NCBI GenBank assembly: GCA_947474705.1
Contig: CANJJS010000024.1
Span: 1 to 59,946 of the forward strand
From: Acetobacteraceae bacterium
GTDB lineage: Bacteria; Pseudomonadota; Alphaproteobacteria; Acetobacterales; Acetobacteraceae
Length of the DNA: 59,946 nt
Direction: 5' to 3'
A program made the translations under genes and the position numbers. Shown here in pieces: positions 1 to 59,946 of the stretch; positions within the stretch are counted from its first letter, which is position 1, and every line of letters begins with the position of its first letter. The notes under the pieces were generated by a model that was given only the letters and a program-made list of their open reading frames with translations, was not told where the DNA came from and ran no database searches.

Positions 1-854
1 CGCGCGAACGCTTCCTGGCCCTCCCGCGACAACGACCAGTTCAGAAACAACCGGGCGGCGTTGACGTTTTTCGCCGATTTCGGAATACCCGCGCCATAGG
101 ACGTCAGCGGCGTGCCCTCCGGCGGCATGATGCATTTCACCGGCGCGCCCTCCTTCATGCGGGGAATGACGATGTTGGTCTGCTGCGCGCCCACCAGCAA
201 TTCACCGCGTATGATCGCGTCCGTCGCCGGTGCGCCCGAGGGATACAATTGCGTCTGGTTCGCCGCGATCCGAGCCCAGTAATCCGGACCGAGCACCTGA
301 CGTTCGAACAGCGCCCGGTTCCAGGTCGGCCCCCCTCCCCCCGCGATCACCTGCGCGATCTTGTTGCCTTTCCATTTTGGATCGGTCAGGTCCATGAAGC
401 TCTTCGGCGGGTCTTGCACAAGTTCCGTGTTATACGCGATGCACCAGCCCGTGGTGGTACGCGGCCAGAGTTTGTCGGGATCGGTGATGGAAGCCGGCTG
501 ATAGGCCGCCGCGTTGGGCGGGCGGTAGTCCTGGTACATGTCCAACATCGTCCGCAAATGCCCACGGTCGGAATAATCGATCACGTCCGCCGTCAGTTTT
601 CCCGTCGCATATTCGGACCGGATGCGCGTGATCAACTGTCCGCCGGGAGCGCGGGTCAATTCCACCTTCACGAAGGGAAACCGCTTGTTGAACGCCGCGA
701 TCCAGGCCTGCTCTGTTTCGGAAAAATTCACCGAGTAAAAGAAAATCCGGCCCTCCGCCTTCGCTTTTTCGATCAACTCCGGCGGCCCGTATTCCTGAGC
801 CTGGGCCGTGGACGACATAAAAAGCGCGGTCACCGCCGCGATCAGCCAGCGCAT
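1..854 (-). CDS. ABC transporter solute-binding protein, iron(III)/family 1 type (3' end outside window)
   Basis: The reverse strand opens with MRWLIAAVTALFMSSTAQAQ, a Sec signal peptide with cleavage after AQA, and stays open to the window edge: about 284 residues are visible and the C-terminus is missing. The mature part (EYGPPELIEKAKAEGRIFFY, ITRIRSEYATGKLTADVID, later GGGGPTWNR and YGAGIPKSAKNVNAARLFLN) reads like periplasmic binding proteins of the iron(III)/family 1 class, which deliver a ligand to an inner-membrane ABC importer. The ligand cannot be told from the sequence. The permease and ATPase genes would be expected to the left, outside the window. Family assignment is fairly secure; substrate is unknown. 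Confidence 0.8.
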   Translation of the reverse strand, partial: MRWLIAAVTALFMSSTAQAQEYGPPELIEKAKAEGRIFFYSVNFSETEQAWIAAFNKRFPFVKVELTRAPGGQLITRIRSEYATGKLTADVIDYSDRGHLRTMLDMYQDYRPPNAAAYQPASITDPDKLWPRTTTGWCIAYNTELVQDPPKSFMDLTDPKWKGNKIAQVIAGGGGPTWNRALFERQVLGPDYWARIAANQTQLYPSGAPATDAIIRGELLVGAQQTNIVIPRMKEGAPVKCIMPPEGTPLTSYGAGIPKSAKNVNAARLFLNWSLSREGQEAFA

Positions 855-908
855 GGAAACTCCCCCCTGTTTGGTGCGGCGGACTCTTGCGGGGTTCGCT
901 GCCCGGCG

Positions 909-1742
909 TCAAACGGCGCGTTGCAACGCCCGGATTTCGAGGAACGAAATCCGCCGGATGCCGTGACCATCGAGCAACGCCGGCAGGGCCGGATCGATCA
1001 GCCCGGCGGCATCGCTCGCCCTGAGATCGGCGAAACCCAGTCCGTAGCCGCGCAATTCCTCTCCGTCCAGCACGGGATGCGCGAAGATTTCCGTCACGCC
1101 GGGGGAGAGGGTGGAAATGGTTTCGATCAACACGTCGCGCATTGGGCGGGGCCAGGGGTAAATCATGTGGTCGTTGAACAGAATGCCCCGCGCCATGGCG
1201 CGTTCGCGGGCGCGAAACCCTTGGGCCTCCGTCGTTTCAACCGAAAACATCCGCACGGGCAGCCTGTACTCCGCTGCCAGGTCCAGGTAGATCCCGAACA
1301 AATCGGAACGGTCCTGCACAATGTTCATGTGGCTGTCGAGATGCGTGACGTCGATACCCCAGGTCAAGGCCGCCTCGATTTGCGCGCGGCACTCGGCGCG
1401 AACGTCTTCGGGGTCGAGCCGGTCCAGTGCTTCCGCCGCCGTCGCCGGGAGAAACCCGTCCTTGCCGTGCAACGACGTGCCGCGGGTCAGGCCGCGCCAG
1501 CGGTATCCGGCATATTCGGAGGTCAGGGTCAAATGCACGCCGACGGGAAACGCCGCCAGCATGCGCGCGGCCTCGAACGCCCAGGGACAGGGGACCATGA
1601 GCGTGGCGCTGGTGGCGATGCCGCCGGTTAAAGCGCGATATGTCGCGAGATTGGCGGCGTGACTGACCCCGAGATCGTCGCAATTGACGATCAGAAGCCG
1701 GTCATCCGGACTGTAGCCCAGGCCTTCGGCGAGCGTGGTCAG
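909..1742 (-). CDS. YdjC/ChbG-family carbohydrate deacetylase, probable CTG start
   Basis: The product resembles YdjC/ChbG metal-dependent deacetylases, which remove N-acetyl groups from oligosaccharides such as chitooligosaccharides. The metal-site region LLIVNCDDLG lies near the N-terminus, followed by THLDSHMN and a late FAHPVLDG His motif. The first in-frame ATG (position 1598) would cut off the essential NCDDLG segment, and no ATG, GTG or TTG exists upstream in frame. A CTG at 1742 gives a family-like start (TTLAEGLGYSPDDRLLIVN) and overlaps the TGA of the antitoxin gene, so translation by coupling from a CTG is my inference; length would be 277 residues. A lost start codon or sequence error is the alternative. 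Last gene of the toxin-antitoxin transcript. Confidence 0.75.
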   Translation of the reverse strand: MTTLAEGLGYSPDDRLLIVNCDDLGVSHAANLATYRALTGGIATSATLMVPCPWAFEAARMLAAFPVGVHLTLTSEYAGYRWRGLTRGTSLHGKDGFLPATAAEALDRLDPEDVRAECRAQIEAALTWGIDVTHLDSHMNIVQDRSDLFGIYLDLAAEYRLPVRMFSVETTEAQGFRARERAMARGILFNDHMIYPWPRPMRDVLIETISTLSPGVTEIFAHPVLDGEELRGYGLGFADLRASDAAGLIDPALPALLDGHGIRRISFLEIRALQRAV

Positions 1743-2023
1743 ACCAGTTCCACCTTCAGTGCTCGCCCGACCAAAGCCGCGGCCCGCCGCAGTGTTTCCA
1801 CGGTGACATTGCCCTCCGCCTTCAGGATGCGGTCGAGTTGCGCCCGGCTGGTGCCCATCCGCGCCGCCATTTCGGTTTTGCTGATCCCAAGCCGCTCCAT
1901 CTCCTGGCTGAGTTGCCAGGCGACGACGCGGGTGGCGGCCTCGGCGCGGACGTCTTCGCGGATATTGTCCTCGGCGAGCAGGTCGTCGAGGGAACTGCCC
2001 CAGTGGGGATTCTTCCCAATCAT
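1739..2023 (-). CDS. higA: XRE/HigA-type helix-turn-helix antitoxin
   Basis: A 94-residue protein with a central helix-turn-helix (LGISKTEMAARMGTSRAQLD) followed by a segment ending in VGRALKVELV. This layout is typical of HigA-like antitoxins that partner Gp49/DUF891-type RelE toxins. It would bind and neutralise the toxin encoded just upstream and repress its own promoter through the palindrome at 2397-2412. The ATG at 2023 overlaps the toxin stop codon (ATGA), a usual arrangement for toxin-first HigBA operons, and its own stop overlaps the proposed CTG start of the deacetylase gene. The symbol is by family resemblance. Confidence 0.85.
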   Translation of the reverse strand: MIGKNPHWGSSLDDLLAEDNIREDVRAEAATRVVAWQLSQEMERLGISKTEMAARMGTSRAQLDRILKAEGNVTVETLRRAAALVGRALKVELV

Positions 2024-2373
2024 GACTTCATCTCCTTCATTCGCCCGCGCGCGAGGGCGATTTCCTCGGGCGGCGTGGCCTGTGTCTTCTTCACGAACCC
2101 GTGCACGACGCCGATCCGGCCTTCGTCCACGAAGAACAGCACCCGCGCGATGCGGCGGCTGGGAAGCGTGGACCGTACTTCCCACAAGCCCTGTCCCAAC
2201 GAGCGGCACACCGGCATGCCGACGGGCCAGCCGAATTGCACGGTCGCGAGGTCCAGTCCGATTTCCCGCCGGTCGTCGGGCGGCAGGCTCCGCAACCAGT
2301 CCCGCACCGGCTCCGACCCGCCCGCCGTGCGATAAAAGATCACGGGAATTTCGGGTCTGGACGGCACGTGCAT
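2020..2373 (-). CDS. higB: HigB-like RelE/Gp49 (DUF891) family toxin
   Basis: A toxin of the RelE superfamily, phage Gp49-like branch, expected to cleave mRNA on the ribosome. Diagnostic segments are FYRTAGGSEPVRDWLRSLP, VQFGWPVGMPVCRSLG, GLWEVRSTLP, RIARVLFFV and HGFVKKTQATPPEEIALAR. The start at 2373 (MHVPSRPEIPVIFY, 117 residues) is preferred over the ATG at 2403, because the latter lies inside the palindrome thought to be the operator; the 2373 start leaves that site in the 5' untranslated region. Stop and antitoxin start overlap by 4 nt. Catalytic activity is inferred from family only. Confidence 0.87.
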   Translation of the reverse strand: MHVPSRPEIPVIFYRTAGGSEPVRDWLRSLPPDDRREIGLDLATVQFGWPVGMPVCRSLGQGLWEVRSTLPSRRIARVLFFVDEGRIGVVHGFVKKTQATPPEEIALARGRMKEMKS

Positions 2374-2396
2374 GGGAGCGTTCCTTGGCGAATTAT

Positions 2397-2412
2397 GTAT
2401 CATTTAAGATAC
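2397..2412. promoter_or_regulatory. Palindromic operator of the toxin-antitoxin operon
   Basis: A perfect inverted repeat, GTATC - 6 nt - GATAC, lies 24 nt upstream of the chosen toxin start. Position and spacing fit autoregulation by a dimeric HTH antitoxin. The same half-sites and spacing recur at 39297-39312. Confidence 0.6.
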
Positions 2413-2421
2413 GGGAGAGCA

Positions 2422-2441
2422 AGAGGTTTCACGCAACCTCT
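2422..2441. other. Hairpin between moeA and the toxin gene
   Basis: AGAGGTT and AACCTCT form a perfect 7-bp stem with a 6-nt loop in the 75-bp gap. There is no clear U tract on either strand, so it could be a weak terminator for moeA or part of the toxin-antitoxin promoter region. Confidence 0.35.
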
Positions 2442-2479
2442 CACGCAATCCTTCAGGAACCGTTAACGCACTCGTGTGT

Positions 2480-3700
2480 TCAGATACCCAACGTGTCCAA
2501 CCGGATCGCGGCCACTTCCGCCCCCGCCGGCAAAGCCGGAGCATGCGGCGCTCGCAGGATCAGCGCATCGGCCAAGGCGAGGCGGCGCAGCATCGCCGAG
2601 TCCTGCACCGGGAACGGCGTCACGACCAAACGGCCCGCTTCGTCGGTGGAGACCGTCGCGCGCAGGTGATCGGCGCGGCGGTCGTTCTCGCGGACGGCGA
2701 CGCCCAGTACCGCCGTCACCGTTGGCGGCGGTCCGGCGGGCAGGCCCCGCATCAGCGCCAAAGCGGGCAGCAGGAACAGCGCCGCGCAAACCAGGGCCGA
2801 AACCGGGTTGCCGGGCAGGCCGAGCACGGGCACCGCGCCCATCTGGCCGAACAGCAGCGGTTTGCCGGGACGCATCGCGATCTGCCAGAAATCGACGACC
2901 AGGCCTCTTGTTTGGAGGCCGGAAATGACCAGGTCGTGATCGCCGACGGAGGCCCCGCCGGTCGTGACCAGGAGATCGTAGCCCATGACCTGATCGGCGG
3001 CGGCGGCGACGGCCTCGGTCGTGTCTTTGGCGACGGGCAGGACGGTGGGGTCGCCGCCCATGGCGCGGACCAGGGCCGCCAAAGCGTGGGAATTGGAGCT
3101 GACAATGCCGCCGGGAGGGATGGGCTCGCCGGGAAGCGCGATTTCGTCGCCGGTGGCCAGGATCGCGACACGGGGCTTTCGGTGAACCGCGATCCAGGGA
3201 TGGTTGGCGGCCGCCGCGAGGCCAACGTCCCGCGCGGTCATTTTGCGTCCCTTGGGGATCACCGCGTCGCCATGGGCAAAATCCTGGCCGGCGCGGCGGA
3301 TGTGGCGGCCCGCGACGACCGCTTCTTTCACGGTGGCCATGTCGCCATCACGATCCGTGTCCTCCTGCAGCAGGATGCCATCGGCGCCTTTGGGCACGAC
3401 GGAGCCGGTGAAGAGGCGGACGGTTTCGCCCGGCCCGACCTGCCCGGCAAAGGGGTGGCCGGCGGGGGCGGCGCCGATGACTTTCAGGGTGGCGCCCAAG
3501 GTGCCGTCGGCGGCGCGGAGGGCGTAACCGTCCATGGCGGAGACGTCGGAGGGGGGCTGGGTCAGGCGGGCCAGGACCGGTTCGGCCGTCACCCGGTTCC
3601 AGGCGTTGGCGAGCGCCACGATCTCGGCGGGCATGGGGCGCAGGCCCGCCAGGATGCGGGCGCGGGCGTCTTCGACGGAGATCATGGCGGGCGTTGGCAT
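2480..3700 (-). CDS. moeA: Molybdopterin molybdenumtransferase MoeA
   Basis: MoeA inserts molybdate into adenylylated molybdopterin during molybdenum-cofactor synthesis in the cytoplasm. The 406-residue length is normal. Family signatures are present in order: SAMDGYA (54-60), GSVVPKGAD (99-107), RRAGQDF (135-141), LATGDE (181-186), TTGGASVGDHD (246-256), MRPGKPL (276-282) and GLPGNPVS (294-301). The next gene downstream is the toxin gene; other cofactor-synthesis genes are not in the window, and the upstream flavoprotein gene is 94 bp away, so it may be transcribed alone. Confidence 0.96.
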   Translation of the reverse strand: MPTPAMISVEDARARILAGLRPMPAEIVALANAWNRVTAEPVLARLTQPPSDVSAMDGYALRAADGTLGATLKVIGAAPAGHPFAGQVGPGETVRLFTGSVVPKGADGILLQEDTDRDGDMATVKEAVVAGRHIRRAGQDFAHGDAVIPKGRKMTARDVGLAAAANHPWIAVHRKPRVAILATGDEIALPGEPIPPGGIVSSNSHALAALVRAMGGDPTVLPVAKDTTEAVAAAADQVMGYDLLVTTGGASVGDHDLVISGLQTRGLVVDFWQIAMRPGKPLLFGQMGAVPVLGLPGNPVSALVCAALFLLPALALMRGLPAGPPPTVTAVLGVAVRENDRRADHLRATVSTDEAGRLVVTPFPVQDSAMLRRLALADALILRAPHAPALPAGAEVAAIRLDTLGI

Positions 3701-3794
3701 GGCGGGGACTCTTCGGATCTGGGCTTGTCGTCCTTCTACCGCGGGACAGGCCTCGTGGTCACGCGACCGCGGGACAGACCCGGCGGTCGCGGCG

Positions 3795-4967
3795 TCACCA
3801 GCCGAGGTCGGTGGCCTTCAGGCCCATGAGCACCTTGCCCGCCGATTCGTAATGAACCGGCAGCGCGGCGAGGTGTTGGACCCCGACATGGATGTCCCGA
3901 AAATACCGTTCCAAGGGGTTCTTGCTGTAGACGGCGGCGGTTCCGGCGGCGTGGAAGACGATGTCCACCGCGCGCACGGATTCCCGCATGGCGTGGACGA
4001 TGGCGAGACGCAGTTGGGCGATGGGCATGTCGAGATCGTCCGTGCCGGAGCAGGTCGCGGCCCAGGCGGTGGCGGCGGCATCGAGGACGTAGGCGCGAGC
4101 GGCGTTCACGATGGCTTCGGCTTCGGCGATTTTGGTCTGGGTGTAAGGGCGATCGCGCAGGGGGGTCGCGGACATGGTGGTGGTTTCGCGTCGCGCGCGT
4201 GCGACGAAGGTGTCGATGGCGCCGCGGGCGATGCCCAGCGAATTGGCGGCGGTTCCGGTCCAGGTGGCGGCGAACATCATGCGAGGGTGGTAGAAGGGCC
4301 CTTTTTCGCGCGGGGGGTCGAAGATGGAGAGCGTGTGGGCATCGGGGACGAAGACGTTGTCCACTTTGAAATCCTGGCTGCCGGTGCCGCGCATGCCGAC
4401 GACGGTCCAGGTATCGACGATGGTCACTTTGTCGCGCGGTACCCACATGGCCCGGACGGCCTGGTTGCCCGCGCCGTCCAAACGGGGGGCGCCATTGTCC
4501 ATGACATTCGCGGAACAATAGAGCCAGTTCGCGTGGTCGATGCCGCTCGCGAAGTTCCATTGGCCATCGACGCGGTAGCCGCCTTCCACGGCGTGTGCAT
4601 GGCCCATGGGGCGGAGGGAGCCGGCGGGCCGGAAATCGGCGGGCGTGCCGGCCATATCGCGGCCGGCCTTGGCGGGCATCAGCCCAAGAAAGGCGGAGAT
4701 GGCGTTGCGGACCATCAGGCACCAGCCGGCGGAGCCATCGGCTTTGGAGATTTCCTCGATCACCGCGAAGCCGGTCAGAGGCGACAGTTCCAGGCCGCCC
4801 ATGGATTTCGGCAGGTACAGGCTGAACAGGCCGGCGGCGGCGCATTCCTTGGCGATGGCGTCGGGCAGGCGGCGCAGATTTTCGGCTTCCTCGCGCGCGG
4901 CCAGGACCATGGGGGCGATGCGTTTCGCGGCGGCGATGACATCCGGGGTTGGTTCATGGGCGGGCAT
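3795..4967 (-). CDS. Acyl-CoA-dehydrogenase-fold flavoprotein (putative monooxygenase/hydroxylase)
   Basis: A 390-residue protein with the acyl-CoA dehydrogenase fold. The N-terminal helical part (LPDAIAKECAAAGLFSLYLP, GGLELSPLTGFAVIEEIS) leads into a middle beta-domain (WNFASGIDHANWLYC, TWTVVGMRGTGSQDFKVDNV) and a C-terminal helical bundle of the type 2 class. This class includes flavin-dependent two-component hydroxylases of the HsaA/DszC kind, which use reduced flavin from a separate reductase, rather than true fatty-acyl-CoA dehydrogenases. I see no reductase gene nearby. The start at 4967 has AGGAG just upstream. The gene follows a small membrane-protein gene by 27 bp and the sterol-desaturase-type gene before that, suggesting one transcript. 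Substrate unknown. Confidence 0.82.
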   Translation of the reverse strand: MPAHEPTPDVIAAAKRIAPMVLAAREEAENLRRLPDAIAKECAAAGLFSLYLPKSMGGLELSPLTGFAVIEEISKADGSAGWCLMVRNAISAFLGLMPAKAGRDMAGTPADFRPAGSLRPMGHAHAVEGGYRVDGQWNFASGIDHANWLYCSANVMDNGAPRLDGAGNQAVRAMWVPRDKVTIVDTWTVVGMRGTGSQDFKVDNVFVPDAHTLSIFDPPREKGPFYHPRMMFAATWTGTAANSLGIARGAIDTFVARARRETTTMSATPLRDRPYTQTKIAEAEAIVNAARAYVLDAAATAWAATCSGTDDLDMPIAQLRLAIVHAMRESVRAVDIVFHAAGTAAVYSKNPLERYFRDIHVGVQHLAALPVHYESAGKVLMGLKATDLGW

Positions 4968-4994
4968 GGGGCGTCTCCTGTCCCGGTTGGGGCG

Positions 4995-5192
4995 CTACAG
5001 ATCGGCGATGCGGATCCAGGTGCCGATGGCGGCCGCCACGATCGCACCGGCAGCGAGCCAGGGGGGAGTGGCGGCATGGAGTTCGCCCGCCACGGCGAAC
5101 CAGATGGCGAAGGCGGCGATCCCCACGGCGATGCCGCCGATCAGGCTGGCGCGGCCGGGTTTGATGCGGGCGCGGGGTTGCGCCTGGCTCAT
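4995..5192 (-). CDS. Small two-helix membrane protein
   Basis: A 65-residue protein with a basic N-terminus (QPRARIKPGR) and two hydrophobic segments, about residues 17-39 (IGGIAVGIAAFAIWFAVAG) and 45-60 (WLAAGAIVAAAIGTWI), so probably an inner-membrane hairpin. Its start overlaps the stop of the desaturase-type gene by 4 nt (ATGA), which supports it being real and translationally coupled. I do not recognise the family. It may assist the adjacent membrane-bound oxygenase. Confidence 0.68.
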   Translation of the reverse strand: MSQAQPRARIKPGRASLIGGIAVGIAAFAIWFAVAGELHAATPPWLAAGAIVAAAIGTWIRIADL

Positions 5193-5971
5193 TCGGCGTC
5201 GGCCCGGATGTGACCGGCGCGCACATCGTCGGTGGTGTTGCGCACGCGCTTCAGGTCGCGCCGGACATTCGCGGAATCATAACCGTTGAAAATATGTTCC
5301 AGCAGGCCGCAGGCGAGATCGGAGGTGCCGAAGAACCAGTCCGCGACGGGATAGGTCAGATTGAAATTCCGCTCCATCATGATCGCGGTGTTGTGGTGGG
5401 CGATGTGGTGGCGGCGGATCGAGTTCACCAGCGGGATGTGACGCACAAGCGAGTCGTTTTTCACATGGCAGCAGAAATGGAAGGTCTCGTAATTCAGATA
5501 AAGCGCGACATTTGTAATAAGCAGCATCCAGCCCGCGTTGGCGGCACCGAGCAAACCGAGGATGGCGGCGGGGGGAATGGACAGCGCCATGAAGGCGACC
5601 AGGGCGTAGGGCGGGAAGAAGACAATACGGAAATCTCGGGTATTGTCGATCGTGGGCTCGATTTCCGTGAAGAACTGGTGATGCGCCAAAGTGTGGCGCT
5701 TGTAGATGCCCATGAAACCTTTCACGGGGCGGTGCATGATGTAGCGGTGGATCCACCACTCGAACACGTTCGAGACACAGAAGGCGAAGGGGATCACGAG
5801 ATATTCGTACCAACCGGGCGCGTGTACCTGGCGGAGGCAGTACCAGATGGCCGAGGCGCCCAACGCGAAGATCAGCGCGACATGGGCCCAACCGAAATAG
5901 GCCGGGGCGATACGGGCGCGAAAATCGGCGCGGAACGCGGCCTGGCGTTGGGACAGTCGGGTCTGGCTCAT
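5189..5971 (-). CDS. Sterol desaturase / fatty acid hydroxylase superfamily protein
   Basis: A 260-residue integral-membrane di-iron enzyme. Three histidine boxes are visible: HRYIMH at 75-80, HTLAHH at 93-98 and HHIAHH at 188-193, with hydrophobic helices before and between them. Members hydroxylate or desaturate lipids at the membrane using O2 and an electron donor; the lipid acted on here is unknown. A good ribosome site (GGAGG) precedes the ATG at 5971. It heads an apparent three-gene unit with the 65-residue membrane protein and the flavoprotein gene, and is divergent from the MaoC gene across 114 bp. Confidence 0.9.
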   Translation of the reverse strand: MSQTRLSQRQAAFRADFRARIAPAYFGWAHVALIFALGASAIWYCLRQVHAPGWYEYLVIPFAFCVSNVFEWWIHRYIMHRPVKGFMGIYKRHTLAHHQFFTEIEPTIDNTRDFRIVFFPPYALVAFMALSIPPAAILGLLGAANAGWMLLITNVALYLNYETFHFCCHVKNDSLVRHIPLVNSIRRHHIAHHNTAIMMERNFNLTYPVADWFFGTSDLACGLLEHIFNGYDSANVRRDLKRVRNTTDDVRAGHIRADAE

Positions 5972-6085
5972 TGTCGTTGTCCTCCGTGCCGGTCAGGATA
6001 CGCCTCTGAACCCAGGGGCGCAAAGGGCTCGACAGGGCGGTGGCGGGCGTTATCTTCCGGCGCGGACGAACAGGAGGAATGACGG

Positions 6086-6541
6086 ATGCTCGTGGTGGAA
6101 AAGCCCTCGGATATGAAGGCGCATGTGGGCGAGGAGATCGGATCCAGCGACTGGGTGACGGTGGATCAGGCGATGATAAACAAATTCGCCGACGCGACCG
6201 GGGATCATCAGTGGATCCATGTGGACGTGGAACGGGCGAAGACGGAAATGCCCGGCGGCAAGACGATCGCGCATGGGTTTCTTACGTTGTCGCTGATCGC
6301 GGGGCTGGCGCATCAGACGCACGATATTACGAAGCGTTCCCGTGGGATCAATTACGGGTCGGACCGGGTGCGGTTCACGGCACCGGTGCAGGTCGGGTCC
6401 CGGGTGCGGCTGCATCAGAAGCTGACGAAAGTGGAGGACATCGAAGGCGGCGTGCGGATGTCGTTCGAGAGCAAGATGGAGATCGAGGGGCAGGCAAGGC
6501 CGGCTCTGGTGGCGGAGACGATCGCGCTGGCGTACGAGTAA
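6086..6541 (+). CDS. MaoC-family (R)-specific enoyl-CoA hydratase
   Basis: A 151-residue single hot-dog-fold dehydratase. The hydratase motif FADATGDHQWIH spans residues 34-45, giving the Asp40/His45 catalytic pair, and IAHGFLTLSL follows at 61-70. Such enzymes hydrate trans-2-enoyl-CoA to (R)-3-hydroxyacyl-CoA, linking beta-oxidation to polyhydroxyalkanoate or other routes. AGGAGG 8 nt upstream supports the ATG at 6086; a later ATG at 6113 is possible. The gene is alone on the plus strand and followed by a clear terminator. Confidence 0.92.
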   Translation: MLVVEKPSDMKAHVGEEIGSSDWVTVDQAMINKFADATGDHQWIHVDVERAKTEMPGGKTIAHGFLTLSLIAGLAHQTHDITKRSRGINYGSDRVRFTAPVQVGSRVRLHQKLTKVEDIEGGVRMSFESKMEIEGQARPALVAETIALAYE

Positions 6542-6550
6542 CGATGGAAG

Positions 6551-6588
6551 CCGGCGGGTGGCCGGTTGGTGCCCGCCGGATTTTGTTT
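6551..6588 (+). terminator. Rho-independent terminator after the MaoC gene
   Basis: CCGGCGGG (6551-6558) pairs perfectly with CCCGCCGG (6572-6579), followed by ATTTTGTTT. It begins 10 nt after the stop codon. Confidence 0.8.
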
Positions 6589-6831
6589 CGACTTTGAAAA
6601 CCCACGAAGGCGACGGCCGGAAAAAACAGCACCGCCCCGGCCCGCATCGGCACATCCAATCACGATCCGCGAAGGCGGTCCATCCATGTCTTTCGCCAGT
6701 TCGGCGCCGCGAATCGTGGGGGGGGCCGTCTTCGTGGACCATGACGGGTAAAACACAACCTTTCCGGTCTCGGGGCTTGCGATTTTCTCGCTTGTTATTC
6801 AGACGGCCGATTCCGGCGCGGCCATGCCCGT
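6589..6831. other. Intergenic region with no supported gene
   Basis: Between the MaoC terminator and the convergent DUF6166 gene. Short open frames on both strands have no recognisable domain, good start or coding character. I see no RNA gene. Confidence 0.5.
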
Positions 6832-7116
6832 TCAAATAAGCGCCGCGTCGATCTCGTCCCCGGTCAGGCTCCAGGCATTGTCCAAGACCGAAACAACCTC
6901 CCGCATGAACCGTTCGGTCAAAGCGAGGGCCTTCTTGTCATCCCCCAAATGGTCCGCCAGCAGCGCGAGCGCCAGTTGCCTCGGTCCGTCGCCTTCGTAG
7001 GTCCATTCGAACCCCATCGGGCTGAAGGTTTTCAGGTCGAACCTCGGGTTCAGCGGCGCCCCGTCCACGGTCACAACGGCGCCATCCAGGCTGCGCCCGC
7101 CTTCATAGATTTTCAT
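6832..7116 (-). CDS. DUF6166-like protein
   Basis: A 94-residue soluble protein. The core GFEWTYEGDGPRQLALALL, followed by an acidic DHLGDDKKALAL stretch, matches my recollection of the DUF6166 family, which has no established function. The start overlaps the alcohol dehydrogenase stop by 4 nt, so it is probably the last gene of the lolC/E-lolD-dehydrogenase transcript. Family membership is from memory of the pattern and should be confirmed by profile search. Confidence 0.7.
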   Translation of the reverse strand: MKIYEGGRSLDGAVVTVDGAPLNPRFDLKTFSPMGFEWTYEGDGPRQLALALLADHLGDDKKALALTERFMREVVSVLDNAWSLTGDEIDAALI

Positions 7117-8213
7117 GGGAAGGTCACCACGCTTCTCACGGTTTCCCCGCGCTTCAACGCGGCGAAACCCTCGTTGATATCTTCCAGCCTAATGCGCGCC
7201 GAAATCATTTCGTCCAGCTTCAGTTTTCCATCCAAATAGGCGCGCGCCAGCATCGGAAAATCCCGCGCGGGATTGGCGCCGCCGTAGGAAGACCGGACGA
7301 TTCGTTTCTCTTGCATCAGGCTGCCCCAGCGAAACGCGACCTCTTCATTCACCGCGACCTTGCCGAGCCAGACGATCTGACCGCCGGGACGGACAGCCTC
7401 TACCGACAGCCGGAATGTCTCGGGACGGCCGGCCGCTTCGACGACCAGGTCAGCGCCGCGGCCTTCGGTCAGCGATCGGGCCAGGTCCACCGCCTCTTCC
7501 GGGCCGACTGCCCTGGTCGCGCCGATCGCCTGCGCCAGTTGGCGGCGCGCGGGATTGGGATCGACGGCGATAATCTCGCCGCAGCCCGCCAGGACCGCGC
7601 CCTGGATGGCGGACAGGCCGACGGCGCCGCAGCCGATGACCATCGCGGTGTCGCCCCAGCCGGGTTTGGCGATGCGGGTCACGGCGCCGACGCCGGTCAT
7701 GACGCCGCAGCCGATCAGCGCGGCGCGATCGAAAGGCATGGCATCCGGGACCCGGATCGCGCTTTGGGCGGGGACCACGCAGTATTCGGAAAACCCGCCC
7801 AGATACATCAACTGATGCACGGGCACCGCGTCGCAGGACAGCCGCGGTTTGCCGTCGAAATGGTAGCCGCGGGGGCCATTCGCCAAAAACGTCCGGCACA
7901 GGATCGGCTGCGCCTTCTCGCAATAAAAGCAGGCGCCGCAATGCGGATTCCAGGACAGCACGACGCGGTCGCCCTTGGCGAGATCGGACACGTCCTGGCC
8001 CAGGGCGGCAATTTCGCCGGCGGCTTCGTGGCCGAGAACGGCGGGCAGGTTAACGGCGAGCGCACCCTCGATGGCTTCCAGATCGGTGTGGCACAGGCTC
8101 GCGGCGCGGACGCGAACCAGGACATCGCCGGGCGCGAGGGGGCCGACTTCGAGCGTTTCGATGGTCATTGGGGCGCCGGTCTGACGCAGTATGGCGGCGC
8201 GGGACGTCCACAT
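7113..8213 (-). CDS. Zinc-dependent alcohol dehydrogenase, class III-like
   Basis: A 366-residue medium-chain dehydrogenase/reductase. The catalytic-zinc site is SLCHTD with GHEAAGE; the structural-zinc site is CGACFYCEKAQPILC, with all four cysteines; the Rossmann glycine motif is GCGAVGLSAIQG. Overall shape is nearest class III/NAD(P)-dependent alcohol or aldehyde-adduct dehydrogenases; the substrate is not evident. I chose the ATG at 8213 (MWTSRAAILRQTG) because it starts just after the lolD stop, whereas the longer frame from 8309 would run into lolD. An oxidoreductase behind lol genes is an odd pairing, and co-transcription is only inferred from spacing. Confidence 0.92.
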   Translation of the reverse strand: MWTSRAAILRQTGAPMTIETLEVGPLAPGDVLVRVRAASLCHTDLEAIEGALAVNLPAVLGHEAAGEIAALGQDVSDLAKGDRVVLSWNPHCGACFYCEKAQPILCRTFLANGPRGYHFDGKPRLSCDAVPVHQLMYLGGFSEYCVVPAQSAIRVPDAMPFDRAALIGCGVMTGVGAVTRIAKPGWGDTAMVIGCGAVGLSAIQGAVLAGCGEIIAVDPNPARRQLAQAIGATRAVGPEEAVDLARSLTEGRGADLVVEAAGRPETFRLSVEAVRPGGQIVWLGKVAVNEEVAFRWGSLMQEKRIVRSSYGGANPARDFPMLARAYLDGKLKLDEMISARIRLEDINEGFAALKRGETVRSVVTFP

Positions 8214-8226
8214 GGTCTGGTTCCCT

Positions 8227-8907
8227 TCAGGTTTCCTCGACGATTTTTCCGTCGCGCAGGCGGATCGTGCGGTCCATGCGTGCCGCGAGTTCAGGGTTAT
8301 GCGTGGCAATCAGCGCGGCGACGCCGAGGTCGCGGACCCGGCTGACGAGTTCGGCGAAGACGGTTTCGGCGGTTTCGACATCGAGGTTGCCGGTGGGCTC
8401 GTCCGCCAGCAAGACGCGGGGCTGGTTGGCGAGGGCGCGGGCAATGGCGACGCGTTGCTGTTCGCCGCCGGAGAGTTTGCCGGGCAGATGGCGAAGACGT
8501 TTGCCGAGTCCGAAGGCGCCAAGGAGTTCGACGGCCCGTTTTTCGGCGTCGCGGCGAGATCCTCCGGCGATCATGCGGGGCAGAGCCACGTTTTCGAGGG
8601 CCGTGAATTCTCCGAGCAGATGATGGAACTGGTAGACGAAGCCGATGGTGTCGCGGCGGACGGCGGTGCGTTCGGCGTCCGGCAGGTTGCCGGCGTCTTT
8701 GCCGTCCACCAGCACCGCGCCCTCGTCGGGGCGGTCGAGCAGACCGGCGATGTGTAAAAGCGTGGATTTTCCGACGCCGGAGGGCGCGACAAGGGCGACG
8801 ATCTCGCCGCTTCGCAGCGTGAGATCGACGCCGCGGAGGACGCGGACTTCGGCGGCCTCACCTTTGTAGGTGCGATGGACGTTTTGGAGAACGAGCGGAT
8901 CATTCAT
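8227..8907 (-). CDS. lolD: Lipoprotein-releasing system ATPase LolD
   Basis: A 226-residue ABC ATPase that powers extraction of outer-membrane lipoproteins from the inner membrane by the LolCDE complex. Walker A is APSGVGKST (41-49), the signature is LSGGEQQR (145-152), Walker B is VLLADEP (165-171), and the Q-loop lies in [12 protein letters not shown]. It overlaps the upstream permease gene by 8 nt. Several lipoproteins in this window (TssJ, the CHAT lipoprotein) would be potential clients or non-clients of this system. Confidence 0.95.
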
Positions 8908-10153
8908 GACGCAGGGCCTCCACCGGATCGGTGCGCGCGGCGCGCCAGCTTGGGTAGAGCGTGGCCAGGATGGACAAGGCCAGGCCGAGCACGACGACGC
9001 GGATCATATCGCCCCAGTCGATGGTGTTGGGCAGCGCGCTGAGCATGAAGACGGAGGCGTCGAAGACCTGGCCGCCGGTGACGCGTTCGATGACGCGCTG
9101 GATCTCGACGATGTTGCGGCAGACGAGGACGCCCAGAATGGTGCCAAGCAAGGTGCCGGCGACACCGACAAAGGCGCCGCACATCATGAAGATGCGCTGG
9201 ATCGACCCGGCGCTGGCGCCGATGGTGCGGAGCACGGCGATATCGGCGCGCTTGTCCTTGACCAGCATGATCAGGGAGGACACGACGTTGAACGCCGCGA
9301 CCAGGACGATCATGCCGAGCACGATGAACATCGTGTCTTTCTGGACCTGCAGGACGCTGAGGATGACGTCGTTGGCGTGCCGCCAGTCCCGCACCAGGAC
9401 CTGACGTCCGCTCAGGATGGGTGGCAAAGCGGCGGCGAGCTTTTCGGCCTGATTCGGGTCGATCAGGCGTATCTCGATCTGGGTCACGCCGTTCGGTTTC
9501 TGGAAATAGATTTGCGCCGCTTCCAGCGGCATGAAGACGACGGCGTTGTTGTATTCGTGCAGGCCGGAGTCGAAGATCGCCACGACTTTATAAGCGCGGA
9601 CCCGCGGGATCGTCCCGAAGGCCGTTGCCGCGCCTTGCGGCGAGATCAGCGTGACAAGGTCGCCGATTTGCACGCGGTAGGCCTGCGCGAAGCTGATGCC
9701 GATCGCCAGGGCGTTATCGCCAGTGAATTTTTCCAGATCGCCCGCGACGATGTTCTCGCCGATGCGGCCCAGATTTTTGAGGTCGGGTTGGGAGATGCCG
9801 CGGACGAGGCCACCCCGAGACGCGTTGGTTTCGGTGCTGAGGAGGACCTGGCCGTCGAGGATCGGGATCGCGGAGGCCACGCCAACCAGGCGGACGATTT
9901 TTTCGCGCAGCTCCTTGAAGCCCTCGATTTTCTGGCCGGCGTAGGCCTCGATGGTGACGTGGCCGTTCACGCCGAGAAACCGCGAAACCATTTCGGTCTG
10001 GAAGCCACTCATGACGGAGGTGACGACGATCAACGTCGCGACCCCCAGGGCGATGCCGATGAGCGAAAAAATGGCGATGATGGAAACGAAGCGCTCGCCT
10101 TTGCGGGCCCGCAGATAGCGGCCGGCGACGGCGCGTTCGAAGGGACCGAACAT
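8900..10153 (-). CDS. lolC: Lipoprotein-releasing system permease LolC/LolE
   Basis: A 417-residue inner-membrane permease of the LolC/E family. An N-terminal helix ([20 protein letters not shown]) is followed by a large periplasmic domain and three C-terminal helices, ending in the characteristic [18 protein letters not shown]. The start at 10153 ([20 protein letters not shown]) matches family N-termini; longer frames intrude into proS. Many alphaproteobacteria carry only one such permease gene, which then acts as a homodimer, so LolC versus LolE naming is arbitrary. It sits 8 nt after the proS stop and overlaps lolD. Confidence 0.93.
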
Positions 10154-10161
10154 GGGGTAGG

Positions 10162-11502
10162 TCAGCCTCGCCCGGCTGCGGTTTCGGCGATTTTCGCCAG
10201 CGCGTCCTCGGGGCTGAGTTCGCTGCGTTCGCCTGTTGCGCGGCGTTTCAGCTCGACCTTGCCGGCGGCGGCCCCTCGGGGGCCCACGATGATCTGCCAG
10301 GGGTGGCCCATGAGGTCGGCGTCGTTGAATTTGACGCCCGCGCGGTCGGGCCGGTCGTCGTAGAGCGCGTCGGCGCCCAAGGCGTCGTAGAGCTTCTGGC
10401 ACAGCGCGTCGCAGGCGGCGTCGCCCGATTTCAGGTTCAGGATCGCGGCGCGGAAAGGGGCGATCGAGTCGGGCCAGATAATACCGGCGTCGTCATGGCT
10501 GGCCTCGATGACCGCGCCGACAAGGCGGGAAACGCCGATGCCATAGCTGCCCATTTCTGGGTGGATCTGTTTGCCGTCGGCGGTTGCGACGGTGACGTTC
10601 ATCGCCTTGGTGTATTTGGTGCCGAAATAGAAGATGTGGCCGACTTCGATGCCCCTGCCCTCCCGCCGGCGATCGGCGGCGATCGTGTCCCATTTTTCGA
10701 GGTCGTGTTTTTCGTCGGTGGCGGCGTAGACGGTCGTCATTTTGTCGAAGAATTTTTCGAGGTCTTCGGCGCTTTCATGGCTGAACCCGCCCGCGCCCGA
10801 GGTGCCGTAATCGATGTCCTCGAATGCGGCATCGTAGAAAACCTGACTCTCTCCGGTGGGGGCGAGAATGATGAACTCGTGGCTGAGGTCGCCGCCGATC
10901 GGACCGGTGTCGGCCTCCATCGGGATCGCTTTCAGGCCCAGACGCTGGAAAGTGCGCATGTAGGCCAGCATCATTTTGCGGTAGCTGAGCACGGCGCCGG
11001 CACGGTCGATGTCGAAGGAATAGGCGTCCTTCATCAGGAATTCGCGGCCGCGCATGACGCCGAAGCGAGGGCGGACCTCGTCGCGGAACTTCCATTGGAT
11101 GTGGTAAAGATTCAGCGGCAGGTCGCGGTAGGAATGGACCGAATTCCGAAAAATGTCGGTGACCATTTCCTCGTTGGTCGGGCCGAAGAGCATGTCGCGG
11201 TCGTGGCGGTCGACGATTCGCAGCATCTCCTTGCCGTAATCGTCGTAGCGGCCGCTCTCTTTCCACAGTTCCGCCGGCTGAATCGTCGGCATGAGAAGTT
11301 CCTGCGCGCCGGCGGCGTCCTGCTCCTGGCGGACGATGCGTTCGATGTTGCGCAGGACCCGCAGGCCCAGAGGCAGCCAGGCGTAAATGCCGGCGGAGGT
11401 CTGGCGCACCAGGCCGGCCCGCAGCATCAGCCGGTGGGAGGCGATCTGCGCCTCGTTCGGGGTTTCCTTAAGGGTCGGGATGAAACCCTGGGTCAGGCGC
11501 AT
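10162..11502 (-). CDS. proS: Prolyl-tRNA synthetase
   Basis: A class II synthetase charging tRNA-Pro in the cytoplasm. Motif 2 ([20 protein letters not shown]), [10 protein letters not shown] and motif 3 ([16 protein letters not shown]) are clear. At 446 residues it lacks the large editing insertion of the E. coli type, as is normal for alphaproteobacterial enzymes. [15 protein letters not shown] matches the family start; an ATG 15 nt upstream (11517) is an alternative with no better ribosome site. It directly precedes lolC/E. Confidence 0.96.
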
Positions 11503-11875
11503 GGGAGATCGATCCATCTGTTCGCGATACGGGCCGGACCCTAAGCGCTGGCGCGCGACTTGTCACACGGGCCAATTGGGTCAGGGGACGCGCGCATGAC
11601 ATTTTCGCGCCCTCCGGCATGTTCGCACGCAATTATTGTGCAACGCACAACGGAAATTCGAAACAATCCATACGATTTTGGCGAAAATCGGGCGGATGCC
11701 TGGTGACAAAACCCTACCTATTGGTTAACAAGAACCCGGCCCGGACTTGGCATATTCGAGGGGCCAGGTTTGGGAAGGAAACGGCAACCGCCCACCAGGC
11801 TGAGGATGATATTCCCTCGCCTGGGAGAGGCGGCTGCAATCCATAAAGGAGCGATTTCCGTAACCGGAAAGCGTC
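11503..11875. other. Intergenic region upstream of proS, with inverted repeats
   Basis: About 370 bp without a credible gene. It is the proS promoter region and the region downstream of the DUF1467 gene. Visible structure: TTGTGC-AAC-GCACAA, a perfect 6-bp inverted repeat at 11636-11650; CCTC/GAGG around 11817-11832; and TTTCCG-TAAC-CGGAAA just after the DUF1467 stop. None has a U tract convincing enough to call a terminator. I could not assign a -10/-35 pair with confidence. Confidence 0.45.
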
Positions 11876-12133
11876 TTATTTCGGCAAAGCGAAATACCCG
11901 TCGCGAAAGCCGATCCACCCGGAAACAATCACCGCGTAACACAAAGCCCAGATCGCGCACGCGGCCAGCGTCGTGATCCAAACCTTGCGCCACAGGCGCG
12001 GCGCCACGGGCGCACCCCGCCAGCCCGAGGCCACGTCGGCGCTCTCTTGCGCCTGTGTCCCAATCGGCAGCACCGCGAACAGCGTCAGCCACCAGATCAG
12101 GATATACAGCACGACCCCGGACACCCAGTTCAT
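11876..12133 (-). CDS. DUF1467 family membrane protein
   Basis: An 85-residue protein with two transmembrane helices (VVLYILIWWLTLFAVLPIG and a second around ITTLAACAIWALCYAVIV). The IWWLTLFAVLPIG segment is characteristic of DUF1467, a small alphaproteobacterial family commonly encoded between the ribonuclease J and proS genes, as here. Function unknown. It starts 18 nt after rnj. Confidence 0.88.
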   Translation of the reverse strand: MNWVSGVVLYILIWWLTLFAVLPIGTQAQESADVASGWRGAPVAPRLWRKVWITTLAACAIWALCYAVIVSGWIGFRDGYFALPK

Positions 12134-12151
12134 CGCCGCCCCGCGATCCGC

Positions 12152-13798
12152 TTAGACGCGTAACAAGTGCACTTCGACCCTTGGCCGTTTTTTCAGCCGC
12201 CGGCTCACCGCCCGGCGCAGCGCCGTCCGCGCGGCATCCGTCAGCAGGTCGTCGTCGCGCCGGGTCGCGGCCGGGAGACCGGCGACATTATCGGCGAAAT
12301 CGCGTGCCACCGCGGCCGACTCCGGATCGTCCGCGTCCATGAGTCCGGGAGCGCTCAACTTCGGCTCGCCCACGAGGTTCCCGGCGCGATCGATCGCGAA
12401 ACTCACGACCACGGCGCCGTTGTAAAGCAACTTGCGGCGGGCGTTCATGACCTCGCCCGACATCGGGATCAGCCGATTCTCATCCAACACCAGCCGGCCC
12501 ACCGGCGCGCTATCGACGATCTCCACCGTGCCCGGCGCCAGATTGAGGATGTCGCCATCCTCCATCATGATGGCCCGTGCCCCCTCCTCTTCCGCCAGCG
12601 CCGCGTGCGCCGTCAGATGCCGCCACTCCCCATGCACCGGCACGGCGTATTTCGGCTTCACCAGTCGATACAAACGCCGCAATTCGTCGCGCGCGGGATG
12701 ACCGGAGACATGCACCGGATGGTCCTCGTCGGTCAGCACATTGACGCCCCGGCGCACAAGGTTGTCCTGCACGGTGCCGATCGCCCGTTCGTTCCCGGGA
12801 ATCACGCGCGAGGAAAAAATGACCGTGTCGCCCTGCCCCAGCGCCAGGCGGGGATGGGTGTCCATGGCGACGCGGGCAAGCGCGCTGCGCGATTCGCCCT
12901 GGCTACCGGTGATGATGATAAGGACATTGTCGTCGGGAAGATCGTCGACGTCGTCCTCGCGCAGAAAGGGCGGCAAGGCTTTCAGATAGCCGCACTCCCG
13001 CGCCGCGGCGTCGATATTTCGCAGGCTGCGGCCAACGATGGCGGTGGAGCGGCCCGCGGCGGCGGCGGCCTTGGCGATGGATTCCATGCGCGCGACATTG
13101 CTGGCGAAACACGTCACCGCCACGCGCCCGCGCAAGCGCCCAATGAGACGGGTCAACTCCTCCGCGACATCCTTCTCGCTGCCGGAAGACCCTTCGACCA
13201 TGGCATTGGTCGAGTCGCAAATCATCGCCAGAACGGGCTTTTTGGAAAGCTCCGCCAGCGCCAGCTCGTCGGAGGGCGGGCCCAACAACGGATTGGGATC
13301 GAGCTTCCAATCCCCGGTATGCAGGATGGTCCCGTAGGGGGTGTCGATCGCCAGCGCCTGCGCCTCCGGGATCGAATGCGACATACGGATCAGGCGGATC
13401 GCGAAGGGCTTCAGATCGATCGCCCCACCGGGCTGCACGACATGCAGTTTGACCTGATGCACGAGGCCGGCCTCGCCGAGTTTGCGGCGCAGTACCGCCG
13501 CGGCGAAGGGCGTGGCGTAAACCGGGCACCGCAATTGCGGCCACAGCCAGGCGATGGCGCCCAAATGATCCTCATGGGCATGCGTGACGACCAGGCCGAC
13601 CAGCTTGTCGCGCCGCCCGGCGATATACGCCGGATCCGCCATCATGACGTCGACTTCCGGATGCGCCGCGCCGCCAAAGCCGATCCCGCAATCCACCGCC
13701 AGCCACTTGCCGTCGCAACGGTAAAGGTTGAGATTCATGCCGATCTCGCCCGTCCCGCCCAAAGGCAGGAAAGACAGGTCTCCGGTTTCAAGATCCAT
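12152..13798 (-). CDS. rnj: Ribonuclease J
   Basis: A 548-residue metallo-beta-lactamase/beta-CASP ribonuclease with 5'-exonuclease and endonuclease activity in RNA processing. The zinc ligand motif HAHEDH is at 73-78, followed by HSIPEAQAL, LHTGDWKLD, the beta-CASP part with SSRVIPGNE and VHVSGHP, and VPVHGEWRHL. The C-terminal part is short. Position between coaX and DUF1467 is the conserved alphaproteobacterial order. Confidence 0.95.
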   Translation of the reverse strand: MDLETGDLSFLPLGGTGEIGMNLNLYRCDGKWLAVDCGIGFGGAAHPEVDVMMADPAYIAGRRDKLVGLVVTHAHEDHLGAIAWLWPQLRCPVYATPFAAAVLRRKLGEAGLVHQVKLHVVQPGGAIDLKPFAIRLIRMSHSIPEAQALAIDTPYGTILHTGDWKLDPNPLLGPPSDELALAELSKKPVLAMICDSTNAMVEGSSGSEKDVAEELTRLIGRLRGRVAVTCFASNVARMESIAKAAAAAGRSTAIVGRSLRNIDAAARECGYLKALPPFLREDDVDDLPDDNVLIIITGSQGESRSALARVAMDTHPRLALGQGDTVIFSSRVIPGNERAIGTVQDNLVRRGVNVLTDEDHPVHVSGHPARDELRRLYRLVKPKYAVPVHGEWRHLTAHAALAEEEGARAIMMEDGDILNLAPGTVEIVDSAPVGRLVLDENRLIPMSGEVMNARRKLLYNGAVVVSFAIDRAGNLVGEPKLSAPGLMDADDPESAAVARDFADNVAGLPAATRRDDDLLTDAARTALRRAVSRRLKKRPRVEVHLLRV

Positions 13799-13972
13799 GT
13801 GAGTTTGTTGTTACCTCGTATGACAGGCGCGCGGATGAAGGATGATTGGGATACGGTCGGACCCTGAGTGCCAAAGTTGGGGCGTCAGGTCCAGATACAA
13901 GGCCCAGGTGGGAGACGCGGATACAGCGATGGACGGCCCTCCGCCAGGGCCCGCGAAAAAAATCCCGCCGAA

Positions 13973-14782
13973 TCACTCGGTTTCAATCAACCGCGTCCGT
14001 TCCCTGGGCATGGCCGGCGCGGGATTCCGCTCCGCCAGAAAGCATAGGCCGTCCAAGGTCAGATCGGGCTCGATGTGATGCAACTGCATCGTGCCTTCCG
14101 CGAACAAAGGCGCCAGACCGCCGGTCCCAACCACCTTCATCGGACCGCCATATTCGGCCTTGATGCGCGCGATCAGGCCCTCGATCAGGCCGATATAACC
14201 CCAGTAGACACCGGATTGCATGGCCGGCACCGTCGCGGTCCCGATCACCGACTGCGGCCGCCCGATCCCAATTCTGGGCAGCCGGGCCGCCGCCTGATGC
14301 AGCGCCTCCAGCGACAGATTGATACCGGGCGCGATCACCCCGCCCAGATAGGCGCCATCCTGATTGACCACGTCGAAGGTGGTCGCGGTGCCGAAATCGA
14401 CCACGATCAGCGGCCCGCCGAAATGCCGGTGGCCCGCCAGCGCGTTGAGCAACCGGTCCGCCCCGACCTCGTTCGGTTGATCGACCCGGATATCGAAGCC
14501 CCAGTCCAACGAGGCTCGCGCGACCAGGGGCTCGACCGAGAACCACTCCCGGCACAGGCGGCGCAAATGGTATAAGGCGGCGGGCACCACGGTGCCGATC
14601 ACCGCGCGTGAAACATCTTCCTTGCGCAGGCCCACATGGCCAAGCAGCGCCAGCAGCCACACCGCGTATTCGTCGGAGGTTCGCTGCGGGTCGGTGCGGA
14701 TGCGCCAGGAACCGATCCAGCCGGATTGGTCCCGCACGGCGAAAACGATGTTGGTATTGCCCGCGTCGATGACGAGTAACAT
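13973..14782 (-). CDS. coaX: Type III pantothenate kinase
   Basis: CoaX phosphorylates pantothenate in the first step of coenzyme A synthesis; the type III enzyme belongs to the ASKHA fold and usually needs a monovalent cation. The start [16 protein letters not shown] gives the first phosphate loop (DAGNTN), [10 protein letters not shown] and [10 protein letters not shown] follow, and the length of 269 residues is usual. The ATG at 14782 is the only sensible start; the longer frame upstream lacks family similarity. It is 174 bp upstream of rnj. Confidence 0.95.
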
Positions 14783-14966
14783 GGACCTGTGACCGAACCG
14801 TGAAACGTCCCCCAAATGACCGGACGCCAAATCGTAAGTCAACCGCCCGGCGGAAAACTTCGCGCCGCGCCCCCCGAATTCGCCGCGATTCTTCTCAAGG
14901 AACGGGCAAGACGGCCTGGCCCGGTTGGCGTTGCGGCAGTGCCCGAACGTTCTCGCGGCCAGTGAA

Positions 14967-15731
14967 TTACGATGGGAGCCCGGTGCAGACGAAGTGCGGA
15001 TTTTCCCACCCCGGCTTGCCATAGTCCATCGGTTCGCCGCTGAGCCGCCGGACGGTCCCGCCGGCGGCTTCCAGCACGGCCTGCGGCGCCGCGGTGTCCC
15101 ATTCCATGGTCCGGCCGAATCTGGGGTAAAGATCCGCGATCCCTTCGGCCAGGCGGCAAAATTTCAGGCTGGAGCCGAAATTTACGGTTTTCGCGACCGG
15201 CCGCCCGGCGAGAAAGGCGTTCAGTTGGCCCATGTCGCCATGATGCCGGCTGGCGAGGACGGTCAATCCTTCCGGCGGCACGGCGCGGGCCCGGACCAGA
15301 GTTTGCGCGCCGTCGAGCCGCTTCCAGGCGCCAGTGCCGACGATCCCGCCGAACATCTCCCCCGTCGCGGGCACGCCGACAGCGCCCAGCACCACCCGGC
15401 CATCGCGCACGAGGCCGATATTGACCGCGAAATCGTTGTTTCCATCGGCGAATTCCCGGGTCCCGTCCAACGGATCGATCAGCCAGAAGCATGCGGACGC
15501 GGCGAATTGCGCGCCGGCGGCGACTTCTTCCTCGGCGATCGCCGGGATATCCGGCGTGGCGGCACGAAGACCGGCGAGAATGATCGCTTCCGCCGCGTGG
15601 TCGGCTTCCGTGACCACGGACCGGTCGGCTTTCCGCGCGATATCGAAACCCTTGGCGCGGATCGCCAGGATCGCTTCCGCCGCGCGTCCCGCGAGATCCG
15701 CGGCCAGTTCGAGCAAAGCCTCGTCATTCAT
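14967..15731 (-). CDS. cysQ: Inositol-monophosphatase-family phosphatase, CysQ-like
   Basis: A 254-residue Mg-dependent phosphatase. The metal-site motifs are AIAEEE (64-69), [10 protein letters not shown] (85-94) and, near the end, [20 protein letters not shown] after the DG motif favours the 3'(2'),5'-bisphosphate nucleotidase (CysQ) branch, which removes PAP made during sulfate assimilation, over inositol monophosphatases. I chose the ATG at 15731 ([15 protein letters not shown]); a GTG at 15779 in frame adds 16 untypical residues. It lies 49 nt after the large glycosyltransferase gene. Confidence 0.9.
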
Positions 15732-15780
15732 TGGCGCGGTCGCCTTTTCGAAAGGAAGTGGATCCGGAGCCGGACGCACG

Positions 15781-18700
15781 TCACGCCGCGGCGTTTTCTC
15801 GCGTGTTCGATCCGGCTTGTATCGGGACGGGCCTCGCCAAAAACTTCTCGGCCATGCGAAAAACCGGCGCCGGGTCCAGCATCCGGATACAGGCGAGCCC
15901 GCGCGGGCAGTCCTCCGCTTTCGACAAATAGCAGGGCGCGCAACTCATATCGCGGAACAGCGCCACCGTGCGCTCGCCCATCGGTGCCCATTCTCCGGGA
16001 TCGACGACCCCGGAATGCACCCCGATCGTCGGCACGCCCATCGCCGCCGCGATATGTTTGGGACCGCTGTCGTTGCCGATATAAAGCGCGCAGGCCGCCA
16101 GCAGACGCGGCAGATCGCGCAACGCCACCTCCCCCACCACCGATGCCACTCGCTCCGGACAGTTCGCCGCGGCGGCGAGTTCCGCCGCCACCGCCGCTTC
16201 GTCCTTGCCGCCGATCAGCAGGACCGAGACATCGCCGCGCGCGATCAGCAAGCCCATCAGCGCCCGGACATGGGCGACCGGCCATTGCTTGGTGACATTG
16301 CCCGCGCCCGGGTGGATCGCGACCACGGACCGCGCGAACAATGGCCGCGCCACCTCGGGCATCTCCGCCACCGCCATCGCCGGCGGGCGCGGATCGATCA
16401 GCCGCCGCGCCGGTTCGCAGCTTGTCTCCAAAGCCGCCACCAAATGCAGCAGATCGTCGACGATATGGTTGCGCTTGTGCTGAAGCGCCTTATCGCCCTC
16501 CCACTCCAGCGCCACGTGCAGCCAAGGGTAACGATCCATCGAGTCGTAACCGGCCAGGATTTTCGCCCCGGTGTGCCGCAGGACATGGCGGGTCGACATG
16601 TGCTTGCGCAGATCGATCGCGATATCGAACTGGCGGGGGATCAATTCCGCCTCCAGCGCCGCGAAATCGTCCGCCGTCAGCTCCCGTTCGCCGAGTTCGG
16701 ACCGGGTGTGAAAAAATTCGAACGGCACGAACTCGTCGATCGCAGGTTCCGCCGCCGCGAAGGCGGCCGAGACCGGTGCCGCGAGGACGGTCAGTTTCGC
16801 GCCCGGAAAGGCCGTCTTCAGCCGCCGCATCGCCGGCAGCGCGGCGACGAAATCGCCGATGTGATCCAGCTTGACCGCCAGAATGTTCTTCACGTCCTCG
16901 CGCCGGATCAGCGGATGGCCCGACTGGATCGCGCGCACCCCTTCGTCGTCGATTCGGTAATCGTCGGAATGGCGCGACAAATTGATGTTGAAATAGGGAT
17001 CGCCCGCCGCGAACAAATCGCCCCAGGTGTCATTAAACCGGGCGGTGTCGAAATCGTCGGGCAGGTGTTCCCGGCTGGCCAGTTCATGATGGATCAATGT
17101 CGCGTGCGGGGTGTAGATCGTCGCGAGGCCCGCGCGGTGCGCCCGCAGGCAGAAATCGAGGTCGTTGTTGACGATCTCGTGCGCCTCGTCGAACCGGCCC
17201 AGCCGTTCGAACACCTCGCGCCGGGTCAGCAGGCAGGCGCCGGTCACCGCCGCGACCTCGCGCCGCGTCAACGCCAGGCCGAAATAGCCGGGATCGTGTT
17301 CGCCGCTGTATCGGAAGGCGTGGCGCCCGATCCCTGCCTCGCCATTCGCGCCAAGGAACATGCCGGCGTGCTGGACGGTGCGGTTCGGATATAAAAGCCG
17401 CGCGCCGACAATGCCCACCTCCGGGCGCGCCGCGTCTTCCAGCATGGTGTCGAGCCAGCCGGGTTCGACGATTTCCACGTCGTCGTTCAGAAACAGAAGA
17501 TATTCGCCGGTGGCCGCCTCGGCCGCCAGGTTATTGAACCGGGACCAGTTGAACGGTGGCGGAATCTCCACGATCCGGTCGGCGTGTTCGCGCAGAAACG
17601 CCTTCGAGTCCGTGTCCTCGGGATCGATATTGTCGATGCAGACGATCTCGTAATTTTTGTAACCGGTCATCGCGCGCAACGATGTCAGACAGACCCGGAT
17701 ATGGTTTTTCGACGCCCGGGTCGGAATGACAATCGACACTTTGCCGGAGACCGTATCGATCCGCCGGACCCGCCAGGTTCCTGGCGCGGGCCCCGCCGTC
17801 AGGTCCGCCGCGATCCCCCGCCGCGCCAGGGCCGCCGCCAGCGCCGCGCGGCCATCGTCCCGGTTCGCCGCCTCCGCCCCGTCCGTGCGCGCCAGCAGTT
17901 CCGGCATATGATGCACCTGGGAGGCGTTCTCCGCCGCCCGCAGCACGAGGTCGTAAAGCCCGTCGCGGGTCAGCGAGGCGGCCGTCGCGCCCACCGCCGC
18001 CAGCAGCGCCGGCTTCAGGATCAGCGGCCGGCCGATATAGTTCGACGACATCAGCAGTTCTGGCGAGAAATCCGGCTTGAAGAATCCCTCGGGCCGCGTC
18101 GTGTCCGCGGTCGCGCGAAACTCGTCAGCGTAAAGCATATCGGCGCCCGGACGCAGCCCGGACGCAATCGCGAAAGCCGTCAGCGCGTCGCGGCCAAGCT
18201 CGTCCCCGATCGCCAGCACCGCGATGGCCTCGCCCGGTCCGATCGCCGCGAGGGGCGCGGCCCAGACCTCGCTGTCGGTGGGGTCGAGCGTCCGCACTCG
18301 CGCCGCCGCGTCGCCGCCGAAACGCGCCATCGCCACGCGCACCGCGGCACTCTCCTCGGCGTCGCCCGCCAGCACCGTCGCGTGCCAGTCCGGCCAGCTT
18401 TGTTCGACGATCGAGCGGAGCGTCGAAAGCCGCGCCGCCGGGCTCGCCCCGGGGTCGCCGCAAACGATCAGATGCCATGCGAACCGGGCATCGAGCCCGG
18501 TCAGCAATGCGTCCGTCGTGTCGCGCTCCACCTGGCCGATATGCCGGCGAATGGAGACGAACTGTTCGGGATCGGCGCTTTTCTTCACGACGATGCGGAA
18601 CACGCGCTCGTGCGTTTCCCCGGCGAGGGAGCGGGCGATCAGTTTGACCACATGCTCCCCGTCCGGCAGCGCGCGGGCGGGGCAATGGAAGGTGTAGCCG

Positions 18701-20190
18701 CCGCGCGCCGCCCCGTCCCAGCCCGGAAACGCCGCGCCGACATCCGGGCGGGCAATCCCGTAATGCACCACGCCCAACGGCGTGTCGTCCAGCATGACCT
18801 CGATGCCCGCCATGCCGTCGCGCGCCAGAGCCCAACCCTCGATGGTCATGCGTCCGGTGATGGGATCGCCCGCGATACCGTCGCGCGTCGGGGGCGAATC
18901 GAGTTCGAACATGAAAGCCGGGACGGCGGGATCGACGATCGGGACGCGGATGTCCTTTTCGTCGCCGGCCCGGCTGATGGCGGCGACCCTGACTTCGTGC
19001 GGCCCGGTGGACAGGCCCCGGATGGTCCGTTCGAACACGAAGCCAATGCCGGCCGGCAGACCGGCGTATTCCTCCGCGACGTCCAAACGCTCCAGCCCGT
19101 ACTCGGCGATGCCCTGGGGCATGCCGTCGACCTCGATCTGCACCCGATCGATGCCATAACCGCAGGCGGCCCAGCCTTCGACGCGGAGCGTATCGGTCGC
19201 GACGAGTAAGGCGCTGTCGCATATCAACAGGACCGGCCGCGCGAGATCCATCGCCGGGCCCGGCGGCGTCGCGCCGGGCGTTATCTCCGAGGCGATCTCC
19301 GGCGCGGTGTCCGCCGCGGGTGCCTCGCCGGCAGTCGGTCCTTCGTCTTCCGCGGCCGCCGGACGCCAAGGCATGCCCGGCGGCCGCGCCAGGGGAATCG
19401 TCGCGGCATGGCACGCGCCGCTGAGGCACATGGTGCGCACCGTGACATGCGAGACGCCAGGCAGATCGTCCCCGGCCGCGCGCTCGAACAAAAACCCCGA
19501 CAATATCGCGTTCGGGTAATCGGGATAAGCCTCGCCGACATCTTCGCGCGCCCGTCCCTGCGCCGCGGCGCCCAGCCGGGTTTCGCCGGCGAAGACCTGC
19601 ACCGCGACGATCGGCGAACGGGCGAGCGCCCAGCCGGCGACGACCAGGAATCCATCCTCGGTCAGTTCGGCCACTTCGAGATAGACGATGCCAGGCGCCG
19701 CCGGGAGTTCGATCCCGGTCATGTCGCGCGACGGCCCCTCGAGAATGGCGGCCTTGTTCTCGAGATAGCCGAGCCGCAAGGGTTCCTCGAAGCGCGCGCC
19801 ATCCAGACTCGCGGCGGAGACCGTCAGATCGGCGGTCCGGACAATGTCGCCGCCAGGCATGGGCAGATAAATCTGAAATCCGGTCGCACGAGGGCCGCTG
19901 TCCGGAGCCGCGCCGGTGGTCTTCGCGTCGCCCAGACCGAACAGGACAACGCTTAGCTCCGGCCCGCCGGCCTCGCGGACCGAGAAACTTTCAACCGGTC
20001 CGGACGACAAAATTTGCCCGCGCATCACCACATCGAACCGGTCTCCGGCCGGCCAGCCGACGATCTCCGCCTCGAATTCGACCTTGATCGCGCCAGGCGC
20101 CGCCACCGGGGGAGCCGCGCCGTCCCCTGCGCGGCGCGTGTCGGCTTTCGCCGTTCCCGCCCGCGCCATCGCCCGTGGCCGTCTGGTCAT
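15781..20190 (-). CDS. Very large GT2-GT9 glycosyltransferase with N-terminal GWAL-type repeats
   Basis: About 1469 residues. The N-terminal half holds at least three divergent domains marked by VVAGWALARSP (near 183), RVEGWAACGYG (near 337) and TIEGWALARDG (near 448), each followed by G-[VI]-A-x-Y-G-[LI]-x-R-x-DV-like strands; they look like beta-sandwich modules. A GT2 domain begins near 818 (KVSIVIPTRASKNHIRVCL, FLNDDVEIVEPGWLD). A GT9 heptosyltransferase-like domain begins near 1100 (ILAVKLDHIGDFVAALPAM, AIHPGAGNVTKQWP, YIGNDSGPKHIAAAMG). It ends with a Cys-rich CAPCYLSKAEDCPRGLACI. The start at 20190 has GGAGGG 4 nt upstream; 20223 is an alternative without one. Likely cytoplasmic, building LPS or another surface glycan, with hldE nearby. 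Acceptor and donor sugars unknown. Confidence 0.88.
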   Translation of the reverse strand: MTRRPRAMARAGTAKADTRRAGDGAAPPVAAPGAIKVEFEAEIVGWPAGDRFDVVMRGQILSSGPVESFSVREAGGPELSVVLFGLGDAKTTGAAPDSGPRATGFQIYLPMPGGDIVRTADLTVSAASLDGARFEEPLRLGYLENKAAILEGPSRDMTGIELPAAPGIVYLEVAELTEDGFLVVAGWALARSPIVAVQVFAGETRLGAAAQGRAREDVGEAYPDYPNAILSGFLFERAAGDDLPGVSHVTVRTMCLSGACHAATIPLARPPGMPWRPAAAEDEGPTAGEAPAADTAPEIASEITPGATPPGPAMDLARPVLLICDSALLVATDTLRVEGWAACGYGIDRVQIEVDGMPQGIAEYGLERLDVAEEYAGLPAGIGFVFERTIRGLSTGPHEVRVAAISRAGDEKDIRVPIVDPAVPAFMFELDSPPTRDGIAGDPITGRMTIEGWALARDGMAGIEVMLDDTPLGVVHYGIARPDVGAAFPGWDGAARGGYTFHCPARALPDGEHVVKLIARSLAGETHERVFRIVVKKSADPEQFVSIRRHIGQVERDTTDALLTGLDARFAWHLIVCGDPGASPAARLSTLRSIVEQSWPDWHATVLAGDAEESAAVRVAMARFGGDAAARVRTLDPTDSEVWAAPLAAIGPGEAIAVLAIGDELGRDALTAFAIASGLRPGADMLYADEFRATADTTRPEGFFKPDFSPELLMSSNYIGRPLILKPALLAAVGATAASLTRDGLYDLVLRAAENASQVHHMPELLARTDGAEAANRDDGRAALAAALARRGIAADLTAGPAPGTWRVRRIDTVSGKVSIVIPTRASKNHIRVCLTSLRAMTGYKNYEIVCIDNIDPEDTDSKAFLREHADRIVEIPPPFNWSRFNNLAAEAATGEYLLFLNDDVEIVEPGWLDTMLEDAARPEVGIVGARLLYPNRTVQHAGMFLGANGEAGIGRHAFRYSGEHDPGYFGLALTRREVAAVTGACLLTRREVFERLGRFDEAHEIVNNDLDFCLRAHRAGLATIYTPHATLIHHELASREHLPDDFDTARFNDTWGDLFAAGDPYFNINLSRHSDDYRIDDEGVRAIQSGHPLIRREDVKNILAVKLDHIGDFVAALPAMRRLKTAFPGAKLTVLAAPVSAAFAAAEPAIDEFVPFEFFHTRSELGERELTADDFAALEAELIPRQFDIAIDLRKHMSTRHVLRHTGAKILAGYDSMDRYPWLHVALEWEGDKALQHKRNHIVDDLLHLVAALETSCEPARRLIDPRPPAMAVAEMPEVARPLFARSVVAIHPGAGNVTKQWPVAHVRALMGLLIARGDVSVLLIGGKDEAAVAAELAAAANCPERVASVVGEVALRDLPRLLAACALYIGNDSGPKHIAAAMGVPTIGVHSGVVDPGEWAPMGERTVALFRDMSCAPCYLSKAEDCPRGLACIRMLDPAPVFRMAEKFLARPVPIQAGSNTRENAAA

Positions 20191-20247
20191 GCGTCCCTCC
20201 CGGCGGGCCGGGCCGGTGGGCATGGCGGCACAGGGCCCGCCGATCGG

Positions 20248-20644
20248 TTACATTTCAAAGGGAAGGCGTCGCTCTTTGTATTCATCAAGATCGAAGTGCT
20301 CCTGCGCGGAGGTCAACAGGCCTTTGCGGATACCGTCCGCGACGTCGGGGTACTGGCGCAAATACCAGGCCTCGTCCACGCGAATTGGGAATGGCAGGCG
20401 GACTTCGAAATATCCGTCGTTTACGAAGTGATCGCGGGCGGAACGAATCGTCCCGGTACGGATCGCCTGTCCGATATCGTCGTACAATCGCGAGTACCAG
20501 GTCTCGTCGACGTCGATCCCGCCGATCATTAATTTTAAAAGTTTAACAAAATCCTCATTAGGACACGTTAACCCGCAGTTCGCCCCGGACGGTCGAAATA
20601 TCGACCGCGCGGCGGACGACCTCGAATGGCGGAAAGTAATTCAC
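20248..20644 (-). CDS. WYxxxYPDVA-repeat protein; two frames joined by an apparent +1 frameshift
   Basis: The downstream frame (93 residues from ATG 20529) has two similar units, VDETWYSRLYDDIGQAI...SARDHF and VDEAWYLRQYPDVADGI...SAQEHF, each ending RLPF; such units accompany glycosyltransferases. Its ATG has no ribosome site, and the frame stays open upstream without a start codon (DFVKLLKL precedes MIGG). A GTG at 20644 behind a strong AAGGAGG opens another frame, MNYFPPFEVVRRAVDISTVR and on to VNVS, stopping at 20558. Skipping one T at TCC-TAA joins the two into one continuous 133-residue protein. I infer one gene with a +1 shift, programmed or mutational; two separate short genes are the alternative. 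Lies 57 nt upstream of the giant glycosyltransferase start. Confidence 0.65.
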
Positions 20645-20791
20645 GGCACCTCCTTATGCGATCGACCCTGGGCGGCGTGCGTCTTGTAACGCGCCACGCG
20701 CCGCGATGGAACCACCTTTCGCGCGAAATTCTCGGATGCTTCGGGAACGCCGGGCTGCTATCAGAGGGCCGCGAAACATGGGACCGAACGC

Positions 20792-22288
20792 ATGACCGAT
20801 GGGACGCCTGTACCGGACGACAGGGAACTGGCGGGATACGTACGCCATTTCGCCCGCGCGAGGGTTCTGGTCGTGGGCGACGCGATCCTCGACCGTTACC
20901 GGATCGGCGAGGCGCGGCGCCTGTCGCCGGAAGCGCCAATCCCGGTCCTTCGTCCACTCCGCGACCTCGACACCGCCGGCGGGGCCGCGAATGTCGCGCT
21001 GAACATCGCCACGCTCGGCGCGCGCGCGGTGCTCTGCGCGGTCGTTGGCGACGATGCCGCGGGCGAGACACTGGCCGGTTTGCTCAGGGAAACGGAACGA
21101 ACAGATGCCCGCCTGATCGTCGCGCCGGGCCGGCCCACAACCGCCAAAACCCGCTTCATCGCGGGCACCCAGCAATTGCTGCGGCTGGACGAGGAAACGA
21201 CGGAACCGCTCGACCCGGGGACAGCGGCTGCGCTTTTGCGCGCGGTCGAGGCCGCGCTACCGGACATCGACGCGGTCATCCTGTCCGACTACGCCAAAGG
21301 CGTGTTGTGCGACGCCGTGCTCGGCCCGCTGCTGGCGGCGATCGCGGCACACGGCAAACCCTGCATCGCCGACCCGAAGCGCCCAGATTTCGCCGCCTAT
21401 AAAGGTGTCACGGTGCTGACCCCGAACGAGTTGGAAGTCGCCGCCGCGACACACATGGACGCGAGACTCGATTCGGAGGCGATCGGGGCCGGACGCGCCG
21501 CGCTCGACGCGACGGGCGGCGCGGCGGTGCTGGTGACCCGGTCCGCCAAGGGTCTGACGCTGGTCCGCCGCGGCCGCGACGCGCTGCATCTGCCCGCCCG
21601 CGCGCGGGAGGTCGCGGATGTCTCCGGCGCCGGAGACACGCTGGTCGCCGCGTTGGCGGTGGCCATGGCCTCCGGCGCGCCGCTGGCGGAAGCCGCGATG
21701 CTGGCGAACGTCACCGCCGGTCTGTCGGTCGCCAAACCCGGCACCGCGACCGTCAGCCAGGCGGAATTGCTGACCGCGCTGCACGCGGGCGGTCTCGCTT
21801 CGACCGACCGCAAGGTCCAGGGCCTCGAGGAAGCGCGCGACCAGGTGGCCGTCTGGCGGGCGGCGGGTCTGAAAGTCGGCTTCGCCAATGGCTGCTTCGA
21901 CCTGATCCATCCGGGACACGTGCATTTGCTGACACAGGCCCGCGCCGGGTGCGACAGGCTGATCGTGGCCTTGAACACGGACGCCTCGGTCCGCCGTCTG
22001 AAAGGTCCCACCCGCCCGGTTCAGAACGAGGACGCCCGCGCGATCGTCATGGCCTCGCTTTCCCCGGTCGACATGGTCGTGCTGTTCGACGAAGACACGC
22101 CGCTGGAGATGATTCGCGCCTTGCGGCCCGATGTGCTGATCAAGGGCGCGGACTATACCGTCGAAACGGTGGTCGGCGCCGATCTGGTACAGGGCTGGGG
22201 CGGCCGGGTTCTGTTGGCCGATCTTCGGGAAGGCCACAGCACCACGGGGACGATCCGTCGCATGGCCCTGCCGGCCAAGGCCTCGTGA
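20792..22288 (+). CDS. hldE: Bifunctional heptose-7-phosphate kinase / heptose-1-phosphate adenylyltransferase
   Basis: HldE makes ADP-heptose for the LPS inner core. Residues 1 to about 325 form the ribokinase-like domain (GDAILDRYRIGEARRLSPEA, TAGGAANVALN, catalytic DVSGAGDTLVAALA). From about 355 comes the nucleotidyltransferase (GFANGCFDLIHPGHVHLL with the HPGH motif, later GHSTTGTIRRM). The 498-residue length is normal. It is divergent from the repeat-protein/glycosyltransferase operon, whose GT9 domain is of the heptosyltransferase family, consistent with a shared role in heptose-containing glycans. Confidence 0.96.
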   Translation: MTDGTPVPDDRELAGYVRHFARARVLVVGDAILDRYRIGEARRLSPEAPIPVLRPLRDLDTAGGAANVALNIATLGARAVLCAVVGDDAAGETLAGLLRETERTDARLIVAPGRPTTAKTRFIAGTQQLLRLDEETTEPLDPGTAAALLRAVEAALPDIDAVILSDYAKGVLCDAVLGPLLAAIAAHGKPCIADPKRPDFAAYKGVTVLTPNELEVAAATHMDARLDSEAIGAGRAALDATGGAAVLVTRSAKGLTLVRRGRDALHLPARAREVADVSGAGDTLVAALAVAMASGAPLAEAAMLANVTAGLSVAKPGTATVSQAELLTALHAGGLASTDRKVQGLEEARDQVAVWRAAGLKVGFANGCFDLIHPGHVHLLTQARAGCDRLIVALNTDASVRRLKGPTRPVQNEDARAIVMASLSPVDMVVLFDEDTPLEMIRALRPDVLIKGADYTVETVVGADLVQGWGGRVLLADLREGHSTTGTIRRMALPAKAS

Positions 22289-22343
22289 TGGAGGTCCTTG
22301 CGCACATGTCCCATGCCGCGAGCCCGTTTCACTATCGACATCC

Positions 22344-22358
22344 TCAGATCAAATCTGA
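22344..22358. promoter_or_regulatory. Inverted repeat upstream of vgrG
   Basis: TCAGAT-CAA-ATCTGA is a perfect 6-bp inverted repeat 67 nt before the vgrG start, in the 137-bp hldE-vgrG gap. It has no U tract, so a regulator site is more likely than a terminator. No -10/-35 pair is clear. Confidence 0.4.
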
Positions 22359-22425
22359 TACGCTTCGCAAAATCGGGGGGAAAGCGTCTCCTCGAACAAA
22401 CGCCAACCGATAAGGCCAATGACCT

Positions 22426-24555
22426 ATGGCTTGGGATCGTTCCAAGGCCCTGATGTCGATGACCACGCCCTTGGGCGGGGATGCGCTTATCCCGACGTAC
22501 ATGGTCGCCGACGAAGAAATCAGCCATCCGTTCCAGTTCCGGATCCAGGCTGTCAGCCAGCAAGGGGCGATCGCCCCCGACGACCTGTTGAACAAGCCGG
22601 TCTGCGTCATCCTGCGGAACGACGATGGGCCGGTGCGCCATTTCCACGGCATTGTCCAGGAAATCGCCGACAGCGGCACGGAGCGCGGTGCCACCGCGAT
22701 GGATTTCCGGCTCTATTCCCTGGTCGTGCGCCCGCGCCTGTGGTTCCTGAATCAGACGATCGACTGCCGCGTATATCAGAACAAATCGGTCAAAGACATT
22801 GTCTCGGCCCTGTTCCAGGACGCCACGCTCACCGATTTCACCTGGTCCGCGTCCGGCGGCGCCACGGCACGCCCCTATACGATCCAATACAATGAATCCG
22901 ACTACCACTTCGCCCTCCGCCTGATGGAGGAAGAAGGCCTGTTCTATTATTTCGAGCACACGGCGGCCAAACACAACCTGGTTGTCGCCGACAAAAACGC
23001 CACCTTCCCCGACATTCCCAAAGCGAACCTGGCGTTCAACGTCAACGACATCGACCCCAACGGCATCGGCGAGTGGAAAACGCCCTCCGGCAGTGCGCAT
23101 GGCTCGTTCAAAATGCGCGACTACGACCCGGAAAATCCGGGCACCAAGCTGATGGCCGACACGAAAACCGTGCTGAAGACCGCGGGCGCCACGGCCCGCG
23201 ACGTGTTCCGCTGGCCCGCCGCGACCTTCGCCGCCGGCGTCGTGACCTCCCGCGTCAAATTCGAAATGGACGCGGCTGAGGCCGAGGTCTCGGTGTACTC
23301 CGGTAGCAGCCGTTTCGGCGGCCTCGTGGCCGGCGGGAAATTCAAGCTGGCCAATACGCCAGCCTCGCCACACGACTCGACCTACGTCGTGCGCCAGGTG
23401 TCCTGCATCGTCGAAGACAACACCTGGATCGCCAACGAGGGCACCGTCTCCTACCGCAACAGGTTCGAGGCCTTCAAATCCTCGGTCAACTGGCGCCAGC
23501 GCATGCTCACCCCGCGCCCGCGCATGGACGGGGTCCACACCGCGATCGTGATGGGCCCGCAAAGCAGCGCCGGCGGCGACATCAAAATGCAGTCCGGGGA
23601 GGAAATCCACACCGACGACCTCGCCCGCGTCAAAGTCCGTTTCTTCTGGGACCATCGCGCGGAGGCCACCGGCGGCGCCTCCGTCTGGGCACGGGTCGTC
23701 CAGCCATGGGCCGGCAATGGCTGGGGCGCGCAGTTCATTCCCCGCGTCGGGACCGAGGTCGCGGTCGCCTTCGTCGACGGCGATCCGGACCGGCCCATCG
23801 TCATTGGCGGTCTTTACAACGGGACCTCGGCGCCGATCTATTCGAAAGCCGACAAAACCAAATCCGGCTTCCGCACACGCTCCAGCCTTGGCGGCAAGGC
23901 GGCGAAGTTCAACGAACTGACCTTCGACGATAAGATCGGCAACGAGCTGGTCTATATCCACGCCGAAAAAGACATGACGACCCATGTCGAAAACGACGAA
24001 ACGCTGAAGGTCGACAATTGCCGGATCGTGACGGTCAAGGTCGACGAAACGATCACCATCAAAGGCAAGCAAACCATAAAGGTGGACAAAGACCATTATT
24101 TCGAGGTGACGCAGGGCAAGAGCGATTACAAAATCTCGAAAGGCGACAGCACCTTCACCGTATCGATGGGAAACCAGACCGAAAAAATCTCCATGGGAAA
24201 CCACAAGCTCGATGTCGATATGGGCAACATCAGCGTGAAGGCCGCCATGGGGAAGATCGACATGGAGGCGATGCAGTCGATCACTTTGAAAGTGGGCGGA
24301 AGCTCGCTCAAGATCGATCAAATGGGAGTCACGATCAAAGGCGCGATGAAGCTCGACATGGAAGCCGGTTTGGCCGCCACCTTTAAAAGCGGGCTGAAGA
24401 TGGACATAAAATCCGGACTGATGCTGGACATCAAGTCCGGTCTCATGATGAACATGAAGAGCGATCTTATGTCGACCTTCGAAGGAGGGCTGATGGGAAC
24501 CTTCAAATCCGGCGTGCTCACGACCCTTAAGGGCGCGATCACGATGATCAACTGA
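22426..24555 (+). CDS. vgrG: T6SS spike protein VgrG (TssI)
   Basis: A 709-residue spike of the T6SS tube. The gp27-like part comes first (PFQFRIQAVSQ, NESDYHFALRLMEEEGLFYYFEH), then the gp5-like OB fold (ARVKVRFFWDHRAEATGGAS, VQPWAGNGWGAQFIPRVGTE, DGDPDRPIVIGGLYNG). From about residue 515 to the end runs a long beta-helical stalk; its last 60 residues are a near-periodic series (GLKMDIKS, GLMLDIKS, GLMMNMKS, GLMGTFKS). There is no enzymatic or DUF2345-type effector domain at the end, so it is probably structural. First gene of operon A; the next gene starts 1 nt after its stop. Confidence 0.96.
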   Translation: MAWDRSKALMSMTTPLGGDALIPTYMVADEEISHPFQFRIQAVSQQGAIAPDDLLNKPVCVILRNDDGPVRHFHGIVQEIADSGTERGATAMDFRLYSLVVRPRLWFLNQTIDCRVYQNKSVKDIVSALFQDATLTDFTWSASGGATARPYTIQYNESDYHFALRLMEEEGLFYYFEHTAAKHNLVVADKNATFPDIPKANLAFNVNDIDPNGIGEWKTPSGSAHGSFKMRDYDPENPGTKLMADTKTVLKTAGATARDVFRWPAATFAAGVVTSRVKFEMDAAEAEVSVYSGSSRFGGLVAGGKFKLANTPASPHDSTYVVRQVSCIVEDNTWIANEGTVSYRNRFEAFKSSVNWRQRMLTPRPRMDGVHTAIVMGPQSSAGGDIKMQSGEEIHTDDLARVKVRFFWDHRAEATGGASVWARVVQPWAGNGWGAQFIPRVGTEVAVAFVDGDPDRPIVIGGLYNGTSAPIYSKADKTKSGFRTRSSLGGKAAKFNELTFDDKIGNELVYIHAEKDMTTHVENDETLKVDNCRIVTVKVDETITIKGKQTIKVDKDHYFEVTQGKSDYKISKGDSTFTVSMGNQTEKISMGNHKLDVDMGNISVKAAMGKIDMEAMQSITLKVGGSSLKIDQMGVTIKGAMKLDMEAGLAATFKSGLKMDIKSGLMLDIKSGLMMNMKSDLMSTFEGGLMGTFKSGVLTTLKGAITMIN

Positions 24556-24556
24556 A

Positions 24557-25147
24557 ATGGCGGGCACATTGACCAAACTGGCCGGGGCGGACCTCGCGAC
24601 CGCCGTCGAACGCGCCACCCTGTCGCCGGAAGCCATGGCGCCCCTGGCCGGCTGCCCGGATGTCGAGACCGCACTCGACCTGCTGGAAAACGGCGGTTTC
24701 GCGGCGGAGGCCGTGCGCCTGCTGGCCCATGCGCTGCCAAAACGCGAACGCGTCTGGTGGGCCTGCATGTGCGCCGCCAACACCGCGCCGCCCGACCTTG
24801 GCGAAACCGAACGCATGGCGCGCGAAACCGCCGAAACCTGGGTGCGCCAGCAGAAAGAAGAACAGCGCTACAACGCCTTCACCCACGCCCAAAGCACCGA
24901 CTTTCAATCCCCCGAAGCCTGGGCCGCCGTCTCGGCGTTCTGGAGCGGCGAATCGATCTCGCTCAAAGACCTCCCGGCCGTCCCGCCACCGCCGCACGCC
25001 TCCGGCGCCGCCGCGGCCGGCGGAGTCGCGCTCGCGGCCGTGCGCGGAGACATCGCGCGCTACCCCGCGCGGTTGAAACGTTTCCTGGAAAGTGGTCGTA
25101 ATATCGCCGCGGGCGGACCAGGACGGATGCCGCCCGAGGAACCCTGA
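24557..25147 (+). CDS. DUF6931-like protein coupled to vgrG
   Basis: A 196-residue soluble protein, mostly helical. Visible features are a conserved-looking ALPKRERVWWACMCAA segment, an Ala/Pro-rich linker (LPAVPPPPHASGAAAAGGVA) and a C-terminal motif YPARLKRFLESGRNIAAGG. The C-terminal motif fits my recollection of the DUF6931 family found near T6SS and FHA genes; this should be verified by profile. It begins 1 nt after vgrG, so it is translationally coupled. Roles as a VgrG chaperone/adaptor, or as a cargo, are possible inferences. No toxin motif is evident. Confidence 0.72.
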   Translation: MAGTLTKLAGADLATAVERATLSPEAMAPLAGCPDVETALDLLENGGFAAEAVRLLAHALPKRERVWWACMCAANTAPPDLGETERMARETAETWVRQQKEEQRYNAFTHAQSTDFQSPEAWAAVSAFWSGESISLKDLPAVPPPPHASGAAAAGGVALAAVRGDIARYPARLKRFLESGRNIAAGGPGRMPPEEP

Positions 25148-25222
25148 TCGTCGCGTGGCGCTGGGCCACGCGACCGGTCCGGGGACGGTGCGCGAACCGC
25201 TGACGATAAGGGGCCGACGTCC

Positions 25223-27166
25223 ATGCAACTCTCAATGACCGTGCTGCGGTGCCCGGATCAGGTGGTACCGGAGACGAAAACCGTCCCTGGCGGAGAATTC
25301 CACGTGGGCCGCGGTCCCGATGTCGATTGGGTCCTGCCGGACCCCGACCGGCTGCTGTCCAAGCGCCATTTCGCCGTGGCCTTCCGGGGCGGCGCCTGGC
25401 AACTCGCGGACACCAGCACGAACGGTACGTTCTTGAACACCGACGCCGATGCGATCGGCCGGGGCGCCGCGCGAACCCTGCAAAACGGCGACCGGCTGCG
25501 TCTCGGCGCATACGAAATCGAAATCGGCCTGGTCGAGGAAGCCGGACAAAGCAGCGGCTTCGGTGGCGGCTTCACCGCGTCCTCCTCGGCCAGCCCCTTC
25601 GGAGATCCCTTCGACGACGATCCGCTGGCCCCGCCGCCGCCGCCGCGTCAGGCGTTTGGCGAACCGTCCTACGGCGATCTGGGTGTGGCGCCGACAAACG
25701 CGCAATTGCCGCACGATTTCGACCTGATGGCGCCCGACCCCGGCGACGAATTCGGTGGCTTCCACGACCGGGTCCAGTCCGACCATTCCTCGTTGCTGGA
25801 AGACGCGATGGTACCGCCGCCGGTGACAGGATACGTGGCGCCGGCACAGGCGGGCGGCATTATCCCCGCCGACGATCTGCTGCCGGACGACTGGGACAAG
25901 GATCTGCTGGAGGGAATCGCGCCCGCCCCTGCCGCGGCGCCGCCCGCCGCCGCCGCGCCACCCGCCGCCCCGCCATTGGCCGCCTCCCGCGCGCCCGCCC
26001 CGCGGCCGGTCCCGGCCGACGATCTGCTAGCCGACGATCCCCTGAAGGATCCGTTGGGCGACCATCTGGACGACCCGTTGGGCGATTCCTTGGGCGATCC
26101 GCTCGCCGCCCCGGCGCATTCGGCGCCCGCCGCCTTCGCCGCGCCACCGCTGGCCGCGATCGAAAGCCCGGAATTCGACGACCCATCGCCGTTTGACGCG
26201 GCGGAAACGTTTCCGCCGGCGGAGACATCGCCGCCACCTGCTTCCCCCGTTGCCGCTCCCCCCTTGGCTGCCCCCCCGATGGCCGCGCCCCCCGTGGCAG
26301 CGCCCGTGGTGCGCCAACGCGCGCCGCGCGCCGCTCCGCCGTCGGCCGAAGCCGATCCCTTCGACGAACCCGGCATCGAACCCATGCCCTTCCCGGCCGC
26401 CGCGGCCGCCGTCGCGGGGACCGCCGCGCTCGGCGCCGTGGCCGCCACCGCCGCGACATCGGAACCCTCGCCGTTCGACGAGCCGTCAGATCCGCCGAAG
26501 CCCGCGCTGCGCGCCCAGCCCACCGCCCCGGCGGCGGCCGCGTCCCCGGCGCCGGCGACCCCGGCGCAGGCTATCCCCCTGTCGGATGCCGTCGCCGCCT
26601 TCTTCGAGGGCGCCCGCATGCCCGGCGCCGCGCCCGCCGACCCGCTGGCGACGATGAAAGCCTTGGGCGCGGCCTTCCGCTCCGTGATCTCCGGCCTGCG
26701 CTCGGTCCTGATCGCGCGCGCGGAAATCAAAAGCGAGTTCCGGATCGAGCAGACGATGATCCGCGCCCATGGCAACAACCCGCTGAAATTCTCGGCCAAC
26801 GACGACGATGCGCTGTCGGCGCTGCTGGGGATCGGCCGGCGCACGGACATGGCCCCCGCGGACGCGGTCGACGACGCGCTGCGCGACATTCGCACGCACG
26901 AACTCGCGACGATGGTCGCGATGCAGGCGGCCGTGCGCGCGATGATGGACGAAATCAGCCCGGACAAAATCCGGGCCGGCACCGATCAGGGCGGCCTCGC
27001 CGTGCTGCCCGCGCAACGTAAGGCCCGCGCCTGGGATACGTTCGAGGCCAAACATACCGCGACGGTGCAGGCACTGGCGGACGATTTCGATAGCGTATTC
27101 GGCAAATCCTTCGCGCGCGCCTACGAACGGGCCATGAGCGAAATTTCGGCAAGGGAACAAAGATGA
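25223..27166 (+). CDS. tagH: T6SS FHA-domain regulator TagH
   Basis: A 647-residue protein. The N-terminal FHA domain (residues about 20-95) shows the phosphothreonine-site pattern FHVGRG, LLSKRHF and STNGTFLN. A long acidic, Ala/Pro-rich linker follows, holding DPL repeats (LADDPLKDPLGDHLDDPLGD) and four SPF/DPFD-type short motifs, plus LPDDWDKDLLEG. The C-terminal 190 residues are the TagH/VasC domain (AVAAFFEGARMPGA, FRSVISGLRSVLIARAEIKS, NPLKFSANDDDAL, SFARAYERAMSE). By analogy with Fha of Agrobacterium and Pseudomonas it should bind proteins phosphorylated by PpkA and promote assembly. The tssJ start overlaps its stop by 4 nt. Confidence 0.93.
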   Translation: MQLSMTVLRCPDQVVPETKTVPGGEFHVGRGPDVDWVLPDPDRLLSKRHFAVAFRGGAWQLADTSTNGTFLNTDADAIGRGAARTLQNGDRLRLGAYEIEIGLVEEAGQSSGFGGGFTASSSASPFGDPFDDDPLAPPPPPRQAFGEPSYGDLGVAPTNAQLPHDFDLMAPDPGDEFGGFHDRVQSDHSSLLEDAMVPPPVTGYVAPAQAGGIIPADDLLPDDWDKDLLEGIAPAPAAAPPAAAAPPAAPPLAASRAPAPRPVPADDLLADDPLKDPLGDHLDDPLGDSLGDPLAAPAHSAPAAFAAPPLAAIESPEFDDPSPFDAAETFPPAETSPPPASPVAAPPLAAPPMAAPPVAAPVVRQRAPRAAPPSAEADPFDEPGIEPMPFPAAAAAVAGTAALGAVAATAATSEPSPFDEPSDPPKPALRAQPTAPAAAASPAPATPAQAIPLSDAVAAFFEGARMPGAAPADPLATMKALGAAFRSVISGLRSVLIARAEIKSEFRIEQTMIRAHGNNPLKFSANDDDALSALLGIGRRTDMAPADAVDDALRDIRTHELATMVAMQAAVRAMMDEISPDKIRAGTDQGGLAVLPAQRKARAWDTFEAKHTATVQALADDFDSVFGKSFARAYERAMSEISAREQR

Positions 27167-27624
27167 ACCGTCGCGTCATTCTGGGGCTCGCCCCCGCCGT
27201 CCTCGCATTGGCGTATTGCGCGCCCGCGCCGAAGCCGCCGCCCGTCCTGCAGCTTACGATCGCGGGCAGCGCCGATCAGAACCCCGACGCCTCGGGCAAG
27301 GCCGCGCCGGTCGCGGTCCGGGTTTATCAGCTCGGCGGCACCGCGAAATTCGAGCAGACCGATGTCTTCGCGCTCATGGACAACGCGGCGAAAATCCTTG
27401 GCGCCGATCTCGTGGGATCGCAGGAATTCCTGATCGCCCCCAGCGAAACGAAAAAAGTGACGATCGATCTGAAGCCGATGGTTTCGGCGATCGGTGTCGC
27501 CGTCATGTATCGCGATATCGACAACGCCAAATGGCGTGCCACCGCGAAAGCGCTGGACAGCGGTCCGACCCGTTTGTCCGCGACCGTCGGCAAGCTGACG
27601 CTGACACTGAAAACGGAAAACTGA
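27163..27624 (+). CDS. tssJ: T6SS outer-membrane lipoprotein TssJ
   Basis: A 153-residue lipoprotein that, in known systems, contacts TssM in the periplasm to form the membrane complex. The N-terminus MNRRVILGLAPAVLALAYC gives a lipobox LAYC with Cys19; Tyr at -1 is unusual. Ala at +2 fits outer-membrane sorting under the E. coli rule. VRVYQLGGTAKFEQTDVFAL and later FLIAPSETKKVTIDL are typical of the family. It overlaps tagH by 4 nt; a 120-bp gap separates it from tssK. Confidence 0.92.
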   Translation: MNRRVILGLAPAVLALAYCAPAPKPPPVLQLTIAGSADQNPDASGKAAPVAVRVYQLGGTAKFEQTDVFALMDNAAKILGADLVGSQEFLIAPSETKKVTIDLKPMVSAIGVAVMYRDIDNAKWRATAKALDSGPTRLSATVGKLTLTLKTEN

Positions 27625-27744
27625 CGACCAAACGAAAATCCGGCGATCGCCATCGGTCCGTAATGATTGGGTACTGGTCTTTGGGCCACGGGTGCGCGAT
27701 CATGGGGCGCGGCGGCGTTTTCCGGCCAGGAGGCAGAACGATCC

Positions 27745-29067
27745 ATGAGTTGGTCCAACCGCGTTGTCTGGCGGGAAGGAATGTTCCTCCGGACCCAGCA
27801 TTTCCAACAGCAGGATCGCTGGACCGAGTCGTTGGTCCGCGGCGTCACCCGCGCCCTGCGTCCCCATGCCTGGGGTTTGATCGACTACGCGCTGGACCGC
27901 GACCTCCTCGGCACCGGCCGCTTCGCGCTCGCCTCGGCCTCCGGGCTGTTCGAGGACGGGACGCCCTTCAGCTTGCCGGGCGAGGCCGATCATCCGCCGC
28001 CGCTCGATGTCCCCGACAGCGCCCGTAACGCGCTGGTCTACCTGGCCTTGCCAATCCGCCAGGCCGGCGGCGTGGAAGTGTCCGACGACGGCAGCGAGGG
28101 CCGCTACAGTGCCCACCCGTTCGAGGCCTACGACACCCAGTCCGCCTCCTCGATCCCCGCCGAACTCGCCGTCGCGCGCCCCCGCATGCGCTACATGCTC
28201 GAAGCGGAGGAGCGCACGGGTTATCAGTGCATCGCGCTGGCCCGCGTCACCGAGGTGACCGCCGATCGCCGGGTGGTGCTGGACGATCGTTGGATCCCGC
28301 CCGCTTTGGTGTGTTCCGCCGTGACACCATTGGCGGGTCTGATCGCCGAACTCGCGGGCATGCTGAACCAGCGCGGCGAGGCACTGGCGGCACGCATGAC
28401 CGCGCCCGGCCAGGCCGGTGTCGCTCAGGTCGCGGATTTTCTGCTGCTGCAATCCATCAACGGCTGGCAAACCGTCGTGTCCCATTGGGCCGACGCCGCC
28501 AACATTCACCCTGAGGCCTTCTATACCGCGCTGGTGCAGATGGCCGGGGAATTCGCGACGTTCCTGGAAACGCGCCGTCCGAATTCCTATCCGGCGTACC
28601 GCCACGACGATCTGCAACGCAGCTACGCCCCCGTGGTCGCCGACCTGCGCCGCGCCCTCTCGGCGGTGCTGGAACAGACCGCCATCCCGATCCCGCTGCG
28701 CGAGGCGCGCCATGGCGTGCGTGTCGGGCCGATCACCGACCGCTCGGTCCTGCGCGCGTCGAACTTCGTGATGACGGTGCAGTGCGACATGCCCGCCGAG
28801 ATGCTGCGGCGGCTGTTTCCAACCCAGATCAAAATCGGCGCGGTCGAACAGATTCGCGAACTGGTCAACGCCGCGCTGCCGGGTATCGCGGTGCGGCCGC
28901 TCCCCGTCGCGCCACGGCAACTGCCGTTCTACGCGGGCGCGACCTACTTCGAACTCGACCGGGGCAGCCCGCACTGGGCGCAGATGCAGAACTCGGGTGG
29001 TTTCGCCATTCACCTCGCCGGTGAATTTCCGAATATCAAAATCGAACTATGGGCGATCCGCGGATGA
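27745..29067 (+). CDS. tssK: T6SS baseplate protein TssK
   Basis: A 440-residue protein linking the baseplate to the TssL/TssM membrane complex. The start VVWREGMFLRTQHFQQQDRW is the family hallmark, with RALRPHAWGL after it and LELDRGSP-like FELDRGSPHW near the end. The ATG at 27745 has AGGAGG 11 nt upstream; the longer open frame has none. The stop overlaps tssL by 4 nt. Confidence 0.96.
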   Translation: MSWSNRVVWREGMFLRTQHFQQQDRWTESLVRGVTRALRPHAWGLIDYALDRDLLGTGRFALASASGLFEDGTPFSLPGEADHPPPLDVPDSARNALVYLALPIRQAGGVEVSDDGSEGRYSAHPFEAYDTQSASSIPAELAVARPRMRYMLEAEERTGYQCIALARVTEVTADRRVVLDDRWIPPALVCSAVTPLAGLIAELAGMLNQRGEALAARMTAPGQAGVAQVADFLLLQSINGWQTVVSHWADAANIHPEAFYTALVQMAGEFATFLETRRPNSYPAYRHDDLQRSYAPVVADLRRALSAVLEQTAIPIPLREARHGVRVGPITDRSVLRASNFVMTVQCDMPAEMLRRLFPTQIKIGAVEQIRELVNAALPGIAVRPLPVAPRQLPFYAGATYFELDRGSPHWAQMQNSGGFAIHLAGEFPNIKIELWAIRG

Positions 29068-30431
29068 GCGACGATCCTTTCGCCGAACCAGACGATTCCG
29101 ACCGCACCGTCATCCGGCCCGCGCCGGGCGGACGCAGGGCGCCACCGCCCGCCGCCGCGGCGCAACCGGCGGCGGCCCCGCCCGTGGGGGCGCGGACCTC
29201 GCCCTTCGACAGCGCGCCCATGCCCGCCGCGCCGGTCTCGGGCGGCGCCGAAACCATCCAGTTCGGCCTGAACCCGCTGATCGTCGCCGCCGCGCCGCTG
29301 CTGCAACTGCTGGGCCGGTTGCGCATGACGGTCTCCGCGCCCAATATCGACGACCTGCGCGAGCGCACGGTCCGCCAGGTACGCCAGTTCGAAACCGCCG
29401 CCCGCGACGGCGGCGTCCCGCAGGACCAGCTCCGCCACGCCCATTACGCGCTATGCGCCAGCATCGACGACGTCGCGCTCAACACCCCCTGGGGGAGCAC
29501 CGGCGGCTGGGCCGCGCGATCCCTGGTCTCCACCTTTCACCAGGAAGTGCGCGCCGGCGAAAGGTTCTTCCGCATCCTGGAAGAGATGAAAACCGCCCCG
29601 GCGGTCAATTTGCCGGTCCTCGAGCTGATGTATTTCTGCCTCAGCCTCGGATTTCTGGGCCAGTACCGCCGCCCGCCGCGCCGGCCCGGCGAGATCGATC
29701 CGATCCGCGAAGACCTTTATACCATGATCGTACGGCAACGCGCGGTCACCGATCCCGCGCTGTCGCCGCATTGGCAGGGCGTCAACCTGCCCTATAAGCC
29801 CGCTCGCGGCATCGTGCCTACCTGGGTTATGGCCGCCGCCGCGCTCGGGATCGTCGGCGGCGTCTATATCTGGTTCTCCACCACCCTGAACGCCGCTTCG
29901 GACGACACATTCGCCAATATGATCGATGCGCCACAAACAAAGATGCCGGCCATCGCGCGCGTCGCCCCAGTCCGCCCGCCGGAGGTCCTGCCGCCCCCGC
30001 CCGAACCACTCTACGCCTTCCTGAAACCCGAGATCGACCAGGGCCTGGTCACGGTGCACGGCGATTACGCCATGCCGATCGTGCGCATCCGCAACCGCGG
30101 CATGTTCCCCTCCGGCAGCGCCACCATGGACCAAGGTTACTACCGCCTGATGGAGCGAATCGGAGAAGCGTTACGCGCCGAAAAAGGCCCGGTGCAGGTG
30201 ATCGGCTACACCGATAACCAACCCATCCGGACGGTCCGCTTTCCCTCCAACTACCAGCTCTCCGCCGCCCGCGCCGACGCCGCGCGCGACCTGATCGACC
30301 GGGCGCTGGGGCAACCCGGCCGCGTGACCGCGATCGGCAAGGCGGACGCCGACCCAATCGGGCCGAACGCCACCCCCGAAGGCCGCGACGCGAACCGGCG
30401 AATCGAAGTGATCCTGCGGAGGCAAGGCTAA
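29064..30431 (+). CDS. tssL: T6SS inner-membrane protein TssL with C-terminal OmpA-like domain
   Basis: A 455-residue evolved TssL/DotU. The N-terminal cytoplasmic tail, about 70 residues rich in Ala/Pro, contains DDSDRTVIRPAP with Thr15, placed like Agrobacterium TssL Thr14, which PpkA phosphorylates to recruit Fha; it also holds DPFAEP and TSPFDSAP. The DotU domain follows (YALCASIDDVALNTPWGS, LELMYFCLSLGFLGQYR). One membrane helix lies near 250-273, then a periplasmic peptidoglycan-binding domain (MFPSGSATMDQGYY, VIGYTDNQPI, ANRRIEVILRR). The ATG overlaps the tssK stop (ATGA). Confidence 0.95.
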   Translation: MSDDPFAEPDDSDRTVIRPAPGGRRAPPPAAAAQPAAAPPVGARTSPFDSAPMPAAPVSGGAETIQFGLNPLIVAAAPLLQLLGRLRMTVSAPNIDDLRERTVRQVRQFETAARDGGVPQDQLRHAHYALCASIDDVALNTPWGSTGGWAARSLVSTFHQEVRAGERFFRILEEMKTAPAVNLPVLELMYFCLSLGFLGQYRRPPRRPGEIDPIREDLYTMIVRQRAVTDPALSPHWQGVNLPYKPARGIVPTWVMAAAALGIVGGVYIWFSTTLNAASDDTFANMIDAPQTKMPAIARVAPVRPPEVLPPPPEPLYAFLKPEIDQGLVTVHGDYAMPIVRIRNRGMFPSGSATMDQGYYRLMERIGEALRAEKGPVQVIGYTDNQPIRTVRFPSNYQLSAARADAARDLIDRALGQPGRVTAIGKADADPIGPNATPEGRDANRRIEVILRRQG

Positions 30432-30435
30432 GACC

Positions 30436-33959
<3,524 letters not shown>

Positions 33960-33975
<16 letters not shown>

Positions 33976-34541
33976 ACGCTGGGCCCATCCGGGGCTTTTC
34001 CGGCAAGCTCCCGGCGCGCGGCGACTTCGTGCACGCCGGGCTCCCCAGGGATTTCAACGATCCCTGGCACGACTGGCAGTCGGCCGCGATCGCCGGGAGC
34101 CGTTCGCTGATGGGCGAAATCTGGCTCGAAGCCTTCCTGGAAGCGCCCGTCTGGCGCTTTGTCCTGACACCCGGCCTGTGCGGCCCCCGAGGGGCCATCG
34201 GATTGATCATGCCCAGCGTCGACAAGGTCGGCCGCTATTTCCCGCTGACCTTCGCCGCCCTGATCGCCGATACGGCGCCAGATCCCGCGGACTGGACGGA
34301 CTGGCTCGACGAAGCGGAAAACCTGGGCCGTCTCGCGCTTGACGAGGACGCTCCTCCCGAACGCCTGATGCCACCGCCCTGCCCCGCCCCCTCGGCCTCC
34401 TGGAACGGCGCCGCCTGCGCCTGGTGGACCGAAGGCGGCCCGCGGGTCGAAGCCACGTCACTGTCCCTCCCCTCCCTGCCCGGTGCCGCAAGTTTCGCGG
34501 CCATGTTGGGCTATCTCCCACCATCGGAGAGCGCGTCATGA
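33960..34541 (+). CDS. tagF: T6SS accessory protein TagF (ImpM)
   Basis: A 193-residue cytoplasmic protein. GFSGKLPARGDFVHAGLPRD and GLIMPSVDKVGRYFPLTFAA are diagnostic. TagF is a negative post-translational regulator in Pseudomonas and Agrobacterium, acting on Fha. Here it is separate rather than fused to PppA, but both genes overlap (ATGA), as expected for partners. Confidence 0.94.
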
Positions 34542-35275
34542 ACGCCGACCGGCTTCTCTCCTGGCACGCAACGCACCCGGGAACAAAACGAAAATACAAT
34601 GAAGACACCTGGGTCGATCGTCCGGATATCGGCGTCTGGGCCGTCGCCGACGGCGCCGGCGGACACCAGGCCGGCGAGGTCGCATCCGGCATGATCTCCG
34701 AGGCGCTCGATTCGCTGCCGCCGGAACTGTCCGCTTCCGAATTGCTGAGCGCCGTGCGGTCCCGCATCTCGGACACGCACCGGGCGTTGCGCGAGGAAGC
34801 GGAACGCCGCGGCAACAACACGATCATCGCATCGACCGTCGTCGCGTTTCTGGCGCGCGGCGAACATTTCGCATGCCTTTGGGCCGGCGACTCGCGCGCG
34901 TATTTGTTACGCGACGGCGAAATGCGCCAGATCACCAAAGATCACAGCCTGGTTCAGGAACTGGTCGATAACGGCACGATTCGCGAGGAGGACGCCGAAA
35001 AACATCCGCACGCGAACGTAATCACCCGGGCCGTCGGCGCGGATATCGAGGATTTGGTGCTGGACAAGGTCAGCGGGCGCCTGCAGCAAGGAGACAAGTT
35101 CCTGCTGTGCAGCGACGGTCTGTGCAAAACCGTCCCCTTCGATCAGATCGCCACGATGCTGCGGGACGATCACGGCGTGCCGTCGCCGCAAACCCTGATC
35201 GCCGCGGCCCTGACGCTGAACGTCACGGACAACGTCACGGCGGTAGCCATCGAGATCCCCAGCCGCCCCGCCTGA
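34538..35275 (+). CDS. pppA: PP2C-type Ser/Thr phosphatase PppA
   Basis: A 245-residue PPM phosphatase. Metal-site motifs are present: RKYNEDTW (18-25), VADGAGGHQAGE (36-47), WAGDSRAYLLRDG, ITRAVG and LNVTDNVTAVAI. In threonine-phosphorylation-controlled T6SSs it reverses PpkA action and dampens firing. The ATG at 34538 overlaps the tagF stop. It is the last gene of operon A, followed by a strong bidirectional terminator. Confidence 0.93.
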   Translation: MNADRLLSWHATHPGTKRKYNEDTWVDRPDIGVWAVADGAGGHQAGEVASGMISEALDSLPPELSASELLSAVRSRISDTHRALREEAERRGNNTIIASTVVAFLARGEHFACLWAGDSRAYLLRDGEMRQITKDHSLVQELVDNGTIREEDAEKHPHANVITRAVGADIEDLVLDKVSGRLQQGDKFLLCSDGLCKTVPFDQIATMLRDDHGVPSPQTLIAAALTLNVTDNVTAVAIEIPSRPA

Positions 35276-35283
35276 CCGAAACA

Positions 35284-35314
35284 AAAAGGGCCGGGATTTG
35301 CATCCCGGCCCTTT
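35284..35314. terminator. Bidirectional terminator between pppA and hcp1
   Basis: GGGCCGGGAT-TTGC-ATCCCGGCCC is a perfect 10-bp stem (35288-35311). AAAAA precedes it on the plus strand (U tract for the minus-strand hcp transcript) and TTT follows it (for the plus-strand transcript). Confidence 0.88.
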
Positions 35315-35336
35315 CGAATTTGGCGCCTTCGCCAGA

Positions 35337-35813
35337 TCAGCTCAGCGTGTGCTTCGTCAGATCGTACGTCTTCATCTTCGGCGTCACGGCCACACCCTTC
35401 ACGTCGAAGAACGTCGGCTTGTATTCGACCTTCGAGAAGTTCAGCGACACGCTCTCATGCGGACGCTCGCCGCCCGAAGAGGTCGACCAGCCGGACACGC
35501 CCGTGTCCCACAGGGTCACGTGCAGATATTCCTTGTTTTCAGCATCGGCCAGCGTGAACGAGAAGTCCACCTGGGTCTTCAACGGACCGGTCAGCGCGTC
35601 GGAGAACAGGTCCAGGGTCGCGGGATCGAGCGCTTTGGTGATCGTGATCTCGGACACCGAAGCGTGCGAGCCCTGACGGTTCGCGCCGCTACCGGCGGCG
35701 GAATGAATGGCGCGGCCAACACCGAACTGGAACGAATGGCACATGATCCATTCTTTGTACTGCGTGGTGTCGACGTCGCCCTTCGACGTGCCAAACTTCA
35801 TGTAAATCGCCAT
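35337..35813 (-). CDS. hcp1: T6SS tube protein Hcp (TssD), copy 1
   Basis: A 158-residue tube subunit, secreted and also a carrier for small effectors. Family features: MAIYMKFGTSKGDV, WIMCHSFQFGVGRAI, VSEITITKALDPATLDLFS and YLHVTLWDTGVSGW. It differs from copy 2 at one residue only (Thr153 here, Ala there). It has its own 279-bp upstream region and lies downstream of copy 2's terminator, so it probably has an independent promoter. AGGAG precedes the ATG. Confidence 0.96.
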   Translation of the reverse strand: MAIYMKFGTSKGDVDTTQYKEWIMCHSFQFGVGRAIHSAAGSGANRQGSHASVSEITITKALDPATLDLFSDALTGPLKTQVDFSFTLADAENKEYLHVTLWDTGVSGWSTSSGGERPHESVSLNFSKVEYKPTFFDVKGVAVTPKMKTYDLTKHTLS

Positions 35814-36036
35814 CGTGCCGCTCCTGTTCCGTGAATTGAGACAAATTAGCCAGCGAAGCCCGTTACGGTTACCACCGGTGCAACGCGCGACAGGTTACTC
35901 TCGTTCGTGATACGATTATGTCGAGCCGTTCGGGCCGCGACCATCTCGATATTGATAACAGATGAGGCGCCTGAAAGGAAGATTAATTTTACGAAGCATT
36001 TATCAAATATGTCCCGCGAGATGGCCTGGGCTCGCG
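35814..36036 (-). promoter_or_regulatory. Probable hcp1 promoter region
   Basis: A locally AT-rich stretch between the hcp2 terminator and hcp1. On the minus strand TTGATA, with TAATCT 15 nt later, is a rough promoter-like pair, and further AT-rich segments lie nearer the gene. The exact start site cannot be set by eye. Confidence 0.4.
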
Positions 36037-36069
36037 AAAAAAAGGCCGGGGACAATCCCCGGCCTCTTT
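36037..36069 (-). terminator. Terminator after hcp2
   Basis: AGGCCGGGGA-CAA-TCCCCGGCCT is a perfect 10-bp stem (36043-36065). Seven A residues on the plus strand give the U tract for the minus-strand transcript. Confidence 0.88.
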
Positions 36070-36092
36070 AACATGCGCGGAAATTCCCGCGA

Positions 36093-36569
36093 TCAGCTCA
36101 GCGTATGCTTCGCCAGGTCGTAGGTCTTCATCTTCGGCGTCACGGCGACACCCTTCACGTCGAAGAAGGTCGGCTTGTATTCGACCTTCGAGAAGTTCAG
36201 CGACACGCTCTCATGCGGACGCTCGCCGCCCGAGGAGGTCGACCAGCCGGAAACGCCCGTGTCCCACAGGGTCACGTGCAGATATTCCTTGTTTTCGGCA
36301 TCGGCCAGCGTGAACGAGAAGTCCACCTGGGTCTTCAGCGGACCGGTCAGCGCGTCGGAGAACAGGTCCAGGGTCGCGGGATCGAGCGCTTTGGTGATCG
36401 TGATCTCGGACACCGAAGCGTGCGAGCCCTGGCGGTTCGCGCCGCTACCGGCGGCGGAATGAATGGCGCGGCCGACGCCGAACTGGAACGAATGGCACAT
36501 GATCCATTCTTTGTACTGCGTGGTGTCGACGTCGCCCTTCGACGTGCCGAATTTCATATAGATAGCCAT
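36093..36569 (-). CDS. hcp2: T6SS tube protein Hcp (TssD), copy 2
   Basis: A 158-residue protein identical to copy 1 except Ala153 for Thr. It follows clpV by 39 nt, so it is likely co-transcribed with it, then terminated at 36037-36069. Near-identity at the DNA level over the whole gene, with unrelated flanks, suggests recent duplication or gene conversion. Confidence 0.96.
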   Translation of the reverse strand: MAIYMKFGTSKGDVDTTQYKEWIMCHSFQFGVGRAIHSAAGSGANRQGSHASVSEITITKALDPATLDLFSDALTGPLKTQVDFSFTLADAENKEYLHVTLWDTGVSGWSTSSGGERPHESVSLNFSKVEYKPTFFDVKGVAVTPKMKTYDLAKHTLS

Positions 36570-36608
36570 CTTACTTCTCCCTTGATGGAAACAGCGGTGG
36601 AAGTCTTG

Positions 36609-39257
36609 TCAACCGATTGTATACTGGAACGATCCGGACGCGTCCACTCCCACGTTGATCGATTCGATCGCGTCGCCACCGGCGAGGCGCGACAGTACTT
36701 CGGCGGACAATTCGGGTAGCAGCGTTTGCGACAGGATCTTCTCCACGTTGCGCGCGCCGGAAGAGGTTTCGGTGCACCGCTCCGCGATCGTGTCGATCAT
36801 GATGTCGTCCCAGGTGAATGTCGCACCATAAGATTCATGAACGCGGCGACGGATGCGGTTCAGTTGCAGGCCGACGATCTTCTTGATGATGTCGGGCGAC
36901 AGCGGGAAATACGGCACGATGGTGGTGCGCCCGAGGAAGGCGGGTTTGAAGGACTTCATCAACTCCGGCATCAGCGCGTCGCGCAGACCGGCCGCGTCGG
37001 GCATCGTATCCGGATCGGCGCAGAGGCGAACGATCAGATCCGTCCCCGCGTTCGACGTCATGATAATGACGCAGTTCTTGAAATCGATGTCCCGGCCTTC
37101 GCCGTCCTTCATGTTCCCCTTGTCGAAGACCTGGAAGAACACATCCTGCACACCGGGATGCGCCTTCTCCATTTCGTCGAGCAGGATCACCGAATAGGGA
37201 CGCCGCCGAACCGCCTCCGTCAGGACACCGCCTTCGCCATACCCGACATAGCCGGGCGGGCTGCCCATCAACAGGCTGACCTTATGTTCTTCCTTGAACT
37301 CGGTCATGTTGATGGTGGTCATGTTCTGTTCGCCGCCATACAGCAGATCGGCGAGCGTCAGCGCTGTCTCGGTTTTACCCGTGCCCGAGGTGCCGACCAT
37401 CATGAACACGCCGATCGGCTTGCGCGGATCCGTCAGCCCCGCACGGCTGGTCTGAATGGCCTGCGCCACCGCCTCCAGCGCATGCGATTGTCCGACGATT
37501 CGCTGCTCCATGGTTTCACGAAGATTTAGTACGGTCTTGATCTCGTTGGACTGCATGCGGCCCGTTGGGATACCGGTCCAACCGGCAACGACCTCAGCCA
37601 CCGCCTGGCCGTCGACCACCGGATAAATCAGCGGCGTGTCGCCCTGCAGCGCGTGCAGTTCGGCCGTCTTGCCCGTCAGTTCGTCGCGCAGGACGATCTT
37701 ATCGGCGGTGTCTTCCTTGCTTTCGATCTTGGCGCGGATCTCGTTGATCCCCTTGGCCAAAACCTTTTCCTTCTCCCAACGTTCGTTCAGCGCTTCCAGT
37801 TCGGTGGACTTCAGCGTCTTTTCAGCCAGCAGCGCGTCGCGCCGGTCGCCGTGCTTTTCACCCGACGCCATTTCGCGGTCGAGGATACCCACTTCCGTAT
37901 CGATCAGCTCGATCCGGCGGATGCGGTCCTCGATGGCCGGCGGCATCGCCGCCTGGCTCATGCCGACGCGTGCGCAGGCGGTATCGATAAGGCTGACGGC
38001 TTTATCGGGCAGTTGCCGGGACGGAATGTAACGCGCCGACAACTTCACCGCCTGGCTCACCGCGTCGTCCAAAATACGGACGTTGTGATGCTTTTCCAGC
38101 GTGCCGACGAGACCGCGGACCATCGCGATGGCGATGGGTTCGGAGGGTTCCTCGACCTTCACGACCTGGAAGCGCCGGGTAAGCGCCGCGTCTTTTTCGA
38201 AATATTTCTTATATTCAGCCCAGGTGGTGGCGGCGATTGTACGGAGTTCGCCGCGGGCGAGGGCGGGTTTCAACAGGTTGGCCGCGTCGTTCTGTCCGGC
38301 CGCGCCGCCGGCGCCGATCATCTGGTGGGCTTCGTCGATGAAGATGATGATCGGCTTAGGGCTGGCTTTCACCTCGTCGATGACGCCGCGCAAGCGGTTT
38401 TCGAACTCGCCTTTCATGCCCGCGCCGGCCTGCAACAAGCCCAGGTCGAGGGTGCGGAGCGTTACGCCCTTCAGCGCGTCCGGCACGTCTCCGGATGCGA
38501 GACGCAGCGCGAAACCTTCTACAACCGCGGTTTTGCCGACCCCGGCCTCGCCGGTCATGATCGGGTTGTTTTGGCGGCGCCGGGTCAGGATGTCGATGAT
38601 CTGACGAATTTCCGAATCCCGTCCCAGGATCGGATCGATTTTGCCGGCCCGGGCCTGCGCGGTGAGGTCGGTGGTGAATTGCTCCAGCGCCCCGCCGCCG
38701 GTGCGCGGCACGCCGCCATCGGAAACAGAGGGATCGCCGCCCTCGACGGAGCCGGTCATCAACGTGCCAGACTCGGCGCCTTCGGTGCTGTTCGCCGTGA
38801 TCGCGGCGAAATCGCGTTTCAGCAGTTCGTGCTGAATTTTCAGCAATTGGCCGGAGGCCTCCCGCGCCGAACGCGCGAGTGTGTCGTCCGCGAGCAGCGC
38901 CCAGAGCAGATGTCCGGACCTGATCTTACCGCTGCCCTGTTCCAGGGAGGCGAAAAGCCATGCCTGTTTCACGGCTTCGGTGATTTCCGGCGCCAGCGAC
39001 GGCGCGCGGCCGTTGCCGGTTTTCATCTTTTCCAGCGACCGGTTCAGGTCGGTCAAAAAGCGCGCGTTGTCCACTTCGTAGTGGCGCAGGATCGCCGCCA
39101 TGTCGCCATCGGCGCGATCGGCCAGCTTAACCAGCCAGTGCTCGATTTCGACATTATAGTGTGTGCGCGACAGGGTAAGCCCAGCCGCCGCTTCCAGGGC
39201 CCGGCGGCAGGTGTCGTTCAGGCGCGAGACGAGTTGTTTCAGGTCGATGGTGGCCAT
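36609..39257 (-). CDS. clpV: T6SS sheath-recycling AAA+ ATPase ClpV (TssH)
   Basis: An 882-residue Clp/Hsp100 ATPase that disassembles the contracted TssB/TssC sheath. The N-terminal ClpV domain begins with LKQLVSRLNDTCRRALEAAA. Walker A1 is GEAGVGKTAVVEG (near 234), Walker B1 FIDEAHQMIGAGG; Walker A2 is GTSGTGKTETALTLADLLYG (near 622), with SPPGYVGYGEGGVLTEAVRR and LLDEMEKAHPGVQDVF. AAGGGG lies just before the ATG. It is divergent from tssA across 133 bp and leads operon B. Confidence 0.97.
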   Translation of the reverse strand: MATIDLKQLVSRLNDTCRRALEAAAGLTLSRTHYNVEIEHWLVKLADRADGDMAAILRHYEVDNARFLTDLNRSLEKMKTGNGRAPSLAPEITEAVKQAWLFASLEQGSGKIRSGHLLWALLADDTLARSAREASGQLLKIQHELLKRDFAAITANSTEGAESGTLMTGSVEGGDPSVSDGGVPRTGGGALEQFTTDLTAQARAGKIDPILGRDSEIRQIIDILTRRRQNNPIMTGEAGVGKTAVVEGFALRLASGDVPDALKGVTLRTLDLGLLQAGAGMKGEFENRLRGVIDEVKASPKPIIIFIDEAHQMIGAGGAAGQNDAANLLKPALARGELRTIAATTWAEYKKYFEKDAALTRRFQVVKVEEPSEPIAIAMVRGLVGTLEKHHNVRILDDAVSQAVKLSARYIPSRQLPDKAVSLIDTACARVGMSQAAMPPAIEDRIRRIELIDTEVGILDREMASGEKHGDRRDALLAEKTLKSTELEALNERWEKEKVLAKGINEIRAKIESKEDTADKIVLRDELTGKTAELHALQGDTPLIYPVVDGQAVAEVVAGWTGIPTGRMQSNEIKTVLNLRETMEQRIVGQSHALEAVAQAIQTSRAGLTDPRKPIGVFMMVGTSGTGKTETALTLADLLYGGEQNMTTINMTEFKEEHKVSLLMGSPPGYVGYGEGGVLTEAVRRRPYSVILLDEMEKAHPGVQDVFFQVFDKGNMKDGEGRDIDFKNCVIIMTSNAGTDLIVRLCADPDTMPDAAGLRDALMPELMKSFKPAFLGRTTIVPYFPLSPDIIKKIVGLQLNRIRRRVHESYGATFTWDDIMIDTIAERCTETSSGARNVEKILSQTLLPELSAEVLSRLAGGDAIESINVGVDASGSFQYTIG

Positions 39258-39295
39258 GTGTCCCCTTCCGGCGCCGGGCGCGGCGTAGTACCGAT

Positions 39296-39313
39296 GGTAT
39301 CCAAGCCGATACC
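39296..39313. promoter_or_regulatory. Inverted repeat in the divergent clpV-tssA promoter region
   Basis: GGTATC-CAAGCC-GATACC, 39 nt before clpV and 78 nt before tssA. A dyad between divergent promoters suits a shared regulator. Its core GTATC-N6-GATAC equals the toxin-antitoxin operator core at 2397-2412. Confidence 0.45.
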
Positions 39314-39390
39314 GTATCAGTCGCTGGCGACGCGTCCTGTCGTGCCGATACTGTAGGTGCTATTTTGAGGCATTGTCCAGAAAGAAAGGC

Positions 39391-40536
39391 ATGACCGTGG
39401 TCGATTTTCCCGATGGGTTCAATCTGGAGGCTCTCCTCGAACCGATCCCTGGCGATGCCCCTCAGGGGTTGGATATCAGGGAAGATTTCTCCTCGCAATC
39501 ACCCTATAACCGATTGCGCGACGCGCGCTCCGAAGCCCGGGACGCGGAGAAAATGGCGGATAATGGGGATCCGGACGCTGGCGACCCAACACCGATGTGG
39601 CGGACGGTGCGCGATATCGGTCTCAAAACAATTTTGGAGACGGCGAAAGACCTGGAGGTCGCGGCCTGGATCACCGAATCGTATGTTCGTAGCCACGGCC
39701 TCGCGGGCCTCGCCGCCGGCGCGGCGCTGATCAAAGGTCTCGCGGAACAGCACTGGGACGGAGTCTTTCCGCTTCCGGACGATTACGGAATCGAGACCAG
39801 GGTTGGGCCGGTCACCGGTCTGAACGGCCGCGACGGCGGCGGATCGTTGATCCAGCCTTTATATAAAGTCGTGCTGTTCGACCGGCCCGACGGGACCCCG
39901 GTCACCTTCTTCGCGTATCAATCCTCCGAACAGCTTCCCAGCCTGCCGCAGGAACGCCGCGACGCGCGCATCAACGCCGGCGCGATCCCGTGGGAGGATG
40001 TGGAACGCGAAGCTCGCACCAACGGGGCCCGCGCGCTCGCGCGGATCCGCGACGAAGCCGCGCTGGCGCTGGAAATGTGGGAGGGCATGGCGAATGTGCT
40101 CGACGAAAAAGCCAGCGAGGACCCACCCTCGACCTCCCATGTGCGCGATATGCTGCGCCAGATCCGCGGCGTCGCGCTGCGTTACGCGCCGGAGGACGAT
40201 TCCGCGCCGCTGCCGGCCGAGACCGGCGCCCCGGGCGAATCGGCCGGCGGGGGCGGCGGTGCGCCGGACAGCGGGGGCGGCGGTACCGGCTTCGGCGGCT
40301 TCGCCAACACCGGCGCGCGCACCGCGTCGCGGGAAGACGCCCTCAAGGCGCTGGAAACGATCGCCGCCTATTTCCGCAAGACCGAACCGAACTCGCCCCT
40401 CTCCTACACCCTCGACGACGCCATCCGCCGCGCCAAGCTGACCTGGGCCGAATTGATGGAGGAGGTGGTCCCCGATCCCACGACCCGCGCGGCGATCCTC
40501 TCCTCGCTGGGCATTCGTCCCCCGCCCGAAATGTAA
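39391..40536 (+). CDS. tssA: T6SS cap/priming protein TssA
   Basis: A 381-residue protein with the ImpA N-terminal domain: [68 protein letters not shown] and [15 protein letters not shown]. TssA organises the baseplate and sheath tip. A Gly-rich linker (near 285-310) precedes the C-terminal part ending in [15 protein letters not shown] 39391 was taken; a TTG at 39373 would add six residues. A 173-bp gap separates it from tssB. Confidence 0.94.
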
Positions 40537-40556
40537 TTCGTCCGCGAAAACAACGC

Positions 40557-40640
40557 GCCAACCGGCCCGGACCATGCGGAGTATGGTTGACCGGGAACGA
40601 ACGACGCGGCTATTGTCCAGTCCGAAGCGCGCCGGTTGGC
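40557..40640 (+). other. Long-range inverted repeat between tssA and tssB
   Basis: GCCAACCGG (40557-40565) and CCGGTTGGC (40632-40640) are perfect complementary arms 66 nt apart. This is the largest internal gap of operon C. It may be an RNA structure, an attenuator, or chance in GC-rich DNA. Confidence 0.3.
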
Positions 40641-40709
40641 CGGTCCAGGGGTATGGGCCGGGTCCGGCCGTCCCACCGACATCCGACTTTACAGAAAGGG
40701 AAAAGAGCC

Positions 40710-41219
40710 ATGAGCGGTAGCGTCCACGCCAAGCTCAACCGGGTCCGCAAGCCGCGGGTTCATATCTCGTACGATGTGGAGACGGAAGGCGCCGCGGTCG
40801 AACGCGAACTGCCCTTCGTGATGGGCGTCATGGGCGACTTCTCGGGCGACCCGACGGCGCCGTTGCAATCGATGGCCGACCGGAAGTTCGTGCAGATCGA
40901 TCGCGACAACTTCAACGACGTGATGGCTCGCATGAACCCGGGTCTGAAGTTGAAGGTCGATAACAAGATCTCCGAGGAAGGAGGTCAGATGGGTGTCGAT
41001 CTGAAATTCAACTCGATCGAGGATTTCGAACCTGGCCGTGTCGCCGCGCAGGTGCCCGCGCTGCGCACGCTGATGGAAACCCGTCAGAAGCTGCGCGATC
41101 TGATGAGCAAGGTCGATCGTTCCGAGGAGCTCGAGGGTCTGCTCGAAAAAGTGCTCCAGAACGAGGGCGATCTGAAAACGTTGCAAGGCCAGCTGGGCCT
41201 CGATAGCAAGGAAGGCTGA
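40710..41219 (+). CDS. tssB: T6SS sheath protein TssB
   Basis: The small sheath subunit, 169 residues: [53 protein letters not shown] and a C-terminal helical part ([20 protein letters not shown]). It polymerises with TssC around the Hcp tube. The ATG at 40710 fits family starts; the upstream frame is not coding. tssC begins 3 nt after the stop. Confidence 0.97.
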
Positions 41220-41222
41220 GCC

Positions 41223-42713
41223 ATGTCGGGCGCGCAAACGGACTCCCAGGCCGCCGGCGGCGAAGTCTCCGAAGGCTTTTCCATTCTCGATCAGGTGGTC
41301 GCGGCCACCAAGCAGACGGCGCCGGATCAAACCCAGGATCTGATGAAGACCCTGGTCGAGCAGGCGATGTCGGGCACGGTGACGTTCGATAAGAACATCT
41401 CGCGCACTTTCGACCGCGCCATCGCGGCGATCGATCAGAAGCTGTCCACGCAGCTCAACGCGATCATGCACGATCCGAAGTTTCTGAAGCTGGAAGGCTC
41501 CTGGCGCGGACTGCACTATTTGGTCATGAACTCAGAGACAAGCACCAGCCTGAAGATCCGGCTGCTGAATGCCTCGAAGCGCGACCTGTCTCGCGATCTG
41601 CAACGCGCGGTCGAGTTCGACCAAAGCCAGTTGTTCAAGAAGATCTACGAAAACGAATTCGGCACGCCCGGTGGCGAGCCCTATGCGTCGCTGATCGGCG
41701 ATTACGAGTGGACGCAGCATCCCGACGATATTGAGACGCTGCGTTTGATCTCCAACGTCGCGGCCTCGGCCTTCGCGCCGTTCATCTCGGCGGCGGGTCC
41801 GGGCATGTTCGGCTTCGACAGCTACACCGAACTGTCCAAGCCGCGCGATCTCGCGAAGATATTCGAGACCAGCGAATACATGAAGTGGCGGTCGTTCCGC
41901 GACAGCGAGGATTCTCGTTTCGTGTCGCTGGTGATGCCGCGCACGCTGGCGCGCCTTCCTTACGGCGAGGCGACGAAGGCGATTGACGAGTTCAACTACG
42001 AAGAAGCGCCCTTCGATGTGACCGGCGCGGCCAAGCCGATGGGGCACACCGAGTATTGCTGGATGAACGCGGCCTACGCGATGGGCACGCGTCTCACCGA
42101 TGCGTTCGCGCAGTACGGGTTCTGCACCGCGATCCGCGGCGCCGAAGGTGGCGGTAAGGTCGAGAACCTGCCGACGCACGTGTTCACCTCGGACGATGGC
42201 GACATGGACGCCAAGTGCCCGACGGAAATCGCGATCACCGATCGACGCGAGTTCGAACTGTCGAATCTCGGGTTCCTGCCGCTTTGCCACTACAAGAACA
42301 CCGACTATTCGGTCTTCTTCGGCGCGCAGACCACGCAGAAGCCCAAGAAATACGACCGTCCGGAAGCGACCGCGAACGCCGCGATCTCCGCCCGCCTGCC
42401 CTACATCATGGCGACGTCGCGCTTCGCGCATTATCTGAAGGTTATGGCGCGCGACAAAATCGGCTCCTTCATGGAAGCCGACGATGTGGAGCGTTGGCTG
42501 AACCGTTGGATCATGAACTACGTGAACGGCAGCGAAGGCGCCGGGCAGGACTCCCGCGCGCGGTATCCGCTGCGGGAAGCGCAGGTTCGCGTGCAGGAAA
42601 TCCCGGGCAAGCCGGGTTCCTACAACGCCGTGGCGTATCTGCGTCCTTGGTTGCAGATGGAAGAACTGACCACCAGCCTGCGCATGGTGGCCCGTATCCC
42701 AGCCGCCTCCTGA
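41223..42713 (+). CDS. tssC: T6SS sheath protein TssC
   Basis: The large sheath subunit, 496 residues. [77 protein letters not shown] and [19 protein letters not shown] are characteristic. The N-terminal extension ([16 protein letters not shown]) is of the kind that carries the ClpV-recognised helix in VipB. Confidence 0.97.
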
Positions 42714-42747
42714 TAACCGGCCCACGGGCCCAGGCGGCGACGTTAAC

Positions 42748-44289
42748 GTGAATGAGACCGCCCCCGTCATCGACGAATTCGCCGCGCAAGCGGCGGACGC
42801 CGATGGCGGGGGTGTTTCGTTCGCGTCGCCCAATATCCGCGACCTGATTCTGTCAGGCCGTTTCATCGGCAACAAAAATCAGGACCTCGAAGACGCCCTC
42901 ATCGAGTTCCTCTCCGCCGAATCCGACGAGGCCTGGGCTTTTTGGCGCCCCGAAAGTTTCTCTGGCAACAAACGTGCTTTGCTGGATCGCGACATCGCCG
43001 CGATCGACGCGATGATGTGCGAACAACTCGACGCGGTGCTGCACTACGATCGGCTGCGGCGGCTGGAAGGAAGCTGGCGCGGTCTGGCCTGGCTGATCGA
43101 TGGGATGGACCATGGCGCGCGGCTGAAGGTCAAACTGCTCAACGCATCCTGGCAGGAAATCTGCCGCGATCTGGAACGCGCCAGCGAGTTCGACCAGAGC
43201 CATTTGTTCCGCAAGGTCTACGAAGAAGAATTCGGCATGCCCGGCGGGGAACCGTACGGGCTGCTGATCGTCGATCACGAAATCCGCCACCGACCCACCG
43301 CCGCGGCGCGGACCGACGACATGGGGGCGCTGACGCACCTCGCCGGCATTTCCGCCGCCGCCTTCTGCCCGACGATACTGGGGGGGTCCCCGTCACTGCT
43401 GGAAGTCGACGATTTCGCCGACCTCGCGACGGTGATGGACATCGCCGGCCCGCTACGCAATCCGGACCACGCACGCTGGCGCAGTCTGACGGGACGCGCG
43501 GACACGAGATTTCTGGGGATCGCGATCCCGCGCCTGCTGGCCCGTGCGCCATGGGAAGACGACGGCACCCGCGCCGATGGCTTCAGATATAAGGAATACG
43601 CGCCAGAGGCGAAGGACCGCGTCTGGATGTGCGCCGCCTACGCCTTCGGTCAGGTGGTCGCGCGTGCCTTCGCGTCCAGCGCCTGGCCGGGCGATATCCG
43701 CGGCGCCGATCAGGACCGGCTGGGCGGCGGCCTGGTCGCCGACATGCCGATTGAACCGTTCCGGACCGATCCGGGGACGACATGGATTCGCAAATCGGTT
43801 GAGATTGTCTGGAACGATCGCCAGGAACGGGAATTGCTGGACGCGGGCCTGATCCCGCTCGCCGCGATCCCTTACGCCGACGAACTGGTTTTCGGCGCGG
43901 CCCGCAGCCCGCTGATCGCGCAACGATACACCGGCGCCAACGCCGAGGCGGCGAATGCCAACGCCAGACTTTCGACCCAGATCAATACGATCCTGTGTGC
44001 CTCCCGATTCGCGCACTATCTGAAAATGATGGGCCGCCAAATGGTCGGCTCGTTCAAAACGCCCGAGGAAATCGAGGACGTTCTGGACAGTTGGATCAAG
44101 AAATACGTCCGTAGCAACGCGCCCTACGAAACCCGCGCGCGTTACCCTCTGATCGGGGGAAAGGTTTCGGTATACGAACACCCAGGCAAACCCGGGAGCT
44201 ACGGCTGCACCGTGCAGTTGCAACCGCACTACCAAATCGACGACGTCGCGGCGTCGTTCCAACTTGTAACCGATCTCGGCGGGCGATGA
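42748..44289 (+). CDS. Second TssC-like protein (ImpD type)
   Basis: A 513-residue TssC paralogue with a GTG start 34 nt after tssC. It keeps the fold-defining segments ([76 protein letters not shown]) but has an unrelated N-terminus ([20 protein letters not shown] and on to [12 protein letters not shown]) and other divergences. Paired TssC genes occur in alphaproteobacterial T6SS loci, such as the imp locus of Rhizobium (ImpC, ImpD). Its place in the sheath or baseplate is unsettled. Confidence 0.88.
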
Positions 44290-44305
44290 CCCGCGAGGAG
44301 AACCC

Positions 44306-45103
44306 ATGACCGAAAATACGCCGGCTGCCCTGTTTCGCGCGGGCAACCTGACCGAAGCCGTCGCCGCCGCGCAGGCGGCCGTCCGCAAGGCCCCCACCGA
44401 TCTCGACGCCCGCGTGCTGCTGGCCGAATTGCTGATCTTCGCGGGTAACCCCGAACGGGCCGATGTCCTGCTCGACGCGGCCTCCACCATCGACCCCAGC
44501 ACGGGGATCGTGGTCGCCGAATTCCGCCAGTTGATCCGTGCCGACATGGCGCGGCGCCAGTTGTTCCGCGACGGGCGCGTGCCCGAACTCCTGTCCGACC
44601 CGACGGAAGTGCAGCGCCTGCAACTCCAGGCGCTGGTCGCGCTGCGGGAAAACAACATGGAAGAAGCCGCCAAATGCGCCGCGGCGGCCGAAGAAGCCCG
44701 TCCACGCGCGGCCGGTTTCCATAACGACACGGCGATCGACGATTTCCGCGACGCCGACGACCTGATGGCCGGCACGATCGAGGTGCTGACCACCACCGGA
44801 AAATACTTCTGGATCCCGACCGAGCGCGTGATCTCAGCTGAGTTCCACCCGCCGAAGCGCCCGCGCGACCTGATCTGGCGCCGCGTGACCATGTCTGTGT
44901 CCGAGGGCCCCGACGGCGAGGTCTATGTCCCCGCCATCTACGCCGGCAGCGAGCCCACCACCGATCTGCTGCGTTTGGGCCGGGAAACCGACTGGACCGA
45001 CCCCGACGCCGGACCTGTCAGAGGCATCGGCCAGCGCGTCTTCCTCGCGGGCGAAGAAGACATCGCGATCATGGAAATCGGCACGCTCCGGTTTGGCGCG
45101 TGA
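44306..45103 (+). CDS. tagJ: T6SS accessory protein TagJ/ImpE
   Basis: A 265-residue ImpE-family protein with an N-terminal TPR-like part (LFRAGNLTEAVAAAQAAVRK, LLAELLIFAGNPERADVLLD) and the C-terminal ImpE domain (YFWIPTERVISAEFHPPKRP, RDLIWRR). In Pseudomonas TagJ binds TssB and ClpV and modulates sheath recycling. The tssE start overlaps its stop (GTGA). Confidence 0.93.
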   Translation: MTENTPAALFRAGNLTEAVAAAQAAVRKAPTDLDARVLLAELLIFAGNPERADVLLDAASTIDPSTGIVVAEFRQLIRADMARRQLFRDGRVPELLSDPTEVQRLQLQALVALRENNMEEAAKCAAAAEEARPRAAGFHNDTAIDDFRDADDLMAGTIEVLTTTGKYFWIPTERVISAEFHPPKRPRDLIWRRVTMSVSEGPDGEVYVPAIYAGSEPTTDLLRLGRETDWTDPDAGPVRGIGQRVFLAGEEDIAIMEIGTLRFGA

Positions 45104-45615
45104 GCGGACGCGGCGGACCGGCCGGGCAGGCCAATGCGGTACGGGTGCAATTGCCGCTGCTCGAGCGGCTGATCGACGACGCCCCCGACCGCGAACGCGA
45201 CCCGCCCGTGTCCGCCACCGAAGCGCTTCAGGCCTTGCGCCAGTCCGTGCGCAAGGAGTTGGAAGCACTGTTGAACGCCCGCCGCCGCTGGCGCAGCCCG
45301 CCCGCCGAACTGACCGAACTCGCGGGGTCTCCGATGGGGTTCGGCATTCCGGACTTCGCGGCCGGCGTGTTCAACAACCAGGGCGAACGCAACCGGCTCC
45401 GCCAGGAAGTCGAAACCACGATCCGCATGTTCGAACCTCGCTTCCTCTCGGTTCGCGTGATGCTGATCGACGAAGACCAGCGCCTCGACGCCGCGCTGCG
45501 GTTGCGCATCGAAGCCGTTCTGCACGCCGACCCGGCGCCGGAACAGGTGACTTTCGATACGATCATCGACACCGTCAACGATAACGTTCGTGTCCGCGCC
45601 GACGAGTCCATGTGA
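45100..45615 (+). CDS. tssE: T6SS baseplate wedge protein TssE (gp25-like)
   Basis: A 171-residue gp25-like baseplate subunit. LPLLERLIDD is the usual N-terminal motif, then LRQSVRKELEALLNARRRWR, MGFGIPDF and VETTIRMFEPRFLSVRVML. The start is GTG, overlapping the tagJ stop, and its TGA overlaps the tssF start. Confidence 0.94.
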   Translation: MSGRGGPAGQANAVRVQLPLLERLIDDAPDRERDPPVSATEALQALRQSVRKELEALLNARRRWRSPPAELTELAGSPMGFGIPDFAAGVFNNQGERNRLRQEVETTIRMFEPRFLSVRVMLIDEDQRLDAALRLRIEAVLHADPAPEQVTFDTIIDTVNDNVRVRADESM

Positions 45616-47435
45616 TGTCCGATTCCCTGCTGCCTTATTACGATCACGAGCTGACCGCGATCCACCGCCTCGCCAACGAATTCGCCGAGGCCTATCCCAA
45701 AATCGCGGGACGGCTGCGGCTGTCGCCGGGCGGGGTCGACGATCCCCATGTCGCGCGGCTTTTGGACGGCGCGGCGTTCCTGGCGGCGCGCGTGCATCAT
45801 CGGCTCGACGACGAATTCCCAGAACTGACCGACGCGCTGCTTGGCATGCTGTATCCGCATTATCTTTCGCCCGTGCCGTCTTGCATGGTGGCGAAACTGG
45901 ACTGCTCGCCCGATCTCATGGGCTCGGACACACGTCCGCGTGGCACCGAATTCGACACCGAGCCGGTGCGCGGCGAGGCCCTGCGCTATCGGAGCACTTC
46001 GCCCGTCACACTCTGGCCCATCGAGGTCGAAAACATCCGCCTGACCGGCCTGCCGATCGTGGCCCCCGCCAATCCCGCCGCCGCGGGCGCGGTGGCCGCG
46101 CTGCGCATCACGCTGAAATGCATGGTGCCGGACGTGACCTTCAGCCAGCTCGGCGTCGACAAACTGCGCTTCTTTTTGCAGGGCCCCTCCAATCAAACCT
46201 TGCCGTTGTACGAGCTGTTGTGCGGCCACACGGTTTCGGTGGCTTTCGCCGAGTCCGCCACCGACGCGAACCCGACGATCGTGCCCGCCGCCTGCGTGCA
46301 ACCCGCTGGGTTCGCCGACGACGAGGCTTTACTGCCCTGGTCTGCCCGCGGTTTCGCCGGATTCCGGCTGTTGACGGAATATTTCGCCTTCCCGGAAAAA
46401 TTCCTGTTCGTCGACATCTCCGGTCTGGAACGCAAAACCCTGGCGGGCGCGGGCAACCGGCTGGAAATCTTCCTTTATCTCGACCGCGCCGTCACCGAGC
46501 TGGAGCGCACCGTCGGCCAGCCATCCATGGCGCTTGGCTGCGTGCCGCTGGTCAATCTGTTCTCCCGCCGCTGCGAACCGATCGCGATCTCGCATACCGA
46601 AACGGAATACCGGATTGTGCCGGACGCCCGCAGGCCGCATTTCGCGGAGGTCTGGGCCGTCGAGCAATTGCGCGAAACTCGCCAGGACGGCACCGAACGG
46701 CCGTGGCGTCCCTTCCATCGCCTGACCGAATCCGACACCGAGCCCGACACGCCCGGCGGCTTCTACCACACCGCCCGCCGCCAGGCCGCGCCCGGCGTGC
46801 CGGGCACCGAGGTCTTCATCGCCCCGCACGATCCCAACCTGGACCCGGACGCGCCTGGCGGGGCGATCCTTTCCGTGGACGCGACCTGCCTCAATCGCGA
46901 CCTGCCGACCGACCTGCCCTACGGCGGCGGCCGGCCGTCGTTGCGGCTGGTCGAAGGCGCGGCATCGGTCGCCGCGATCGAGCCGGTAACGCCGCCGACC
47001 GGCACGCTTCGCCCGCCGCTGCGCGAACAGGGATTCTGGCGGTTGATTTCGCATTTGTCGCTGGGTCACCTCTCCGTCGCCGGCGGCACAGGCGGGGCGG
47101 ATGCGCTGAAGGAGGTCCTGCGCCTCTATGCCTTCCGCGACACGCCGGAAATCGCCACCACCATCGAGGCTCTGACCGCCGTGACCTCGCAACCCGGCAC
47201 CGCGCGCGCGCCGGGACGCATGGGCGCGTTCTGCCGCGGGCTGGACGTCACGCTGGAATTCGACTCCAGGGCCTGGCAGGTCGGCGGCCTTTATCTCCTG
47301 GCGAGCGTCCTCGAACGCTTCCTCGCGCTGCACGCGACCATCAACAGCTTCACGCGGACCAAGGCGGTCCTGCGCGGCCGGCCGGGCATCGCGGGCGCCT
47401 GGCCCGCCCGCGGCGGCACGCGCGTTCTGGCATGA
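45615..47435 (+). CDS. tssF: T6SS baseplate protein TssF
   Basis: A 606-residue wedge protein. LLPYYDHELTAIHRLANEFA, VARLLDGAAFLAARVHHRLD, LTDALLGMLYPHYLSPVPSC and GTEFDTEPVRG are hallmarks. The ATG at 45615 shares one base with the tssE stop (TGATG); a GTG one codon earlier is also possible. The C-terminus contains LEFDSRAWQVGGLYLLASVL. Confidence 0.96.
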   Translation: MSDSLLPYYDHELTAIHRLANEFAEAYPKIAGRLRLSPGGVDDPHVARLLDGAAFLAARVHHRLDDEFPELTDALLGMLYPHYLSPVPSCMVAKLDCSPDLMGSDTRPRGTEFDTEPVRGEALRYRSTSPVTLWPIEVENIRLTGLPIVAPANPAAAGAVAALRITLKCMVPDVTFSQLGVDKLRFFLQGPSNQTLPLYELLCGHTVSVAFAESATDANPTIVPAACVQPAGFADDEALLPWSARGFAGFRLLTEYFAFPEKFLFVDISGLERKTLAGAGNRLEIFLYLDRAVTELERTVGQPSMALGCVPLVNLFSRRCEPIAISHTETEYRIVPDARRPHFAEVWAVEQLRETRQDGTERPWRPFHRLTESDTEPDTPGGFYHTARRQAAPGVPGTEVFIAPHDPNLDPDAPGGAILSVDATCLNRDLPTDLPYGGGRPSLRLVEGAASVAAIEPVTPPTGTLRPPLREQGFWRLISHLSLGHLSVAGGTGGADALKEVLRLYAFRDTPEIATTIEALTAVTSQPGTARAPGRMGAFCRGLDVTLEFDSRAWQVGGLYLLASVLERFLALHATINSFTRTKAVLRGRPGIAGAWPARGGTRVLA

Positions 47436-47445
47436 TACAACGGGC

Positions 47446-48504
47446 ATGACACAACGTTCCCCGCTGGCGCTCCTGCGTAAGGAGCCGCGCCGTTTCGCCT
47501 TCGACGCGGCCATCCGCCTGCTGACGATCGCCCGGAAACAACCCGACCCGGCGGAGATCGCGCGCTTCCGCACCCCGGGCGGACTGACCTATCCGCCCGC
47601 CGATATCCTGGACATCCGGGGCGGCGGACCCGCCGATAAACTGCCGCCCGACGTGACCATCGGCATGATGGGCCTGACCGGCCCCTCCGGCGTTCTGCCC
47701 AGGCATTACTCTGACACCGTGGTGCAGGCGTCGCGCGCCCGGTCGTCGTCGCTGCACAGTTTCCTCGACCTGCTGGGACACCGCTTCGTCGCCTTCTTCG
47801 CCCGCGCCGGCGCCAAATACCGGCCCGCCCGCGCCGCCGACACCGCCGCCTTGAAGACCCCGCCGGCGCCCGATCCGATCGCCCAGATCCTGCTATCGCT
47901 GATGGGCTACGGCACCGCCCACCTGACCGAGCGCATGCTGATCCCGCGCGAAACGCTCCTGCACTACGCGGGCCTTTTCGCGATGCGCCCCCGCTCCGCC
48001 GAGCGTCTGGGCGCCCTTGTCTCCGACTGGCTGGGCATGCGGGTCGAGGTCGTCGAATTCGTCGGCGCGTGGCTCAGCCTGCCGCCCGACCAACGGACCC
48101 GCATCGGCGCCAACGGCCAGTTCAACCAACTCAGCGCGACCGCCGCCGCCGGCATACGGGCCTGGGATCCGCAGGCGCGAATCATTCTGCGCATCGGCCC
48201 GCTGGACCGGGCCGGCTTCGAACGCCTGCTGCCCGATCGCCTCGCGCTGCACCGGCTGGTTTCGCTGGTGCGTGCTTACGCCGGCTATGAAATCGGCTTC
48301 GCGATCAATCCGGTCCTGCGCGCGGACGCGGTGCCACCCCTGCGACTCTCCGCCGCCGAGGATCCGGCGCCACGTCTCGGCTGGAACACCTGGCTCGAAC
48401 CGGTGGCGGGCGGGCGGCGGCGCGGCGGCGACGCCGGCGAGCCCATCTTCGACGCGGAAATCATCGAGGCACAACGCCTCTCGGAAAAGGACATGGCGGC
48501 ATGA
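47446..48504 (+). CDS. tssG: T6SS baseplate protein TssG
   Basis: A 352-residue protein. PRRFAFDAAIRLL and MMGLTGPSGVLPRHYSDTV are diagnostic, with FLDLLGHRFVAFFARA, GLFAMRPRSAERLGALVSDW and RLGWNTWLE near the end. TssG forms a wedge with TssF. The next gene overlaps its stop by 4 nt (ATGA). Confidence 0.96.
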   Translation: MTQRSPLALLRKEPRRFAFDAAIRLLTIARKQPDPAEIARFRTPGGLTYPPADILDIRGGGPADKLPPDVTIGMMGLTGPSGVLPRHYSDTVVQASRARSSSLHSFLDLLGHRFVAFFARAGAKYRPARAADTAALKTPPAPDPIAQILLSLMGYGTAHLTERMLIPRETLLHYAGLFAMRPRSAERLGALVSDWLGMRVEVVEFVGAWLSLPPDQRTRIGANGQFNQLSATAAAGIRAWDPQARIILRIGPLDRAGFERLLPDRLALHRLVSLVRAYAGYEIGFAINPVLRADAVPPLRLSAAEDPAPRLGWNTWLEPVAGGRRRGGDAGEPIFDAEIIEAQRLSEKDMAA

Positions 48505-50000
48505 GCGGTTGGGGCGGCGGATACGTCACGGACATCCCATATTCCATCGGCTGGTATCGCAACCAGTCGCCGGTGCGGATGGCGATCGCGGCCGTTATCG
48601 GCGGCGCGGAAGCCCAGATCCCGACGGGCGACGACACGATCGCCATGCTCGAACTGGGCTGCGGGTACGGCCTGACCTCCCTGGCCCTCGCGGCCAGCAA
48701 TCCCAACTGGAAAGTCTACGCGGTCGATTTCAACCCCGCCCATATCGCCGTCGCCCGCGAATGGGCGGCCGAGGCCGGCCTGACCAACATCACGTTCATC
48801 GAAGGCGACTTCTCGACCTGGGAGGACGATCCGGCGATGCGGGGGCTGCCGGCGATGGATTTCGTCACCCTGCACGGGATCTGGACCTGGATCCCGCCTG
48901 TCGCGCAAGCCGGGATCGTCCGCCTGCTGGCGGCGAAGGTCCGGCCCGGCGGCCTCGTTCATATCAGCTACAACGCCATCTCCGGCTGGACCGAAATGAT
49001 CCCGGTCGCGCGCCTGATCCGCGAAGCCGGGCGCCGCGCCGGCGGCGCCAGCGACCATCGCGCCAGCGAAGGCATGAAACTCGTCCGCGAACTCATCGCG
49101 GCCGACGCGCATAGCCTCGCAGGCAACAGGACCGTGTCCAGCCGCATGGAGATGCTGGGGGAAGCCAACACCACCTACCTCGCCCATGAATTCATGAATG
49201 AACACTGGGCGCCCGTTTTCCTGTCCGATCTGCAGGAAACCCTTGCCGGCGCCAAGCTGGAATGGGTTGCCGCCAGCGAAATGACGGAAAACTTCCCCGA
49301 ACTGGTCATGAGCGAAAAGCAGCGGGAGATCTTTCACCGCTACCCCGATCGCATGATGCAGGAACTGGTCAAAGACCTCTGCACGCCCCGGTCCCTCCGC
49401 AGCGACATCTTCGTGCGCGGCGCGAACCGGATCCGCCCGCACGAGCGCACGCAAATCCTGATGGATGTCGCCCTGGCCCTGGTCAAACCGCCCGGCGACC
49501 TCCCCAAAACCCTGAACGTCGCGGCCGGGCAGGCGGAACTCAATCCGGAATTTTACGAACCGATCGTGCGCGCGCTCAGCACCCGCCCCTGGCGCGTCCG
49601 CGATCTGCTCGCTTTGCCGAATGTCATTGGCCGCCGCGACAATCCCGCCGAACTCATCGCCATTCTGTCGGGCGCCGACATGGTCGAACCGGCGATCCGG
49701 CCGATGACCGCGCCTGGCGCGGAAGCCATCCGATTCAATATGGTCACCGCCCGCCGGTTGATCCGCAAAGGCGCGTCGAACAGCATGGTCGCCCTCGCCT
49801 GCCGCCCGACCGGCATGCCGATCGCCACGCCGCTGGTCGGACTGGCGCTGGTCTATCATTACGAAAACGGGATCACCGACGTCGAAGGGTTACTTGAGGC
49901 CATCGAACCGCCCGAAGATCGAATCGACGACGCGCGCAAGGTCGTTATCGCATTTCTGGAACGGCACCTGCCGGCCTGGCGCCTCGCCGGCGCCGTCTGA
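48501..50000 (+). CDS. SAM-dependent methyltransferase with regulatory domain, PKMT-like, coupled to tssG
   Basis: A 499-residue class I methyltransferase. Motif I is LELGCGYGL (50-58), then VYAVDFNPAHIAVAREWA, FIEGDFSTWEDDPAMRGLPA and VHISYNAISGWTEMIPV. The middle part (about 215-330) resembles the methyltransferase regulatory domain, and the C-terminal 170 residues, starting near LRSDIFVRGANRIRPHER, resemble the rest of rickettsial protein-lysine methyltransferases (PKMT), which modify the surface protein OmpB. That family link is from memory. The start overlaps tssG (ATGA), making it the last gene of operon C. Target unknown; a T6SS component or surface protein is my inference. Confidence 0.85.
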   Translation: MSGWGGGYVTDIPYSIGWYRNQSPVRMAIAAVIGGAEAQIPTGDDTIAMLELGCGYGLTSLALAASNPNWKVYAVDFNPAHIAVAREWAAEAGLTNITFIEGDFSTWEDDPAMRGLPAMDFVTLHGIWTWIPPVAQAGIVRLLAAKVRPGGLVHISYNAISGWTEMIPVARLIREAGRRAGGASDHRASEGMKLVRELIAADAHSLAGNRTVSSRMEMLGEANTTYLAHEFMNEHWAPVFLSDLQETLAGAKLEWVAASEMTENFPELVMSEKQREIFHRYPDRMMQELVKDLCTPRSLRSDIFVRGANRIRPHERTQILMDVALALVKPPGDLPKTLNVAAGQAELNPEFYEPIVRALSTRPWRVRDLLALPNVIGRRDNPAELIAILSGADMVEPAIRPMTAPGAEAIRFNMVTARRLIRKGASNSMVALACRPTGMPIATPLVGLALVYHYENGITDVEGLLEAIEPPEDRIDDARKVVIAFLERHLPAWRLAGAV

Positions 50001-50013
50001 TCCCCGCCACGCC

Positions 50014-50046
50014 GGCGCGGGCGCCAATCGCCTTGGCGCCCGCGCC
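50014..50046 (+). terminator. Strong hairpin at the end of operon C
   Basis: GGCGCGGGCGCCAA (50014-50027) and TTGGCGCCCGCGCC (50033-50046) form a perfect 14-bp stem with a 5-nt loop, 13 nt after the methyltransferase stop. No U tract follows, so termination may be incomplete or the hairpin may stabilise the 3' end. Confidence 0.6.
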
Positions 50047-50254
50047 GCCCGCCTCTCAACACCTCCATGGCACCCGGCGAGATCCAAGACGTCGCCGGAA
50101 TCCGCCCGTTCCAGGTACCGCGAACCATGAAAACCGCCCATGCCGTCTTCCGGCGGCATGGCCAGAGGCCGGTCTTCGGCCGCCCCGACCATTTCCGTCT
50201 CGCATCCCGAAAAAAAAGATTGTCACGGGCACTTGGATTCCGCACCGAGAGTAT

Positions 50255-50283
50255 TTGATTTTGGGCACGGAGCACCCTATTAT
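50255..50283 (+). promoter_or_regulatory. Sigma70-like promoter of the OmpA-family gene
   Basis: TTGATT (50255-50260), a 17-nt spacer, then TATTAT (50278-50283) is a near-consensus promoter, about 45 nt before the start codon. AAGGAGG at 50315-50321 is the ribosome site. Confidence 0.7.
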
Positions 50284-50328
50284 CCAACTCACCAAGATTT
50301 ATTCCATGCCGATCAAGGAGGTTTTACC

Positions 50329-50970
50329 ATGCGCGGGTTCATGAAGCCCATTGCCGCCGTTCCCTTCGCCATGCTGGCGTCGTTGGGATTGAGCGGGACC
50401 GCGTCGGCCCAGCAATCGGCCGACCAAATCATCTCGGCGTTGAAGCCCAGTGGCAACCTCGCCTCCGGCTCCACCCGAGGCATCAAGCTCGGCGGCGGCG
50501 CCGCGCCGCAGGCCGCGCCCGCCCCGGTGGCTCGCCCGGTTTCCGTCGCGCCGTCGGCGCCACGGGTGGAACGCCAGGCACCCGCCCGGCCGGCTCCCGT
50601 CGCCGCGGAACCCGTCTCCGGGCCATCGGTGAACCTAACGGTCAACTTCCCGAGCGGTTCCTCCGACCTCACGCCCGCCGCTCGCGCCTCCCTCGATGCC
50701 CTGGGCAAAGCCCTCTCGTCCAGCGAACTGGCGAACTTCCGCTTCCGGATCGAAGGCCACACCGACAACGTGGGCTCGCGCGACGAAAACCTCGCGCTGT
50801 CGCAGCGCCGCGCGGAAGCCGTCGTGGCCTATCTCACCAGCCAGTACAGCGTCCAGGCCGGACGGCTCCAGGCAGCCGGGATGGGTCAGGAACGCCCGGT
50901 CGTTGAAACGGCCCCGCAAACCCCGGAAGCGCGCAACCGGCGTGTCCAGGTGATCAACCTCGGCACCTAA
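50329..50970 (+). CDS. OmpA-family peptidoglycan-binding protein
   Basis: A 213-residue periplasmic protein. Signal peptide MRGFMKPIAAVPFAMLASLG is followed by cleavage after ASA (residue 27). Then come a Pro/Ala-rich stretch of about 70 residues and a C-terminal OmpA-like domain with FPSGSSDLTPAARASLDAL, RIEGHTDNVGSRDENLALSQ RRAEAV and EARNRRVQVINLG. There is no beta-barrel, so it is a soluble or loosely attached cell-wall binder. It is expressed from its own promoter and has a terminator, inside the T6SS region. TssL already has such a domain, so its T6SS link is positional only. Confidence 0.9.
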   Translation: MRGFMKPIAAVPFAMLASLGLSGTASAQQSADQIISALKPSGNLASGSTRGIKLGGGAAPQAAPAPVARPVSVAPSAPRVERQAPARPAPVAAEPVSGPSVNLTVNFPSGSSDLTPAARASLDALGKALSSSELANFRFRIEGHTDNVGSRDENLALSQRRAEAVVAYLTSQYSVQAGRLQAAGMGQERPVVETAPQTPEARNRRVQVINLGT

Positions 50971-50998
50971 AGCACGAACAGGGAATACACCGAAACGA

Positions 50999-51026
50999 CG
51001 CGCGGGCCCGGCCCGCGCGTTTTTTT
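50999..51026 (+). terminator. Rho-independent terminator after the OmpA-family gene
   Basis: CGCGCGGGC-CCG-GCCCGCGCG, a perfect 9-bp stem, followed by seven T residues. Confidence 0.93.
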
Positions 51027-51202
51027 GCGATCTGGCGGATTGCCTCATGTGTCTCGCCCACTGATATCGCGCTTGCCCTCCCACGGCACGTAAGGCATCC
51101 TCAGCGCGTTCAATCGCGCTCCGATTCTCGCCGCCACGCGAAGTGGCCGCGCAAACGTCCAACAGGAATCCAGGCCTCAACCATGCTCATGACGATGCCA
51201 GG

Positions 51203-52444
51203 ATGCCGGCCCCAATAGACGAAGACGCCACCATCCGGGTGGCACCGTCCGCGAATCCGGCGAGCGCGCGCCCCGTGGAAGCCGCCGCCGCGAACAGCCC
51301 GCCAGCCGCGCCTCCCGCCGCCGCGCCGGGCCCGGCCCAGAAAACGAACCGCGCGGTACCGATTGCCGCTGCCGTGCTCCTGACCATGGGCGCGGGCGCC
51401 GGCTGGTTCTTGTGGCCGGCCGCCACGCCGACCCGCTCTCCCGATGCCGCGCCCCTTCCCGCCTCGCCAGGTCCGCTCGCGCTCCAGACCCCGCCCGCCG
51501 GACCGCAATCGCCGCCCATCGCCGAGCCCCCCACGCCAACACCAGCGACCGGAAACCCAACGCCACCGTCCGTCGCGGAAAATCCTGGATCGCCGCCAAT
51601 GCAAGGCCGGCCCAGTCCGGCATGGCCGCGAGATTTCCAAATTGAGATCGCCGACGAACAGCGCATCCGCGATCATCGGGTTCCCGCTGCCGGCCCCTCC
51701 TTGTCGGTCTTCCGCTTCGCGCCCAATCCGCGAGTCCTGGTTCTGGTGTTCGCGTCGTTGCGCGAACAAGGCAACATGCTGAACCGCGCGGCCGCCTTCG
51801 TGGAAAAGGCCAACCAGCCGCATGACCGGGTGCTCACCGATCCGGAACTGGACGCCGCCATCCGCGCCGGCGGCGATACCGTCGAGACATTCTATTATGG
51901 CCACGATTATGGCGCGCCGGATTTGACTCGTTTTTTCGCGCTCGCCGATCGAGCCAGTGTGCGGCTGACCGAAGAGGAGGAAGCGCTACGCCGCCTGCTG
52001 GCCCGGGAACGATGGTTCGAGCCCAACGCGATTGGCGGGCTCCTGTCCATTCCCCAGATCGGCGCCGATTCGCACGTCACGCCGGACGCGCGCGCCGCGA
52101 TCCTGCACCACGAATTGTCGCACGGCGAATATTTCACCAACCCCGCTTACGCGGCCTTCGTCCGGAAGTTCTGGAACCAAACTCTGACAGCGGGCGAGCG
52201 CGATCGCATGCGGCGCTTTTTGCTCTCGCTGGGCTACGAGCCGGGGCTGGAGCATGTCGTGGAGAATGAAGCCCAGGCCTATTTGATGTTCACGGAAAGC
52301 GCGGATTTCTTCACGCCGGAGATGGTTGGCATGACTAAGGCGCGGCTGACCGAATTGCGTAACACCTTTTACCGGGCCATGCCGGCAGGGTGGTTACGCG
52401 ACGATCTGGGCGGCGCCATCGCCGCCGCCACGAAGCGGCACTGA
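51203..52444 (+). CDS. Membrane-anchored protein with an HExxH zinc-peptidase motif, T6SS-linked
   Basis: A 413-residue protein from ATG 51203 (a GTG at 51143 would add 20 residues). The short N-terminal cytoplasmic tail carries DEDATIRVAP (Thr10); one helix spans about 51-71 (AVPIAAAVLLTMGAGAGWFL); a Pro-rich linker follows; the rest should be periplasmic. HHELSH at 302-307 gives HExxH, with ENEAQAYL at 354-361 placing Glu356 as a candidate third ligand of a gluzincin-like site. I do not recognise the family; peptidase activity is inferred from the motif only. The gene lies between ompA-like and ppkA, converging on ppkA with a 6-nt gap. The tail resembles the TssL phospho-site. Confidence 0.78.
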   Translation: MPAPIDEDATIRVAPSANPASARPVEAAAANSPPAAPPAAAPGPAQKTNRAVPIAAAVLLTMGAGAGWFLWPAATPTRSPDAAPLPASPGPLALQTPPAGPQSPPIAEPPTPTPATGNPTPPSVAENPGSPPMQGRPSPAWPRDFQIEIADEQRIRDHRVPAAGPSLSVFRFAPNPRVLVLVFASLREQGNMLNRAAAFVEKANQPHDRVLTDPELDAAIRAGGDTVETFYYGHDYGAPDLTRFFALADRASVRLTEEEEALRRLLARERWFEPNAIGGLLSIPQIGADSHVTPDARAAILHHELSHGEYFTNPAYAAFVRKFWNQTLTAGERDRMRRFLLSLGYEPGLEHVVENEAQAYLMFTESADFFTPEMVGMTKARLTELRNTFYRAMPAGWLRDDLGGAIAAATKRH

Positions 52445-52468
52445 CGCGGTTTATTTCAACCGCGTTTC
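52444..52468. terminator. Bidirectional hairpin between convergent HExxH and ppkA genes
   Basis: ACGCGGTT-TATTTC-AACCGCGT is a perfect 8-bp stem (52444-52465) overlapping the last base of one gene and the last codons of ppkA; TTTC follows on the plus strand. It probably ends the plus-strand transcript and may also act on ppkA. Confidence 0.6.
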
Positions 52469-54484
52469 AATGGGCATGGCCGTCGCGGTGATGCGCGCGC
52501 CGCGCGCTTTCGCCGCTTCCACGGCTTTTTTCAGATCCGCCAAATAGGTCACCGCCTTTTCCACGTTCGCGGTCCGGGGACGGTCGAACAGCGCGTCCTC
52601 CGACATCACCGCGATGATCAGATCGGTTCCATAGGGTTCGTCGACCTGCCAGCCGCGATTGTTCGGGCCTGGCTCGCCCAGCGTGACCTGTTCCCCGGGT
52701 TCGAAGGTTCTGGGCCGATCCGCGGCCAGACGCTCCTTCGGATCGCCGAGTTGCGGATACAGATGCTGCACGTTGCCTTCGCGGTCGATGTAATCCACAT
52801 GCAGTTCGCCCCGGAAGTCGCCCATGGTCAGGCGCGGGCGGATATACTCGTCCTTTGGCAACCAGGCTGGATCGCCGGCGAGCCGCAGGGTCAGGCGAGC
52901 ACCGGTCTCGCCGAAAGTTTTGGCGATGGGACGGAGCGTATCGATCCAGGCGCAGAAGACCTGATCGACCTGCCGGACCCGCGGATTGGGCGACGGGCGC
53001 CCCAGGTTCACGCCACCGATTTTCTGGCGGATCGCGTCGATCGCGGACTTTCCACCGGTGCCGGTCAGCAACGCCAGGCCATCGCGCACATCGCCGTCGA
53101 ACAAGGAGCACGAAAGCCGCTCGAGGTAGCCCGCGATGTCGCGCCGCGCGAGGTCCGCCATTTCGGCGGGCGTGGGTGGCGGCGGCACAACCGCGACCGG
53201 CGGGTTCGTGGGCGGTGGCTGCACCACAGGGGGTGGGACGACGGGCGGTTGAACCACGACCGGCGGCGACGAAACGGGCGGCTGGGTCACCGGTGGCTGC
53301 GTTACGGGCGGCTGAGCCACCGATGGCTGCGTTACCGGCGGCTGCGTCACCGGCGGTTGGCCAACGATCGGCGGTGACGGCTGCGGTTGCGGCTTTGGCG
53401 TTGGGCCGGGCGCGAGCAGGAAATACCCAAGCCCCCCCAGGATCGCGAGGCCTCCGGCCCCCGCACCAAGGATCAATGGCAGCTTCGATGACTGCCCCGC
53501 CGTGTTCGCCCCCGCTGTGGGACGTGGGGGCGGCGGCGGAATCACCGCCGAGGCGATCGACGCGACCGACATGTTCGACGCAGGTCCCGCCGCGACGGGC
53601 GCGGGCGACGACATCATGGTCGCGTCGGCGTCGGGTTCGTCCGGCGCGGCACCCGCCGCCGGACCGTTCATCGCGACGCGAATCGCCGCCATGAAGTCCG
53701 CCGCCGAGGCGAAACGATCCTCCGGCCGCTTCGCCATCGCCTTTTTCACCACGCCGTCGAAAGGTCTCGGCGCGGTCACGGAAATCTGCGATGGCGACGG
53801 CGCTTCGGTGTTCAGCGCCTTATGCATGATCGCCGACATGCTGCCTTCGAACGGCCGCTCGCCGGTCAGCAATTGGTACAACAATACGCCCGACGAGTAG
53901 ATGTCGGACCGCGAATCGACGACCTGGCCCATGAACTGTTCGGGCGACATATAAGCCGGCGTCCCCAGCACCGTCCCGGCCTGAGTCATCGACGAACTCT
54001 CGATGCGCGCGATGCCGAAATCCGCGATCTTCGCCTGCCCGCCCTTTGTCAGCATCAGGTTCGCGGGTTTGATATCGCGGTGCACGACGCCGCGTTCGTG
54101 ACTGAACTGCAACCCCGCGAGCAGGTCTTCCATGATTTGCGCGATCGTCGTCAGCGGGAACCGTTCTTTCTTGTCCAAAAGGTTCTTCAGCGACGGCCCG
54201 TCGACATATTCCATGACGATGTAGGCGAGGTCCTTGGTCTCGCCATAATCGAACACGCCGACGATGTTGGGATGTGTCAGCCGCCCGGCGGCCTGCGCCT
54301 CACGCCGGAACCGCGCGATTTCCTCGGCGGTTTCCTCGTCCGCTTCTTCCGGCAGGCGGACGGTCTTGATCGCGACGATCCGTTCGATGACCGGATCGAA
54401 TCCTTCGTAGACGGTCCCCATGGCGCCTTTTCCGAGCGTGCGCCTGATCGCGTATTTACCAAGGGTTTCGACCGCCTGGGACAT
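52451..54484 (-). CDS. ppkA: T6SS-associated Ser/Thr protein kinase PpkA with DUF4384-like periplasmic domain
   Basis: A 677-residue membrane kinase. The kinase domain (about 10-270) is complete: GKGAMGTVY loop (18-26), VAIK Lys40, HRDIKPANLM with Asp137, DFG at 155-157, GTPAYMSPEQ. The juxtamembrane linker carries DEPDADATMMSS (Thr289), then one helix (335-357), a Pro-rich stalk with PPVTQ repeats, and a C-terminal periplasmic domain with two cysteines (LSCSLF, VFCAWID) and a DUF4384-like core (GELHVDYIDREGNVQHLYP). PpkA phosphorylates T6SS components to trigger assembly. On the minus strand it follows the CHAT lipoprotein gene by 43 nt, so it probably shares that transcript. TagH, PppA and TagF on operon A support the T6SS role. 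Confidence 0.93.
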   Translation of the reverse strand: MSQAVETLGKYAIRRTLGKGAMGTVYEGFDPVIERIVAIKTVRLPEEADEETAEEIARFRREAQAAGRLTHPNIVGVFDYGETKDLAYIVMEYVDGPSLKNLLDKKERFPLTTIAQIMEDLLAGLQFSHERGVVHRDIKPANLMLTKGGQAKIADFGIARIESSSMTQAGTVLGTPAYMSPEQFMGQVVDSRSDIYSSGVLLYQLLTGERPFEGSMSAIMHKALNTEAPSPSQISVTAPRPFDGVVKKAMAKRPEDRFASAADFMAAIRVAMNGPAAGAAPDEPDADATMMSSPAPVAAGPASNMSVASIASAVIPPPPPRPTAGANTAGQSSKLPLILGAGAGGLAILGGLGYFLLAPGPTPKPQPQPSPPIVGQPPVTQPPVTQPSVAQPPVTQPPVTQPPVSSPPVVVQPPVVPPPVVQPPPTNPPVAVVPPPPTPAEMADLARRDIAGYLERLSCSLFDGDVRDGLALLTGTGGKSAIDAIRQKIGGVNLGRPSPNPRVRQVDQVFCAWIDTLRPIAKTFGETGARLTLRLAGDPAWLPKDEYIRPRLTMGDFRGELHVDYIDREGNVQHLYPQLGDPKERLAADRPRTFEPGEQVTLGEPGPNNRGWQVDEPYGTDLIIAVMSEDALFDRPRTANVEKAVTYLADLKKAVEAAKARGARITATAMPIETRLK

Positions 54485-54527
54485 TCCTGGTTTCCGAACA
54501 GTTTGAGTGCGGTGTTCTTACCCCATG

Positions 54528-57119
54528 TTATAGCCGGGACGAAACAGTACTCCTGCCGCCCGTTTCGCCGCCTTCGCCGATCACCGCGAACGGCGCCCAG
54601 AAAAATGGGTGCGCGATGTCCGGGGACAGGTCGCCGGTGGACGCTTTGGCCAGCAATTTCAACTGCGCGTCGCGAATTGCCCCGGTGACGCCCTGCCCAG
54701 GGTTCTCCTTCATCCCGTTGATGGTGAGGACGACGAGGAGGGCGGCGATCTGGTCGTTCACTTCCCAATGGGTCACCAGCAACGACCGGGCCTTCGCGAA
54801 GAAGAAAGACCGCGCGAGGCCCGAGAGGCTTTCGCCGGCGCCGCCGCCTGGGCCGCCCGAGTTACAGGCCGACAGGATCACCAAGTTCGCGTCGAGGTCG
54901 AGGCCGAGCAGACGCGACGCGCCCAGCAAAGCGCCCTTCGCGTCGGGCGCGCCGGGCGGCGGCGAGGTCACGATCGCCGCCTCGGTCTGGCAGTTCAGGT
55001 CCGTCGGCAGCAGCGCGTGGGCCGCGAAGTGCAGGATCTTGTAGTCCTTGAGGGGAGTCTTCATCACCTGATCGGAGGTGAAGGAATCGGCCAGCAACGT
55101 ATCCGCCGGCGCCGCGTTCAACACCGAGCGCGCCGTTTCCAGTTCCTTGATCGCACCCGGCAAGGGCGGCAGCGAGGCCAGCAGCCGTCCGCTGTTACCG
55201 CAAGGTCCGGTCGGGAAGCTGCGTTGCGCCTGGGCGATGCTGACCGGCTTGAAAGCACCGAAGCCAAACCACTGTTTCGTCGCGGCCGAGTTGTTCGCGA
55301 CCTTGCGCAGGCTGACGAAGTTCGTCGCCGCCGGCACATGGGTGATGGTCGCCTGTCGCACCAGCCACGGCGCCGTCGCCAGCTTGTCGGGCTCGGCCGG
55401 TCCGGTCAGCAACACCTCGAACGGAATCGACAGCAACGGACCGGTCGGCGCGATGACCAGCGACGTCGCACCCACCAGCTTCGGCGCCAGTCCGCCCAGC
55501 GTCAGCGCATAGAGTTCGCGTGTCTTTTCGATGTCGAAGACCGGCAAAGAGGTGGGCTGCGTCTTTTCAATGCTCGCCCGCACCGCCTTGACCAACGGCC
55601 CAATGCGCGCGGAGCCCCCGTCGATCCGGGAGATTGAGATGGATCCATCGCGCAGGACGAACGTCCAGCCGCTGTCCTTGCTGAGGAACAAAGCGACGAA
55701 GGCCTCATTCGGACGCAGCGTGGCGAAGATTCGGCTGGCCGGCACGACGTCCTGAACGAGCTGTTCGTAGTTTGGCGACAGCTCGCGCACACGTTTGTCG
55801 GCCTGTGCCAGTTCCGCCTGGCGCTGATCCGCCTGTTGTTGCAACAACGTGACCTGCTCGGCCGCCCGCCCGGCGGCGCCCTGGCCGATCGTATCGAGCG
55901 CGCGGTAAATACGGTCGATGTCGCGTTTCAGGTCGTCCCGAAGTTTCAGGGCCTTGCCGATTTCCGGATCGCGGGCGTTTTCCGCCAGCGAGGCGCTGGC
56001 CTGCGCGATCTGACGGCTGGTGATGGTGCCCTGCGCGACCTGCGCGGCCAGGAACATATCCGCCAGCCCGCCGCCCAAAAGTCCGCCGCCCGAGGCATAG
56101 GCATCGAGGCAGGGCGCCATGAGATCGGGCGAGGTCCCCGACCCGATCGCGATCAGGGTCTTGACCGCGCGTTTGCAACTCGACAGCGCCGCGCCCGGCC
56201 GTCCCGCCCGCATCAACTGCCCGCCAAGGATCAACCCCGCCTCGGCCGACGGTTTCGTGCCGGGCAAGGCCACGTCGAAGGCGTCGTCGGATCGGGTCAG
56301 ATCGTTCAACGCCTGTTCCTGGCGTGTCTCCTGGCCCGAGGCCGTCACCCCGGACGTCCGCAGCACCCGTGCGAACACGCTCGGACGGCCAAGATCGTTC
56401 CCGGATGCGATGCGCGCGGCATAGGATGTCAGCGAACCCGCTTCCTCGGCGCGGCCCAGATCCCGCAGCGCGATCGCGCGGTAACGCAGAACCTCGATCA
56501 AGCCGAGCAACGCCGGCTGGACCGCCGGGTCGGTGTTCAGCAGGCGGAAGCTGTTGGCGCTCTTGCCCCGCTCACCGGCGTTGGCATCGAAACGATTGCG
56601 CGATGGGGGCTGCGACGGGGGACGGCTCAGCGCCTCGTTCGGAATCAGCGCGGTATAGGACACCTGCGCCGCGGCCAGCAGCGCCTCGGCGTCCTGAGGC
56701 TTCTTCTGGATCAGCATATGCACGCCGCGATAATGCAGCAGACGCGCTTTCAGGCCTCGATCGGCGGAGGTCCGCAGCACGCGCTCCGCCTCCGCGAACT
56801 GCGCCTCCGCCTGCGGGGTCTGTCCGGAACTGGACAATTGCAACGCGAGCGACATCATCGGCAGCGCCAGCCTGGGCGAGTCGTTGCCAAAGGCGCGCCG
56901 CTGCTCGGCCAGCGCGTCGCGGAACCGCGACTCCGCCTCCGCCGGCCGTCCAGCCAGATTGGCGCGCGTCCCCTCCGCCATCAGCTTTTCGAACGCTTTG
57001 CTCTCCGTGGCCGCGGCCCCCGGCGCTTGCGCCTCGACCCTGTAGTCCGACGCGGCGGGCCGGTCGCACCCGGCCAGCAGCGGAACCAGGGCGGTCAACG
57101 CGGAAAGCAGGATGCGCAT
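54528..57119 (-). CDS. CHAT-domain protease lipoprotein with helical-repeat region
   Basis: An 863-residue lipoprotein. The signal MRILLSALTALVPLLAGC gives the lipobox LAGC with Cys18 and Asp at +2, which in E. coli causes inner-membrane retention. A long TPR-like helical region follows (AEGTRANLAGRPAEAESRFR, AEAQFAEAERVLRTSADRGL), then a coiled segment (LLQQQADQRQAELAQADKR). The C-terminal CHAT domain shows the caspase-like dyad: HFAAHA with His701 and VILSACNSGG with Cys752, plus GLARSFFFAKARSLLVTHWE. It should be a periplasm-facing cysteine protease if active. It starts 1 nt after the exoprotein stop, a pairing also known to me from cyanobacteria. The start at 57119 was chosen for the lipobox. 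Confidence 0.9.
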   Translation of the reverse strand: MRILLSALTALVPLLAGCDRPAASDYRVEAQAPGAAATESKAFEKLMAEGTRANLAGRPAEAESRFRDALAEQRRAFGNDSPRLALPMMSLALQLSSSGQTPQAEAQFAEAERVLRTSADRGLKARLLHYRGVHMLIQKKPQDAEALLAAAQVSYTALIPNEALSRPPSQPPSRNRFDANAGERGKSANSFRLLNTDPAVQPALLGLIEVLRYRAIALRDLGRAEEAGSLTSYAARIASGNDLGRPSVFARVLRTSGVTASGQETRQEQALNDLTRSDDAFDVALPGTKPSAEAGLILGGQLMRAGRPGAALSSCKRAVKTLIAIGSGTSPDLMAPCLDAYASGGGLLGGGLADMFLAAQVAQGTITSRQIAQASASLAENARDPEIGKALKLRDDLKRDIDRIYRALDTIGQGAAGRAAEQVTLLQQQADQRQAELAQADKRVRELSPNYEQLVQDVVPASRIFATLRPNEAFVALFLSKDSGWTFVLRDGSISISRIDGGSARIGPLVKAVRASIEKTQPTSLPVFDIEKTRELYALTLGGLAPKLVGATSLVIAPTGPLLSIPFEVLLTGPAEPDKLATAPWLVRQATITHVPAATNFVSLRKVANNSAATKQWFGFGAFKPVSIAQAQRSFPTGPCGNSGRLLASLPPLPGAIKELETARSVLNAAPADTLLADSFTSDQVMKTPLKDYKILHFAAHALLPTDLNCQTEAAIVTSPPPGAPDAKGALLGASRLLGLDLDANLVILSACNSGGPGGGAGESLSGLARSFFFAKARSLLVTHWEVNDQIAALLVVLTINGMKENPGQGVTGAIRDAQLKLLAKASTGDLSPDIAHPFFWAPFAVIGEGGETGGRSTVSSRL

Positions 57120-57120
57120 G

Positions 57121-59946
57121 TCAATAAACCTCGTCCGAAGAGAGCGGCAGGAGCAAATCGTCGTCGTCGCCAGGCGGCGCGGCGGAGCCAAACGTCAGGT
57201 CGCGCAGCGGACTGACGGCCGGAATACCCTGCGTGGTCAGCAACACGCAGTTGACCGAGGCGATCGGACACCCGTTGACCTGGAACGCCGCGTTGGTGCT
57301 GGGCACAATATGCGCCGCGCCCGCCGCCGCGTTTCCAATCAGGTTCGACACCGATCCGTTCAGCGCCACACTCGCCCCTTGGGCCGAGGCGACGACGTCG
57401 AGATCGGCGACATTGATCAGACCCGTGGCCTTCGCGTTCTGGCCCAAGGTCATGATCAACCAGGTGTTCGGTGCGGCGAGACCGCCCACGTTGCCGAACT
57501 CGATGGCGCCCGTCGATTCGATCCGCAACGTGCTGGGCGTGCCCGTCACCGTCAGCAATCCCGACTGAACGAACTGAGACGACCTGATGAAGAACCCGCG
57601 CCGCGTGACCGCGGCCGTCGGCAACTGCGTCTCCGTCAACGCGCCCTGACCCGGCCGCTTGTCGCCCGAGGTAACGATCGTCGTGTTCGCGAGGATGTTC
57701 AGTGCCGCGCCCGGCACATCCACGGTCCCGAGTGGCGCGGAGATCTGGCCAGCCAAGGTCACCGGACCGGACGCCTCGAACGACAAGGTGGTGCCCGCCG
57801 AAATCGCGCTCGTGTTGGCAAGGGTCAACTTGCCGCCGGCGGAGACCGACAGCTTGCCGCCGGCGGTCACGGCGCCGGGCATCGCCACATCGCCCGCCCC
57901 GATCACCGACACGTCGCCATTGCCATTCACCGTACCGGGGATCGAGGTATTGCCGGTATTGTCGATGGCGATGGTGCCGGTTGTCGTCAACGGACCGTTG
58001 ACCGTTAGGCTGGTCCCATTGTTCAGCGCGAAACTCGCCGCCGCGAAAGTGCCAATGTTGGATATCCGGTTGGCCGTTTTGATGGCCGGGGTCAAATTCG
58101 TGGCGCCGGTCGAACTGCCGGACAAGGTCCCCGCGATCAGCACGCCCGTCTCCGAAATCGTCCCGCCGCTCGCCACCAGCCGAACCGTGCCCGCGCCGCC
58201 GTCGGTCACCTGACCGGGGATCGAGATATTGACCGCGGTCAACACGATCGCCGGCGCCGACAGCAGTCCGGAGACGGCAATCGACGGGCCATTCAACGCC
58301 ACCGTGCCGGCCGACAAAGGTCCGGCGACATCGAGGAGAACGGTATCGGACAATCGGAAATCGCCCCCGGTCACCGCGAACGAACCCACCGAGGCGACCG
58401 TGTTCGAACCAGCGGTGAGATCCACCGTTTTGGTCACGCCACGCGCGCTGCGCAGGGTGCCGGACGCGGCGATCTGACCTCCCGCCGCCTGCGTCACGCC
58501 ATTGCCCACCGCCGAGATATCCACCACCGGCGCCTTCAACGAACTCGCCGCCCCCAGGCCGATACCGCCCGAACCCGCGTTCAGAAACGCCGTACCGGTG
58601 GCGGCGATACCGCCCGTGACCGCGATGGTACCGGTATTGATGTTCGACGTGTTGTTGTCGATCGAAACATTGACCGCGCTCACCGGTCCGGCGACGGTCA
58701 AAAGGCCGGTGTTACCGTCGTCGACCAACAGGAAGTTCGCGCCGGCCACCCCGAAGCTTCCCAGCGTTGCGACATTGTTCAACGTGCCGTTCAAGGCCAC
58801 GGCACCCGTCGAGCCGGACCCACCGCGCAACGTCGTCGCGACGATCTTGCCGCCGGCGGCCTGCGTGATCTTGCTGTTCCCGGTCGTCGAGACATCGACC
58901 GTCGCGCCCGACACCGTGCTGGCGGCGCCGAGCGACAGCCCGCCGGCCCCGGCGATCAGGGTCGCCAGGTTTATGGCGCCCACACTGCCGGACACCCCGA
59001 TCGTCGGGCCATCCACCGAAATCGTGCCCGCCGTCAGTTTTCCGGCCAGATCGACCGAACCCGTGTTCTTCAGCAGGAAATCGCCCGACGTCACCGCGAA
59101 GGTTCCGACGGAGGCGATGGTGTTCGACCCCGCCCGCAGATCCACGGTTTTGGTCACCCCACCCGCGCTCCGCAGCACCGAGGACGCCGCGACCTGTCCG
59201 CCCGCCGCCTGCGTCACCCCGCCATCCGCCGCCGACAGGTCGATCGTCGCGCCGGTCAACGTACCCGTGGCGCCGAGCGAAATCCCGCCCGAGCCCGCGT
59301 TCAGCACCAGCGACACCGTGGCGCCGACGCTGCCGGTTACCTCGATCGTACCCGTATTCACGCCGCTCCCACTGTCGGAAATCGCGATATTCGGCGCCGT
59401 TACCGGCCCCGAAACGGTCAGCTTGCCCTTGTTGCCGTCGTCGACCAGGAGAAAATCTCCGCCGGTCGTCGCGAACGCGCCGAGCCCCGCGACATTCACC
59501 AGCCCCGCCGCCAGATTGACGTTGCCCACAACGCCCTTGCCGCTGGTCAACAGCGCGTTCGCCACGAGCGTGGCGCCGGCTTTCATGTCCACGCCGCCGC
59601 CGGTCGTCGAGAGATCGACCGTGGCGCCGGACACAATGCCGGTCGGGGTCAGAACGATCCCGCCGGAACCCGCGTTCAACACCAGCGATGTCGTGGCGCC
59701 GACGCTGCCGGTCACCGCGATCGTGCCGGTGTTCGCACCGGTCGCGTTATCCGAAATCGAGACATTCGCCGCCGTCGCCGCGCCCGACACCGTCAGAACC
59801 CCGGTGTTGCCGTCGTCCACGAACGAGAAATCGCCGGACGAAACCGCGAACGCCCCGAGCGTGCCGACATTGTTCGCCGTGCTGGTCAGCGCGGTCGCGC
59901 CGGACGCGCCAGACCCGCTGCGCAAGGTCGTCGCGACGATCTTGCC
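57121..59946 (-). CDS. Repetitive beta-rich exoprotein, filamentous-hemagglutinin-like (N-terminus outside window)
   Basis: At least 942 residues in one frame, still open at the window edge, so the secretion domain is not seen. It consists of Gly/Ala/Thr/Val-rich repeats of about 116-125 residues (FLLVDDGNTGLLTVAG, NTGTIAVTGSVGAT, NAGSGGIGLGA, ITQAAGGKIVATTL), typical of beta-helical exoproteins of two-partner secretion or autotransporter type. No autotransporter barrel follows: the C-terminus is a separate region with two cysteines (NGCPIASVNCVLL) and an acidic end (PPGDDDDLLLPLSSDEVY). That favours two-partner secretion, but a hemagglutinin N-domain and a TpsB gene would need to be found upstream. 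Low-complexity composition, no enzymatic domain. Confidence 0.78.
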   Translation of the reverse strand, partial: GKIVATTLRSGSGASGATALTSTANNVGTLGAFAVSSGDFSFVDDGNTGVLTVSGAATAANVSISDNATGANTGTIAVTGSVGATTSLVLNAGSGGIVLTPTGIVSGATVDLSTTGGGVDMKAGATLVANALLTSGKGVVGNVNLAAGLVNVAGLGAFATTGGDFLLVDDGNKGKLTVSGPVTAPNIAISDSGSGVNTGTIEVTGSVGATVSLVLNAGSGGISLGATGTLTGATIDLSAADGGVTQAAGGQVAASSVLRSAGGVTKTVDLRAGSNTIASVGTFAVTSGDFLLKNTGSVDLAGKLTAGTISVDGPTIGVSGSVGAINLATLIAGAGGLSLGAASTVSGATVDVSTTGNSKITQAAGGKIVATTLRGGSGSTGAVALNGTLNNVATLGSFGVAGANFLLVDDGNTGLLTVAGPVSAVNVSIDNNTSNINTGTIAVTGGIAATGTAFLNAGSGGIGLGAASSLKAPVVDISAVGNGVTQAAGGQIAASGTLRSARGVTKTVDLTAGSNTVASVGSFAVTGGDFRLSDTVLLDVAGPLSAGTVALNGPSIAVSGLLSAPAIVLTAVNISIPGQVTDGGAGTVRLVASGGTISETGVLIAGTLSGSSTGATNLTPAIKTANRISNIGTFAAASFALNNGTSLTVNGPLTTTGTIAIDNTGNTSIPGTVNGNGDVSVIGAGDVAMPGAVTAGGKLSVSAGGKLTLANTSAISAGTTLSFEASGPVTLAGQISAPLGTVDVPGAALNILANTTIVTSGDKRPGQGALTETQLPTAAVTRRGFFIRSSQFVQSGLLTVTGTPSTLRIESTGAIEFGNVGGLAAPNTWLIMTLGQNAKATGLINVADLDVVASAQGASVALNGSVSNLIGNAAAGAAHIVPSTNAAFQVNGCPIASVNCVLLTTQGIPAVSPLRDLTFGSAAPPGDDDDLLLPLSSDEVY
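58300..59946 (-). repeat. Tandem coding repeats of the exoprotein gene, about 347-375 bp per unit
   Basis: Equivalent FAVTSGDF-type codon blocks start near 59826, 59451, 59078, 58731 and 58358, spaced 375, 373, 347 and 373 bp. The units near 59078 and 58358 are most alike (both with GVTKTVDL and GSN[TI]-type sequence), and the unit at the window edge repeats a segment about 1094 bp away, so the array seems built of multi-unit blocks. It probably continues past the window. Confidence 0.75.

What the first reader, a model, noticed from the sequence alone, without database searches (positions are those of the whole stretch)
29064..54484. A shared acidic-threonine motif in TssL, the HExxH protein and PpkA suggests a common phospho-docking signal for the FHA protein
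Three cytoplasmic tails or linkers contain a similar short motif: DDSDRT-VIRPAP in TssL (Thr15), DEDAT-IRVAP in the HExxH protein (Thr10), and DEPDADAT-MMSSPAP in the PpkA linker (Thr289). All lie in disordered Ala/Pro-rich sequence at the cytoplasmic face. Seen directly: the motifs. Known: in Agrobacterium, PpkA phosphorylates TssL Thr14, which recruits Fha. Inferred: PpkA marks itself and the undescribed HExxH protein in the same way, bringing both into the TagH-bound assembly.
Basis: partly seen in the sequence, partly recalled or inferred. Interest (0 to 1): 0.8.

Follow-up and report, generated by a model that had tools for sequence, protein, structure and literature searches.

The report
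Shared phospho-tag on secretion-machine proteins
Three membrane proteins of a bacterial spear-gun (type VI secretion system) carry the same short threonine tag, kept in their relatives while the sequence around it drifts, which probably lets one kinase mark them for a common scaffold protein; one of the three is a protease-like protein that no searched library names.

Summary
Their mere presence means nothing: a loose rule gives 21 hits in 28 window proteins, 20.2 in shuffles. Their conservation does: rule kept in 62 of 70 TssL, 59 of 70 HExxH and 44 of 59 PpkA rows, against at most 4 of 8 for the 12 other hits that could be followed. A TssL-trained matrix finds the tag in 40 of 70 HExxH tails and 16 of 34 PpkA linkers, 0.7 and 0.34 expected. 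In four genomes without a type VI system the HExxH protein lacks the tag (4 of 4), but PpkA keeps it where readable (3 of 3). Four genomes with TagH also have an untagged HExxH protein. So docking to TagH is well supported, by analogy and evolution, for TssL, fairly for HExxH, and only partly for PpkA, whose tag must have a second, TagH-independent use. Phosphorylation and binding are untested. No Pfam, NCBIfam or PDB relative of the HExxH protein was found.

The parts
29064..30431 (+). TssL (DotU + OmpA-like, long form), N-terminal tag DDSDR-T15-VIRP; Thr codon 29106-29108
   Evidence: Pfam DotU 7.4e-64; tag by rule in 74 of 81 family rows with at least 30 residues upstream of the domain
51203..52444 (+). 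HExxH protein: N-terminal tag DEDA-T10-IRV (codon 51230-51232), one TM segment, periplasmic HExxH...E domain
   Evidence: No Pfam/NCBIfam match; H303, E304, H307, N355, E356 invariant in 61 sequences; tag by rule in 60 of 70 rows not cut by a contig end
52451..54484 (-). PpkA: Hanks kinase, linker with tag DADA-T289-MM (codon 53620-53618), TM, periplasmic C-terminal half
   Evidence: Pfam Pkinase 6e-56; linker tag by rule in 33 of 38 rows, 30 of 34 after removing second partial copies
25223..27166 (+). TagH (FHA scaffold): FHA domain with Arg30 and Ser46; own Thr511 (FRIEQ-T-MIR, codon 26753)
   Evidence: TIGR03354 1.7e-81, PF20232 6e-52; Thr present in 24 of 24 sequences found with an NPLKF anchor pattern, which is not every TagH fetched
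34538..35275 (+). PppA-type phosphatase, the expected antagonist of PpkA
   Evidence: recognised by eye from the translation; no profile run
50329..50970 (+). OmpA-domain protein, common upstream neighbour of the HExxH gene (the frame opens at 50140)
   Evidence: Pfam OmpA 2.8e-22; synteny
54528..57191 (-). CHAT-TPR protein next to PpkA, frequent member of the neighbourhood
   Evidence: Pfam CHAT 2.3e-41; synteny

Best explanation
The tag [DE]-x-[DE]-x-Thr-[V/I/M/L] is a phospho-docking signal of the type VI threonine-phosphorylation pathway. The effect would be to gather the membrane complex, the kinase and a membrane-anchored periplasmic metallopeptidase on one scaffold, with PppA to undo it. 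Shown here: position, conservation, Thr rather than Ser, no fourth recurrent tagged family in the scan made, absence of the HExxH tag in four genomes without the system. Inferred: phosphorylation, FHA binding, co-recruitment, and peptidase activity. The PpkA tag has in addition a TagH-independent role, probably autophosphorylation that recruits or regulates through another partner.
For: Conservation singles out these three sites among the 15 hits that could be followed. Per-position information at -4..+3 (Thr left out) is 2.47 bits in HExxH tails against 0.50 further out, 2.49 against 0.88 in PpkA linkers, 2.9 against 1.6 in TssL, where neighbouring residues are conserved too (windows were picked by the rule, so acidity and +1 are partly built in, while -2 in particular and +2/+3 are not). 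Cross-family test without that circularity: TssL-trained matrix (69 windows, Thr itself not scored), 40 of 70 HExxH tails and 16 of 34 PpkA linkers above 99% of their own shuffles; 0 of 70 and 0 of 34 in two control stretches; a third control was badly cut and overlaps the tag, 14 of 62. A pooled matrix over 9011 open frames left no fourth recurrent family: the largest other clusters held 7 loci, with hits at differing places. HExxH tag against genome content: 48 of 52 rows tagged with a type VI system, 0 of 4 without (Fisher 1.9e-4); tag against TagH 43/5/2/6, p 3.3e-4; with 9 of the 13 named rows added 50/5/4/6, p 8.6e-4. These p values ignore kinship. Sister pair in one genus: G119 (with system) DEAIDSEATVRLPRKRSYGRPADRP, G033 (without) PPESQASINPPRSRQYGRPADRP, flank kept and tag gone. 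More Lys/Arg before than after the TM in 62 of 72 rows puts the tail in the cytoplasm. Kinases of other architecture near type VI genes are tagged by rule in 7 of 13 (1.45 expected), on unplaced contigs 6 of 10 (1.03 expected), elsewhere 0 of 6 (0.44 expected, so a weak control). Precedent: A. tumefaciens Fha binds DLPpTVVEI of TssL (PMC3953482 section 9).
Against: No phosphorylation or binding data for this organism. Independent pairs on the tree are too few: 3 on supported branches (6 on all), tag and TagH going the same way in 2.2 of 3 on average, not significant. Four TagH-bearing genomes (G059, G072 and those of L036, L039) have an untagged HExxH protein, and five tagged ones (G035, G087, G091, G105, G147; 84-96% complete) lack a TagH match. 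G002 and G074 have TssC but no TagH match and no HExxH tag, so the tag follows TagH or the subtype of system rather than the system as such. The PpkA tag survives in the three readable genomes without the system. Side chains differ: +3 is Leu/Val/Ile/Met in HExxH, Arg in TssL, Ala/Ser in PpkA, so one FHA domain may not bind all equally. Published affinity for the TssL peptide is weak (0.54-1.58 mM). One mycobacterial FHA protein is reported to bind pSer as well (PMC4238996, abstract), so Thr-only is not proof of an FHA reader. The HExxH protein of G412, another family, with type VI genes beside it and a tagged TssL, has no tag.
Confidence: 0.6

Rival explanations
1. The PpkA linker threonine is a juxtamembrane autophosphorylation site that serves the kinase itself (or another FHA protein) and has nothing to do with TagH; only TssL and HExxH are TagH ligands.
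For: Tag kept in G015, G033 and G106, which have no TssC, DotU or TagH match; the StkP juxtamembrane domain is phosphorylated on several threonines, which favours recruitment of division proteins (PMC12077195, abstract); each of these three genomes has one FHA-domain match.
Against: Kinases near type VI genes are tagged at varying places (linker in most of the tagged ones, in front of the kinase in L330/L331), 7 of 13 by rule, against 0 of 6 elsewhere, though 0.44 was expected there; this speaks weakly for a role tied to the pathway.
Confidence: 0.3
2. The threonines are PpkA substrates whose phosphorylation changes the tagged protein itself (stability or conformation), without any FHA docking.
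For: In A. tumefaciens, Thr14 substitutions also lowered TssL and TssM stability, and TssM conformation depended on TssL phosphorylation (PMC3953482 discussion, part 1).
Against: The tag lies in tails of variable length, disordered in the window protein's model (residues 1-18 pLDDT under 50), and Ser did not replace Thr under the rule (0 of 72), which suits a pThr-specific FHA reader better than a mere charge switch.
Confidence: 0.15
3. The tag is an unphosphorylated short linear motif that binds the kinase or another folded partner.
For: No phosphorylation was measured; acidic-hydrophobic motifs are common docking motifs (general knowledge).
Against: Thr kept and not exchanged for Ser and the A. 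tumefaciens precedent.
Confidence: 0.1
4. Chance resemblance in acidic Ala/Pro-rich linkers.
For: The raw number of such motifs in 28 window proteins equals the shuffled expectation (21 against 20.2).
Against: Orthologue conservation and the cross-family matrix test.
Confidence: 0.02

Closest known systems
TssL Thr14 - Fha docking in Agrobacterium tumefaciens (PMC3953482)
   Same: N-terminal cytoplasmic Thr of TssL followed by two aliphatic residues (DLP-T-VVEI there, DSDR-T-VIRP here), PpkA, Fha with Arg30 and Ser46, TagF and PppA (there a fusion).
   Different: That paper states the site is conserved in Agrobacterium/Rhizobium but not in distant TssL; here 74 of 81 rows of the family have it by rule and, by eye, about ten of 13 long-form TssL of other alphaproteobacterial genomes. 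No HExxH or PpkA tag in the parts of the paper seen.
Fha threonine phosphorylation by PpkA (P. aeruginosa Thr362, S. marcescens Thr438, A. citrulli Thr640)
   Same: TagH here has a conserved Thr511 in FRIEQ-T-MIR (24 of 24 anchored sequences), probably that site (equivalence recalled, not aligned).
   Different: Site in a conserved C-terminal region of the scaffold rather than a disordered tail.
RtkS, TagQRST, TssW: envelope inputs of PpkA
   Same: Envelope proteins that act with PpkA or its periplasmic domain (PMC6082577 passages; PMC12607579 passages and section 8).
   Different: The HExxH protein carries a metallopeptidase signature and a cytoplasmic tag; its sequence was not compared with RtkS, TagR or TssW directly.
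StkP juxtamembrane domain phosphorylation (PMC12077195, abstract)
   Same: Phosphothreonines in the linker between kinase and membrane favour recruitment of machine components.
   Different: Cell-division kinase of a Gram-positive bacterium, several sites, no FHA reader mentioned in the abstract.

Membership tests
Type VI threonine-phosphorylation pathway (PpkA-PppA-TagH) | Hanks kinase with TM and periplasmic part, FHA scaffold and PP2C-type phosphatase in the cluster | tested here: met
   Pkinase 6e-56, TagH 1.7e-81; phosphatase and TM by eye only
Type VI threonine-phosphorylation pathway (PpkA-PppA-TagH) | pThr-binding Arg and Ser in the FHA domain | tested here: met
   Arg30 and Ser46 of TagH, same numbers as the residues mutated in PMC3953482
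FHA-read TssL (A. tumefaciens type) | Conserved N-terminal Thr with hydrophobic +1/+2 | tested here: met
   74 of 81 rows by rule
FHA-read TssL (A. tumefaciens type) | Phosphorylation by PpkA and phospho-dependent binding of the FHA protein | not testable with these tools
   needs phosphoproteomics and peptide binding
HExxH protein as FHA-read client | Tag kept where TagH is present and absent where the system is gone | tested here: inconclusive
   50/5/4/6 over 65 rows, p 8.6e-4 ignoring kinship, but only 3 independent supported pairs and 4 counterexamples
PpkA linker as TagH-read client | Tag absent where TagH and the system are absent | tested here: not met
   kept in G015, G033, G106
Zinc metallopeptidase (HExxH + distant Glu) | HExxH and a further acidic ligand invariant | tested here: met
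   H303, E304, H307, E356 invariant in 61 rows; that E356 is the ligand is inference
Zinc metallopeptidase (HExxH + distant Glu) | Match to a known peptidase family or fold | tested here: not met
   no Pfam/NCBIfam match, no PDB match at E 0.001 by sequence (best peptidase leishmanolysin at 0.66) or fold

The most novel reading that the evidence does not exclude
A position-independent phosphothreonine tag serves as a common boarding pass for the type VI machine: kinases of several architectures, TssL and an undescribed membrane metallopeptidase acquired the same short motif, so that one kinase-FHA pair can assemble membrane complex, kinase and a periplasmic peptidase at one site, and the peptidase loses the pass when the machine is lost.
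Probability: 0.4. Interest if true: 0.75.

Novelty: new variant of a known kind. Interest (0 to 1): 0.62.

Why it matters
Only the scaffold Fha and TssL are named as PpkA substrates in the papers seen here; what the kinase does to the rest of the machine is open. A readable tag gives a concrete list of further candidate substrates (the kinase itself and the HExxH protein), a sequence rule with which to look for more in other genomes, and a first functional handle on a conserved metallopeptidase-like family that the searched libraries do not name. It also suggests that the TssL site is more widespread than reported.

Tried and rejected
Raw enrichment of the motif in the window: none (21 against 20.2), so presence alone was dropped as evidence. 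A fourth tagged family: the pooled-matrix scan left 152 frames outside the three families; the 22 clusters printed are small (at most 7 loci), with hits at differing places (CHAT, TagH, VgrG-like, TssK frames) or in single genomes; rejected, with the limits that the matrix was trained on the three families and that only the fetched loci were scanned. Fold search of the HExxH model (pLDDT 80.6) gave 92 matches, none at E 0.001; the weak peptidase names in that list are not used. Pfam over 61 members: one member with a marginal match (CwsA 0.0061), rejected. One control (TssL linker, 14 of 62) was badly cut and overlaps the tag; disregarded. A first tag/TagH table (43/6/2/6) mislabelled the second copy of G058 and was replaced. 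Phylogenetic pair test: underpowered. Paper searches: type VI + Acetobacteraceae + PpkA, 0 papers; type VI + HExxH + metalloprotease + FHA domain, 1 paper, on polymorphic toxins, listing only; Fha1 + T362 + PpkA + phosphorylat, 0. That no HExxH or PpkA tag was found in print rests in the held open-access library, mostly as listings. Papers: PMC3953482 (abstract, section 9, discussion part 1 of 2, passages), PMC12607579 (abstract, section 8, passages), PMC6082577 (passages), PMC12077195 and PMC4238996 (abstracts); the rest only as search listings.
Full report
What is there. The window holds a type VI secretion cluster; close relatives of its HExxH protein lie in records labelled Acetobacteraceae. 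The cluster has TagH (FHA + T6SS_FHA_C), TssL (DotU + OmpA), PpkA (Hanks kinase, linker, TM, periplasmic half), a PppA-type phosphatase (by eye) and, convergent with ppkA, an HExxH protein with an N-terminal tail, one TM segment and a domain of about 270 residues.

Chance. A rule wide enough to include all three (Thr, at least two acidic residues in -5..-1, V/I/L/M at +1) fires 21 times in 28 window proteins, 20.2 expected after shuffling. So three look-alikes in one cluster would prove nothing.

Conservation in detail. By rule, TssL 74 of 81, HExxH 60 of 70 (the window's own included), PpkA 33 of 38, or 30 of 34 after removing second partial copies. Four of the five PpkA misses still have Thr in the same place. 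The residue at -2 is acidic in 98-99% of the tagged windows of each protein although the rule did not ask for that position; +1 is mostly Val/Ile in TssL and HExxH and Met/Leu/Val in PpkA; TssL goes on with Ile-Arg, HExxH with Arg-Leu/Val, PpkA with Val/Ile-Ala. Away from the tag the HExxH tail carries about 0.5 bits a column and the PpkA linker 0.9, against about 2.5 inside. In TssL the N-terminus MSDNPFxEP...PGG is conserved as well, so there the tag is part of a longer conserved stretch. Ser in place of Thr under the same rule: 0 of 72 HExxH tails; a plain alignment puts Ser in the column in 2 of 70. A matrix trained on TssL alone recognises the tag in 40 of 70 HExxH tails and 16 of 34 PpkA linkers, with 0 hits in two control stretches and a third control spoilt by overlap with the tag. 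The three proteins therefore share one motif.

Topology. In the HExxH rows Lys/Arg are concentrated before the TM (250 against 89; more before in 62 of 72 rows), so the tail is most likely cytoplasmic and the HExxH domain periplasmic. Residues 1-18 of the window protein are modelled with pLDDT under 50.

Distribution and the natural experiment. HExxH relatives occur in 59 of 150 sampled genomes of the family, commonly in the order OmpA - HExxH - PpkA (convergent) - CHAT, in many loci beside type VI genes. In a class-wide sample 5 of 289 genomes matched, the window's own and four from two other families; those four have no tag by eye. Eleven of the 59 HExxH-bearing genomes lack a TagH match; four of these also lack TssC and DotU matches and so seem to have no type VI system (G015, G033, G080, G106). 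All four have an untagged HExxH protein. G033 and G119 belong to one genus: the flank RSYGRPADRPLIPAGGG / RQYGRPADRPLLPAGGG is kept, the tag is missing only where the system is missing. Over 56 family rows tag and system go together (48/0/4/4, p 1.9e-4; with TagH 43/5/2/6, p 3.3e-4); with nine named genomes added 50/5/4/6, p 8.6e-4; none of these p values allows for kinship. Against this: two of the added genomes (L036, L039) and G059, G072 have TagH and no HExxH tag; G002 and G074 have TssC but neither TagH match nor tag; the pairs that are independent on the tree are only three on supported branches, and the sign test cannot be significant.

PpkA differs. In G015, G033 and G106 the PpkA linker keeps its tag although TagH is absent; G080 had no match to the PpkA C-terminal half. 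So the PpkA tag cannot exist for TagH alone. On the other hand kinases of other architecture near type VI genes are tagged, by rule 7 of 13 with 1.45 expected (several of the 13 have almost no readable linker; one of the seven hits, L325, lies late in the stretch and may be chance; three rule misses still look tagged by eye: L317, L326, L328), against 0 of 6 kinases elsewhere, where 0.44 was expected, and 6 of 10 on contigs that cannot be placed, 1.03 expected. L330 and L331 carry several DEPTTI-like copies in front of the kinase. The kinase tag thus looks typical of this pathway but has a further use, for which juxtamembrane phosphorylation of StkP is a model (PMC12077195, abstract).

Mechanism. 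In A. tumefaciens PpkA phosphorylates TssL Thr14 and Fha binds DLPpTVVEI through its pThr-binding residues Arg30 and Ser46, weakly (0.54-1.58 mM; PMC3953482). TagH here has Arg30 and Ser46, and its own Thr511 in FRIEQTMIR is present in 24 of 24 anchored sequences. The simplest reading is that PpkA writes and TagH reads the same tag on TssL and on the HExxH protein, bringing a periplasmic metallopeptidase-like protein to the assembly site; PpkA, which interacts with membrane and baseplate components in A. citrulli (PMC12607579 section 8), would mark itself as well. What the peptidase cuts is unknown; local trimming of envelope proteins or shaping of the PpkA periplasmic half are both open, and the survival of OmpA-HExxH-PpkA-CHAT without a type VI system (L132, L165, L167) says that the module has a job of its own.

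Compared with what is known. The paper on TssL Thr14 says the site is not conserved in distant TssL; here 74 of 81 rows of one family have it by rule, and about ten of 13 long-form TssL from other genomes of the class look tagged by eye (no rule count). The HExxH protein has no match in Pfam or NCBIfam and none in the PDB by sequence or fold at E 0.001; of 61 members scanned against Pfam one had a marginal match; NCBIfam was asked with the window protein only.

Verdict.

Noticed in passing
window 50329-57191 and L132, L165, L167: OmpA - HExxH - PpkA - CHAT (with a PppA-like match in L165 and L167) is present in genomes with no TssC, DotU or TagH match, so it looks like an envelope signalling module that type VI clusters have adopted.
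   Followed up: partly
L259, L262 (family f42): HExxH relatives without window-type type VI genes in the fetched stretch sit next to large exoprotein frames that look like two-partner secretion proteins (by eye), L259 also next to a CHAT match; the window also has a large repetitive frame (57121-59925, no Pfam match) beside the CHAT gene.
   Followed up: partly
L330, L331 (N-terminal of the kinase): Kinases beside type VI genes with several acidic-Thr copies (DEPTTI, DEPTSI, EVTTIL) in a long N-terminal extension, as if the docking tag had been multiplied.
   Followed up: no
L293, L295, L312, L328: Kinases beside type VI genes, three of them from other alphaproteobacterial genomes, carry DDRTI / DDDATRI / GDRTVV stretches in front of the kinase domain instead of behind it.
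   Followed up: partly
window 26753 (TagH Thr511): TagH itself has a conserved Thr in FRIEQ-T-MIR before NNPLKF, resembling the TssL tag T-V-I-R; probably the classical Fha phosphorylation site (recalled).
   Followed up: partly
window 35337-35813 and 36093-36569, minus strand: Two Hcp genes in tandem, 157 of 158 residues identical (Pfam T6SS_HCP on the first of them).
   Followed up: yes
window 41223-42713 and 42748-44289: Two TssC-like genes in a row (TssC1 and a divergent TssC2), also in the six named loci L034-L039.
   Followed up: no
window 48501-50000: A methyltransferase with a MethyTransf_Reg domain sits inside the type VI operon between tssG and the OmpA gene, and also in many of the fetched loci.
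   Followed up: no
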